Below, one piece after another: positions 1-64,000 of a DNA stretch of 64,000 nt. Numbering within the stretch: the stretch's first letter is position 1; each line of letters opens with the position of its first letter. Position numbers and translations under genes: made by a program. The notes under the pieces are model-generated. The model made no database searches, was not told the DNA's origin, and saw nothing but the letters and a program-made list of their open reading frames with translations. The stretch is from Paramacrobiotus metropolitanus (Eukaryota > Tardigrada > Eutardigrada > Parachela > Macrobiotidae): contig NW_026570223.1 of NCBI RefSeq assembly GCF_019649055.1, positions 248,001-312,000 on the forward strand. The letters run 5' to 3'.

Positions 1-455
1 AATCAAAATAAGTTATTGTGATAGCCTTGTTGCGCCACGGTGTATCGGCGATTCCCGTTGTCACTGAATTTTTACCGGATTCGTTTCTTTGCTTTTATAG
101 AATGAGGATGAGCCGAAGATGCGAAAGGAATGCAAGTAAAAGAAAATAATTAATACATAATAAAGTACTCCATCACCCATGTTTCCGGTTGGGTTTAATT
201 TTAAAGTGGACGTACGCAAGCAGCAAGGCACATACACGGTTTAATACTGTGCGGTATAAACCGCACCAAATAGGTAAATACAGTATGAACTACTACCATA
301 CGAAGTACATAATTATCCACTCGTCGCCGCCCGCGATTCTCTGGTGCCGGATACTTTTAGTTCACTTTTGGTTTGCTTTGCGTATAGGCGCGAAAGGATT
401 TCCGTGAGTTGATGTAACAAGTAAATAACAGTTTTTTTTTTGACGAGCGCGAAGA
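1..455. other. 5' flank of first BTB/Ub copy
   Basis: No gene is supported here. It is AT-rich sequence directly upstream of the first BTB/ubiquitin-like copy. Parts resemble 3,300-3,470 and 13,010-13,210, which are the upstream flanks of the other copies (for example the stretch ending in a GGTTGGGTT motif), so it is probably the shared upstream region of this family. A T-tract lies at 431-441, just before the start codon. Confidence 0.5.
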
Positions 456-2699
456 ATGGACGGCAAGAGAACGAGGAGGAAATTGAACGTCGATGCGAGT
501 ATGGTTGAAATTGACTATGCGTATACGATGAGACATTCGACGAAGATCTCCAGCGACCTGGACGCGCGCAACTCAATTCGATCTGTCTCGGGTTTCAGCG
601 GCGTAACCACCCAACACTCCCCTCGTTTGACTAAACAGCAGCAGCTGGAAGCAGGATTTTTAGAGCTGATTACCCATTTTCAGCTAGCTGAAATGAGCGC
701 GGCATGTGACGATGTGAGCGGTTTCCTGACGTGCGGCGCAATGTACCATTTCCCGATGGATTCACAGGACCTGCATTACGGGAAGTGGAACGATTTCCGT
801 CAGGGGAAACTGCAACAAGGCGAGTACGGGTTTCACGGACTGGCCACGAAATTTCCCCGTTGCCGGCGTGGCTACAGAACGGAGTTGGACTGCAAGTGTT
901 CCGTAAGTGATCACGTTATTTTGATGCCTCATGGTCACTATGGCTAACTACGTCCGATTGTAAGTCGTAATTCGTTTTCGAGTGCCTCCCATCGCTTTTT
1001 TCTGTGTTCCGATATCGGCCGTACGTGCGGTGTTTTTCATTGAGCATTCTCAGCATTCTGTATAATGCTATCATTACTGATAAGACAGTAGCTGCAGTAC
1101 ATACACCATAATGTTACAGACTTACAGTATAATTATAACTGAATGCCTCCGAGGAGGATTCTGTGGAATTATTGCCACTAATGCTTTGCAGTGCAGGAGA
1201 AGGTTGCGACAGACCGACCGAATGTCAACCGTAGCAAGTCTAACCGTGGTCTGCGGTTTCCGTGGCGGGCCAGCATCCAACTGGAGCGAGTTCCGGTTAA
1301 ATGCATTCTGACGGAGGCACAGCTGGCATTCATCAATCCGGACGCTCGCGGAAGTCCGACTATCCAGGTGAAAATCGCGCCCACCCGTGCCACCAACATG
1401 GACTTCGTCAACAAGAATCTGAGAAACATTAACGGTCAGAGTCAGACTAAGGATGAAATGGAAAAATGCTTTACGTTTTTGAATACACCTAAAAATAATC
1501 TGATTTTGAAGAAAATGTAAATCACGAATTTTTTTATTTTTACTACATAAGAAAATGTACTACATTAGAAGTTTATTAACTTCGTTTCATTACACTTTCT
1601 TTTAACCCCGTAGTTTCCTTTGCCTAAAATTGTATAAGACAAAATAATTTGTGTAAGCCAGTATAGATGTTAAAAAAATGAATTTTTCCAAAATGGTTTT
1701 GATTTAATTCTTACATTACGAAATTTTTATCCTGAACTCACAGGTCAGATCTACAAGGAGTGCTGCCGAGAGCTGGGTATCTTCCGCGAAGTCCATTGTT
1801 TCGTCACCATGCGTGTGCCGGTGCCGCGCTTCTTCGGGAAACTGCTGAAAGAATTCCGGCATACTATTCCCAAGAGTCCCCTACATGCACTTGCGGACGG
1901 GATGGTCTTGACAGGAACGGATAATGTGGTGCTGAAAACGCGACAGGGTGACGTGGAGATTAATCGGCAGATCCTCTGTAACACCTCTCCAACAGCGCGC
2001 GCCATCTTCGCAGTGGGAAAGCAGGGGAAAAGCAGTTCTTACGAACTGAACTATAGTAAGGCGGCCGTTGTAGCAGTGCTGAACGCGGCTGTCAATAAAC
2101 ACGAATCCCTGCCAGTTGATCCACGACGAGCGGCTCCGTTCTTCCTGTACGAAGTTACGAAATTGACGTTAAGTTGGGAGATTCCGCAGTTGAAACTGTG
2201 GACGCAGGTGGCGTTTGTGGAGCGTTTGTGCTATCCGGTCGCAAATTTGGATCAGATCCCCGTCCTGGACGCTCTTCAGGTCATTCTCGACCACGCTGAT
2301 CCCAATGAGGCAGGCAGTCGGATGATTGTTTGTGGACTTATCAGTGTGCTACGCATCCTGCATTCACCGACCGCGCGCTGGACGCTGAATGAGCTGCAGT
2401 GCATAATTGCACTGAAGCCGGCATTGTGGAAGAGCGTTATCCTGCCGATGCGGTTGGTGCCCGACACTTGCATTTTCGTTAAAACCTTGACTGGTAAAAC
2501 TTTCGCAGTCCCGGTTAATCTGGCTTATTGGGTGTATCACCTGAAATGCTGGGTTAAACACAATGCAGTAGGGATTCCGTTGGAGCAGCAGCGATTGATT
2601 TTTGAGGGCACACAGCTGAGCGGTAACGTTACCTTATCGGACTGCGGTATTACCACGGAGGCTACACTGGATCTTCTGCTGCGACTGATGAGCGGATGA
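456..2699 (+). pseudogene. BTB + ubiquitin-like fusion, copy 1 (frameshifted)
   Basis: There are three exons, placed by comparison with the intact copies: 456-902, 1192-1434 and 1744-2699. The start MDGK...KRK is conserved in every copy. Exon 1 is 447 nt where the intact copies have a length of 3n+1. Near 811-818 this copy has about five extra bases after the K-L-Q codons, so the rest of exon 1 reads out of frame (it should read ...[10 protein letters not shown]). Exons 2 and 3 are open in the family frame. Exon 3 encodes a BTB-like segment ([10 protein letters not shown]) followed by a helical region and a C-terminal ubiquitin-like domain. The protein end here is LMSG, not the RGC of the other copies. 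Either this is a recent pseudogene or exon 1 is spliced in a way I cannot see. The function of the family is unknown. Confidence 0.7.
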
Positions 2700-3563
2700 T
2701 GGTAAATGTGCAACAGAACTGGGAATGAAGCGTCAGGACCAGGTTGGAACCACCGGCTGCTATTGTGATGTTGTGATTATTTGCTGTCTGTTTTTTGCAC
2801 AGGTTTGCATAGGATGTTGCTTGTTTGCCCGTTTAAATCTATTTATGTAATTTACTGGATGATTCGCGTTCGTTTCCGGAGTCACGTTTTATGGATTCAA
2901 GTTTTTACGTTTATAGCATAATATATTGTAACTTTTCTCTAACCCCGTTAGAACAATTGTCGATGGTATTAAAGGTCTCTGTAACAACGTGTTGGGTTGT
3001 AAAGCAGTATAAAACGTTGATAAAATGAAAATTGTATTATGCAATGTATGCATAAAAATTGTGATAGCAGCTCTCTTCTTCTGCATCGACGACTTTGTTC
3101 TTTCCCAATCTTCGCTCGTTACTTTTCTGGTCAATGGTGAATCAGGGGCGTGCTTTATTACAATCCTGTATGAGGGACTTATACATTATTCAAAAATTAC
3201 TTGCTTTCATTAATTTTCTCGTCTTGAATTAGCAAGGTATCGTCACATCGTGACTATGGTCGCAGAACGCCTTTGTGCAATTTGATAGCACTTCCCGCTT
3301 CTGTGACTTTGTTGCGCCGCCGTGCGCATGCGGATTCGGTTCTTACTTCTTACCGAATCTTTCTTTACTCTTTGCTTTCTTAAAACGAGGTTGAGCCGAC
3401 GATGAGAAATGAATGCATTACGTAAGCCTGTACCCCATATTTCCGATTGGGTTTAAAATTACTCACGGCCAGTGGATCAAGGAAGTCTGCGACTCTGCAT
3501 AGACATATCGCTCGCATGAGAGTACGTACAATATAGTACTTACTGTATACGCAGCGCAAAACC

Positions 3564-3731
3564 AAGGCCTCGTCCCGAATTCAAAGCGAATCTCGTTGCG
3601 ATACAGCAACTCCACCTCGCGAGGTGGCTTCGCGTACCGTATCTGTAGGCGTGGCCACTGCATACAGCCACCTCGTGTGGTTGAGCAACCGTACCATAGC
3701 GGGATTCGCTTTGAATTCGGGACAAGGCCCA
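3564..3731. repeat. Imperfect inverted repeat, about 60-bp arms
   Basis: The left arm, beginning GTCCCGAATTCAAAGCGAAT at 3572, is matched by its reverse complement ending at 3723. The match continues outward through a GGCCT/AGGCC core and inward to a CCACCTCG...AGGTGG centre. The matching block-B spacer lacks this structure, so it is probably a small palindromic insertion. I found no target duplication. Confidence 0.65.
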
Positions 3732-3786
3732 AGAGTGCATTGAGACGTTTGTCTCCATAACATCGCGGGCGGCGGCTAGAGAATAC

Positions 3787-3849
3787 GACCGTGCTTTCAT
3801 GCACGTACGTGCTTTCAACGAAAACACGGACGTGCATGAAAGCACGGTC
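3787..3849. repeat. Perfect 20-bp hairpin, 23-nt loop
   Basis: Positions 3787-3806 are the exact reverse complement of 3830-3849 (stem begins GACCGTGCTTTC). The loop contains another copy of the GTGCTTTC motif. It lies about 225 bp upstream of the next gene's start codon. Confidence 0.75.
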
Positions 3850-4073
3850 ACGATTTTCACATCCACAGACTGGCTGCAATTCAACAAGCAACATCAGTTG
3901 TTACATCATCCTTAATTTTCGCTGCTGGTTCACGCTGTTTCACGGGGTGGGAATCCGTTGAGGCCTGTTACCATTGTCACAGCGCAATGCGATCAGACGG
4001 GGAACTGTAAGCAGGCCTGCATCTGCGTTCTTCCAGTTTTTTGTTTTGTTCGATTAGTTCTGAGGGCTACAAC

Positions 4074-6552
4074 ATGGACGGCCAGGGGACGAAGAGAAAA
4101 TTGGATGTCACTGAGGATGAATACTCCATCACACATTCGACGGAGAACGTCCACGGCCTGGACGAGCACATCGTCAGCCGCCATGTCTCCATTCAATCGT
4201 TCTCGGAAGTCGATGATGACAGCGTAACCGCACAGTCCTACCAGTACGCCCGTCAAAATGAACAGCGACAGTTGGAAACGGGATTTCTGGAAGCGCTTAC
4301 CCAGTGTCTGCTCGCTCAAATGGACGCGAAGGATGACAGTGGGATGAGTTTCTTAACGTGCCGCGCCTTCTATCATTTTCAAATGGATTTAGAAGATCTG
4401 CAGTCAGGGAAGTGGAACGATTTTGGTCAGGGGAAATTGCAGCGAGTCCGGGTGTCACAGACTAGCCACGAAATTTCCCCACTGCCAGCGTGGCTGGAGA
4501 ACGGCGTTGGACTGCAAGTGTTCTGTACGTGATCGTGTTAATTCGTTGACTTTCGCGCTTCGCGTAAAGGTTGCTCTAGTTGAAAACGACGTGGTTAAAT
4601 TATCAAATTATTTAACAGGCGCTGCGTGCTTGGCACTTACTTCCATGCATTTAATCCGAAAAACTTGAGCATTTTTTAATAAAATTTCCAGTGATTTTTT
4701 CGGTAAAATCGTTTGTTGGCTTTGCGCGAGGGTTAACATTTTATAGTTTTTTGAAACACTTGCTATGACCTGAAGCAATCTGTGTACGAGTAGTATGATT
4801 CGTAGCATCTGAAACGGTAATAAAACAGTACGACAGTGATCAGTCTTATGTCGTAGTGCGATGCGCCAGTCTTTGCGACCACGTGCGAAGATGATTTAAT
4901 TGAGTCGAGTCGCATAATAACAGGAGGTACCGGCAGCTAATCTATCTCTTTTAAAACTGCATTGTTGACTGTTTTGAGGAACTATTGTACACTGCTAATT
5001 TTGGTTCTGGTAACTACCTATGTATTCAACTGACATGATGCTTTGCAGTCCAGAGCAAGGTGGCGACAAACCGACCGCACACCTCCGATAGCGAGTCCAA
5101 GCATGGTTTCGAGATTCCATGGCAGGCCAAGATCCAACTGGAACAAATTCCGGACGAGTGCATCTTGATGGAGGTGCAGTTGGCGTTCATTAACCCGGAC
5201 GGTCACGGAAGTCCGACCGTCAAGGTGACAATGGCGCCACCCCATGCCACCTACATCAGCTTCGTCAACAACGTACTGAAGGAAATCAACGGTTAGAGTC
5301 AAACTGAGGTGGAAATCTGGGATATTTTAGCCTTGTTTTTGAAATGGGTTAAAATTTAGCTATACAAAATGTTTTGTTATAACAATTTACCCATTGGTTT
5401 TCATCAGATCTTTCTTTGGCCGCGGGGATTTTTTTTGCTTTGATTTGGGGCAATAAAAATTGATTTGAACATTTTATAAAACTACTCTGTAAATTAAAAT
5501 CAGTTCAATTAAGCAGCTTGAAGAACGCTTAGGTCAGTGTCGTTTTTAAGTTATTTAAATTCAACGTTAGAGATATTAACAGTGTGATTTGGACCCTACG
5601 AGTAGGTCAGACATATTCTGAGTGCTGCCATGAGCTGGGTATCTTCCGCCAAGCATACTGTTTCGTCACCATGCGTGTGCCGCTGCTGCGCTTCATATCG
5701 AAACTGCTGAAAAAGTTCCGGCGGACCATCCCGAACTGTCCGCCACTTACGGATGAGATAGCCTTGGCAGGAGCGGATAATGTGGTGCTGAAAACACGAC
5801 AGGGTAAAGTGGAGACGGATCGGCAGGTCCTGGTTGGTCTATCTCCAGCAGCGCGTGCCCTCTTCGCAGTGGGAAAACTCGGAAAAGTCAGTTCATTCGA
5901 AGTGGACTGTAGTAAAGTGGCCCTTATGACCGTGGTCGGCGCGGCTGTGCGTAAACACGAATCTCTGCCAGTTGACCCATGCCAAACGGCTCTGTGTTTT
6001 CTGTACGAGGTCATGAAGTTGGCGTTAAGTTGGGAGATTCCGCAGCTGTCACTGTGGACACAGGTGGCGTTTGTGGAGCGCTGGTGCCATCCGGTCGTCA
6101 ATCTGGAGCAGATCCCCGTCCTGGATGCTATCCGTGCCATCTGTGAATATGCCGATCCCGAGAAAGCGGGCAGTCGGATGATTGTGTGTGGGCTTATCAC
6201 TGCACTGCGCATTCTGCATTCACCGATCGCGTCCTGGACGCTGGATGAGATGCAGCGGTTAATTGCACCGTACCCGGCATTATGGGAGCACTTTCTCCCG
6301 CTGGCCCGGCTGGTTCTGGATACAAGCATTCTCGTTAAAACTGTGACTGGTCGCATCATCACGATCGCGGTTAACCTTGGCTTTTCGGCATATCAGGTGA
6401 AATGCTGTATCCAGGAGAAAGAAGGGATCCCCGTGGATCAGCAGCGACTTCTTTATGCCGGCAAACAGCTAAGCGACAACGTCACCTTAGCGGATTACGG
6501 TATTAAAGCGGAGGCTATCGTACATCTCGTAGTGAGAAAGCGCGGATGCTGA
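4074..6552 (+). CDS. BTB-like + ubiquitin-like fusion protein, copy 2 (intact)
   Basis: Exons 4074-4524, 5049-5291 and 5606-6552 have GT/AG borders and compatible phases (451 + 243 + 947 nt = 547 codons, 546 residues). Residues 1-230, from exons 1 and 2, form a domain I do not recognise; it is conserved in all copies (LETGFLE..., [20 protein letters not shown]). Exon 3 opens with GQTYSECC, then a segment that looks like a BTB/POZ fold ([11 protein letters not shown]...[12 protein letters not shown]), then helices that could be BACK-like. The last 75 residues are clearly ubiquitin-like ([32 protein letters not shown]). The terminus is RKRGC, so the conjugating Gly-Gly of ubiquitin is absent. 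BTB proteins often act as cullin-3 adaptors, but no such role is shown here. The ubiquitin call is firm; the BTB call is moderate. The donor of intron 1 is GTACGT. Confidence 0.82.
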
Positions 6553-7584
6553 AATTGTGGACCGCACTTGAGATCGGAAGCATGAAATTGAAACCGCTTG
6601 GGTGGCGCTTGTAGTGGATAAAATTCTGTAAACTTCTGTTCTGCAGAACTTTTCTGTTTTATAACTTTTGTCCATATAAATTTGTCTTTAGGAATTTACT
6701 TGATCATCTTCGTTTTGTTTCTAAATGGATCTTATTGGGTAATTAATTTTGTTATATAATACTGTATTGTACCTATTAGTTTGTGCGATCGCTTCCATTT
6801 CCCTGGCTTGTCTTTTAATATAAAGTGTAAACAGAATTTCTATAGAAGTATCGTTTTCAACTTTACTTGGTGCTTGTGGATTTGGAGGTTAATGGCTAAT
6901 TAAGTGCAAATTAAAAAGTGTGTTACATGTATGGAATAATGACATTGTAAGTGACTTGGCTTGAAGATAATCGGTCGATGGATGGGATTTAAGGGACACT
7001 GGTGGCGGTTTATTTAGGAGCTTGTTCAGAGGCGCAGTACTTAGTGACTATGTACCAGAACAAGTACATTGTACTGTACTATTTATGTAGAAATCGACAG
7101 ATCGGTCCCCCGCCACGCCTACTCTCCCTATTATTTTTTGTCGTGCACGGTACGTGCATACGCGTACTACCGAACGTATATCCGCTCGCGCGATGCCCTA
7201 CCGACTTATGGAACTTCCAACTGATTACAGTCTGAATACGGTACTTATTGGTTTTTACCAAAGTCAGTAAATTTAACTCGGTAATAAATCGTTTTGGTTT
7301 TGCGCTCGGTAATAAATCACTTTAGCGTTGAGCGATCCGCTGTAGAAGGATACAGTACCTGCTTCGAGTTAATATCAGCATCATCTTCTCTGAATTACTT
7401 TCATTGCTGGCTCAGATTAATTAATATTCGTCCTGTCATTTCAGGGGGACCTGATTTTCGGGTAAGTTGTGAGCCGTGATTGTGAGCGTATGGAAATCGC
7501 GATGGACTTGTGCAGCTCAAGTACAGCCGTTGGTATGTACGTCTAATTTCTTGTTTTGTTCCGTTAGTTGATGAACGATAAGAG
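6553..7584. other. Spacer between BTB/Ub copies 2 and 3
   Basis: No gene seen. The first 350 bp resemble the 3' flank of the copy at 16,160 (19,334-19,700). The last 350 bp resemble the 5' flank of the copy at 22,573 (22,270-22,572). This is as expected if the whole segment was duplicated. Confidence 0.55.
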
Positions 7585-8223
7585 ATGGACGGCGACGGCA
7601 AGGGAACGAAGAGAAAACTGAATGTCGTGGAGAGCTGGAAAGAGGATTTTTGGAATTGCTGAGCCATTGTCAACTGGCCAACATGAACGCGACGGAGGAC
7701 AATGAGATGGGTTTCTTGACGTGCCGCGCCATGTATACCTTCCAGATGGATTTGCAGAAGCTGAAGACCGCGGCGTGGAATGACTCTCGTCTGGGGAAAC
7801 TGCAGCGAGTGCGGTTGAAGTGGACCGGCCACGAAATCACCCCATTGCCAGCGTGGTTGGAGAACGGCGTTGGATTGGAAGGGTTCTGTAAGTGACCTTT
7901 GTATATCGTCGTGTGATGCGCCTGTCCGTGAGTTGTGAGTCCGTGAATTTATTTGAGTCGCATCCTAAATTCCTAATTGAGTCTATGACTAGAAATTCCC
8001 TCAGCCTATCTCATTGACCTTTTTCAGCAAATTGCGCCGAACAATTTTGACTGATGAAGGATTGTTTTACAATGTTCCTTTTGGGTTCTGCTAAGGCATC
8101 CCCATGGATCAGCAGCGACTGATGTTCGGCGGCAGACAGCTGAGCGACAATGCTACCTTATTGGACTGCGGGATTACCAGCGGGGCTGCAGTACATCTTC
8201 TCTACCGATTTAGAGGATTCTAA
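7585..8223 (+). pseudogene. BTB/Ub fusion, copy 3, double-deletion remnant
   Basis: The start [16 protein letters not shown] is the same as in the copy at 22,573. A deletion then joins GTGGAG directly to AGCTGG, removing about 130 bp of exon 1 and causing a stop after about 25 codons. The rest of exon 1 (7,640-7,888) is present, with the usual TTCT|GTAAGT donor. Intron 1 then runs to 8,092, where GTTCTGCTA joins straight to the ubiquitin-like part of exon 3 ([13 protein letters not shown]...). Exon 2, the BTB-like part and the first third of the ubiquitin-like domain are missing. The remaining C-terminus ends in YRFRGF, with Phe in place of the final Cys. Confidence 0.85.
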
Positions 8224-8310
8224 AACCGTTGGTGAAATTGGATTTGGAAGGATCCAGGTGGAACTGTAGGTGGTTTTTAGGGTGGATAAATGGACATACG
8301 ATTTTTTCTC

Positions 8311-8765
8311 AGCTATATTACGCCTGAGCGCATTAACGTTTCGGTTTTGTCTTTATAAACTTAGGTAATCTAGTTTCCGTTTTTGAAGCGTTTTTATGGA
8401 TTACAGATCATTATGTGTTTTTACATTATGCATGTTCACACTGACAGTATTATGCGTTCACATACAGAAGTCATTTTCATCGTTTAAAAGGAATTAAAGG
8501 ATTATTCAAAGTCATTGGATGATACGATTCCGGTTTTCTAAGCTATATTACGCCTGAGCGCATTAACGTTTCGGTTTTGTCTTTATAAACTTAGGTAATC
8601 TAGTTTCCGTTTTTGAAGCGTTTTTATGGATTACAGATCATTATGTGTTTTTACATTATGCATGTTCACACTGACAGTATTATGCGTTCACATACAGAAG
8701 TCATTTTCATCGTTTAAAAGGAATTAAAGGATTATTCAAAGTCATTGGATGATACGATTCCGGTT
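8311..8765. repeat. Two-copy tandem duplication, 230-bp period
   Basis: Units 8311-8540 and 8541-8765 are virtually identical and start with AGCTATATTACGCCTGAGCG. The equivalent block-B interval (28,725-28,930) holds a single divergent unit, so the doubling is recent and local. No gene is seen. Confidence 0.9.
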
Positions 8766-9514
8766 AACTATTACATGCTGATACGTTCATTATACAAAAA
8801 GTCGTAAAAACGTTTTATTCACAATTCACATTGTGGATGGATAATGGATTGCATCGTTTATAGTACTGTTCGTGTTGAAGTTTTCCTTGTACACAAAACC
8901 CGGAAAACTTGTACCGATCCGGCAATACAGAAAATACAACTATACGTCATACAATATCGTTGATACCATAAAGCAATGTCTACATCGCCGGCTGCTCCGT
9001 GGGAGCAATAATGAGCACCTTGATGCACACATACGGCGGCGCGTTGACGACATAGGCAATGACATCGGCAATGTCCTGCGCCTCCAGGAGCTTCATGCCG
9101 GAGCCGGCGAGCGCCAGCTTTTTGACATTCTCCTCACAAACCCATCGGTTGCCGAAGTCGGTCTGCACGCCACCCGGGCTAATGCTCTGTTAAAATGTCA
9201 GACGCTATAAACGTCGATGGAACAATAATTATTATGTTGGAGAACTCGGGACTGACCGTTACGCGGATCTTTTTGGAAATTTCCTTCACTTCACGGTACA
9301 GCGCCTCCGTCAGAGCGATGACCATGTGTTTGGTGGCCGAGTAAAAGTGGGCGGTGGCCCACGGAGGCACCGCGTGTCCAGCCATGCAGCCCCATGCTGT
9401 ACATACAGAGTTGCATTATTTACCGTATAATTATGATGCGGCATTAGCAGTCTTGCCGATTGCTTATAAGAACGCTTTGTCTGGTCAGTAACAATGATTG
9501 AAAACCAAAGCTTT

Positions 9515-11511
9515 TCGACCGAAGCGTAGCGAAAGTCTTCTATGTTCAAGGATAATGAAAAATGTGGTGTCTGTGCGTCGGTCACCGCCACCAAATGCAC
9601 ATATGCGCGGCGGTATGTGATACCTGACGCACATATGCACGCTGGCCGTATATACTCAAGGCAAATGTAATTCATGGTGTCTGTGCGTCGGTCACCGCCA
9701 TCAAATGCACATATGCTCGGTGGTATGTGTTACCTGACGGCGTCAGGTAACACTGCTGACGCACATATGCACGATGCTGACGCACATATGCACGCTGGCC
9801 GTATATACTCAAGGCAAATGTAATTCATGGTGTCTGTGCGTCGGTCACCGCCATCAAATGCACATATGCGCGGTGGTATGTGTTACCTGATGCACATATG
9901 CACGCTGGCCGTATATACTCAAGGCGAATGTAATTCATGGTGTCTGTGCGTCGGTCACCGAAACCAAATGCACATATGCGCGGTGGTATGTGTTACCTGA
10001 CGCACATATGCACGATGGCCGTATATACTCAAGGCAAATGTAATTCATGGTGTCTGTGCGTCGGTCACCGCCACCAAATGCACATATGCGCGTTGGTATG
10101 TGTTACCTGACGCACATATGCACGCTGGCCGTATATACTCAAGACAAATGTAATTCATGGTGTCTGTGCGTCGGTCACCGCCACCAAATGCACATATGCG
10201 CGGCGGTATGTGTTACCTGACGCACATATGCACGCTGGCCGAATATACTCAAGGCAAATGTAATTCATGGTGTCTGTGCGTCGGTCACCGCCACCAAATG
10301 CACATACGAGCGGTGGTATGTGTTATTTGACGCACATATGCACGCTGGCCGTATATACTGTACTCGCGGCACATGTAACTCGTGGTGTCTGTACGTCGGT
10401 CACCACCGCGAAAGGCAAATATGCATGGTGATGTTTGCAGGCCGGATGCGCACATATACACTTTAGCCGTATGCATTGGCCGGTGGTCATCTCCCGATAT
10501 GATCAAAAGATTACTTATTGCTTTTCCTTTTATGTAAAAATGGCAAAAGAGCGCTACAAAAGCGTCTAAGATTGCGTTTTTGCAATTCACAAGCGACGAG
10601 TTTCGTTATCAATAATGGAATCATTAGTCGATGGTGACAGGGACAATATACCGTTTGTCTGCTGAAAATTTTTGAATTAGTCTCCTAGCTGGGTGTTGCA
10701 GACGCTGTCCAGTAGACCAGTACCATAATACGGCTGCCTTACACTCCTCTCATGAGTTATGTCACCCACTTCGGCCTCATGACATTTGCGCAACCTAACA
10801 AAAACCAAGAAACCGAAGAATACGTCACTCGACCGACCGGCAATCGTGCATTTCCATTTCCTCACAGGCATTTTTGATGTGCCTCAAAATAGCAAACACA
10901 ATAAACCCGTGCACTTAAAAACCAAAACCAATTAATATTCCGGTATTAAGGAGTTCCACCTAGAAAGTTGTCTAATTAGAATCGTAATAGGTCAGCATTG
11001 CTCGGCGCAATTTCGTGGAAATGGTAATCCTCCGGCTAGGTTGGTGTCACCAGTTTTTTGACATGATGGACCTATTCTTGGATTCTGCTTTTCAGTCTTG
11101 GCGTTTTATAAACCGCCACGATCGTTAACAAATCCAACACTTTACACCGTATTCAGAAGATAATTCTACCATTGACTACTCTGCATATGTACATATTGTG
11201 GCAGCGACCTCCCATAGCTCTGCATGAACCGGCATAAATTATTCCACAAGGGCAGAAGAAATTAAGATTTTTTACAATTCAAAACATGTATTGAAAACAT
11301 TCACTTACCTGCAAAATTTTACATAAATGCCTACCGGGGCAAAAGGCCGAGATTTCACTTGTCACTCTACTAAAAATTCTACCAAACGGGGTGAGATTAT
11401 TAAATAATCGAGGAGGATTGCCTACAGAAAAAGGGTTGCCAATCACTCTACGCATAGTCCTGTTACGCTTCGGTCTTGCAGTGCCCGCAAATAGCGAGTG
11501 CACTTTCCTAG
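9515..11511 (+). mobile_element. Helitron/Helentron-like non-autonomous element, family 2, copy 1
   Basis: It is 1,997 bp. The limits come from comparing it with 13,600-16,035: identity begins at TCGACCGAAGCGTAGCGAA and ends at CACTTTCCTAG. The 5' terminal GACCGAAGCGT is repeated in inverted form as ACGCTTCGGTC about 36-47 bp before the 3' end. This asymmetric arrangement is described for Helitron2/Helentron elements. A short AGTGC...GCACT stem lies seven bases before the end. There is no target duplication: comparing intron 3 of the intact SDR paralog suggests a simple insertion in a T-rich site. No Rep/helicase is encoded. It holds a 110-bp minisatellite and about 1.05 kb of non-repetitive DNA. 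Confidence 0.65.
9563..10462. repeat. 110-bp minisatellite inside family-2 element (about 7-8 units)
   Basis: Successive starts of TGGTGTCTGTGCGTCGG are 110 bp apart (9828 to 9938, for example). Each unit holds CACATATGCGCGG and TGACGCACATATGCACG palindromic motifs. One unit is enlarged to about 155 bp by an inverted GACGGCGTCAGG segment, and the same odd unit is present in copy 2. Short open frames in the array are by-products. Confidence 0.92.
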
Positions 11512-12343
11512 TATAGACAGTGTTTTCAAGTACCTGTTGATGTTGATAATATGACCGTCGGTGATCTGGTCCTTGGTTATCAATCGCAGCGCTTCACGGG
11601 CGCAGATAGGCAATCCCATAACGTTTACCTGAAGGGAAAATTTTGAAATTTCTTTTCGTGCAGTTCTTATTGAAAACACCTATGTAGCCTCGCATACAAG
11701 AGTATTTTCTATAATTGTATTTTATCATTTTTATGAACGGATCACACCCTGTACATCTATCATCTCGCGCCACTGGTCCGCGCTGCCGGTTACTAGCGTA
11801 TCGGGTTTGGCCATGCCGGCATTATTCACAAGGACGTCCACGTGTTTGTGGGTCTTCTAGATCTTCGCAAACATGCGCTTGATGTCCTCCTCTTTGGTGA
11901 TGTCGCACTTGATGGCGCGGACGGTACCGGAGCCTTTGGGGAGAGTGTTGTTTAACGCCTACAACGTATGCGCTAAATTTAACTATGAGCATGTGTTCCT
12001 TCCCTCCCAAAAGAACATGAATCAACGCCGTCACTATACAAATAAGATATTTCGTACTTATACTTGAACGTTTTATCGTTTACCTCGATTTTTTCCAGGT
12101 TTCGCGCGCATCCGATGACATTCATTCCCTGGCGTGCCAGCGTTTCCGCCGCGGCCAGTCCGATACCGGAGGATGCTCCCGTCACCAGCGCTGTGCGAAT
12201 TCGCCAACGATCCATTTTTGTGGAAGAAAATTGCAGAGCCTGCGCAAAGAACTCAGGCGATTAGCACAACGTGGTAACTGGCGTGCAGTTGGAGAATAAA
12301 GTTATTCCACTGAATGGAACATTCTTCAGTCAGTCGACCGGAT

Positions 12344-12453
12344 TAATATGATTTTTGACGGCACGCAGCTGAGCGATAACGTTACCTTATCGGACTGCGG
12401 TATTACCACGAAGGCTACTCCTATCTTCTCCTGAGACTGAAGAGCGGATGATG
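12344..12453 (+). pseudogene. 3'-end relic of BTB/Ub exon 3 at duplication junction
   Basis: The sequence matches the last 110 bp of exon 3 of copy 1 ([20 protein letters not shown], ending in an AGCGGATGATGG context like copy 1). It starts abruptly after a GTCGACCGG that belongs to the 5' flank of the SDR gene. At 31,160 the same SDR flank continues into different sequence. It is therefore the breakpoint fragment of a tandem duplication and has no promoter or start of its own. Confidence 0.88.
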
Positions 12454-13599
12454 GTAAATAAAGAGCACTATGAAGCGTCAGCACGAGGTTGGAACCAGCG
12501 GTTACATTTGTGAGGTTGGGATTATTTTCTATCAATTTTTTTGCGCAGGTTTGCACTGATGCTGCTTTTTGCCCGTTTTAAATTTCTCTCTGTAAATTGC
12601 TGAAGGATTCGCATTCGTTTCCGGAGGGAAGTTTTATGGATTCCAGTTTTTACGTTTATGGCATAATGCAATTCAGTGGCGTCGTGTATAACCACGAGAT
12701 TGTTACCGATGTCTTTGTCACAACGTGTTGGGTTGTAAAGCAGTATAAAACGTTGATAAAATGAAAACGCATTATGTAATTATGAAATTGTGATAGCAGC
12801 TTTTTTGTTCTGCCTCGACGACTCTGTTCTTAACTTCTTACTGATTCTTGGCTCGTCCTCTTACTTTTGTGGTCAAGGGTGAATCACGGGCATGCTTAAT
12901 TATAATCCTTTATGAGGAAAATAGAACTTGTACATTATTCAAAAATTACTTACATACTTTCATTCCTTGTCTTGAATTAACAAGGTATGTTGCACTGTTG
13001 CAGAGCGCCAGTGTACAATTTGAAGCACTTCCCGCTGCTGTGATAGCCTGGTTGTGCCGCCATGCATGTGGATTCGTTTATACCGAATCTTTGCTTTTTG
13101 CTCTCTCAAAACGAGCTTGAGCCGACGATGCGAAATGAAAGGCCAAGCATAAGGTCAAGCAAAAAGAAAGATTACGTAAAACTGTACCCCATATTTCCGG
13201 TTGGGTTGGATGGATGAAAATCGTAAGTAATGAAAGCCCGTACGTGATCAGATCCTCTAACCGCCGCCCGATGGAGACAAGCGTCTGATCTCACTCTTGA
13301 TTTCAAGCGTCTGATCTCACTCTTGATTTTGCGCTGCGTACTCACAAGTCACAATCAGTATAGGCGCTAAATCATTTCACGAGCGATATTTCTAGACTTC
13401 TACCCTGATGCCAACAATTCACCAAGCAACACCATCCTTAATTTTTTACTTGCTGGTTCAAGTTTCACGCGCTTTCACGAGAGTGGGAATCCGTTGAGGC
13501 CTGTTACCCTTGTCACAGCGCATTGTGACGAAACGGGGGACTGTATCTGTGACTGTAAGCAGGCCTACCTGCATCTGCGGGACTTTTAACCGTAAGTTG
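12454..13599. other. Duplicate of the copy 1 - copy 2 spacer
   Basis: No gene seen. It aligns with 2,700-4,000 but lacks the two inverted repeats found there. The last 60 bp before the Helitron-like insertion (GGGGACTGTATCTGTGACTG...) match the upstream region of copy 2. A 24-bp direct repeat (CAAGCGTCTGATCTCACTC...) lies at about 13,279-13,330. Confidence 0.55.
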
Positions 13600-16035
13600 T
13601 CGACCGAAGCGTAGCGAAGGTCTTCTATGTTCAAGGATAATGAAAAATGTGGTGTCTGTGCGTCGGTCACCGCCACCAAATGCACATATGCGCGGCGGTA
13701 TGTGATACCTGACGCACATATGCACGCTGGCCGTATATACTCAAGGCAAATGTAATTCATGGTGTCTGTGCGTCGGTCACCGCCATCAAATGCACATATG
13801 CTCGGTGGTATGTGTTACCTGACGGCGTCAGGTAACACTGCTGACGCACATATGCACGATGCTGACGCACATATGCACGCTGGCCGTATATACTCAAGGC
13901 AAATGTAATTCATGGTGTCTGTGCGTCGGTCACCGCCATCAAATGCACATATGCGCGGTGGTATGTGTTACCTGATGCACATATGCACGCTGGCCGTATA
14001 TACTCAAGGCGAATGTAATTCATGGTGTCTGTGCGTCGGTCACCGAAACCAAATGCACATATGCGCGGTGGTATGTGTTACCTGACGCACATATGCACGA
14101 TGGCCGTATATACTCAAGGCAAATGTAATTCATGGTGTCTGTGCGTCGGTCACCGCCACCAAATGCACATATGCGCGTTGGTATGTGTTACCTGACGCAC
14201 ATATGCACGCTGGCCGTATATACTCAAGACAAATGTAATTCATGGTGTCTGTGCGTCGGTCACCGCCACCAAATGCACATATGCGCGGCGGTATGTGTTA
14301 CCTGACGCACATATGCACGATGGCCGTATATACTCAAGGCAAATGTAATTCATGGTGTCTGTGCGTCGGTCACCGCCACCAAATGCACATATGCGCGTTG
14401 GTATGTGTTACCTGACGCACATATGCACGCTGGCCGTATATACTCAAGGCGAATGTAATTCATGGTGTCTGTGCGTCGGTCACCGAAACCAAATGCACAT
14501 ATGCGCGGTGGTATGTGTTACCTGACGCACATATGCACGATGGCCGTATATACTCAAGGCAAATGTAATTCATGGTGTCTGTGCGTCGGTCACCGCCATC
14601 AAATGCACATATGCGCGTTGGTATGTGTTACCTGACGCACATATGCACGCTGGCCGTATATACTCAAGACAAATGTAATTCATGGTGTCTGTGCGTCGGT
14701 CACCGCCACCAAATGCACATATGCGCGGCGGTATGTGTTACCTGACGCACATATGCACGCTGGCCGAATATACTCAAGGCAAATGTAATTCATGGTGTCT
14801 GTGCGTCGGTCACCGCCACCAAATGCACATACGAGCGGTGGTATGTGTTATTTGACGCACATATGCACGCTGGCCGTATATACTGTACTCGCGGCACATG
14901 TAACTCGTGGTGTCTGTACGTCGGTCACCACCGCGAAAGGCAAATATGCATGGTGATGTTTGCAGGCCGGATGCGCACATATACACTTTAGCCGTATGCA
15001 TTGGCCGGTGGTCATCTCCCCGATATGATCAAAAGATTACTTATTGCTTTTCCTTTTATGTAAAAATGGCAAAAGAGCGCTACAAAAGCGTCTAAGATTG
15101 CGTTTTGCAATTCACAAGCGACGAGTTTCGTTATCAATAATGGAATCATTAGTCGATGGTGACAGGGACAATATACCGTTTGTCTGCTGAAAATTTTTGA
15201 ATTAGTCTCCTAGCTGGGTGTTGCAGACGCTGTCCAGTAGACCAGTACCATAATACGGCTGCCTTACACTCCTCTCATGAGTTATGTCACCCACTTCGGC
15301 CTCATGACATTTGCGCAACCTAACAAAACCAAGAAACCGGAGAATACGTCACTCGACCGACCGGCAATCGTGCATTTCCATTTCCTCACAGGCATTTTTG
15401 ATGTGCCTCAAAATAGCAAACACAATAAACCCGTGCACTTAAAACCAAAACCAATTAATATTCCGGTATTAAGGAGTTCCACCTAGAAAGTTGTCTAATT
15501 AGAATCGTAATAGGTCAGCATTGCTCGGCGCAATTTCGTGGAAATGGTAATCCTCCGGCTAGGTTGGTGTCACCAGTTTTTTGACATGATGGACCTATTC
15601 TTGGATTCTGCTTTTCAGTCTTGGCGTTTTATAAACCGCCACGATCGTTAACAAATCCAACACTTTACACCGTATTCAGAAGATAATTCTACCATTGACT
15701 ACTCTGCATATGTACATATTGTGGCAGCGACCTCCCATAGCTCTGCATGAACCGGCATAAATTATTCCACAAGGGCAGAAGAAATTAAGATTTTTTACAA
15801 TTTCAAAACATGTATTGAAAACATTCACTTACCTGCAAAATTTTACATAAATGCCTACCGGGGCAAAAGGCCGAGATTTCACTTGTCACTCTACTAAAAA
15901 TTCTACCAAACGGGGTGAGATTATTAAATAATCGAGGAGGATTGCCTACAGAAAAAGGGTTGCCAATCACTCTACGCATAGTCCTGTTACGCTTCGGTCT
16001 TGCAGTGCCCGCAAATAGCGAGTGCACTTTCCTAG
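13600..16035 (+). mobile_element. Helitron/Helentron-like non-autonomous element, family 2, copy 2
   Basis: It is 2,436 bp with the same termini as copy 1 (TCGACCGAAG...CACTTTCCTAG) and almost identical sequence. The 439-bp length difference equals four 110-bp minisatellite units. The non-repetitive 3' kilobase differs only by scattered single bases, mainly in homopolymers, so the transposition was recent. It ends 124 bp before the start codon of the intact BTB/Ub copy at 16,160, in what should be that gene's promoter. It encodes no transposase, so it would need a helper. Confidence 0.68.
13648..14995. repeat. 110-bp minisatellite inside family-2 element (about 11-12 units)
   Basis: Same unit as at 9,563-10,462, including the enlarged inverted unit near 13,820-13,870. 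Four consecutive units are extra relative to copy 1. They repeat the neighbouring GATGGCC/GAATG variants in the same order, which points to unequal exchange or replication slippage of a multi-unit block. Confidence 0.92.
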
Positions 16036-16159
16036 TATTGTAAGTTTGTAACCGGTCCGCAAGCTGTATCGATGGAATCGTGCAGTCTGACTACAGCCGT
16101 CTCTAAAATTGTGTCCTTCCAATTTCTTGTTTGTTCGATTAGTTGCTGAGCGCTACAAC

Positions 16160-19100
16160 ATGGACGGCAAGGGGACGAAGAGAAAATTGGATGTTTTTGA
16201 GGATGATTACTCCATCACGCATTCGACGGAGAACGTCGACGGCCTGGATGAGCGGAGCGTCAGCCGCCATGTCTCCATTCAACCGTTCCCGGAAGTCGAC
16301 GACGACAGCACAACCGCACCGTCCTCTTCCCTATTGAATGAACAGCTACAGCTGGAAACAGGATTTTTAGAAGCGCTTACCCATTGCCAGCTCGCTCAAA
16401 TGGACGCGAAGGATGACAGGGTGATGGGTTTCTTGACGTGCCGTGCCATGTACCATTTTCAAATGGATTTAGAAGATCTGCAGTCCGGGAAGTGGAACGA
16501 TTTTGGCCAGGGGAAACTGCAGCGCGTACGGGTGTCACAGACTGGCCACGAAATTTCTCCATTGCCAGCGTGGCTGGAGAACGGCGTTGGACTGCACGTG
16601 TTCTGTAAGTGATCACTTTATGGCTTATGTCGTACGTAGTGTGATGCGCCTGTCTGTTGCGACCACATCCGAATGTGAAACGTCTGAACTAGTTGCGTCT
16701 AGTGACGAGTCGCATGATAGTTGAATCTACGGCTGGATTTGGCTGCAGCTAATATCTCTTTAAACAGACTACGATTAGCACTGTTGACTGTTGAGGGACT
16801 GGTGTTGTACACTTCTAATTGTGGTTCTGTTAAGTACTAGGTAAGTATTCAACTGACATACTGAGATGCTACTTGTGCTTTGCAGTTCAGACCAAGGTGG
16901 CGACAAACCGACCGCACGCCTCCGGCAAAAAGTCTAAGCGTGGTTTTGAGATTCCATGGCACGCCAAGATCCAAATGGAACAAGTTCCGGACGAGTGCAT
17001 CCTGACGGAGGTGCAGTTGGCGTTCATTAATCCGGACGAGCGTGGAAGCCCTACCGTCCAGGTGACAATGGCGGCCTCCCGTGCCAACGACATGAACTTC
17101 GTCAACAACATACTGAAGGAAATCAACGGTTAGAGTCAAACTGAGGTTGAAATCTGAGACATTTTTAGCGTTTTTAAATGCCTTACAATTTACCGGGTGG
17201 CTGAGCAAAATGGCGGTCTGATTCAAGATGATGCGCTGGATCCGTCTGTTGCTTGATTGACGTCGTCTTAGGTTCATTCGAAAGAGTAACGCTTTTAACA
17301 TAAAACAGTTAAGTGCAGCTAAGATTTTCCTAAGTCTGGACGTTTTTTAAGATTTTTTTGAAAAACTGGGTGGGTTTAGAGGCTGTCCTGGAAGGGAAAA
17401 TTTGAAAATACCCATTTCTCAACCAAAAATTGCTGCTAATCAGCTAAGTAGAAAACTTTTTTTCGGGTTACTGTTTCGGATAGAGGGGTTCTTCCTTGTT
17501 TTTTACTGTATGGCACTGCAATATTCTAGCAACGGTGTTCGGCCAGCACACGGAATAACTGAGACTCTGCACGAGTAATTCTCATGAAATCCGCAGGAAG
17601 GATTTTTGAAATCGAATTCTTGATCAACGCTTCGAAAAGTTGTCTGGTTCAATCTTGTTTCTGGAAAGGCAATGTGTTAACTACATTTTGAAATAAAACC
17701 CGACATTTCTTGTTGCTTCTTTACACGCAGCCAGAAATTTTAACGAAAAATGGTCATAAAAATCAAATTAAAAACCGGCATTTTTTGGGAAAGTCACAAA
17801 GTGCGCTGACCGCATAACTCGTCCAGCGCATGCAATATGTCAACAACTGCTTTTTTATTGAAAGAAGGTGTGTTTCTCTAAACAGAGCCGGCAAAGATAT
17901 TCAAAAAGTCCAAACTGAAAAGAAGTGCCACGAGATTCTAAGTTTGGAGAGCTGGGACACGAAAAATTTGCACACGACCTTGGTTTGCGCCACTGCAAGC
18001 GATCACGGCTTACGCTTTCCAAAAACGTTTTGTTGATTCTGATAGCCAATAAAATTCTCTATCAAACGAGTCTTAACAATTTACAGTCTGACCACAGGTT
18101 CACGAGAAACAAACTGAATAATTAGACCGCCATTTTTTTCAGCCACCCGGTAGCTATCAAAAAGCCTGGTTTATTATTTTACCCATTGGTTTTCATCAAA
18201 TCTCTCTTTAATCGCGGGTTTTTTCGCTTAATTTTTGGGGCAGTACATATTGATTTGCGTATTTAAAGAACTGATTTGCAAATGTAAATGACTTCCTTCC
18301 ACTTGAAGGACGCGTAGGTCTGTTGCATTCTGAAATGACTTTAATGCAATGCTGGAAATGATGACTGTTTAATTTGGACCCTATCCTAGGCCAGACATAT
18401 TCCGAATGCTGCCAGGAGCTGGGCATCTTCCGCCAAGCCTACTGTTTTGTCACCATGCGTGTGCCGCTGCTGCGCTTCATATCGGAACTGCTGCAAAAAT
18501 TCCGGCAGACCATTCCGAACTGTCCCCGGGCGGACGAAATTATCTTGGCAGGAATAGATAATGTAGTCCTCAAAACGCGACAGGGTAAAGTGGAGACAAA
18601 TCGGCAGATCCTGGTTGGCTTCTCTCCAACGACGCGTGCCCTCTTCGCAGCGGGAAAACACGGAAAAGTCAGTTCTTTCGAACTTGACTACAGTAAGGCG
18701 GCTGTTGTGACCGTGATCGGCGCGGCTGTGCATAAACACGAATCTCTACTAATTGATCCACGCCGAGCCACTCCGTTCTTTCTGTACGAGGCCATGAAGT
18801 TGGCGTTGAGTTGGGAGATTCCGCATCTGACACTGTGGACGCAGGTAGCGTTTGTGGAGCGTTTATGCCATCCGGTTGTCAATCTAGAGCAGGTTCCCGT
18901 TCTGGATGCTGTCCAGGTCATTCTCGACCACGCAGATCCCCAGGAGGTTGGCAGTCGGATGATTGTGTGTGCACTGGTTAGTGTGCTGCGCATCTTGCAT
19001 TCACCGACCGCGTCTTGGACGCTGGACGAGCTGCAACAGTTGATTGCACCGAAGCCGGCATTGTGGGAGTATGTTCTTCAGCCTACGCGGTTGGCGCCGG

Positions 19101-19333
19101 ATAGCAGCATTTTCATTAAGACTTTGACTGGCAAGGTCTTCACGGTCGTGGTTAATCTGGCCTATTGGGTTTACCAGATGAAATGCTGTATCCAGGAGAA
19201 AGAAGGGATTCCCATGGATCAGCAGCGGATTATATTTGCCGACAAACAGCTGAGCGACAATGTTACCTTAGCGGATTACGGTATTAAAACGCGGACTACA
19301 GTGCATCTTGTCTTGAGAATGCGGGGATGCTGA
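16160..19333 (+). CDS. BTB-like + ubiquitin-like fusion protein, copy 4 (intact)
   Basis: Exons 16160-16604, 16886-17128 and 18390-19333 (445 + 243 + 944 nt = 544 codons, 543 residues) have matching phases: the codon across intron 1 is T|TT and across intron 2 is G|GC. I chose the start [12 protein letters not shown] because every copy shares it; an upstream in-frame ATG at 16,109 lies close to the transposon. The unrecognised N-terminal domain occupies about residues 1-230. A BTB-like segment begins near 284 ([15 protein letters not shown]), followed by helices up to about 465. A ubiquitin-like domain fills 469-543 ([36 protein letters not shown]). The lysine equivalent to ubiquitin K48 is kept. 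The end is RMRGC instead of RLRGG. Intron 2 carries a MITE. It is the block-B counterpart of the gene at 4,074. Confidence 0.83.
17193..18150. mobile_element. TA-flanked MITE with about 28-bp terminal inverted repeats
   Basis: The termini are CCGGGTGGCTGA...ATGGCGGTCT on the left and the reverse complement (AGACCGCCAT...CAGCCACCCGG) on the right, with TA on each side at 17191-17192 and 18151-18152. The same intron of the copy at 4,074 reads ATTTAGCTAT with no insert, an empty site that fits a TA target. No transposase frame is present across its 958 bp. The TA target suggests Tc1/mariner mobilisation; that assignment is inferred. Confidence 0.8.
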
Positions 19334-20622
19334 ACATGTGCACCGCTATTCAGGATGGAATCAGACTGGAACTGCGGGTGTCACCTGTAATGGGTAGTAA
19401 TTCTTTTAACTTCTTTGTGGTTGTGCAGCATTTTCGTGTTTTATCTACAGTATAAAATTTGTCTTTTGAAATTTACTTGATATTACCTTCGTTTTGTTTC
19501 TGAAGTGGATTTTAATGGATAATTTGTTTGTGTACTTTTCATATAGTTCTGTACTTAATTTATCTACATAGTTTTGCACGATCGCTTTTAGTTTCCTCTT
19601 CTGCCTTTATAAAGCCATGAATTTTTCAAATTTACTTCGGGATTTTGCATTTGATTCCTCAGTAGAGGTTATGGCTGATGAATTACAAATTATTATGTGT
19701 GTCAGTTGTCACCAGTTTGACTGAGTCAGACTGACATAATTATGACTTCGCGTTAAAGTAATCGTTTGGTCGGTGGAACCCTGGATGACAAGTACTTGGC
19801 CTGGAAGGTTACTATGAGTAGAAGTACTCGTACAATGTAGAAGTGTCTATACCAAACGATTCGTTTGGGATGGTTATAAACTGTAAAGGCAGTATTACTA
19901 GCATCTGTTAGCGTCAACATTGAAAAGATGAGGAATGTACCGCGTTATAATAATTATGTCCTTAATAATACCTATATCGATCGCTATATGCACAAAATAA
20001 TTATTGTGGTAGCTTTGTTGTTGCTGCGTGCATCACCGGTTCACGTTCCTGCAGAATATTAATATCTATATCTACGTATAATTTATTTGGTTCCATAAAA
20101 CCACACGTATTGTACACACACCACACATGTTGTATAAGCTTGTTTCCCTCACTGCTTCGTTCCAAATTTCCAATCACTTTAGGCCAAGCTGTCGTCGAAT
20201 TTCAGTGGTTCTATTTTTCCATCTTTGTTTTAATCGAACATGTTGAAGCGGGTTTGTAGAGCGCAGGTGTTTATTTTCAGAGCAGTCTGGGATGTTTAGA
20301 TACTTACATGCTGCCGTCGTGACTGGTGTCCAGAGCAACAAACATCCGGCCGGCTACCATTATATTATTATTGTACTGCCGCTTGCGCCGACAGCTTTTC
20401 CTCGCGCTTGTTCACAAAAATCCCAGAGTTTGTTACCGTACTACATTATTAAATATACCGTAATATGAGTGTATCTGTACGGACTTACTACTACCAATTT
20501 GCCGCATGAGGTAAGGTTGTGGAGTATAGATACAATCGGATTTTTTTTCGCAACCTGACTTTGACTGAGCCTAGACTATCTGCTTAAGGGACGCTTTTCC
20601 ACTTAAAACCTAAAGTTTCTTA
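19334..20622. other. Spacer after BTB/Ub copy 4
   Basis: No gene seen. The first 350 bp resemble 6,553-6,900. The rest is AT-rich with several GTAC/TACA microrepeats and no convincing open frame. Confidence 0.5.
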
Positions 20623-21897
20623 CCAGGGCACATAGGGGTCCTCCAAATTCAGAAAAATTTCATATTTTGTAAAATGGTAGTACACTATCGTAGTATGCTT
20701 AAAAAAATATTTCCATCTGCCATGGTCGTGGCCAGACAGCGTTTAAAAGTTTGCATATTATCACATGCTATGCAATGCAGTGACTCAGTGAGTGGAGTAT
20801 GGAGTTATTCGTAATTAGTTTTATAGTGAATTTTTACTGTAGCACCGTGAACTTTTGCAGCTGTCCACTGGTGATTTAAACGATGCCCACGTGCGGCGGC
20901 TCGTGTCATTGCTGCCTGAGTATACATTTTCGAAAATTTTTTATCAGTTAGTATGTATTGTATGTAGTAAACCGTGCAAAAATCTTCTTTTACTAATAAG
21001 CAGATACGTACTGTATTCGCTCGCACATCTTGAACCACAGAGTGTGTGTACGGGAAAAACGCGCATTCAATATACACACTCTAACCGGGCCAATTAAACG
21101 CGCGATTCGCGATTTGATAAATTTCTGATGTCTTACAACATCTGGACTGTAGAACTTCTTGAATAATGAAAAAAATTAGAGCTCTAACAATTTTTATCAT
21201 GTTTATGCTGAAAGCATCCATTAACACACAGCTTTGGCTTAAGCACGAGTTGCAAATTGATTTGTTGTGGTTTTTGGGGTGCCCCTGGAGGGGGAGGGTA
21301 CGTTCCGCGTCAACATTCTCGATGGTGATGAACCACAGAACAATTCGAGCTTTCAGCTACAGAACCTTTTTTTTCCAGAGTGAATTGCCATTTAAATGAA
21401 AAGTCTTGATTTATTAAACCAATTCACAAGAAGAACTGTTCATCGTGAAACCAAATGAGCAATATTTCGTAGTCGTGCATTTTGCCCGGTTAGAGTGTGT
21501 ATATTGAATGCGTGTTTTTCCCGTACACACACTCTGTGGTTCAAGATGTGCGAGCGAATACAGTACTCGTACTGCACTTCATAAAAGATTTTCGAAATTT
21601 TTTTTAGGCAGCAGTGACACGAGCCGCCGCACGTGGTCTTCGTTTACATCACCACTCGACAAATGCAAAAGTTCACGGTGCTACAGTATAAATTCAATAT
21701 AAAACTAACTACGAATAACTCCACTCACTGCATTGCATAGTATGTATGTGATAATATGTGAACTTTTAAATGCTGTCTGGCCACGCCCCCTTGACCATGG
21801 CAGATGAAAATATTTTTTTAAGCATACTACGATAGTATGCTACCATTTCACAAAATATGAAATTTTTCTGAATTTGGAGGACCCCTATGTGCCCTGG
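20623..21897. mobile_element. Foldback element with about 470-bp arms and TTA flanks
   Basis: The left end CCAGGGCACATAGGGGTCC is mirrored by GGACCCCTATGTGCCCTGG at the right end. Inverted similarity runs inward for about 470 bp with small gaps, to an ACACTCTAACCGGGCC motif facing GCCCGGTTAGAGTGT. The 390-bp centre is unrelated to the arms. TTA occurs on both sides (20620-20622 and 21898-21900), as expected for a 3-bp TWA duplication of PIF/Harbinger type. No transposase is encoded, so the superfamily is tentative. Confidence 0.75.
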
Positions 21898-21900
21898 TTA

Positions 21901-22572
21901 GATTCCTTTAATTTCGTAACATCCTTAGGTTTCTTAGAAGTTTAGAACCTAGAATAAGGTGCGGCAAAATAATTCACTGCATATTCGTAAGTAGTACTTA
22001 GTAAACAGTAACCACTAAAAACTAAAAACGCACGGCATATCCAGGATCTTGGCTATTATTCGTTAAAACTTACGAGTAGACGCACATTACAGTAACATAC
22101 GTACGTACATTTCGTTTATATGTTTAATATACTCATACCGTTAAAGTACGGATCTGTGCGCTTTATAACTTTATATCGTATATGGCGGGCTCTTTTTGCG
22201 TGCGACTACAATCTATAGAAATATCCGCTCGGGCGATGCGCTGGCCACAGAGTTATGCAACTCCTAACGGGTTTGAGCTTGGATAAATAATTTTAGCTTT
22301 CAGCAATCAGGTGACAGAAACATCAATAATTATGACCTGTAGATAGAAATACACTTACTTCGAGCTGATAATACCATCATCATTTCCTAATTATTTTCAT
22401 TGCTGGCTCAGATTTAACGATCGTCCTTTCATTTCACGGGGATCTGATTTTCGGGTAAGATGTGAGCGTATGAAAAATCGCGACGGAGTTGTGCAGCTCT
22501 TTTACAACCGTTTGTGTGTGAGCGTGTTCGTCTAATTTCTTGATTTGTTACGTTAGTCGACGAACGATAAGA
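21901..22572. other. 5' flank of BTB/Ub copy 5
   Basis: No gene seen. From about 22,270 it aligns with 7,240-7,584, the flank of copy 3, including a CATTGCTGGCTCAGATT stretch. Confidence 0.5.
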
Positions 22573-23771
22573 ATGGACGGCGACGGCAAGGGAACGAAGA
22601 GAAAACTGAATGTCGTGGAGAACGATTACTCGATCCGCCATTCGACGGAGAACGCCCGTGACTTGGACCAGCATGGCCGCAGTTACTCCGTTCGATCGTT
22701 CTCGGAACTCGGCGGCGTACACGCACAGCCCTCCGCCCGCCTGACTGAATAGCGACAGCTGGAAAGAGGATTTTTGGAACTGCTGACCCATTGTCAACTG
22801 GCCAACATAAACGCGACGGATGACAATGAGATGGGTCTCCTGACGTGCCGCGCCATGTATACCTTCCAGATGGATTTGCAGAAGTTGAAGACCGCGGCGT
22901 GGAATGACTATCGTCTGGGGAAACTGCAGCGAGTGCGGGTGAAGTGGACCGGCCACGAAATCACCCCATTGCCAGCGTGGTTGGAAAACGGCGTTGGATT
23001 GCAAGTGTTCTGTAAGTGACCTTTCGTATATCGTCGTGTGATGCGCCTGTCCGTGATTTAGTTGAGTTGAGTCGCATTCTAATTGAGTCTATGAGTAGAA
23101 ATTTCCGCAGCCTACCTCCTTGGCCTTTTTCAGCAAATTGCGCCTAGCAATTTTGACTGATGAGGGACTGTTGTTCAATGTTCCTTTTGGGTTCTGCTAT
23201 ACAGTTGAAGTGCTGCAGTCAGCAATGTTACTGATGCTTTGCAAATTGCAGTTCAGAAGAAGGTGGCGACAAAACGACCACACTCTTCCGGTAAAAAGTC
23301 TAAGCGAGGTTTTGAGATTCCATGGCAGGCCAAGATCCAGTTGGAGCAAATCCCGGACAAATGCATCTTGACGGAGGTGCAGCTGGCGTTCATTAATCCG
23401 GATGGTCACGGCAGCCCGGCTGTTCAGGTGAAATTGGCGGACACCCGTGCCACCAACATGGACTTCATCAATAACATACTGAAGGAAATCAACGGTCAGA
23501 ATGAAAGCTACGCTTGGAAATCAAACAAGTTTTGGCCGTTTTGAGAATCTTTTAAAATTTGCATTAAAATGTATATGAAGCCTAAGAAATGCTACTATTT
23601 GCCAGTTGCCTCTTGTCCAATCTCCCACGAATTTCCTTGCCTAAAACTGGAATAATACAAATTTGTTGAAACTTGAAGTATACTTAAAAAAATCAAATTT
23701 GTTTTCATCAAGCGAGCGAGCGAGCGTTTTTAATCTGCGGTGCGACATGCGGAGAGCTGGGTCCCCGGGGT

Positions 23772-23847
23772 CCAGGGGCGAAGCCCCTGGCCGGGGTTTG
23801 GGGCGGAGCCCCAACAAGCAGGGGGTGCGGGGGGCGCAGCCCCCCGC
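23772..23847. other. Three consecutive hairpins with GNA triloops
   Basis: Three perfect stems follow one another: 23772-23790 (CCAGGGGC, loop GAA), 23798-23814 (TTGGGGC, loop GGA) and 23827-23847 (GCGGGGGGC, loop GCA). Each loop is closed by C-G. The d(GCGAAGC) class of C-GNA-G mini-hairpin is known to be unusually stable in DNA. The same three occur in copy B. Their position at the 5' end of an element presumed to move by rolling circle suggests a structural role, which is inference. Confidence 0.85.
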
Positions 23848-23974
23848 TGAAGCAGTTGAGAAGGTAGTAAAAAAATCGAAAAACTAACCGGGTTAGTTTT
23901 GACGGACCTAGTGCAGTAAATGCATATGAGATCGTAAATTTGGACCCGGTACACTCATACAGACCGGCCCGGGT

Positions 23975-25552
23975 GGAGCGCTTTTGAGGAACCGACATGC
24001 GGGGAACCCCCGTGGCATTTTTCTCGAACCCGCCATACATATAGTATGGAGGGTCCGTTTTTTAGATCCCGGTCCAGGAATTTTGCCCGCCCGGTTGGTT
24101 CGTTTTTGAGGTACCGACATGCGGGAAACCACCGGGGCATTTTTCTCGAACCCGCCATACATATAGTATGGAGGGTCCGTTTTTTAGATCCCGGTCCGGG
24201 AATTTTGCCCGCCCGGTTCCGTTTTTTAGATCCCGGTACGGAAATTTTGCCCGCCCAGTTCCGTTTTTTAGATCCCGGTCCGGAAATTTTGCCCGCCCCG
24301 GTTGGTGCGTTTTTGGGGAACCGACATGCAGAGAACCACCATTTTTCACGAACCCGCCATAAATTGTCTATGGAGGGCCCGTTTTTTTGGACCCGGTCCA
24401 GGAATTTTCCCCCCCGGTTGGTTCGTTTTTGAGGAACCGACATGCGGGGAACCACCGGGGCATTTTTCACGAACCCGCCATACATATAGTATGGAGGGTC
24501 CGTTTTTTAGATCCCGGTCCGGGAATTTTGCCCGCCCGGTTCCGTTTTTTAGATCCCGGTCCGGAAATTTTGCCCGCCCCGGTTGGTGCGTTCTTGGGGA
24601 ACCGACATTCGGAAAACCACCGGGGCATTTTTCACGAACGCGCCATACATATAGTATGGAGTGTCCGTTTCTTAGTTCAGGTCCGGGAATTTTGCCCGCC
24701 CCGGTTGGTGCGTTTTTGGGGAACCGACATGCGGGGAACCACCTGGGCATTTTTCACGAACCCGCCATACATATAGTATGGAGGGTCCGTTTTTTAGATC
24801 CCGGTCCGGGAATTTTGTGCGCCCCGGTTGGTGCGTTTTTGGGGAACCGACATGCGGGGAACCACCTGGGCATTTTTCACGAACCCGCCATACATACAGT
24901 ATGGAGGGTCCGTTTTTTAGATCCCGGTCCGGGAATTTTGCCCGCCCAGTTCCGTTTTTTAGATCCCGGTCCGGAAATTTTGCCCGCCCCGGTTGGTGCG
25001 TTCTTGGGGAACCGACATTCGGAAAACCACCGGGGCATTTTTCACGAACGCGCCATACATATAGTATGGAGGGTCCGTTTTTTAGATCCCGGTCCGGGAA
25101 TTTTGCCCGCCCTGGGTGGATCGTTTTGGAGGAACCGACGTGCGGGGAAACCACCGGGGCATTTTTCACGAACCCGCCATACAAATAGTATGGATGGTCC
25201 GTTTTCTAGATCCCGGTCCGGGAATTTTACCCGCCCTGGGTGGATCTTTTTTGAGGAACCGACATGCGGGAAACCACCGGGCAGTTTTCACGAACCCGCC
25301 ATACAATTAGTATGGAGGGTCCGCTTTTTAGGTCCCAGTCAGGGAATTCTGCCCGCCCCGTTGGTGCGTTTTTGAGGAACCGACATGCGAAAAACTTCCG
25401 GGGCAGTTTTCACGAATTCGCCATACAAATAGTATGGAGGGTCCGTTTTTTAAACCCCGGTCCGGGAATTTTGCCCGCCCTGGGTGGATCGTTTTTGAGG
25501 AACCGACATGCCGGGAACCACCGGGGCATTTTTCACGAACCCGCCATACAAA
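23975..25552. repeat. 123-bp minisatellite of family-1 element, short array (about 13 units)
   Basis: Each unit contains GGAACCGACATGCGGGGAAC, ACGAACCCGCCATAC and TTTTAGATCCCGGTCCGGGA. Some units carry an internal duplication of about 53 bp (three GATCCCGGT blocks in a row at 24,185-24,290). The open frame at 24,302-25,375 is a by-product of a period divisible by three. Confidence 0.93.
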
Positions 25553-25984
25553 CAGCGGAATTTTGTAACATGATTTACACATATAAGGCTTTGTTTGAGC
25601 AAATGTTGGAAATACTCGAAGGTCTTCAACCAGTATATAACTTTGTAGACCAGTTGAGTTAGGTCATTCAAGTTAAACGTCACCATAAGGTCATAACGGG
25701 TAACATTACTTTGAAACAATGACGTAGCAAACCATGCTAATCGAAGTCAGGAACCGGTACAATCGTTAGAAATTTCACCTACATTTGCACTTACTTTAAG
25801 GATCAACTGAGTCGCATTCATTTTGCAATTACTCATGGTAACGCGTTACCAGCTTTTACCACTCTAATTAAGCGTTACCAATAATAAATATTACGCTACC
25901 ATAACTATAACATGTTACCGTAACCGTCTCAGTTTCTGTCACGGTAAGGGTTACCGTAACTATTGTTAACGGATTGCCGTCACC

Positions 25985-26460
25985 CTTGCTGTTGAAACTG
26001 AAAGCATTGCCAAAGGCAACGCCGAGCTGCGGCCCAAGCAAGCGCAGCGTAGCGAGCGGAGCAGCAAGTAAAACCAAAGGGTTCGATTTTTCTTTTTTCC
26101 AAAAAAACATTTTTAACGGTGTAGTTCAAACTTTCCATTATCGCGATGACACAGAAGCGAACAGCCGTTTCTACGGAAACCGAAGGCGGAGCCGAAGGCG
26201 ACGCCGAGCTGTGGCGTGAGCAAGCGCAGCGCAGCGAGCGGAGCAGCAAGTAAAACCAAATAATTATTTAATCAATATTATATCCTTTGCTTCGGAAATG
26301 GTTTTGTTAACGGTTCATTTTAAACGTTCACTTTTCGTGATGATACTGTACAGTAGCGAGTAACTGTTTCTAAGGAAATCGAAAGCGGAGCCGAAGCGAC
26401 TCTGAGCGGCGGCGAGAGTAAGCGCAGTGAAGCGAGCAAAGCAGCAAGTAGAACGGAACG
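25985..26460. repeat. About 180-bp tandem repeat in family-1 element (3 units)
   Basis: Units end in GAGCGGAGCAGCAAGTAAAACC and begin with an AT-rich TTTCTTTTTTCC...AACGGTGTAG segment. Starts lie about 182-197 bp apart. Copy B has four units at 38,100-38,730. The G/C part contains further GGC-GGA-GCC type hairpins. Confidence 0.85.
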
Positions 26461-28638
26461 ACTTTTTTTTCGCTTTCTTTCAGCCTTTGTTAAAAAAAAG
26501 ATTAAACAGAATTTAAAAGATAACTCTATCGAAGTTCAAATTTGAGTTCTTGTAAATAAATTGCGAATTTTTTGAGAAATGATCAAAGTTTCTTATTTTG
26601 AGCTACACCATTAGTTTTCGACTTTTAATATGAGCTCATTTATAGTTTCATATCCATTTAATTTGAAAAATAATAAGATAAACCTAATTGATAAACATTT
26701 CTGTTTCTTTACGGGGAAAAATAATAGAGATCCATGCCAAGGGTTTTTATTATTACACAAAGCGGTATACATGACAGGTGAATTTCGGCGTGTTGCTTTA
26801 CAAGCGTCGCATTTAATAGTCACTTTTCACGGAAACAGAAAATTTGATAAAACTTTCTTTTCTGGATTATTGCCACCAAGCACTGAATGAAGTACTGAAA
26901 CGATAAATCGTTTTCGCAGCATATTAGTGGAAAATTATTGGACACTGAAATTTGAAATCTCCGCCGGTGTGTTTCAGAACCAGTGCGGTTCCATCGGCAT
27001 TAGCGTTTCCTTTTGTAAATCGTTGTGCAATTGCATCCGCAGCAAAAAAAAGCTCTAAATTGCGGATGCATTTAAAAAATATCTCCAGTAAGTAATTTAT
27101 CGTTTTTATCTTCGCAAGCGGTTGCTTTTAGATTTCAGTCGTGAAAACGACTGATCTGAACTGACGATGGCCGGGATTGGGGTTCTTAAACGGGCTTGAG
27201 CACTTACCAACCAATATAAACGGACACGCTGAGCGTGTCCGGTTAACTGTATAAGTCTTATCGGTTTTGGGAATAAAATATCGGTACTGGGAATGAGAAA
27301 CTGAAGAAATGAGATAAGTATCCCAATGTAAAGGATTTAGTGCGGCGGAGAACAAGCGGAATGGTGGGCAATGTGCGGTAAAGCATTAGCAGTGCCCGCG
27401 CCGTAGTTGCTGAAGGAATCGTTTTAAAATTAATATACCGTATCGGCTCGATTCCGTAAAACGTCATAAAAATGATGGTATCGCGTCGGCATCGCAGCGG
27501 TGGCAAAAACAAACTGATATCTGAGCACATCTGTTGATAACTTAGCATTTGCAAAAGATACAGAAAGCTAGGTAGACTCTCAACTACTTGGTTAGGTTGC
27601 TGTCTCACCGTGCCAAGTCTTTTACAACAAAAAAACTTACATGCTCGCTCGCTTGCACTAAGGGCGGTTACGACCTTCTATACTAGTACTAGGCCAGACC
27701 TACTCGGAGTGCTGCCAAGAGCTGGGTATTTTCCGGGAGGCCTATTGCTTCATCACCATGCATGTTCCGCTGCGGCGCTTTTTGGGGCAGGTGCTGAAAG
27801 AATTCCGGCATACCATTCCGGATTGCCCTCCTCTCGCGGACGGAGTTTCCTTGTCAGGATCGGATAATGTGCTGATGAAGATGCGACAGGATGAAATGGA
27901 CATCAATCGGCAGATTCTGATTGGTCTGTCCCCAAAAGTGCGTGCAATCTTCGAAGTGGGAGAGCATGGACAGGTCGATATCTACACACTCAGCATTAGT
28001 AAGGCGGCCTTTATGGCAGCTGTGGGCGCGGCTATGCACAAACACGAATCTCTGCCAGTTGACCCAACCCAAACGGCTCTGTGTTTCCTGTACGAGGTCA
28101 TGAAGATGGCGTTGAGTTGGGAGATTCCGCAGCTGAAACTGTGGATGCAGGTGGCGTTTGTGGAGCGCTTATGCCATCCGGCCGTTAATCTGGAACAGAT
28201 CCCCGTCCTGGATGCTGTCCGTGTCATCCGCGACCACGCCGATCCCCGGGAGGTGGGCAGTCGGATGATTATGTGTGGGCTCATCAGTGCGCTGCGCATC
28301 CTGCATTCGCCGACCGCGTCCTGGACGCTGGATGAAGTGCACCAGTTAATTGCGCCAAAGCGGACATTATGGATGAGTTTTCTCCAGCCGGCGCGGTTCG
28401 TGCCGGATATCAGCGTGTTCGTAAATCCTTGAATGGACAAATTTTGACAGTCCCGGTTAATCTGAATTACGGGATATACCAGTTGAAATGCCGGATTCAG
28501 GATATTGAAGGCATCCCCACGGATCAGTGTTCGGTGGTGTTCCGCGGCGCACAGCTGAGTGACAATACTACCTTATTGGACTGTGGGATTACCAACGGGG
28601 CTACAGTAAGTCTTGTCTTCCGATTCAGAGGATGCTGA

Positions 28639-28949
28639 AAACATTGGCGAAATTGGAAATGGAAGGATCCAGGTGGAACTGTAGGTGGTTTTTTGGGTGG
28701 ATAAATGGACATACGACTTTTTCTCAGTTTTATTACGCATGAGCGCATAAACGTTTCGGACTTGTCTTTAGAAATTTACGTAATCTGGTTTTCGTTTTTG
28801 AAGCGTTTTTATGGATTAAAGATCGCTATGTGTTTTTAAAATATGCGTGCAAATACAAAAAGTCATTTTCATCGTTTTAAAAGGGATTAAAGGATTATTT
28901 AAAGTCATTTGGATCATACAATTCCTGTTAACTATTACATGCTGGTACG
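28639..28949. other. 3' flank of BTB/Ub copy 5
   Basis: No gene. It aligns with the 3' flank of copy 3 (8,224-8,790), which confirms the block duplication. Confidence 0.6.
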
Positions 28950-28953
28950 TTAA

Positions 28954-29633
28954 GGGATTTGGCCCGGTACATAGCACCAAATTCGTGTACATCCACGGGA
29001 ACCTTCGCTGTCGCGCACTCCCTAATACTTTTTTGCACTGCTTTATGGTATTTTGTAGCCAAAAGAATTGTATACGTAGATGTGAAATCCGTTTGGGCGC
29101 GCAACATCCGGTTGCGGAGTTATGAGGGTAACAAAATTCCAAAAAGTTTAAATGCATTCAGGTGTACCAAAAGTCTCATTATGGACCGATCCCTTTAAAA
29201 TTTTGCACGTAAATGCACACAACCATGAAGATTGTTTTGGTACGGAACCAGACTTCTAGGATTTTTTTTTGAATTTTAAAATGAATTTTAAAATTTTTGA
29301 AATTCATTTTAAAATTCGAAAAAAATTGTAGAAGTCTGGATCCGTACCAAAACAATCTTCATGGTTATGTGCATTTACGTGCAAAATTTGAAAGGGATTG
29401 GTCCATAATGAGACTTTTGGTACACCTGAATGCATTTAAACTTTTTGGAATTTTGTTACCCTCATAACTCCGCAACCGGATGTTGCGCGCGCAAACGGAT
29501 TTCACAACTACGTGTACAATTCTTTTGGCTACAAAATCTCATAAAGCAATGCAAAAAAGTGTTTGGGAGTGCGCGACAGCGAAAGTTCCCGCCAATGTAC
29601 ACGAATTCAGTGCTATGTACCGGGCCAAATCCC
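28954..29633. mobile_element. Full-length foldback MITE flanked by TTAA
   Basis: The 680-bp element is almost one hairpin: arms of about 330 bp starting GGGATTTGGCCCGGTACATA meet at an AT-rich centre near 29,290. TTAA flanks both ends (28950-28953 and 29634-29637). Block A has the empty site near 8,783-8,800 (ACGTTCATTATACAAAAAG). The TTAA duplication is the mark of piggyBac-type transposition; no transposase is encoded. The arms differ at several scattered positions, so it is not brand new. Confidence 0.88.
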
Positions 29634-29826
29634 TTAATTATACAAAAAGTCGTAAAAACGTTTTACAGTATTAACATTGTGGATGGATAATGGACTGCAT
29701 GCTGTATAATATTGTTCGGGTTGAAGTTTTCCTTGTACACAAAATCCGGAAAATTAATACCAATCTAGCAATACAGAAAATACAACTATGCGTCATACAA
29801 CAAGTGTCGATACCATAAAGCAAGGT

Positions 29827-31042
29827 CTACATCGCCGGCTGCTCCGTGGGAGCAATAATAAGCTCCTTGATGCACACATGCGGCGGCGCGTTGACGACAT
29901 AAGCAATGGCATCGGCAATGTCCTGCGCCTCCAGGAGCTTCATACCGGAGCCGGAGAGCGCCAGCTTCTTGACATTCTCCTCACCAACCCATCGGTTGCC
30001 GAAGTCGGTCTGCACACCACCCGGGCTAATGCTCTGTTAAATAAATGCAAGACGCTATGAGCATCGACTGAACGATAATTATTATAGTGGGAACTCTGGA
30101 CCGACCGTTACGCGGATCTTTTTGGAAATTTCCTTCACTTCACGGTACAGAGCTTCCGTGAGCGCGATGACCATGTGTTTGGTAGCCGAGTAAAAGTGGG
30201 CGGTAGCCCACGGAGGCACAGCATGTCCCGCCATGCTGAAACATACAATGCTATATATATTTGCACACGATGTGGCAGTTTCACGTTTGCCGGTTGCTTA
30301 TAAGAAACGCTGTCTTTGTTTGGTCAATAGTACTGATTGACAGCCAAAGTTTTTACATGTTTTTAATTACCTGTTGATGTTTATAATATGACCGTCGGTG
30401 ATCTGGTCCTTGGTCATCAATCGTAGCGCTTCACGCGCGCAGATAGACAATCCCATAACGTTTACCTGAAAGGAAACTTTTGAAAATTTTTACTAAATGG
30501 AAACTGCTCGTAGCCTCGCATATATTTTCTGTAATTGTAATTTCTGTAACAAACTCTCTTACATCAATCATCTCGCGCCACTGGTCCGCGCTGCCGGTCA
30601 CTAGCGTATCGGTTTTGGCCATGCCGGCATTATTCACAAGAACGTCCACGTGTTTGTGGGTTTTCTCGATCTCCGCGAACATGCGCTTGATGTCCTCCTC
30701 TTTGGTGATATCGCACTTGATGGCGCGCACGGTACCGGAGCCTTTGGGGAGGGTGTTGTTTAACGCCTAAAGTATACTTCTACGGCATTTGGCTAATAAT
30801 TTAACTATAAGCATGTACCCCTTCCTTCCCAAAATCAGATACTTGATATTTCAACGCGGACGCTATAAAAACGACATTCCGTATGCGTAGTTAAACGTTT
30901 TATAGTTTACCTCGATTTTTTCCAGATTCCGGGCACATCCGATGACATTCATTCCCTGGCGTGCCAGTGTTTCCGCCGCGGCCAGTCCGATACCGGAGGA
31001 TGCTCCCGTCACCAGCGCTGTGCGACCTCGCCAACGATCCAT
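29827..31042 (-). CDS. DHRS11-like short-chain dehydrogenase/reductase (intact)
   Basis: Five exons, 31042-30911, 30766-30563, 30465-30371, 30235-30106 and 30033-29827 (132, 204, 95, 130 and 207 nt), give 255 residues, close to the roughly 260 of vertebrate DHRS11. The order is classical SDR: MDRWRGRTALVTGASSGIG (NADP-binding glycine motif near residue 12), GCARNLEKIE, then VNNAG, a catalytic serine in NINSMAGH, the YSATK active site, and SPGG...TDF near the substrate loop. The C-terminus PTEQPAM matches the DHRS11 PTEQ ending. DHRS11 family enzymes are cytosolic NADPH-dependent carbonyl/17-beta-hydroxysteroid reductases; the substrate here is unknown. It is the block-B duplicate of the pseudogene at 8,980. 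Confidence 0.93.
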
Positions 31043-32278
31043 TTTTGTGGAAGGAAAATGCAGAGCATGCGCAAAGAACTCTCAGGCGATTAGTACAACG
31101 TGGTGACTGGCTTTCAGTTGGAGAATAAAGCTATTCCACTGAATGAAACATTCTTTAGTCTGTCGACCGGTTTAAGAAGCAACGGCATACGCTGCGCGAG
31201 TCCCTGGATCGATAAGATTGACTTTGTGAGCTGGCATGACGATAAATGTAAGCCAAATAAGTACGGCGCATGAAACAGCTGCGGTAATCAAATACCGAGA
31301 AAATTTGTACTACACTGTCAGCTGAAGCTAGCAAAACCCGTTTGATATCGGTGCAGGTTATGTAATCGTCGGCAAACAGTTGGTTTGTGATAATGTTGAT
31401 TATGCGAAAGATCTAGAAACACAAACAAACACGGCACACAAAACTGGCTAACATATTGTACAGTACCTCTGTAAGTACCTCTCAGCCGGCATTTGATAGT
31501 ATGATGATGTGTTTTAACCAATTTTACGGATAAGGTTCTGTTAAAAAATTACCATTGCGTCAGCCATCCATCCCGTTCATACCTAAGCTGACGATCTGCA
31601 GGATATCGGAAGAAAAAACCGTGTTTAGCTCATAACATCTGTAGTTTAGGTAGGTATCTTAATTTAGACGACATGTTGTTTTTTGCTTACTGAGCACCAG
31701 TGTCAGTACAAATTGTGTCTTTAATATTCGCTGTGGCCGTATTCTGCATCTGATCTACAATTACAGTACAAGAAACTGAGCGTTGTCGCCGTGTTGGCTG
31801 CGCTGGGAGCGCACATTGCCGTCACCACCGTAACACCGTTAGCTCCCACCACTACGACTACGCCTGCCATCAGAATCATAATTTCCGAATGCTGTATGAG
31901 AGACAGAGACAGCCTTCACCTGCTGCGCTTTTATTTTTTAACATTCCGTTTTGCAACATTTTTTTCTTTATTAGCATGCCATTCCGGGCACCTTAAACTC
32001 CGGGCACACTAATCAAAATATTATTATTTTATCAGGATGCAAAGGTTGGACAAAGCATCGAAATTTGCTAAGACAATAACGAACATCACATACGCCGTCA
32101 TAGACAATAGGCATCTACGATTCAGTGTATTCGGCAGTGATAGCATCGCGGTAACATATTACTTGCAGTCTTTGCAGAAGACAGAAGCTCCTGATAATAA
32201 GTTTCAATAACTTTGGAAACGTGAAGGGTTTGACTCCCGAACGAAGCGCGATACCAAGGTTTTTCTGTGGCTCAAATC
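31043..32278. other. Spacer between SDR gene and F-box gene
   Basis: No firm gene. At 31,774-31,960 (+) an open stretch reads KKLSVVAVLAALGAH... then a Thr/Pro run (PLAPTTTTTP), which looks like a signal peptide plus linker. It has no start codon of its own, so it might be an internal or decayed exon of a small secreted protein. The rest is AT-rich without recognisable structure. Confidence 0.4.
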
Positions 32279-35001
32279 TCAGGTACCGAATATTTCGTTG
32301 ATTCCATATATGGCCAGTTTGCTCAATGTTGACACATCAACCAGCCGTAGGTCTACGTCCTCCCAAATTTTCGGGCTCCCGTCTACATTGAAGCCGCTGA
32401 ACCTATAAAGAATAGGAACGTTTCAAGAAGCGTAATGTCGACTGCTGCGATGTGTATTCACTGGCACGTGTCTTTTTACACTAAAAGATATGCGCGAATG
32501 GTCTGCCAGTCATCCGGATATACCAGACTGCGCATCCAGCGTGCATACACAGCCGTGACCTTAGCTAGCATGTCCGCAGTTACCGGTGGGAAGTTATCGT
32601 TGAAGGTACACATAAAGCGGCTGGTTATCCGCAATTTGCTGTCGCTACTTCGTAGAAGGAGGCGCGGAATCCTGATCTCCAGCTTGTCAATGTCCAGTAC
32701 GTGCGACTCCCTTGTTAGGTGTTTCATCAGATTTTGCTCATGTTCTGGCAGGCGACGGACGACACCATCAAACTTCAAGCTATGAAACACTTCAAACGCC
32801 GTGAAACCAAACTGACCGGACACTTTCCAGTTGTAGAGCGCAAGGGATTCGCATTTGTGCTTGTACAACGTTGGTATCATAACTGCCTTGTGCATCAGAT
32901 GTTCTTTTCGTCCATCAAGCCTCCAAGGTTTTGAGAGGACCTGGTCTTTAAAAGCTACCCACTGAAACTTTATCTCCATGCGGTCTAGGAAGTCCATTAA
33001 AAATGAGGTTTTGTGCGTGGGAAAGGCGTTGAGAAAAATGAGGCTTTTCGTGTTGGGATAAACTGAGCGGATGAGCAAAGATGCTAGCTTGTAACAGTTG
33101 TTGCTATCCGCATGCAGCTGCCAACAACTTTCCAAATTGATGCTAATACGTTCGGCCAGGCTCGAACTGTTCAACAGCAACTGCCATAAAGCGCATACCC
33201 TGTGGAATAGCGACTTTGTTGGGCAACTGTGAAATTTACAACAACTACCGCTCTATAAATCCAGTTTTCTTCCGAACTTCCGCAGCTTTTCTCCATTTCG
33301 GTAAACTTGAAAAGAAAGAGGTTTACCTTTTGGCCGTCATTTGTGAGTGCAGGTCCAGATGGGTCAAGACTTCGCCCATGAGCACAGGCGTAAGCTGGCT
33401 GATCCGAGCGATCGGTTGCAGGTCATTGCTATCCCATTCTGCGCAACAGTGACAGATAAATTGCTTGTTATAAGTTTGATGCATTGTGATTGTGATATGT
33501 ATGTACGCTACAAAAAAGCTAAATCCTTTACAATGTTTGCATACCGGAGTAGCGCGATGTACAGTAAGACAGTTTCCCGGAGGACAAATGACGTATATTG
33601 TATTGCCTTTAGGACGTACGCCTATTAAAGCATGCGAAGCGCTATATATATGTAGAAGTAGTATTATGATTTATGAGCAAACTTATGTTGTTGCACGAAC
33701 CATGCTACATAAAACGCACGGAAGAGAATGCAAAAGCCGCGCAAAGAGACAAAGAAGGTGTTAACCAATGCAATACCGTTCAGCTGTGCGAAATAGCAAC
33801 CGCAATTGCATCGATTAAAGCGGCTGCTGGTTGCCAAATTACGAAATTTTGGAACTGTTTTAGAGTAAGTTCAAATGACCGTTGGTTTATAAGCGAAAGG
33901 CAAAATTCAGATAACTTTTTCGGTACCACGGTTTCGCAACTATTTTAATATACCATGCAAAGCTTGTGGAGCGTTTGGAAGTCTTAACGCAAGATCTTCA
34001 CGAATATTGCGTACTGTACCGTAAGGGATGTTCATATTGCATTTCAAAAATTTATGGTTAAAAACATCGGTTTAAGGTGTGTAGTGTAATCATTTTGGTT
34101 GTTATAAATTGTACGGGTTCGGATGTAGACGTTTCGCGCACTACGCACAAGCGATTTTGCCACTTGCTGTTAACTAACCGGATTCCCAAGAGATGGTGCT
34201 GCTTGCAAGAAACCGCCCTACCCCGATGGCCGGTAAATTGATCCGGTTGGCCAGATGTGTGTTCAACACTTCCGATAACGCAGTCGCTGTCCACTGCACC
34301 GTGTCCTCGTTGGCGATATTTATGGTAATAAACATGCAGCCATCCCGCTCGATGCGCAGATGAAAGCGACAGCATTCCGTCAGCTGTACCAGCTCCAGTT
34401 TGCGTCTAAAAGCATCTCGAATGTGCTTGATGATGCGAAATTTGTCGGAAGCATCGCTCAGAACACTCTAAGCTTGTGTATAAGGAATAAAATGTTTGGT
34501 GTAGATCGAACCGCTGCGGCGTTCCAGCAACGGCGGGCCGTTGGGAGGTAGTTCAGCGGCCACTTGACCGATCTCCACCAGTTCAGTACGTTCGACTGCG
34601 GGTGCCTGGGAATTGGTGTTAAGCGCACAGGATTTGATATAAAACATGTAACAGCTGTAGCAACCCATAAGAGAACCCAACAGGACGGCGGGTCGGAAAC
34701 GCAACGGGCCGTCGTCTTCATCACGAAATGCCACGTACGCTGGAACGTTGTGGCAACCTTTGTCACTGGGTTCATCCCAGTAAACCGGGAGCGGCCAGAT
34801 ACTTCCCATATGTACCCACCGCGCCGTGACCTTTGTCGAGTCAAAATGAATGAGTGCGTGGTCATCGCCCATGTCCTGAATGTATCCCAGCCACCACGCG
34901 CCGTCTGCGTTGCGCACGACGACTGTGTTCTGGTAGCTGATTTGGTTGGTTTCCGCCAGAAGTGGCCGATACTGCGGCGTCGCTCTCCAGGGGGAATCCA
35001 T
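32279..35001 (-). CDS. F-box protein with an unrecognised N-terminal domain
   Basis: I read five exons on the minus strand: 35001 to about 34,500, about 34,467-34179, 33438-33327, 33199-about 32,482, and 32402-32279. Exons 2-4 join in phase, with codons G|AA and AG|G across the introns. Exon 3 plus the start of exon 4 gives an F-box (LTPVLMGEVLTHLDL then AKRVCALW), the SKP1-binding motif of SCF ubiquitin-ligase adaptors. The N-terminus (GAWWLGYIQDM, HFDSTKVTARWVHMG) is Trp-rich and resembles no domain I can name. The C-terminal part (about 280 residues) has alternating hydrophobic patterns that would suit a substrate-binding repeat. Two joints are unresolved: an in-frame TAG at 34468-34470 between exons 1 and 2, and the phase from exon 4 to the last exon (KIWEDVDLRLVDV). 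It may be intact with splice sites I misplaced, or slightly damaged. Confidence 0.65.
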
Positions 35002-36471
35002 CAGGACCTGACAAACAGTTCATTCATTTTTAAAACTTGTAATGTAATAATCATAAGACTTGGCGAAATTCGAATGGAGACTGCCAGACGCTGTCAATTG
35101 AAAAAAAATCGGTCTGAGGAATGTTATATTTTAGGTGGTCCACACTCCACTTGATTCCACGACCACCTCCCATTCGCTTATCATAGTGGACCACTTAAAC
35201 CAGTATTACCGCTAGTACCATGGTAAAGCCAAACCGCTTGTTTGTTTCGCGCGAAGTGCTCACTGTAGCTCTTTCTAACTGTATTGTATACGTAATTTAA
35301 TAAATGAATCCAAAACTCTTGTGCGAAGTATCGGCATAATGTTCACACTGTTTTCCATATTTTCCACAACACACACATACCTTAATTCTTACTGAATTCA
35401 TTTACTTTACTTATTTACTTATTTAACCATGCTCCAAAAGTTTTCCAGCATTCGTTATGCCTTGCTGCTCTACAATGTTTTATAGAATATCTTGCAGTTT
35501 TTGAAACGTGCGGCGGCTTCGCGTGAAAATTTAAGTAAGTACCGTTAATCTGACCCCTTAATGTTTTGAAATTTCATTCTATGCCATTTCAAAGCAAACA
35601 GCTATAGATATAGTCTTGCTGCATCGGAAATTCGGAATCTACGAGTACTTACTGGTTTATTAAAAATAACGTAAAGAATGAGATCAGTAACCCCATTGAT
35701 GTAGCGTACGCAATTTGCGTACAACGTACACAAGCTTCAGTAGTCAGTATGTAAGTACCCTTGCGGCTTATCTAAATAATTTATTTCACCTGTCGGCAAT
35801 GCGTCTTTTGGCTTATACCTAGTGGGGCTATCAACGCTGTCATTGCAAATGGACATTGACAGTGTCAATAGTGTTATTATTCCGCAGGGCTCTCGGGTTG
35901 CATGAAAAATGTGTTGGTCTTTGTCAGCTCCCCTTTTTTGAAACAACCTCGTCCAAAAAATTTGATTCGTGGCTCACCAGTACCTGATGGCTTTAAACTT
36001 GAACTGCGAATGTTGCCACAGGCGCACGTACCACAGCGCTTCCAACTGCGAAAGCGAGTGTAGGCCTGTCGACAAAAATGAGCATACATAATTATAAAAG
36101 TACTCGTACTTGCAGGCGGAGCAAAATGCGCTCATAGCATAATTGCTTACTACGCTCCATTTATCGCAACAACAAGCTGCTTTCCTCAATAGGATCGGCC
36201 CTTGCTGCATCGACTTTAGTTTGGCCACCATCGGTCAGGCTCCTCCTGCTGATGTTGCTACAAAATTCGGTGTCCACTGCAGGCCCACAACGCAAAACAT
36301 CTGTCAAGTGTTTTATATAATGCAGAGTGGCGTGCCGCAGCATGGAGTTAGGCGCAAACCGTAAATTTGATTTTCTCGTATATATCCATTTAGTTCAACT
36401 TGACAAGTTGAACGTGTGCTGTTGAAACCATAAGTATTCCGACATGCTGTTTCAGCGTAAACATAGATGTG
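35002..36471. other. Spacer upstream of the F-box gene
   Basis: No gene is supported. A small inverted pair of GTGGTCCAC motifs lies at about 35,133-35,197 and may be a tiny MITE. The rest is AT-rich. Confidence 0.45.
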
Positions 36472-36994
36472 CCGGCTCTGAATTCCCATATTCGCAGCGT
36501 TCGCTCACGTTGCTGCAAAGGTCAGCCTAAATAAGCTAGCTATCAGTATGCCGGTTCTGGTTTTCTCATATTAGCAGCACTCGCAGCTTTCGCCAAAGGT
36601 GCTTTAAAGGTCAACCAAAGTGAGCCTAACTAAAGACATGCCGGTTCTGATTTCCCCATATTCGCAACGTTCGCCGCGTTCGCCAAGGTTTCTGCTCAGA
36701 TCAGTCTAAATAAGCCTAACCATTAGTGTGCCGGTTCTGGTTTTCACATATTCGCAGCCTTCGCAGTGTTCGCCAAGGTTGCTGCTAAGGTCAGTCTAAC
36801 TAAGACTAACCATTAGTATGCCGGTTCTGGTTTTCCCATATTCGCAGCCTTCGCAGTGTTCGCCAAGGTTGCTGCTAATGTTATGCTGCACAAGCCTAAC
36901 TATTAGTAAGCCGGTTCTGGTTTTCCAATATTCGCAGCATTCGCAGTGTTCGCAAAGGTTCCTGCTAAGGTCAGTCTAAATAACCTAACCATTA
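36472..36994. repeat. 90-bp tandem repeat, left part
   Basis: CCGGTTCTGG recurs at 36551, 36641, 36731, 36821 and 36911, exactly 90 bp apart, with TTCGCAGCCTTCGCAGTG and AGCCTAACTATTAG in each unit. The array is interrupted at 36994 by the Helitron-like element and resumes at 48169. Confidence 0.92.
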
Positions 36995-38099
36995 CTAGTA
37001 TAGAAGGTCGTAACCGCCCTTAGTGCAAGCGAGCGAGCATGTAAGTTTTTTTGCTGTAGAAGACTTGGCACGGTGAGACAGCAACCTAACCAGAGTCTAC
37101 CAGTTGAGAGTCTACCTAGCTTTCTGTATCTTTTGCATATGCTGAGTTATCAACAGATCTGCTCAGATATCAGTTTGTTTTTGCCACCGCTGCGATGCCG
37201 ACGCGATACCATCATTTTTATGACGTTTTACGGAATCGAGCCGATACGGTATATTAATTTTAAAACGATTCTTTCAGCAACTACGGCGCGGGGACTGCTA
37301 ATGCTTTACCGCACATTGCCCACCTTGTCCGTTTATATTGGTTGGGAAGTGTTCAAACCCGTTTAAGAACCCCAATCCCGGCCATCGTCAGTTCAGATCA
37401 ATCGTTTTCACGACTGAAATCTGAAAGCAACCGCTTGCGAAGACAAAAACGATGAATTACTTACTGGAGATATTTTTTAAATGCATCCGCAATTTAGAGC
37501 TTTTTTTTGCTGCGGATGCAATTGCACAACGATTTACAAAAGGAAACGCTAATGCCGATGGAACCGCACTGGTTCTGAAACACACCGGCGGAGATTTCAA
37601 ATTTCAGTGTCCAATAATTTTCCACTAATTTGCTGCGAAAACGATTTATCGTTTCAGTACTTCATTCAGTGCTTCGTGGCAATAATCCAGGAAAGACAGT
37701 TTTATCAAATTTTCTGTTTCCGTGAAAAGTGACTATTAAATACGACGCTTGTAAAGCAACACACCGAAATTCACCTGTCATAGATACCGCTTTCTGTAAT
37801 AATAAAAAGCCTTGGCATGGATCTCTATTATTTTTCCCCGTAAAGAAACAGAAATGTTTATCAATTAGGTTTATCTTATTATTTTTCAAATTAAATTGAT
37901 ATGAAACTATAAATGAGCTCATGTTAGAAGTCGAAAACTAATGGTGTAGCTCAAAATAAGAAACTTTGATCATTTCTCAAAAAATTCGCAATTTATTTAC
38001 AAGAATTCAAATTTGAACTTCGATAGAGTTATCTTTTAAATTCTGTTTAATCTTTTTTTTAACAAAGGCTGAAAAAAAGCGAAAAAAAAAGTCGTTCCG

Positions 38100-38730
38100 T
38101 TCAACTTGCTGCTTTGCTCGCTTCACTGCGCTTACTCTCGCCGCCGCTCAGAGTCGCTTCGGCTCCGCTTTCGATTTCCTTAGAAACAGTTACTCGCTAC
38201 TGTACAGTATCATCACGAAAAGTGAACGTTTAAATTGAACCGTTAACAAAACCATTTCCGAAGCAAAAGATGTAATAATGATTAAATAATTCTTTGGTTT
38301 TACTTGCTGCTCCGCTCGCTACGCTGCGCTTGCTCACGCCGCAGCTCGGCGTCGCCATCGGCTCCGCCTTCGAATTCCGTAGAAACGGTTATTCGCTTCT
38401 GTATCGTCGCGATAATGGAAAGTTTGAACTACACCCTCAAAAATTTTTTTTGGAAAAAAGAAAAATCGAACCTTTTGGTTTTACTTGCTGCTCCGCTCGC
38501 TACGCTGCGCTTGCTCACGCCGCAGCTCGGCGTCGCCTTCGGCTCCGCCTTCGAATTCCGTAGAAACGGCTATTCGCTTCTGTATCATCGCGATTATGGA
38601 AAGTTTGAACTACACCGTAAAAAATTTTTTTTGGGAAAAAGAAAAATCGAACCGTTTGGTTTTACTTGCTGCTCCGCTCGCTACGCTGCGCTTGCTTGGG
38701 CCGCAGCTCGGCGTTGCTTTCAGTTTCAAC
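38100..38730. repeat. About 180-bp tandem repeat in family-1 element, copy B (4 units)
   Basis: Reverse orientation of the repeat at 25,985-26,460. TTACTTGCTGCTCCGCTCGC occurs near 38,299, 38,480 and 38,659, with a diverged unit near 38,103. The middle two units are almost identical, which indicates a recent unit duplication. Confidence 0.87.
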
Positions 38731-39171
38731 AGCAAGGGTGACGGCAATCCGTTAACAATAGTTACGGTAACCCTTACCGTGACAGAAACTGAGACGGTTA
38801 CAGTAATATGTTATAGTTATGGCAGCGTAATATTTATTATTGGCAACGCTTAATTAGAGTGGTGAAAGCTGGTAACGCGTTACCATGAGTCATTGCAAAA
38901 TGAATGCGGCTCAGTTGATCCTGTAAAGTAAGTGCAAATGTAGGTAAAATTGCTAACGATTGTACCGCTTCCTGACTTCGATTAGCATGGTTTGCTACGT
39001 CATTGTTTCAAGGTAATGCTACCCGGTATGACCTTATGGTGACGTTTGGCTTGAATGATCGAGCGCAACTGGTCTACAAAGTTATATACTGGTTGATGAC
39101 CTTCGAGTATTTCCACATTTGCTCAAACAAAGCCTTATAATTTGTGAATCATGTTACAAAATTTCGCTGTT

Positions 39172-42100
39172 TGTATGGCGGGTTCGTGAAAAATGCCCCG
39201 GTGGTTCCCCGCATGTCGGTTCCCCAAAAACACACCAACCGGGCGGGCAAAATTCCCGGACCGGCATCTAAAAAAAGAACCCTCTATACTGTTTGTATGG
39301 CGGGTTAGTGAAAAATGCCCCGGTGGTTCCCCGCATGTCGGTTCCTCAAAAACGTTCCACCCAGGGCGGGCAAAATTCCCGGACCGGGTTCTAAAAAACG
39401 GACCTTCCATACTGTTTGCATGGCGGGTTCGTGAAAAATGCCCCGGTGGTTCCCCGCATGTCAGTTCTTCAAAAACGATCCACCCATGGCGGGCAAAATT
39501 CCCGGACCGGGTTCTAAAAAACGGACCTTCCATACTATTTGTATGGCGGGTTCGTGAAAAATGCCCCGGTGGTTCCCCGCACGTCGGTTCCCCAAAAACG
39601 CACCAACCGGGCGGGCAAAATTCCCGGACCGGGATCTAGAAAACGGACCCTCCATACTGTTTTTATGGCGGGTTCGTGAAAAATGCCCCGGTGGTTCCCC
39701 GCATGTCGGTTCCCCAAAAACGCACCAACCGGGCGGGCAAAATTCCCGGACGGGGATCTGAAAAACGGACCCTCCATACTGTTTGTATGGCGGGTTCGTG
39801 AAAAATGCCCCGGTGGTTCCCCGCATGTCGGTTCCTCAAAAACGATCCACCCAGGGCGGGCAAAATTCCCGGACCGGGATCTAAAAAAGGGACCCTCCAT
39901 ACTGTTTGTATGGCGGGTTCGTGAAAAATGCCCCGGTGGTTCCCCGCATGTCGGTTCCTCAAAAACGATCCACCCATGGCGGGCAAAATTCCCGGACCAG
40001 GTTCTAAAAAACGGACCTTCCATACTGTTTGCATGGCGGGTTCGTGAAAAATGCCCCGGTGGTTCCCCGCATGTCGGTTCTTCAAAAACGATCCACCCAT
40101 GGCGGGGAAAATTCCCGGACCGGGTTCTAAAAAACGGACCTTCCATACTGTTTGCATGGCGGGTTCATGAAAAATGCCCCGGTGGTTCCCCGCATGTCGG
40201 TTCTTCAAAAACGATCCACCCAGGGCGGGCAAAATTCCCGGACCGGGTTCTAAAAAACGGACCCTCCATACTGTTTGTATGGCGGGTTCGTGAAAAATGC
40301 CCCGGTGGTTCCCCGCATGTCGGTTCCCCAAAAACGCACCAACCGGGCGGGCAAAATTCCCCGACCGGCATCTAAAAAAGGGACCCTCTATACTGTTTGC
40401 ATGGCGGGTTCGTGAAAAATGCCCCGGTGGTTCCCCGCATGTCAGTTCTTCAAAAACGATCCACCCATGGCGGGCAAAATTCCCGGACCGGGTTCTAAAA
40501 AACGGACCTTCCATACTATTTGTATGGCGGGTTCGTGAAAAATGCCCCGGTGGTTCCCCGCACGTCGGTTCCCCAAAACGCACCAACCGGGCGGGCAAAA
40601 TTCCCGGACCGGGATCTAGAAAACGGACCCTCCATACTGTTTTTATGGCGGGTTCGTGAAAAATGCCCCGGTGGTTCCCCGCATGTCGGTTCCCCAAAAA
40701 CGCACCAACCGGGCGGGCAAAATTCCCGGACGGGGATCTGAAAAACGGACCCTCCATACTGTTTGTATGGCGGGTTCGTGAAAAATGCCCCGGTGGTTCC
40801 CCGCATGTCGGTTCCTCAAAAACGATCCACCCAGGGCGGGCAAAATTCCCGGACCGGGATCTAAAAAAGGGACCCTCCATACTGTTTGTATGGCGGGTTC
40901 GTGAAAAATGCCCCGGTGGTTCCCCGCATGTCGGTTCCTCAGAAACTATCCACCCATGGCGGGCAAAATTCCCGGACCAGGTTCTAAAAAACGGACCTTC
41001 CATACTGTTTGCATGGCGGGTTCGTGAAAAATGCCCCGGTGGTTCCCCGCATGTCGGTTCTTCAAAAACGATCCACCCATGGCGGGGAAAATTCCCGGAC
41101 CGGGTTCTAAAAAACGGACCCTCCATACTGTTTGTATGGCGGGTTCGTGAAAAATGCCCCGGTGGTTCCCCGCATGTCGGTTCCTCAAAAACGATCCACC
41201 CAGGGCGGGCAAAATTCCCGGACCGGGATCTAAAGGGACCCTCCATACTGTTTGTATGGCGGGTTCGTGAAAATGCCCGGTGGTTCCCCGCATGTCGGTT
41301 CCTCAAAAACGATCCACCCATGGCGGGCAAAATTCCCGGACCAGGTTCTAAAAAACGGACCTTCCATACTGTTTGCATGGCGGGTTCGTGAAAAATGCCC
41401 CGGTGGTTCCCCGCATGTCGGTTCTTCAAAAACGATCCACCCATGGCGGGGAAAATTCCCGGACCGGGTTCTAAAAAACGGACCTTCCATACTGTTTGCA
41501 TGGCGGGTTCATGAAAAATGCCCCGGTGGTTCCCCGCATGTCGGTTCTTCAAAAACGATCCACCCAGGGCGGGCAAAATTCCCGGACCGGGTTCTAAAAA
41601 ACGGACCCTCCATACTGTTTGTATGGCGGGTTCGTGAAAAATGCCCCGGTGGTTCCCCGCATGTCGGTTCCCCAAAAACGCACCAACCGGGCGGGCAAAA
41701 TTCCCCGACCGGCATCTAAAAAAGGGACCCTCTATACTGTTTGCATGGCGGGTTCGTGAAAAATGCCCCGGTGGTTCCCCGCATGTCAGTTCTTCAAAAA
41801 CGATCCACCCATGGCGGGCAAAATTCCCGGACCGGGTTCTAAAAAACGGACCTTCCATACTATTTGTATGGCGGGTTCGTGAAAAATGCCCCGGTGGTTC
41901 CCCGCACGTCGGTTCCCCAAAAACGCACCAACCGGGCGGGCAAAATTCCCGGACCGGGATCTAGAAACGGACCCTCCATACTGTTTTTATGGCGGGTTCG
42001 TGAAAAATGCCCCGGTGGTTCCCCGCATGTCGGTTCCCCAAAAACGCACCAACCGGGCGGGCAAAATTCCCGGACGGGGATCTGAAAAACGGACCCTCCA

Positions 42101-45100
42101 TACTGTTTGTATGGCGGGTTCGTGAAAAATGCCCCGGTGGTTCCCCGCATGTCGGTTCCTCAAAAACGATCCACCCAGGGCGGGCAAAATTCCCGGACCG
42201 GGATCTAAAAAAGGGACCCTCCATACTGTTTGTATGGCGGGTTCGTGAAAAATGCCCCGGTGGTTCCCCGCATGTCGGTTCCTCAGAAACTATCCACCCA
42301 TGGCGGGCAAAATTCCCGGACCAGGTTCTAAAAAACGGACCTTCCATACTGTTTGCATGGCGGGTTCGTGAAAAATGCCCCGGTGGTTCCCCGCATGTCG
42401 GTTCTTCAAAAACGATCCACCCATGGCGGGGAAAATTCCCGGACCGGGTTCTAAAAAACGGACCTTCCATACTGTTTGCATGGCGGGTTCATGAAAAATG
42501 CCCCGGTGGTTCCCCGCATGTCAGTTCTTCAAAAACGATCCACCCATGGCGGGCAAAATTCCCGGACCGGGTTCTAAAAAACGGACCTTCCATACTATTT
42601 GTATGGCGGGTTCGTGAAAAATGCCCCGGTGGTTCCCCGCACGTCGGTTCCCCAAAAACGCACCAACCGGGCGGGCAAAATTCCCGGACCGGGATCTAGA
42701 AAACGGACCCTCCATACTGTTTTTATGGCGGGTTCGTGAAAAATGCCCCGGTGGTTCCCCGCATGTCGGTTCCCCAAAACGCACCAACCGGGCGGGCAAA
42801 ATTCCCGGACGGGGATCTGAAAAACGGACCCTCCATACTGTTTGTATGGCGGGTTCGTGAAAAATGCCCCGGTGGTTCCCCGCATGTCGGTTCCTCAAAA
42901 ACGATCCACCCAGGGCGGGCAAAATTCCCGGACCGGGATCTAAAAAAGGGACCCTCCATACTGTTTGTATGGCGGGTTCGTGAAAAATGCCCCGGTGGTT
43001 CCCCGCATGTCGGTTCCTCAAAAACGATCCACCCATGGCGGGCAAAATTCCCGGACCAGGTTCTAAAAAACGGACCTTCCATACTGTTTGCATGGCGGGT
43101 TCGTGAAAAATGCCCCGGTGGTTCCCCGCATGTCGGTTCTTCAAAAACGATCCACCCATGGCGGGGAAAATTCCCGGACCGGGTTCTAAAAAACGGACCT
43201 TCCATACTGTTTGCATGGCGGGTTCATGAAAAATGCCCCGGTGGTTCCCCGCATGTCGGTTCTTCAAAAACGATCCACCCAGGGCGGGCAAAATTCCCGG
43301 ACCGGGTTCTAAAAAACGGACCCTCCATACTGTTTGTATGGCGGGTTCGTGAAAAATGCCCCGGTGGTTCCCCGCATGTCGGTTCCCCAAAAACGCACCA
43401 ACCGGGCGGGCAAAATTCCCCGACCGGCATCTAAAAAAGGGACCCTCTATACTGTTTGCATGGCGGGTTCGTGAAAAATGCCCCGGTGGTTCCCCGCATG
43501 TCAGTTCTTCAAAAACGATCCACCCATGGCGGGCAAAATTCCCGGACCGGGTTCTAAAAAACGGACCTTCCATACTATTTGTATGGCGGGTTCGTGAAAA
43601 ATGCCCCGGTGGTTCCCCGCACGTCGGTTTCCCAAAAACGCACCAACCGGGCGGGCAAAATTCCCGGACCGGGATCTAGAAAACGGACCCTCCATACTGT
43701 TTTTATGGCGGGTTCGTGAAAATGCCCCGGTGGTTCCCCGCATGTCGGTTCCCCAAAACGCACCAACCGGGCGGGCAAAATTCCCGGACGGGGATCTAAA
43801 ACGGACCCTCCATACTGTTTGTATGGCGGGTTCGTGAAAATGCCCCGGTGGTTCCCCGCATGTCGGTTCCTCAAAACGATCCACCCAGGGCGGGCAAAAT
43901 TCCCGGACCGGGATCTAAAGGACCCTCCATACTGTTTGTATGGCGGGTTCGTGAAAATGCCCCGGTGGTTCCCCGCATGTCGGTTCCTCAAAACGATCCA
44001 CCCATGGCGGGCAAAATTCCCGGACCAGGTTCTAAAAAACGGACCTTCCATACTGTTTGCATGGCGGGTTCGTGAAAAATGCCCCGGTGGTTCCCCGCAT
44101 GTCGGTTCTTCAAAAACGATCCACCCATGGCGGGGAAAATTCTTGTTCTAAAAACGGACCCTCCATACTATTTGTATGGCGGGTTCGTGAAAAATGCCCC
44201 GGTGGTTCCCCGCATGTCGGTTCCCCAAAAACGCACCAACCGGGCGGGCAAAATTCCCGGACCGGCATCTAAAAAAGGGACCCTCTATACTGTTTGTATG
44301 GCGGGTTCGTGAAAAATGCCCCGGTGGTTCCCCGCATGTCGGTTCCTCAAAAACGTTCCACCCAGGGCGGGCAAAATTCCCGGACCGGGTTCTAAAAACG
44401 GACCTTCCATACTGTTTGCATGGCGGGTTCATGAAAATGCCCCGGTGGTTCCCCGCATGTCGGTTCTTCAAAACGATCCACCCATGGCGGGCAAAATTCC
44501 CGGACCGGGTTCTAAAAACGGACCTTCCATACTGTTTGCATGGCGGGTTCATGAAAAATGCCCCGGTGGTTCCCCGCATGTCGGTTCTTCAAAACGATCC
44601 ACCCAGGGCGGGCAAAATTCCCGGACCGGGTTCTAAAACGGACCCTCCATACTGTTTGTATGGCGGGTTCGTGAAAATGCCCCGGTGGTTCCCCGCATGT
44701 CGGTTCCCCAAAACGCACCAACCGGGCGGGCAAAATTCCCGACCGGCATCTAAAAAGGGACCCTCTATACTGTTTGTATGGCGGGTTCGTGAAAATGCCC
44801 CGGTGGTTCCCCGCATGTCGGTTCCTCAAAACGTTCCACCCAGGGCGGGCAAAATTCCCGGACCGGGTTCTAAAACGGACCTTCCATACTGTTTGCATGG
44901 TGGGTTCATGAAAAATGCCCCGGTGGTTCCCCGCATGTCGGTTCTTCAAAAACGATCCACCCAGGGCGGGCAAAATTCCCGGACCGGGTTCTAAAAAACG
45001 GACCCTCCATACTGTTTGTATGGCGGGTTCGTGAAAAATGCCCCGGTGGTTCCCCGCATGTCGGTTCCTCAAAAACGATCCACCCAGGGCGGGCAAAATT

Positions 45101-47941
45101 CCCGGACCGGGATCTAAAAAAGGGACCCTCCATACTGTTTGTATGGCGGGTTCGTGAAAAATGCCCCGGTGGTTCCCCGCATGTCGGTTCCTCAGAAACG
45201 ATCCACCCATGGCGGGCAAAATTCCCGGACCAGGTTCTAAAAAACGGACCTTCCATACTGTTTGCATGGCGGGTTCGTGAAAAATGCCCCGGTGGTTCCC
45301 CGCATGTCGGTTCTTCAAAAACGATCCACCCATGGCGGGGAAAATTCCCGGTTCTAAAAAACGGACCCTCCATACTATTTGTATGGCGGGTTCGTGAAAA
45401 ATGCCCCGGTGGTTCCCCGCATGTCGGTTCCCCAAAAACGCACCAACCGGGCGGGCAAAATTCCCGGACCGGCATCTAAAAAAGGGACCCTCTATACTGT
45501 TTGTATGGCGGGTTCGTGAAAAATGCCCCGGTGGTTCCCCGCATGTCGGTTCCTCAAAAACGTTCCACCCAGGGCGGGCAAAATTCCCGGACCGGGTTCT
45601 AAAAAACGGACCTTCCATACTGTTTGCATGGCGGGTTCATGAAAAATGCCCCGGTGGTTCCCCGCATGTCGGTTCTTCAAAAACGATCCACCCATGGCGG
45701 GCAAAATTCCCGGACCGGGTTCTAAAAAACGGACCTTCCATACTGTTTGCATGGCGGGTTCATGAAAAATGCCCCGGTGGTTCCCCGCATGTCGGTTCTT
45801 CAAAAACGATCCACCCAGGGCGGGCAAAATTCCCGGACCGGGTTCTAAAAAACGGACCCTCCATACTGTTTGTATGGCGGGTTCGTGAAAAATGCCCCGG
45901 TGGTTCCCCGCATGTCGGTTCCCCAAAAACGCACCAACCGGGCGGGCAAAATTCCCCGACCGGCATCTAAAAAAGGGACCCTCTATACTGTTTGTATGGC
46001 GGGTTCGTGAAAAATGCCCCGGTGGTTCCCCGCATGTCGGTTCCTCAAAAACGTTCCACCCAGGGCGGGCAAAATTCCCGGACCGGGTTCTAAAAAACGG
46101 ACCTTCCATACTGTTTGCATGGTGGGTTCATGAAAAATGCCCCGGTGGTTCCCCGCATGTCGGTTCTTCAAAAACGATCCACCCAGGGCGGGCAAAATTC
46201 CCGGACCGGGTTCTAAAAAACGGACCCTCCATACTGTTTGTATGGCGGGTTCGTGAAAAATGCCCCGGTGGTTCCCCGCATGTCGGTTCCTCAAAAACGA
46301 TCCACCCAGGGCGGGCAAAATTCCCGGACCGGGATCTAAAAAAGGGACCCTCCATACTGTTTGTATGGCGGGTTCGTGAAAAATGCCCCGGTGGTTCCCC
46401 GCATGTCGGTTCCTCAGAAACGATCCACCCATGGCGGGCAAAATTCCCGGACCAGGTTCTAAAAAACGGACCTTCCATACTGTTTGCATGGCGGGTTCGT
46501 GAAAAATGCCCCGGTGGTTCCCCGCATGTCGGTTCTTCAAAAACGATCCACCCATGGCGGGGAAAATTCCCGGTTCTAAAAAACGGACCCTCCATACTAT
46601 TTGTATGGCGGGTTCGTGAAAAATGCCCCGGTGGTTCCCCGCATGTCGGTTCCCCAAAAACGCACCAACCGGGCGGGCAAAATTCCCGGACCGGCATCTG
46701 AAAAAGGGACCCTCTATACTGTTTGTATGGCGGGTTCGTGAAAAATGCCCCGGTGGTTCCCCGCATGTCGGTTCCTCAAAAACGTTCCACCCAGGGCGGG
46801 CAAAATTCCCGGACCGGGTTCTAAAAAACGGACCTTCCATACTGTTTGCATGGCGGGTTCATGAAAAATGCCCCGGTGGTTCCCCGCATGTCGGTTCTTC
46901 AAAAACGATCCACCCAGGGCGGGCAAAATTCCCGGACCGGGTTCTAAAAAACGGACCTTCCATACTGTTTGTATGGCGGGTTCGTGAAAAATGCCCCGGT
47001 GGTTCCCCGCATGTCGGTTCTTCAAAAACGATCCACCCATGGCGGGCAAAATTCCCGGACCAGGTTCTAAAAAACGGACCCTCCATACTATTTGTATGGC
47101 GGGTTCGTGAAAAATGCCCCGGTGGTTCCCCGCATGTCGGTTCCCCAAAAACGCACCAACCGGGCGGGCAAAATTCCCGGACCGGCATCTAAAAAAGGAC
47201 CCTCTATACTGTTTGTATGGCGGGTTCGTGAAAAATGCCCCGGTGGTTCCCCGCATGTCGGTTCCTCAAAAACGTTCCACCCAGGGCGGGCAAATATCCC
47301 GGACCGGGTTCTAAAAAACGGACCTTCCATACTGTTTGCATGGCGGGTTGATGAAAAATGCCCCGGTGGTTCCCCGCATGTCGGTTCTTCAAATACGATC
47401 CACCCAGGGCGGGCAAAATTCCCGGACCGGGTTCTAAAAAACGGACCTTCCATACTGTTTGTATGGCGGGTTCGTGAAAAATGCCCCGGTGGTTCCCCGC
47501 ATGTCGGTTCCTCAAAAACGTTCCACCCAGGGCGGGCAAAATTCCCGGACCGGGTTCTAAAAAACGGACCTTCCATACTGTTTGCATGGCGGGTTCGTGA
47601 AAAATGCCCCGGTGGTTCCCCGCATGTCGGTTCTTCAAAAACGATCCACCCATGGCGGGCAAAATTCCCGGACCGGGTTTTAAAAAACGGACCCTCCATA
47701 CTATTTGTATGGCGGGTTCGTGAAAAATGCCCCGGTGGTTCCCCGCATGTCGGTTCCCCAAAAACGCACCAACCGGGCGGGCAAAATTCCCGGACGGGGA
47801 TCTAAAAAACGGACCCTCCATACTGTTTGTATGGCGGGTTCGTGAAAAATGCCCCGGTGGTTCCCCGCATGTCGGTTCCTCAAAATCGTTCCACCCAGGG
47901 CGGGCAAAATTCCCGGACCGGGTTCTAAAAAACGGACCCGA
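39172..47941. repeat. 123-bp minisatellite, long array (about 70 units) with higher-order structure
   Basis: The TACTGTTTGTATGGCGGGTT landmark recurs every 123 bp (39904, 40027, 40150 and 40273 for the GTTTG within it). Variant units recur in blocks: the CCGCACGTCGG variant lies at about 39581, 40562, 41906, 42641 and 43621, spacings near 8, 11, 6 and 8 units. A second block type is marked by a shortened unit (AAAATTCCCGGTTCTAAAA) near 45,345 and 46,565, ten units apart. Because 123 is divisible by three and the unit is poor in stops, frames of up to 731 codons stay open on both strands; I do not regard them as genes. Confidence 0.95.
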
Positions 47942-48019
47942 ATACATTAACTGCAGCAGGTCCGTCAAAAATAACCCGGTTAGTTTTTCAATGTTTTGAC
48001 TACCTTCTCAATTGTTTCA

Positions 48020-48110
48020 GCGGGGGGCTGCGCCCCCCGCACCCCCTGCTTATTGGGGCTCCGCCCCAAACCCTGGCCAGGGGCTTCGCCCCTGGACCCC
48101 GGGGACCCAG
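48020..48110. other. Three GNA-triloop hairpins, copy B
   Basis: Reverse complement of the hairpin triplet at 23,772-23,847: GCGCCCCCCGC, GGGGCTCCGCCCC and CAGGGGCTTCGCCCCTG stems occur in the mirrored order. Conservation between two otherwise diverged element copies supports function or recent common origin. Confidence 0.85.
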
Positions 48111-48168
48111 CTCTCCGCATGTCGCACGGCAGATTAAAAACGCTCGCTCGCTTCGCTCGCTCGCTTGA

Positions 48169-48470
48169 TTATGCCGGTTCTGGTTTTTCCACATTCGCAG
48201 CCTTCGCAGTGTTCGCCAAGGTTCTTGCTAAGGTTCTTTGCTAATAAGCCTAACTATTAGTATGCCGGCTCAGATTTTTTCATATTTGCAGTGTTGCCAA
48301 AGTTGCTGCTGAGGTTTTGTTAAATAATCCTAGCACTTTGGATGCTGGTTCTGTTTTCTCTTATTCGCAGCGTTCGCCAAGGTTGCTGCTAAGGTTATAA
48401 AAAATAAGCCTAACCATTGGTATACCGGTTCTGGTATTCCTGTATTGGCAACTTTCGGTCAGTTGGCTAA
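48169..48470. repeat. 90-bp tandem repeat, right part
   Basis: Continuation of the array at 36,472-36,994 beyond the transposon. Units start at CCGG near 48174, 48265 and 48424, with increasing divergence. A single related fragment (CCCTATATTCGCAGCGTTCGCC) occurs at about 49,817. Confidence 0.88.
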
Positions 48471-51291
48471 GGAAGCGGTTTAAGTCGATCTACATACCCT
48501 TTTCCTGTTTTATATAATCTTGTTATTAGCATTATGTATGCCAAGGGTTCTGTCTGGGACGCGAGTCGAGTATTACATAGCTTTGTTTTAACAGCTGACC
48601 ACCTTCAGCCCTTGTAACAACAGCATAACAAGGTTTTTAGCCCCCGGGCTGAGTACTTAACGGAAATCCCGACCACCGCGAGAAAAATGCAAAACAAATA
48701 TAAACTAAGTTTATTCAATTTTTTATGAGGTTTCGGCTTATTCGCAACAAAACGTTCGTAACAAAGGACCCCTCTCTTATGCAACACATCAGTAACACGC
48801 CTCGTGCTAGTAATTCACATAAATACTATATAAATTAGTTACGTTTACGTTCCAAGCTGTAATAATGTTAAGGTATTCTGGATACACTTTAACCTTTACA
48901 TGAACTTGGCGAATCTTGCGAACTGCAGCGAACACATGCGAATATTAAAACTGGGATTTGGACCCAGACTGATGCGATGCAGTAAAAGTTTACGTACATA
49001 ATAAGAGCTTAACAAGGTACAACAGTATCTACCGCGGCCGTAAATAAGTACTATACTCCGATAATATCAAGAGCGTAATGCTGATCCCCAAAATTTAATG
49101 CAAGCAGTCAACACTAATAATTATTTGATGTAAAAAGTTGCAATCAGAAAAATTAAAACCACTGCAATGATCATACAAATTATAACCTAAACCTTAACAT
49201 GAGCCTCGTTGTACGGTATGTGTACTTATGTACATAAGCACTGAAGTAGTGCAGTGCAATTAATTGTAAGTACAAAAGCACGGGGTGGTGCTATGAATAA
49301 ATTTTCGGTAAATAACAATTCTTTTATACGGCTAAAGCGTAACGGTATAACGATCAAGTTCAGGTCTGTTGTGTAAATACGATAGGAAGAATTACAGGTG
49401 TGCTATAACTTTGTGTCGCATACAGTATTCGCTATCCTAATGTCGCCAGGCATCGACGGCGCCGATTTATTGAAGCCATAATAAATATTCACGGAAGGCC
49501 GCCCACCTAAGGCACCAATTGCGATCAAGGATTTAGCTACACTTATAGATGATAACAAACATTTACGTAAGGCCGCCCCCTAAGGCACCAATTGCGATCA
49601 AAGATTTACTATACTAATAGATATTTGCGTATGCTGCCGATGGAGTTTTAGCTATCACCAAAGCCGTCGTCTCATCAAGTCCCCGGCATTTGCACAGACT
49701 TTGCATTGATTTTATGAAATCCACATTCACGGAGTCTGTCATGGCCGCTATCACATTAATGATGCATTAGTACAGAGAAATAATACTGGCACTCACACAT
49801 ATACCAGCCTCGTTTCCCTATATTCGCAGCGTTCGCCAAGGGCGGAACTGGGGTCAACTGCACTGCATTATTCAATAATTAGTGCAAAACGTTTTTTTAT
49901 TAAAAAACGTGGCAGTGTTGTAGGCTACGCAAAAATACGTACGCTTGCACATTGAGGGGTCACTGATCTCATATGAAGCCAAAATAACCGTCGGGAAGAA
50001 GCTTCCTAATGTTAGACCTTCTTTTCCAGTCGAATGTTTTCTGCCACCACCATGCAGGAAACGGATGCCAGATGCAAGAAAGACTCTAGGAGTTGGGACA
50101 ATTTGGCCAATAATAAAAACTATTAAGGAATAATTAAAGACTGTAAGAGAATACAGAAAGTACTATCCAACTTTCCAATTCTTAATTAATAACCATACGA
50201 GTACTGTGCGATCGCTATCATGAAGGAATCCCAAGTCTTTGATCCACCAAACGCAAAATGCAAAAAAGGTATTATTTGAAAAGCGGAGGTTTTTGTACAG
50301 CATGTATAAGTTCTTTAACAAAAAGACTTGGTATCATGAGACAAGTACCAGCACAACAATTTCAACTGAAACCCTTCATCTATGCTATATCCTGATGTTA
50401 CATCAGTACTCAAATCACAATTACGCCTAACTTGCGTGCATCTTAACGTGCTACGTAGCGTTTGAGTACTGAGTACTTAGTTTCCGTATTAGCGGACAGC
50501 TGAACTCCTGTAGTTGGTGACGTGCGAAGCAACATCCATGGTGGTTGACTGGCTGCCATATTATTATAAATCAGGAGGACGTTCAATTTGGCAACATGCA
50601 CCTGCGAAGGCGCAGCGTTGGCAGATCTCCCAGAGGACCAACGCGGTATTACAGCACGTCTAACGTGCGTCCATCTTAGCGTACCACGTAGCGGAAAAAA
50701 TAGCAGCACCGGCTTGTCAATAAAAAGTAAAGTGTACCTTCATTTATTCATTGTGAATTTAGAATTACCAATTTTGTGCTGATTTAATAATGAATTAATA
50801 ACAGTACTGTGCATGCTTCCATAGTTCATGTCACTTCATAGTTTAAAATTTAAATAATACAGGGTTACACACCTACCTGAAACACACAAAAATCTGAAAG
50901 CGTCCGGACTTATGTTATTCCTCCGTCCGGACTTATGTTATTTTATGTTTGATCATTGTCTTTCTTCTCTTTCACCGTTGTTTTATATCGAATTCGTCGT
51001 TTTTATGTAATTCATTTGCGCTGTTGGATTGGATTTTGGGCTTAGTGTGGGGCTTAGTGTTTGGATTTTGGGATATCATTTGTCGAAAGTTCTATACTTC
51101 GTACTCCTATTCGTAAATGATTATTATAAAAGCACTTCGTAAAATTTTTATTTGAGTCGCTGACTGGTGTTATTCGTTGTGTCAGCTTTTCTCGTATCTA
51201 CACAAACCCAGAAAAAGTACGGAATAGCACTCTAGCAATACAGAACTATTAATGAACCAAACAGCTAGATTTAAAGTTAAAATCATCGAAT
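48471..51291. other. Gene-poor spacer
   Basis: No gene that I can support. It holds AT-rich DNA, a 74-bp-offset tandem duplication at 49,495-49,645, a stray 90-bp repeat fragment near 49,817, and a short direct repeat of TCCGGACTTATGTTATT at about 50,905-50,941. Open frames here are under 90 codons without recognisable motifs. Confidence 0.5.
49495..49645. repeat. Two-copy direct repeat, 74-bp offset
   Basis: AAGGCCGCC...CTAAGGCACCAATTGCGATCAA occurs from 49495 and again from 49569, with small differences in the number of C residues. No function is evident. Confidence 0.8.
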
Positions 51292-52426
51292 TTAAAACGC
51301 AAACTGCTCCGTGGGCGCGATAATGAGTTCCTTAATACACACATGCAGCGGTGGATTAACGACATAAGCGATAGCGTTAGCGATGTCCTGCGCTTCGAGC
51401 TCCTTCATGCCACCAAAGGCGCCTTGCATCTGCTTTACATTCTCCTCACCAACCCATCGGTTACTGAAGTCGGTCTGTACGGCACCTGGACTGATGCTCT
51501 GTACAGAAACCAGTAAGAATTATTGTATCCCGCATTCAGTTATTATTTCGCAGCGTACAACTGACCGTTACGCGGATCTTTTTGGAGATATCCTTCACTT
51601 CGCGGTACAGCGCCTCCGTCAGCGCGATGACCATATGTTTGGTGGCTGAATAGAAGTGGGTGCTAGCCATCGGCGGGATCGAATGACCCGCCATACTGTA
51701 CTCAATAACACAACATCGCTGCTTAAGTTGTTCCTTTAAGTGTCGGTTAAGCAGAATGCTGATTACCTGTTGATATTGATAATGTGACCATCGGAGATTT
51801 GGTTCTTAGCCATTAGTCGCAAGGCTTCACGCGCGCAGATAGACAGCCCCATAACGTTGACCTGACGAGAAAAGTTTTGAAACTTATTAATGGAGCTGCT
51901 GGTATACATACTGTAAATGTACACAATCAAACACTGCATACTGACGTACATCGATCATCTCGCGCCACTGATCAGCACTACCGGTTGAGAGCGTATCGGG
52001 TTTGGCCATGCCGGCATTATTCACAAGAACGTCCACGTGTTTGTGGGTCTTCTCGATCTCCGCGAACATGCGCTTGATATCTTCCTCTTTGAAGATATCA
52101 CATTTGATAGCGCGCACGGTCCCGGCGCCTTTTGGTAAAGTGTTACTTATTTAGGGCCTACAATGTACGAGTGTATGATACACATTATGACTGGAGGCAT
52201 TACCGCCCTTTCCCAAAATGACGCAGTTCAGCGCGGTCGCGATTCAGTTTCGTATGTGCATCACTTTTAATTTTCCTCTTGCATTACTCTGTACCTCGAT
52301 TTTTTCCAGGTTCCGCGCGCATCCGATAACATTCATTCCCTGGCGTGCCAGTGTTTCCGCCGCCGCCAATCCGATGCCAGACGAAGCTCCCGTTACCAGT
52401 GCTGTACGACCTCGCCAACGGTCCAT
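51292..52426 (-). pseudogene. DHRS11-like SDR gene with 4-bp insertion at start of exon 2
   Basis: The exons 52426-52295, 52157-51950, 51861-51767, 51695-51566 and 51498-51292 match the intact paralog (132, 204, 95, 130, 207 nt) except exon 2, which is 208 nt. Its first codons read GCC CTA AAT AAG TAA, an in-frame stop where the paralog reads ALNNTLPKG. Downstream everything is preserved: IKCDIFKEEDIKRMF, VNNAG, NIN-S, YSATK and the terminal PTEQ. I found no alternative AG acceptor that restores the frame. With a single lesion in otherwise conserved sequence, this is a young pseudogene or a sequence error; a full-length product would be 255 residues. Confidence 0.7.
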
Positions 52427-52838
52427 CACGTGATGAAATTTATGAAAATTTGGTATAACGCTAAAAACGTAAGTAGCGCAGGCCGCGTAACTTAACTAAA
52501 TACGAATGGGTTGGGTAGAAATCCGTGAATGAAACGTTTTTTAGTTTGCGGACTGTCTGACTGCCACAACCACGCTTTATAAAGTCATCGCGCCGTTATA
52601 ACTAAACAGCTGATGGATAAGATTAGCTGCTTACCTGGCATGACGGTACAGTTTATATGCAGGTTAAGCGAGAGACAACACGTTGCAAATGGCGGAAAGA
52701 TTTGCCGGCTTGACTGCCATACAGGTGCTGATGCAATCGTATGCAAACAGATTACTTATGACTGATATCGAAGAAAGTACGAGAAAGAATTATAAGCGCG
52801 GCAAATCGGTAGAGGCGGACGTTGCACATACCTACACC
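52427..52838. other. 5' flank of SDR copy
   Basis: No gene seen. It is the presumed promoter region of the minus-strand SDR copy. There is weak resemblance to the 31,043-31,260 flank (TGGATAAGATT... GCATGACG). Confidence 0.45.
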
Positions 52839-52840
52839 TA

Positions 52841-53671
52841 TGGCCCATTTCGTACCACTCTATAAAATCGGCCCCTTTTTTGTTCACTGTATTCCACGTA
52901 TTCCTATGTATTCCACACGTATTTTGTCTGTATTCACGTTATGTTCTCCATTATTTTGCTTTTCCAACTATGTCTTCCTGTGCTGTATTACCGTATTGCC
53001 ACGTATTCTACCCGTATGCTGTCCGTGTTGACAATGTATTCTTCGGTTTCTTAGGCTTCTTAGGTTTTTAACTAGAACAGCAGGGAATACTTGGTGAATA
53101 CTGGCTGAATACGTGGGAATGCGCTAACATGCTGCAGGAAGACAGTAGCCGTAAAGGTTAGATAAGAGAGTTAGGGAATACTTTAGGAATACAGGCAGAA
53201 TGCAGGTAGTATACGTGGGAATACGGGCACACTCCACAGATATACTAATCTCGCCTCTATGACTAAGGTCCCTTCAGTCTTTAGCAGTATTCCCACGTAT
53301 TCCATCCGTATTCTGCCTGTATTCCTACTGTATTCGCGTCGTCGCGAGGGATTTTCCATTATATAGCTTTAATTTAGACATGACTTTGGTCTTCTTTAGT
53401 GTTTCTCGTATGCTCCCGTATTCCGCCTGTATTCTCCATGTACAGATATTCTTGGGTTTTCGAATTAAAAAACTTAGAATACGCCTTGAATTTGGGCAGA
53501 ATACAGGTGGAATACGTAGGAATACATGGTCATTGGCACAGAATACTACTGAAATCAGATTATATCGGAAGCGGAAAATACAGTAGGAATACAACCGGAA
53601 TACTTAGGAATACATGGAATACAGTAACAAAAAAAGGGGGTCGGTTTTCTAGAGTGGTACGAAATGGGCCA
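52841..53671. mobile_element. TA-flanked foldback MITE built of GTATTCC-type heptamers
   Basis: The left end TGGCCCATTTCGTACCACTC is mirrored at the right end, with TA outside each end (52839-52840 and 53672-53673). The inner arms (CCCCTTTTTTGTTCACTGTATTCC) also pair. The interior is unusual: the left half is rich in direct TATTCC motifs (CGTATTCC, GTATTCAC), while the right half has the reverse GGAATAC at similar spacing. No transposase is encoded. The TA flank suggests Tc1/mariner-type mobilisation. Confidence 0.78.
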
Positions 53672-53673
53672 TA

Positions 53674-54089
53674 TCTATGTATATATTGTGCAGCAACTGT
53701 CCAGCTGCAAACGCCATTTTGTACCCGTAACGCAGCTTTATAAAGGTCACTGTTAAATTAACTCCGCTCTGTATTTCAGTATTTGACAGTCATTGCGATT
53801 CTGCTAGCTCACTTGGCACCAGACGAATATTTCAGAAATCCTATAAGCTCCTAGCTTTTCGTGTTATTTGTATAGTTTCAGTTGTCACCGTCCTAAATGT
53901 ACGGCGCATCTTGTGGCCCTGAAACCGCCCAAACATCCGGTAATCGTAAATTTGATTATATTTTCGTGGATGCGGAGACTGAACCCAATTCTGGATAAAA
54001 TTTCATGTTAAACTTGTTAAGCGGTTTAATCGCCACAACATCCGGCGCTCAAATATGCGGTCCGGACTACTTGGACGGTCACCTTCGTA
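53674..54089. other. Spacer before SDR pair
   Basis: No gene seen. This is the 3' flank of the minus-strand SDR gene that ends at 54,090. Confidence 0.5.
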
Positions 54090-55176
54090 TTAAATTGCTG
54101 GCTGCTTAGTGGGACAGACGATAAATGTCTTAACATTGACATGCTGCGGTGCCCCCAGAATGTACAGCACGCTGTTGGCAATGTCTTCGCCGGACAACGG
54201 CTGGAAATCCGTCCCAAATCCTCCTGCTTCCGGTGGGTGTTCGGCGCTGGCCGCGGAGCGCTGGAAGATGTCCGTAGCCACAACTCCGGGGCTGATATCC
54301 TGCATAATATCAGGAAATACGTTTGTTTCTCCTGTATCTAATGATGGCGTTTGTGGTGGTTTAGATTACCGTAACGCGAATATTGTTTTTCGGCTCCATG
54401 GCGCGTACTTCCCGGTGCAGTGATTCCGTCAGAGATGTGATCATATGTTTAGTGCCGGAGTAGAAATGATAGGGGGCGGCATTCAAGTGGATGTGGCCAC
54501 CATAACTGAATTTAAACAAATACCTAATTATACTTTGTTTTCTTTAAAAATACTGTACTTGAATACTTTGTATTTTATAAATGTACAGCACATAGACAAC
54601 CGACTGACCTGTTGATGTTGATGATATTTCCATCAGTAACTCCGTCTTGTTGCATAAGCTTCAGAGCTTCCCTGGCGCAGACACTTAAACCGAGAACATT
54701 GATCTATAGAGTGAACAATTTCATAAACAAACTTTCCTTGGTCATTGTGTTGATTGATATAGAAGTATGCAAACCTCCAACATTTCTCGCCATTTTTCAG
54801 TTCGACCGGACAACAGCGAATCCAGTTGCACCACTCCGGCGTTGTTAACCAGTACATCGACATGACCGTGTTGTTTACGGATTTGCTCGAACATGGCGGC
54901 GATCTGCTGCGGCTGGCTGACATCACACTTAATCGCTTCGATGCTGCCGGGTCCTTTTCCGTGCTTCTTGGCTAATTCCTGTTATAACAAGCTATTTTTT
55001 TATAATACAGCAGCACAGGCAAATGCGCAACTGGATCAGCGTACATGGATTTTTTCCAGGTTGCGCGCGCAGCCAACCACTTTCATCCCGCTTCCTGCCA
55101 GTGCATCGGCGATGGCGTAGCCAATACCGGACGATGCGCCCGTCACCAGTGCTGTGCGGCCTTTCCAGCGCTCCAT
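54090..55176 (-). CDS. DHRS11-like SDR oxidoreductase, second subfamily (intact)
   Basis: Five exons, 55176-55045, 54978-54775, 54703-54609, 54505-54370 and 54299-54090 (132, 204, 95, 136, 210 nt), give 258 residues with all phases correct. Motifs in order: MERWKGRTALVTGASSGIG, GCARNLEKIH, VNNAG (V-V-Q-L-D after it), INVLGLSVCARE, NIN-SYGGH with the catalytic serine formed across intron 3, YSGTK active site, DISPGVVATD, and a PTKQPAI terminus in place of PTEQ. Relative to the 31,042 gene it has ELAKKHGKGPG at the start of exon 2 and two extra codons in exon 4, so it defines a separate subfamily with the two genes to its right. Predicted: cytosolic NADP(H)-dependent carbonyl or steroid reductase, substrate unknown. 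Confidence 0.92.
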
Positions 55177-55925
55177 CGTTATTTGCGCTAAGCGTATATT
55201 TTTACGGTAGACGTCTGTCGCAAAAAAAGAATCTGTTGTACCTAAAGGATTACTGCAAAAGTGTTTAGTCATGCGATGAAAGTTTGAACCTATGGTGAGG
55301 ATTTTATTCTTAAATTTTACGCCGCAGGCTAGTGGCTCACCTATTCTGTACGATAAACACATCTCTTTCATGGTGGTTGGCGAACGCCCCTTTGATGTTT
55401 ATTGTACAGTACGGAAAACGTTTCGTGAGTTTCCTTAAGGAAACCGGTTTATGTTGTTGTCGTCTTGCATGTAGGTTTACGATTTACCGGTGCTACAGAT
55501 ATACACTCCTGCTTCTCACGTGCTCTTAGCGTGCATATCATTCATTAGGCTCAATATTCAACAGAAAATTAAATCCTACAGTACTACTTGGCTTACTTCG
55601 AAGTATTCAAAAACACAATGGAAGCGCTTGCCAAACAGGTTGTCATAAGAAAGAGCGTGGAAATCTTTTCTCCGCAAACAAAACAACTTGCGGTTATCTG
55701 ACTCAGCTATTTCTCTACGCTTCGTTGGCCACCGAACATGGAATGATATAAAGAATGCGTGCGTTTATAGGAGCGACTGACGGTAGTTGCGGTTTTACGC
55801 TTCAACCTGAAAAACATAGCAGGTATACGGGTTTAAAGGAAAACATTTTCAAGAAGTTCGTTTCCTTGGGACTAAATTTGTTAAACCTTCCTTGTTTAAA
55901 CAGAGCGTTCATACTTTTAGTTATT
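55177..55925. promoter_or_regulatory. Divergent 749-bp interval between head-to-head SDR genes
   Basis: The two start codons face away from each other, so both promoters must lie here or overlap. I see no clear TATA box at a fixed distance on either side and no other gene. A shared bidirectional promoter is possible but is inference. Confidence 0.45.
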
Positions 55926-56989
55926 ATGGAACGCTGGAAAGGTCGAACAGCCTTGGTGACCGGTGCATCCGCGGGAATCGGGTATGCCATTGCCGATGCA
56001 CTAGCACGCAGCGGAATGAATGTGATCGGATGCGCGCGAAACGTGGAAAAAATCAATGTATAACGATCCTTCGCATTTTTACTTTAGCGGGCACTAACAC
56101 GTTTTTACTAATACTGAGCGATTTGAATGCAGGAATTGGTTAAGAAACATGAAAAAGGACCAGGCCGCGTTGAACCGGTACAGTGTGATGTCAGCCAGCC
56201 ACAACAAATAACCGCGATGTTCGAGCACGTTGCAAAAAAATACGGACATGTCGATGTGCTGGTCAACAATGCCGGTTTGGTGCAGTTGGATCCGCTGATG
56301 TCGGGCAGAACAGAGAAATGGCGGGAAATGCTGGAGGTGAGCTTGATATGTTGTCACCGTAGAGCAGTGTGCTAATTGGTCGGGTGGTAGGTAAACGTCC
56401 TTGGTTTAAGTGTCTGCGCCAGGGAGGCACTGAAACTGATGCAGAAAGACGGCGTCACTGATGGAAACATCATCAATATCAACAGGTGCGTGGGTCGAGA
56501 ATTGCTTTAGTTTATTTCGGTGTCCAACCAAGGAGTTTTATCGAACTTACCTATTTTAATTCTACAGCTACGGTGGCCATTTTCCGATTAATCTGCCCGC
56601 CTACCACTTCTACAGCGGCACGAAGCATATGATCACTTCTCTGACAGAATCACTGCACCGCGAAGTGCGGGCGATGGAACCGAAGAACGACATGAGGGTT
56701 ACCGTAAGAATCGCGACCACGAAGCATTGCTGCGATGGACAATGTTACGTAACCGCTTTTTTCTACCTAATAGGACATTAGCCCGGGCGTGGTACTGACG
56801 GAGATCCTCCAGCGTTCCATGGCCCAGGCCGGAATGCCGACAATCGATTCTGGTAAAGACTTCACCAAAGACTACAAATGCCTGAACGGCGACGATATCG
56901 CTGATACGGTGTTGTTTGTTCTGGCCGCTCCGCAACATGTCAACGTAAAAACCTTGATTGTCTGTCCGACACAGCAGCCACAGGTGTAA
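55926..56989 (+). CDS. DHRS11-like SDR oxidoreductase, second subfamily (intact)
   Basis: Exons 55926-56057, 56133-56336, 56391-56485, 56568-56703 and 56774-56989 (132, 204, 95, 136, 216 nt) give 260 residues. It has TGASAGIG for cofactor binding, VNNAGLVQLD, NIN-SYGGH, the YSGTK active site and DISPGVVLTE. Introns are very short (54-82 bp). The start MERWKGRT is shared with its neighbours at 54,090 and 59,277, and gene order indicates local duplication with one inversion. The terminus is PTQQPQV. Predicted NADP(H)-dependent reductase of unknown substrate. Confidence 0.93.
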
Positions 56990-58174
56990 AGCGAATTCAG
57001 TTAATATGTTAATCTGGCTGGCAGTAATATCGTAGTGCATGAATGGCATTAGTAATAATACTCTTGACGGTCAAGTCACATTTTCTCGTTTCTTCAAAAT
57101 TAATACTGTGGAAATATTTCTTTGCGTATAATCATATTTCATTCGATTTCTGCAACCAGAGCGTGTGCGCCATGCTTTGACGCAGCGACGGTTGATGTTA
57201 CCGTTTATTGTTACCGGCGTTTAAATACTGATTTCTTTGCGCATGACAACTGTGTAACACGGCGTATAATGTAGCCCATCTTTACATTTTAGGTGCTTCC
57301 CTGGTTTGTAATTTTGATGACATATTAATTTCATGATCGTAATGCATACTGGTAACATACGCGCACGTCGTTATAATTTATGTCTAGCTCCGGTCTTGTT
57401 CCAGCTTTCAACTCGCCTTCCGATATACTGCCCAAAAAACCGCTTCCAAAGCGGTATTTGCGTGAGATTATTTACTACGGTACATTATGCAGTGATCATG
57501 AGGTTAATGAGTTTGCATCTAGGCCTGGCGGCCGAAGACGTCGTGCAGTCGTGCTCTAGCTACTCGTACTATAGGAGTATTGTACAGCACTAATCCTCAT
57601 GTTTGTGGCCGATCCGAAGCCACATCGGAGCTCGAAGCCACTTTGCCGCCGTGCCAAAAGTGTGGTTTCTTGCTGCGTTATTGCTGGCTTTCTGCTTACA
57701 GTAACAGTAAGATTTTGATGCAATGCAGTGTGCTTGCGCACAGACATCCGCAGAGCATAGTGACCATACATATGGTACAGTATGTACAAGCAAACTAACC
57801 GGAAAGTCACAAACCAGTTAACACCATCGTTTCGTTTAAATTTCTACAGAAACTTGATTTGCAGAAAATTCCGATTCGGAATTATTAAATACGCAAGAGA
57901 GATGCAGTTGTGTGACTTGTGACGACGCGTGGACTTGGTGGACAACAAAACCCGGAATAACTTGAAGGCATTTTCGTTGCACGATGAGGAGCGAGTTACA
58001 CGAATCTATACCGGCACGTTATTACTAGTACCTCGTATTACTTATAGTGATCATACCACCTAGACATGCATATATTTCTTTGCATTAAGCAAACGATATA
58101 AACAACAACACCAGCCACCAGGCTGCTCTTTCCCACTATTTACGGTTTACTCATTACCAAAGAGCCTGTGCGCC
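56990..58174. other. Spacer
   Basis: No supported gene. Open frames near 57,333-57,800 overlap on both strands and show no motifs. Confidence 0.5.
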
Positions 58175-58487
58175 ATGTTGAAAGTTACTTGTGTCTCTGT
58201 GTGTTATTTCGGTTCTGCTGATGGCAACAGCAGCTGTTCCATTTCCAGCTGTACCTTTCGGGAATAATACAGGAAATTCATCGCAGCCTACTACGAAGGC
58301 AGCGGATACACCGGTGCTCGACCACGAAGCGGTCAACAACACTCTCAACGCAACGAAAGCGAACTCTGACGGAACCCAAGCCCGCAATGCGTTCACCTGC
58401 ATGCCATTATGGTTCCCAGTTCCACCCTGTACACGGCCTCCCCGGGCTCCCCTTCCGCCAACCCCAAAACCGCCTATCAAAGGATGA
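58175..58487 (+). CDS. Possible small secreted Pro/Thr-rich protein (start uncertain)
   Basis: From 58,191 to 58,487 an open frame reads SLCVISVLLMATAAVPF, a typical signal-peptide core. It continues with GNNTGNSSQPTTKAADTP (several N-glycosylation sequons) and a Pro-rich end (PRAPLPPTPKPPIKG). The only nearby upstream ATG, at 58,175 (MLKVT), is in another frame. Either the start is the ATG at about 58,221, or a first exon or a frame error is missed. It has no close relatives that I recognise. Composition favours a real secreted peptide, but there is no second copy to test against. Confidence 0.4.
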
Positions 58488-59276
58488 AACAACAAGACAA
58501 CCAGCTAAGGGGAACCAGAAAGTTTTGCGCTCAGAATCATCATGATGGTATCAGTGCTGGTTGAAACGGTCTATGCTTCTTGTGGAATCTCGCAAATAAA
58601 CATGTAAAACATAGCATTACTATTACGTCGACGTCGACGATAGGTATGCCATTTGATTGGTTGAATCGCATCGAGAAAATTTAATGAGCAAATGAGAAAC
58701 CGAAAAGTCTAGAATCATAGCTTGCGCCACAATTTTGTATAATAACTCTATAGAGTAATAATAATTACTCTGTAACTACTCTATATGCCCAGTGAAGCAG
58801 GTGACAGCAACAGCCGGAAGTCGAGCCGTTAGTATAATATGGTGTTCTACGGCTTTAATTGAGCGATCCTTGTATCTTACAGCAAAAGTACAACGTGAAT
58901 GCGGAAATCACCGGCCTGAATAAAGATAATCTATTAAGGTCTTGATTGTACAAAATAGTTAACAACAAGAGGTACCATCACGATAGACACTGTTTGAGAA
59001 GTGTTCCCGCTGTGCAGTTCTGACGGGAAACTGGTTGTGTAAAAATTCAGCAGCTTTATTGGGCGAACAACTGCTCTTCAGTTGCCGCGGGCGCTAATAG
59101 TTCGCATATATTATACTATGGGCTAACAGAAATTAGGCGCACCGTACATATTTAATTTTCATTCTCGAAGATACTGTAAACCGTTTTAACACCCCTGTGA
59201 TGCTTGAATGGTCAGAGGCATAAATTTATAAACTTATTTTTAAAAAAAAACTGTTATCAAAAATCACTTTGGTGCA
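58488..59276. other. 5' flank of disrupted SDR gene
   Basis: No gene seen. The flank is AT-rich, with an A-run (59,240-59,250) about 30 bp before the start codon. Confidence 0.5.
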
Positions 59277-60351
59277 ATGGAACGCTGGAAAGGCAAAACT
59301 GCATTAGTAACGGGTGCATCTGCTGGAATCGGTTACGCCATCGCCGATGCCCTGGCTCGTCATGGCATGAAAGTGATCGGCTGCGCTCGAAACATTGCCA
59401 CAATCCATGTAAGCAAATCACAGCTTTTAATATGTATTTCTGTGCTTCGGCATAATTATTAATTTTGTGTGATCTACAAAAAGGAACTAGCGAAGAGCCA
59501 TAACAACGGACCCGGTCATGTGGAAGCGGTACAGTGCGATGTCAGCAAGCCTGATCAAATCACGGCCATGTTCGCGCACATTGCAGCAAAGTATGGACAT
59601 GTCGATGTTCTGATCAACAACGCCGGACTGGTGCAGCTGGATCCGTTGATATCCGGGCGCAGGGAGAAATGGCGTGAGATGCTTGAGGTAAACATAGAGG
59701 CTCTATTTATATATTCACGGTATACAATATGTATCGGTAGTTAGAAGAAAAGCTGTGCTTTTTTGATAGGTCAATGTACTGGGACTTAGCGTGTGCGCCA
59801 GGGAGACTCTCCAGCTCATGCAGAAAGACGGCGTTACCGAAGGTGACATCATAAACGTCAACAGGTAACCTGTTCAGCATGGTCAGAAAAACTATACTTT
59901 AGATTCTCAGCACATATCTGAAAATGTCTACGTATTACTGACTTGGTTCAAGCTTGTAGCGACTTGGAATTTTTCACTTTATTACAAAGTGCAGTTACAC
60001 ATTTTACTTCAGTATGCCTGTTTTACATTTTCATTGGTAAAATAGTATTGGAGGCCATTGTCACGTCGATTACCCTGGTTACCATTTCTACGTGGGCACG
60101 AAACATATGGTTACTGCTTGGTTACTGCTCACTTGGTTACTGGTTACTGCTTACTGAAACATATGGTTACTGCTCACTTCTCGATCGCTGCTTGAGCTGG
60201 CCGGTCGAGACTTTTGCTATGCATGTTGCCCCCTGGTAATAGCATAGCGGTTCTCGAATTTAACTGGCGTTCTCAATTAAGAAAACTGCCGTATTCCATC
60301 TTTAAATTTGAACACCCTTGGTAATTATCGACATCAGTCCTCCCAGTCACC

Positions 60352-63300
60352 ATGGACGTTCAGAACTGGTACCGATTCACACGCTGCCAATCTGGACATG
60401 AAGAAGCATACCTAGCCCGGTTTCTATATGACATTGTTTACCGTAAACTATCAATTAATTTCTCCACCGTCATCCTCGCTAACTCCTCCCGTCAGAAAAT
60501 TCTTCCTCCCGCGTGGGATAACCTCCCCCATTCCGCACTGGTAAGATATCAGTCATTTCTTGGTGACTTCACTAATCAGTTATCCTACGCATGCAAGTAT
60601 GACCTTTGGGCTGCGCATGACATTGCAGAATTATTTACTTGGGGGTTAGCCGAATATGCTTTAAGTGTTCTACGCTGTACGTCTTCTAAGCAGAAATTTT
60701 TTAACAAAAAGCGAAGTAATGCTGTTCCTTCCGAACTCCTGTCTCACCTATCTTCTGTCACTCGCGAAATTAATAAACTCAAGCGGAAGAAGCGCCGCCT
60801 TAGGGCCAATAACCGTGAGTTGTCTTTCGATTATGCCAATAACCTAAGTCAACTAAAAGTAATTAAAAAATCTCTGTCTGAAAAAGTTTTGCAGTTCCGA
60901 TCATCAGCCGAGCGGAAAGAAAACGACAGCTGGTTTCGCCGTAATATGTTCAGTTTTATTAACAGTAAGCTTAAGCACGGTAACAACACCTCGAAAAGCG
61001 CACTTAAAACCAGTGATATCGAAGACTATTTTAAAAAGGTTTGCAATCCATCCGAGTTAGCGCCCCTTGACTGCTCTTGGTTCAGTAAACTGAACAAAAA
61101 ACCGGTGACTGTGGACTTTAACTCGTCCGATATTCAGCCTTCCGATATTGAGTATATTCTAAAGGAAAAAAAACTTTCGTGTGGATCTGGCCTGGACGGC
61201 TTAAACTATGCTTTTCTGAAACCTTTCCCAATAATTCATAGATTCCTTGCTTTTCTTTTCAATAAAATTTTAAAATCGGGAAAGCCGTGTAGGTCATGGC
61301 AGACAGGTAAGACGATTCTTATACATAAGAAGGGTGATGTAAAGTCAGTCGAAAACTATCGCCCCATCACATTAACCAGCTGCGTAGGCAAAATTTTCCA
61401 CTCTGTTATTTCTAAGCGATTAATGACTTTTTGCATAAAAAACGGTATAATCGATACGGATGTTCAGAAGGGCTTCATTGAAGAAATGAACGGATGTGGT
61501 GAACATTCGCTGAAACTCACGAAACTGATCGAACAGCAGCGCGCAAAAAAACGTGCGATGCATGTTACCTGGCTAGATGTAGCCAACGCATACGGCTCGG
61601 TAAGGAAAGAAGTTATGCTGGCAGCGTTGAAGCACTACGGCATCCCTAATGAAATCGTTAATTATATTAACAACTATTATACCGGGCTCTCTATTAAAAT
61701 TCAAAATAATGATTCTTTTACTAGTGAGATCCCGTTTAACGTAGGACTGTTCCAGGGCGATACAATGAGTTGCGCGCTATTTTTGTTAATTTTCAACCCT
61801 GTTTTGGAATTTATTGAAAATAACCAGAAACATGGCATATCTTTTAATAGTTTACCGGACAAAAAGCTAGTCGCACTTAGCTTTGCTGATGACCTAACTT
61901 TAATTGTAAAAAACAAATCAACCATGCAGCGCCTGTTGAACGATGTCGATAGCAGGATGAATTCACTGGGTTTGAGATTACAGCCGAGTAAATGCCGAAG
62001 TTTTTCATTAAAAAAGGGTGTGTCTACTGTATCGGAATTTTCAATTAAAGGTCAACGCATAACAAACATTTCAGAAGAACCAATGAAGTTTTTGGGAGCT
62101 TGGATTTTTGAAAAACACCAGTCAACATCTGCTGGCAGTAAGCTTTGTGAAATTTTTGATGACTTTTTGCAGCGCATTGATAATCTTAATTTGCGTAATA
62201 CTTTTAAAATTAAAATTTATAAAGATTATATGACATCCTGTGTCCGGTTTCTTCTTACTGTTCATGACTTAAGTCTGTCCGTTGTCGACCAATTGGAAAG
62301 TAAAGTCAATAAATACATTAAAAAGTGGATCGATTTGAGGGATTTTACCAACTGCGACTATTTTTATTCCTCTGATGGCCTAGATCTGAAGTCTGTTAAA
62401 GGAATTTATTTGCAAGCTCATGCAGCCTTTCTCGCGGATGCCATTTGTTCTACTGACACTGTTGTTTCGGTAATTGCATCCAATTCCTTGGAAAAATCCT
62501 GTTTATCAGATACAGCTATTATAGGCATTGTTAACAATACTGTAGAGGCTGGGAAAGAGGCCGGTATATCAAAAGGTAAAATTAGGAAGTTAGTGAGTGC
62601 GAAAGTCCGGTCAGAAATGACAACGAGGCGCGATAACAGGTTACGTACACTAGTTCAGCAGGGCGCGTGGAAGGCGGTAGCTGAAGCGCAGGCAGTGGAT
62701 ACTTTCTGGAAGTCAGTTCTATATAACTTACCAGAGAAGACCGTCTCTTTTATGGTCAAGGCAGCTCTCGACATTGCTCCTTCTTTCACTAATCTTTGCA
62801 AGTGGGGCATGTCTATTTCAGCTAAGTGTGATCTCTGTGGTGGGGAAAGCGGTACTCTCTGTCATATTCTTAATTGTTGCCCTATCGCTCTCTCTGGTGC
62901 ACGCTATACCTGGCGACACAACAGCATTCTTAAAGCTATTTTCAACTGTTTTACCAGTGCGGCTGTGAATGGTAAGTGGGAGGTTCGTTGCGATTTGGAC
63001 AACGAAAGTTACGAACGTCATTCTACGACCATCCCAGCCGACATTCTCCCTACCACCCTTTACCCTGATTTAACATGTATTAACCGTACCGAGAAGCGTA
63101 TCATTTTAGCAGAGGTTACAGTCCCCTTCGAGTCTGAACAGGGATTCAGCAACGCCGACAAGCGAAAGAAGGAGCGCTACTCCCGCCTGTGCAGAGACCT
63201 GGACGTAGCAGGGTGGACAGTTGAATACCATCACCTCGCCATCGGAAGTAGAGGGATGATTCCCTCTAAAGCCGTGAATGCCATGCACCGCATCGCCAAC

Positions 63301-63450
63301 ACGGTAGCCGTTGGAGGAAAATACGTGAAAGCCAAACAGCTGCCAGAATCGCTTGCCTCTATCGCCCTTAGTTGTAGTTACGTAATTTTCCTGAATAAAT
63401 CAAATGTTAACTGGGCAGTACCGGGCCCAAGCGAACTGTTTACGTATTGA
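60352..63450 (+). CDS. Reverse transcriptase / restriction-like endonuclease polyprotein (1,032 aa)
   Basis: The start has a strong ACCATGG context and the frame is uninterrupted. Residues 1-230 lack the C2H2 fingers typical of R2 and contain a very basic stretch near 140-155 (KLKRKKRRLRANN). Reverse transcriptase motifs follow: GSGLDGLNYAFLK near 277, HKKGDVKSVENYRPI near 325, motif A LDVANAYGSV near 409 (catalytic Asp), GLFQGD near 465, and motif C FADD at about 511-514 with Phe in place of the usual Tyr. A CCHC knuckle (C-x2-C-x8-H-x4-C) begins at about 826. The PD...E endonuclease core (PDLTCIN then LAEVTV) lies at about 905-921, with a KKERY motif after it. This is the layout of RLE-type elements such as R2, R4/Dong, NeSL and Hero. 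The clade is unresolved. The intact frame suggests a young, possibly active copy. Confidence 0.92.
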   Translation: MDVQNWYRFTRCQSGHEEAYLARFLYDIVYRKLSINFSTVILANSSRQKILPPAWDNLPHSALVRYQSFLGDFTNQLSYACKYDLWAAHDIAELFTWGLAEYALSVLRCTSSKQKFFNKKRSNAVPSELLSHLSSVTREINKLKRKKRRLRANNRELSFDYANNLSQLKVIKKSLSEKVLQFRSSAERKENDSWFRRNMFSFINSKLKHGNNTSKSALKTSDIEDYFKKVCNPSELAPLDCSWFSKLNKKPVTVDFNSSDIQPSDIEYILKEKKLSCGSGLDGLNYAFLKPFPIIHRFLAFLFNKILKSGKPCRSWQTGKTILIHKKGDVKSVENYRPITLTSCVGKIFHSVISKRLMTFCIKNGIIDTDVQKGFIEEMNGCGEHSLKLTKLIEQQRAKKRAMHVTWLDVANAYGSVRKEVMLAALKHYGIPNEIVNYINNYYTGLSIKIQNNDSFTSEIPFNVGLFQGDTMSCALFLLIFNPVLEFIENNQKHGISFNSLPDKKLVALSFADDLTLIVKNKSTMQRLLNDVDSRMNSLGLRLQPSKCRSFSLKKGVSTVSEFSIKGQRITNISEEPMKFLGAWIFEKHQSTSAGSKLCEIFDDFLQRIDNLNLRNTFKIKIYKDYMTSCVRFLLTVHDLSLSVVDQLESKVNKYIKKWIDLRDFTNCDYFYSSDGLDLKSVKGIYLQAHAAFLADAICSTDTVVSVIASNSLEKSCLSDTAIIGIVNNTVEAGKEAGISKGKIRKLVSAKVRSEMTTRRDNRLRTLVQQGAWKAVAEAQAVDTFWKSVLYNLPEKTVSFMVKAALDIAPSFTNLCKWGMSISAKCDLCGGESGTLCHILNCCPIALSGARYTWRHNSILKAIFNCFTSAAVNGKWEVRCDLDNESYERHSTTIPADILPTTLYPDLTCINRTEKRIILAEVTVPFESEQGFSNADKRKKERYSRLCRDLDVAGWTVEYHHLAIGSRGMIPSKAVNAMHRIANTVAVGGKYVKAKQLPESLASIALSCSYVIFLNKSNVNWAVPGPSELFTY

Positions 63451-63941
63451 TATGCTTTCCTTCATGTCCAGTCGACCTCAGCACGGTCGAAAACGATGCT
63501 GTCCTGTTTACATTGTACCACTGCACTTCTGATGTCGATAATTGGCTGGTGCGATGTTCTCCCACCTTACCTTTATTGCGCACTGTTTTAATTATATAAC
63601 TATAATAGCATTAATATAGAATTACGGTTGCGAATTATAGGAGTACAATGACAGGCGATTACGTGCGTAAGTGTCTATGCTTTCCCTTTTTCCCACAGGA
63701 AAACTTTTCAATTCCTTATTAAATTTTTTCTTTCCTTAATATTAACTTTAGTAATAAAGTTTTCAAGAGTTAGTTATTTTTACGTGGGTTTTGGGTTTTA
63801 TGCATAGACCCCAGCGCGATCGTCTACCTGACACACTTATTTTGTTACATCTTCGCAACCGTAAATGATTTAAATAGCGCCACGGGCCTGCGTGCCTGCG
63901 AATCTTAACTTTATAATTATGTAATAGGGAAAGGAAGTCGC

Positions 63942-63947
63942 AATAAA
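63942..63947 (+). promoter_or_regulatory. AATAAA motif near 3' end of retrotransposon
   Basis: AATAAA lies about 17 bp before the junction with SDR exon 4, followed by GGCTGTG and a T-tract. It may act as a polyadenylation signal for the element transcript or be part of its 3' recognition sequence. Confidence 0.5.
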
Positions 63948-64000
63948 GGCTGTGTTTTTTTTCCCTGACGGAATCACTGCATCGGGAAGTGCGCGCTATG

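What the first reader, a model, noticed from the sequence alone, without database searches (positions are those of the whole stretch)
456..28638. BTB-like + ubiquitin-like fusion family ending in Gly-Cys
Five related loci encode an unrecognised N-terminal domain, a BTB-like segment and a C-terminal ubiquitin fold. The sequence shows RGC at the very end of three independent copies (6,552, 19,333, 28,638), MSG in one and RGF in a remnant. Ubiquitin's Gly-Gly is needed for E1 activation, so a conserved Gly-Cys suggests this domain is not conjugated but works as a docking module, or that the terminal Cys is modified. Several intact copies argue for selected function. I know of no described family with this exact order.
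Basis: partly seen in the sequence, partly recalled or inferred. Interest (0 to 1): 0.8.

Follow-up and report, generated by a model that had tools for sequence, protein, structure and literature searches.

The report
Ubiquitin-tailed gene family ending Gly-Cys
A eukaryotic genome of unnamed origin carries about three dozen related gene copies, many of whose proteins end in a built-in ubiquitin with cysteine in place of its last glycine; this should block normal attachment, and the cysteine has often been kept while its surroundings changed, which hints that it does a job.

Summary
The window holds five family loci plus a ubiquitin scrap. Two genes are intact (4,074 and 16,160; three exons, 546 and 543 aa). 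The 456 copy has a frameshift. The copy ending at 28,638 has an in-frame stop and a frameshift. The 7,632 locus is a remnant. Only ubiquitin-fold Pfam families pass their cut-offs. The BTB-like block fails Pfam and PDB sequence searches but aligns to BTB by HMM-HMM (score 34.1; best of 293 shuffles 22.3), without the CUL3 phi-x-E motif. Genome-wide I modelled 36 loci. Of 22 intact ubiquitin-bearing copies 14 end in -GC. dN/dS is 0.25-0.40 in 14 pairs. Over clades A and B, Gly75 and Cys76 rank 7th and 12th most conserved of 76 ubiquitin positions, while 70-74 change fast; in clade A alone Cys76 ranks only 31st. Two deep members, without -GC, join the module's first exon to an Hsp70 and to a kinase. 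Best reading: a non-conjugatable built-in ubiquitin (natural G76C) on a divergent BTB-like scaffold, with a functional terminal thiol. The thiol's partner is inferred, not shown.

The parts
16160..16604 (+). gene 16160 exon 1: N-terminal domain, starts [12 protein letters not shown]
   Evidence: tblastn/spliced model, donor TCT|GTAAGT
16886..17128 (+). gene 16160 exon 2: rest of N-terminal domain
   Evidence: acceptor CTTTGCAG, donor ACG|GTTAGA
18390..19333 (+). gene 16160 exon 3: end of N-terminal domain (TYSECC), BTB-like block, ubiquitin domain 19103-19330 ending RGC, stop
4074..4524 (+). gene 4074 exon 1
5049..5291 (+). gene 4074 exon 2
5606..6552 (+). gene 4074 exon 3, BTB-like block and ubiquitin domain ending RGC, stop
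456..902 (+). copy 456 exon 1, frameshift near 817
1192..1434 (+). copy 456 exon 2
1744..2699 (+). copy 456 exon 3, ubiquitin domain ends MSG
7632..7886 (+). remnant: part of exon 1
8095..8223 (+). remnant: C-terminal part of ubiquitin domain ending RGF
12333..12419 (+). scrap of ubiquitin domain
22573..23011 (+). copy 22573 exon 1, one in-frame TAG
23252..23494 (+). copy 22573 exon 2
27693..28638 (+). copy 22573 exon 3 after a 4.2 kb intron; frameshift near 28422; ubiquitin domain ends RGC

Best explanation
A multidomain protein family expanded in this genome. The core module is an undescribed N-terminal domain, a divergent BTB-like block, and a C-terminal ubiquitin domain in which Gly76 is Cys in most copies of the two main clades. 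Two deep members carry an Hsp70 or a protein kinase in front. Shown by computation: the anatomy, purifying selection, and preferential retention of Gly75-Cys76 over its neighbours. Inferred: the built-in ubiquitin is not conjugated through its own tail. It ties the rest of the protein to a partner, and its terminal thiol makes or exchanges a thiol bond with a partner cysteine. Candidates are the catalytic Cys of a ubiquitin-handling enzyme, as engineered Ub(G76C) does in the test tube, or a Cys in the family's own N-terminal domain (Cys237).
For: Ubiquitin domain by Pfam, phmmer and fold. dN/dS 0.25-0.40 over the whole protein in 14 pairs, 5 of them with a broken member; ubiquitin part alone 0.17-0.64. 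14 of 22 intact and 8 of 11 broken ubiquitin-bearing copies end exactly in -GC. In 29 rows of the two main clades Gly75 changes 3 times and Cys76 4 times on the tree, against a mean of 9.5 for 76 positions and 9-14 for positions 70-74. Codons differ: GGA/GGC/GGT; TGC mostly in clade A, TGT in all clade B rows with Cys. Of the six rows with only 16-20 of 76 identities to ubiquitin, five still end -GC. The polyubiquitin genes looked at in the same genome end -RLRGG and stop, so the tail is not a copy of a local polyubiquitin cap. Engineered Ub(G76C) forms disulfides with catalytic Cys of E2, HECT E3 and some DUBs (PMC10619426, PMC4734694, passages). Cys237 is the only one of 69 columns invariant in the 14 intact -GC copies that is changed in 6 of 8 intact copies without -GC.
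Against: No transcript, protein or second species was available. In clade A alone Cys76 is ordinary (3 changes, rank 31 of 76, mean 4.5), while Gly75 is high (rank 12); in clade B they rank 8 and 11. The Cys237 coupling rests on 3-4 independent pairs (sign test p 0.25), and C3_75k and C56 do not follow it. Eight intact copies lack -GC, including both headed members and the C83:218k/225k pair, so the tail is not essential to every member. Cytosol is reducing (recalled), and DUB reactivity with Ub(G76C) varies widely. The BTB-like block lacks phi-x-E in the loop examined in 34 of 35 rows. My only model of that block is unusable (pLDDT 35).
Confidence: 0.4

Rival explanations
1. Ordinary built-in ubiquitin-like domain: the ubiquitin surface docks to ubiquitin-binding domains or the proteasome, and the tail is simply non-conjugatable; Cys has no role.
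For: Many proteins have internal UBLs without Gly-Gly (recalled). In clade A position 44 is I/V/L in 16 of 17 rows and position 70 V/I/L in 15 of 17; position 44 stays I/V/L/M in 11 of 12 clade B rows too. In clade A alone Cys76 is not unusually conserved (rank 31 of 76).
Against: In the C158/C37 rows His68 has become Glu or Arg and Val70 mostly Tyr, Phe or His, yet Gly-Cys stays in most. Over both clades Cys76 changes less than half as often as positions 70-74.
Confidence: 0.3
2. Intramolecular latch: terminal Cys76 pairs (disulfide or shared metal) with Cys237 of the SECC motif, closing the protein; opening exposes the BTB-like block or the ubiquitin.
For: All 14 intact -GC copies keep Cys237; C37_359k (SECS, tail VSR) and C63_583k (SECG, tail DCN) lost both against their sisters; six of eight intact copies without -GC lack it.
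Against: Few independent events, not significant; C3_75k lost the tail but keeps Cys237; C56 has a Cys there in an uncertain alignment; no structure.
Confidence: 0.12
3. Precursor tail: a protease removes the terminal Cys to expose a single-Gly end (as UFM1 or GGC-ended ubiquitin precursors), and the whole protein is then conjugated.
For: Some ubiquitin precursors end GG-C and UFM1 ends VG-SC (recalled).
Against: 0 of 33 tails hold a Gly-Gly; cutting would leave a Gly75 end one residue short of ubiquitin; a removable cap need not be Cys.
Confidence: 0.07
4. Terminal Cys is a lipid site or caps a C-terminal degron (-RG/-GG).
For: UBL3/MUB uses C-terminal Cys residues (PMC6158211 passages); KLHDC3-EloB/C has been solved with G75Q and G75R ubiquitin (PDB titles 9d1z, 9d1y).
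Against: No CaaX, CC or CXC end in the 33 tails; any residue would cap a degron.
Confidence: 0.06
5. Decaying multigene family: Gly-Cys shared by recent descent or gene conversion, no function.
For: 13 of 35 long copies carry a frameshift or stop or lack the ubiquitin part in my models.
Against: dN/dS 0.25-0.40; Gly-Cys kept across bodies as low as 16 of 76 identities with ubiquitin, with different codons.
Confidence: 0.05

Closest known systems
Ubiquitin / polyubiquitin
   Same: Same fold; 42 of 76 residues identical in gene 16160; TM 0.96 to 1ubq
   Different: Fused at the C-terminus of a larger protein; Gly76 is Cys in most copies of the two main clades; no Gly-Gly; in six rows only 16-20 of 76 identities
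Engineered Ub(G76C) (e.g. PDB 5BNB, Ube2S-Ub)
   Same: Same substitution at the same place; phmmer aligns residue 312 (the last Cys of the query) to position 76 in the row that lists 5bnb
   Different: A laboratory reagent; here it is natural and part of a multidomain protein
UBL3/MUB
   Same: Ubiquitin fold with functional C-terminal cysteines; reported disulfide-type modification (PMC6158211, passages)
   Different: Free small protein with CaaX end; here no CaaX and a fused scaffold
SPOP-type BTB (MATH-BTB) adaptors
   Same: Order N-terminal domain then BTB-like block; HMM-HMM match over 94 columns. BTB domains are very numerous in the same genome; the one I searched against the PDB matched SPOP best
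   Different: No Pfam BTB hit, no phi-x-E in the loop, N-terminal domain not MATH by HMM-HMM (weak 3-row MATH profile), extra ubiquitin domain
Elongin C + Elongin B
   Same: A BTB-like fold working with a ubiquitin fold (recalled)
   Different: Profile of three Skp1_POZ hits gives only 15.7-15.8, P 0.2-0.3; one chain here; the ubiquitin part matches ubiquitin itself

Membership tests
BTB/POZ domain | match to the BTB profile (Pfam PF00651) | tested here: not met
   No BTB hit in 20 proteins (14 of them hold the block) nor in 14 members at E up to 10 (HMMER filters apply)
BTB/POZ domain | remote homology to BTB by HMM-HMM | tested here: met
   Score 34.1, P 6e-4, colinear over 94 columns, against 36 BTB hits from 34 loci of this genome; reversed 17.6 and 17.4; 0 of 293 column shuffles reach it (7 of 300 failed), best 22.3. 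First try with fewer rows P 0.003-0.004. hhalign's own 'probability' is only 28%
BTB/POZ domain | BTB fold | tested here: inconclusive
   Model of exon 3 from 5 window rows has pLDDT 35
CUL3 adaptor | phi-x-E motif in the loop after the conserved Phe (motif recalled) | tested here: not met
   Absent in about ten residues after the Phe in 34 of 35 rows; the one hit is in a broken copy. A V-Y-E or similar at the start of the next strand in several rows lies outside the stretch tested
Ubiquitin domain | PF00240 match and beta-grasp fold | tested here: met
Conjugatable ubiquitin-like modifier | C-terminal Gly-Gly | tested here: not met
   0 of 33 tails hold Gly-Gly at 75-76
UBL3/MUB | CaaX C-terminus | tested here: not met
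   0 of 33 tails have Cys four from the end
MATH-BTB | MATH domain in front of BTB | tested here: not met
   No Pfam MATH hit for the window exon 1 and exon 2 frames given; HMM-HMM score 13.5, P 0.26, with a thin 3-row MATH profile
CUL3 adaptor | binds CUL3 | not testable with these tools
   needs protein

The most novel reading that the evidence does not exclude
Nature has built what biochemists use as a trap: a ubiquitin with G76C, fused to a BTB-like scaffold, that captures catalytic cysteines of E2, HECT/RBR or deubiquitinating enzymes by disulfide or thiol exchange. It would be a reversible, redox-gated, E1-independent way to recruit or inhibit ubiquitin enzymes, expanded to dozens of paralogues.
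Probability: 0.15. Interest if true: 0.88.

Novelty: new variant of a known kind. Interest (0 to 1): 0.6.

Why it matters
Ubiquitin's last glycine is what E1 needs. A large gene family that keeps a ubiquitin but has Cys there in most copies of its two main clades, with a variable head (none, Hsp70, kinase), would be a new way of wiring proteins into the ubiquitin system. It makes a direct test possible, because the same substitution in engineered ubiquitin has known chemistry.

Tried and rejected
Structure of exon 3 from five window sequences: pLDDT 35, discarded, no fold search run on it. Profile of the middle region against PDB sequences: three hits, best E 0.32, unrelated. Relatives in viral contigs and in bacterial and archaeal genomes: none confirmed. 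Profile of three Skp1_POZ hits: no match. MATH: no match with a thin profile. Polyubiquitin cap as origin of the Cys: the local genes looked at end -RLRGG or -KLPGG and stop. Cys237-tail coupling: kept only as a lead, since its sign test cannot reach significance. Scan for a basic cluster in the first 60 residues: 8 of 36 rows, not general. Organism: not established. 'Not met in print' rests, which are listings of an open-licence library. On checking this report I corrected the count of low-identity tails, the statement that the whole Ile44 patch is lost (position 44 stays aliphatic in most rows), and added the clade A rank of Cys76; for these I lowered the best explanation from 0.42 to 0.40 and the novel case from 0.16 to 0.15, and raised the plain-UBL rival from 0.28 to 0.30.
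Full report
WHAT IS THERE. The window lies at G000:C3:248001-312000 of a 170 Mb genome of unnamed origin. Splicing by phase-1 GT-AG introns at the same two places joins the scattered frames into one gene model. Gene 16160 has exons 16160-16604, 16886-17128 and 18390-19333 and codes for 543 residues. Gene 4074 has the same structure and codes for 546 residues. Copy 456 has a frameshift near 817 and ends MSG. Copy 22573 has a TAG in exon 1, a 4.2 kb second intron and a frameshift near 28422, and ends RGC. The 7632 locus is part of exon 1 plus a ubiquitin piece ending RGF, and there is a ubiquitin scrap at 12333.

DOMAINS. The C-terminal 76 residues are ubiquitin: Pfam PF00240 at E 1.8e-14 to 1.2e-21 in the four longer window copies. 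Gene 16160 shares 42 of 76 identities with ubiquitin. Its domain model has pLDDT 90 and TM 0.96 to 1ubq. Apart from ubiquitin-fold families (ubiquitin, Rad60-SLD) no Pfam family passes its cut-off in the module proteins scanned. The middle block, with part of the N-terminal domain, has no PDB sequence hit better than E 0.32 as a profile. HMM-HMM against 36 BTB hits from 34 loci of the same genome gives score 34.1 and P 6e-4 over 94 colinear columns. Reversed profiles give 17.6 and 17.4, and the best of 293 column shuffles is 22.3 (7 of 300 failed). I therefore call it BTB-like, with hhalign's own probability only 28%. The CUL3-type phi-x-E motif is absent from the loop examined in 34 of 35 rows. 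The N-terminal domain is not MATH by a thin 3-row profile. The model of exon 3 was unusable (pLDDT 35).

THE FAMILY IN THE GENOME. The exon 3 query gives 81 matches, some of them other ubiquitin genes, and the exon 1 query 37. Searches with two distant members showed no locus outside those already seen. I modelled 36 loci with a spliced aligner written here. One (7632) was dropped from the tree as too short. Two of the other 35 (C228, C83_214k) showed no ubiquitin part. That leaves 33 ubiquitin-bearing rows: 22 without frameshift or stop and 11 broken. Weak points among the 22: three (C158_111k, C56, C158_127k) lack part of the 5' end; C75 has an odd first splice junction; C63_593k reaches its tail only through a 6.4 kb model intron. 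The tree has two main clades, A (18 rows, one without ubiquitin) and B (12 rows), and three outlying lineages of 5 rows. dN/dS for 14 pairs is 0.25-0.40 over the whole protein and 0.17-0.64 for the ubiquitin part; 5 pairs include a broken copy. It is 0.32 for 4074 against 16160 with dS 0.38.

THE TAIL. 14 of 22 intact and 8 of 11 broken copies end exactly in Gly-Cys. One more ends -VC and one -GCQ. Eight intact copies do not end in -GC: C3_75k, C63_286k, C158_148k, C37_359k, C56, C63_583k, C83_218k and C83_225k. In the 29 rows of clades A and B that have a ubiquitin part, Gly75 changes 3 times and Cys76 4 times on the tree (ranks 7 and 12 of 76). The mean is 9.5 changes, and positions 70 to 74 change 12, 11, 9, 14 and 11 times. 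By clade the ranks of Gly75 and Cys76 are 12 and 31 in A, 11 and 8 in B, so the case for Cys76 comes from clade B and from the comparison of the two clades. Codons vary (GGA, GGC, GGT; TGC or TGT). In six C158/C37 rows the ubiquitin body falls to 16-20 of 76 identities; His68 has become Glu in all six and Val70 Tyr, Phe or His, though position 44 stays aliphatic. Five of the six still end TGC, YGC or VGC. The local polyubiquitin genes looked at end -RLRGG, or -KLPGG in a diverged one, and stop. I take this as evidence that the dipeptide, not just the fold, is kept by selection. It is computed evidence from one genome.

HEADS. At C63:283.6k an Hsp70 lies in one open frame with the module's first exon, and a 94-base phase-1 intron leads to the rest (HSP70 PF00012 E 3e-84 and 1e-27 for the two pieces; HSC70 ATPase domain as best PDB match). 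At C56:296.3k a protein kinase lies in one open frame with the module's first exon (Pkinase E 2e-27); an N-lobe-like stretch further upstream scores below Pfam's cut-off (E 0.005). The splice to the rest of the module about 2 kb downstream is inferred, not modelled. Both members lack the -GC end.

HOW IT MAY WORK. Shown by computation: anatomy, selection and retained Gly-Cys. From established knowledge: E1 activation needs the terminal glycine, so conjugation through this tail is unlikely. From papers (passages only): Ub(G76C) forms disulfides with catalytic cysteines of E2, HECT and some DUB enzymes, with variable DUB reactivity (PMC10619426; PMC4734694), and UBL3 is reported to act through C-terminal cysteines (PMC6158211). 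Inference: the terminal thiol bonds with a partner cysteine and thereby ties the scaffold to a ubiquitin-system partner. A second possibility is an internal latch. Cys237 of the SECC motif is the only one of 69 columns invariant in the 14 intact -GC copies that is altered in six of the eight intact copies without -GC, with C3_75k and C56 as exceptions. With 3-4 independent pairs the sign test gives p 0.25, so this is a lead only.

KNOWN OR NEW. Searches of the held open-licence library for BTB plus ubiquitin-domain fusions, Hsp70 plus ubiquitin-domain or BTB fusions, and tardigrade BTB or ubiquitin expansions listed no paper that by title or abstract start describes such a family (listings only). 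The 2005 survey of BTB proteins (PMC1257465, passages) has no occurrence of 'ubiquitin-like' or 'ubiquitin domain' in its main text. No relative was confirmed in viral contigs or prokaryote genomes. Other eukaryote genomes could not be searched, so how widespread it is remains open.

Noticed in passing
G000:C63:283612-287128 (L041, L010): An Hsp70 (ATPase and substrate-binding beta part) in one open frame with the first exon of this N-terminal domain / BTB-like / ubiquitin module.
   Followed up: partly
G000:C56:295002-300723 (L040, L015): A protein kinase (HSDLKPKNIL loop; DLD in place of DFG) in one open frame with the first exon of the same module; splice to the rest inferred.
   Followed up: partly
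genome-wide: Very many BTB domains: 150 scored matches of 1040 candidates, against only 6 MATH_2 matches.
   Followed up: partly
window 39167-47939: 72 copies of a 123-base GC-rich tandem unit; a similar unit on the other strand, about 122 bases, lies inside the second intron of copy 22573 (24016-25494).
   Followed up: no
window 28950-29637: Directly adjacent 344-base inverted arms, 91% complementary, just downstream of the copy ending at 28638.
   Followed up: no
window 9514-10406 and 13599-14931: 110-base tandem repeats in two blocks inside a duplicated segment with 4.1-4.5 kb spacing.
   Followed up: no
G000:C3:1401000-1402700 (L044): A diverged polyubiquitin-like gene with units ending RLRGG and KLPGG.
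   Followed up: no
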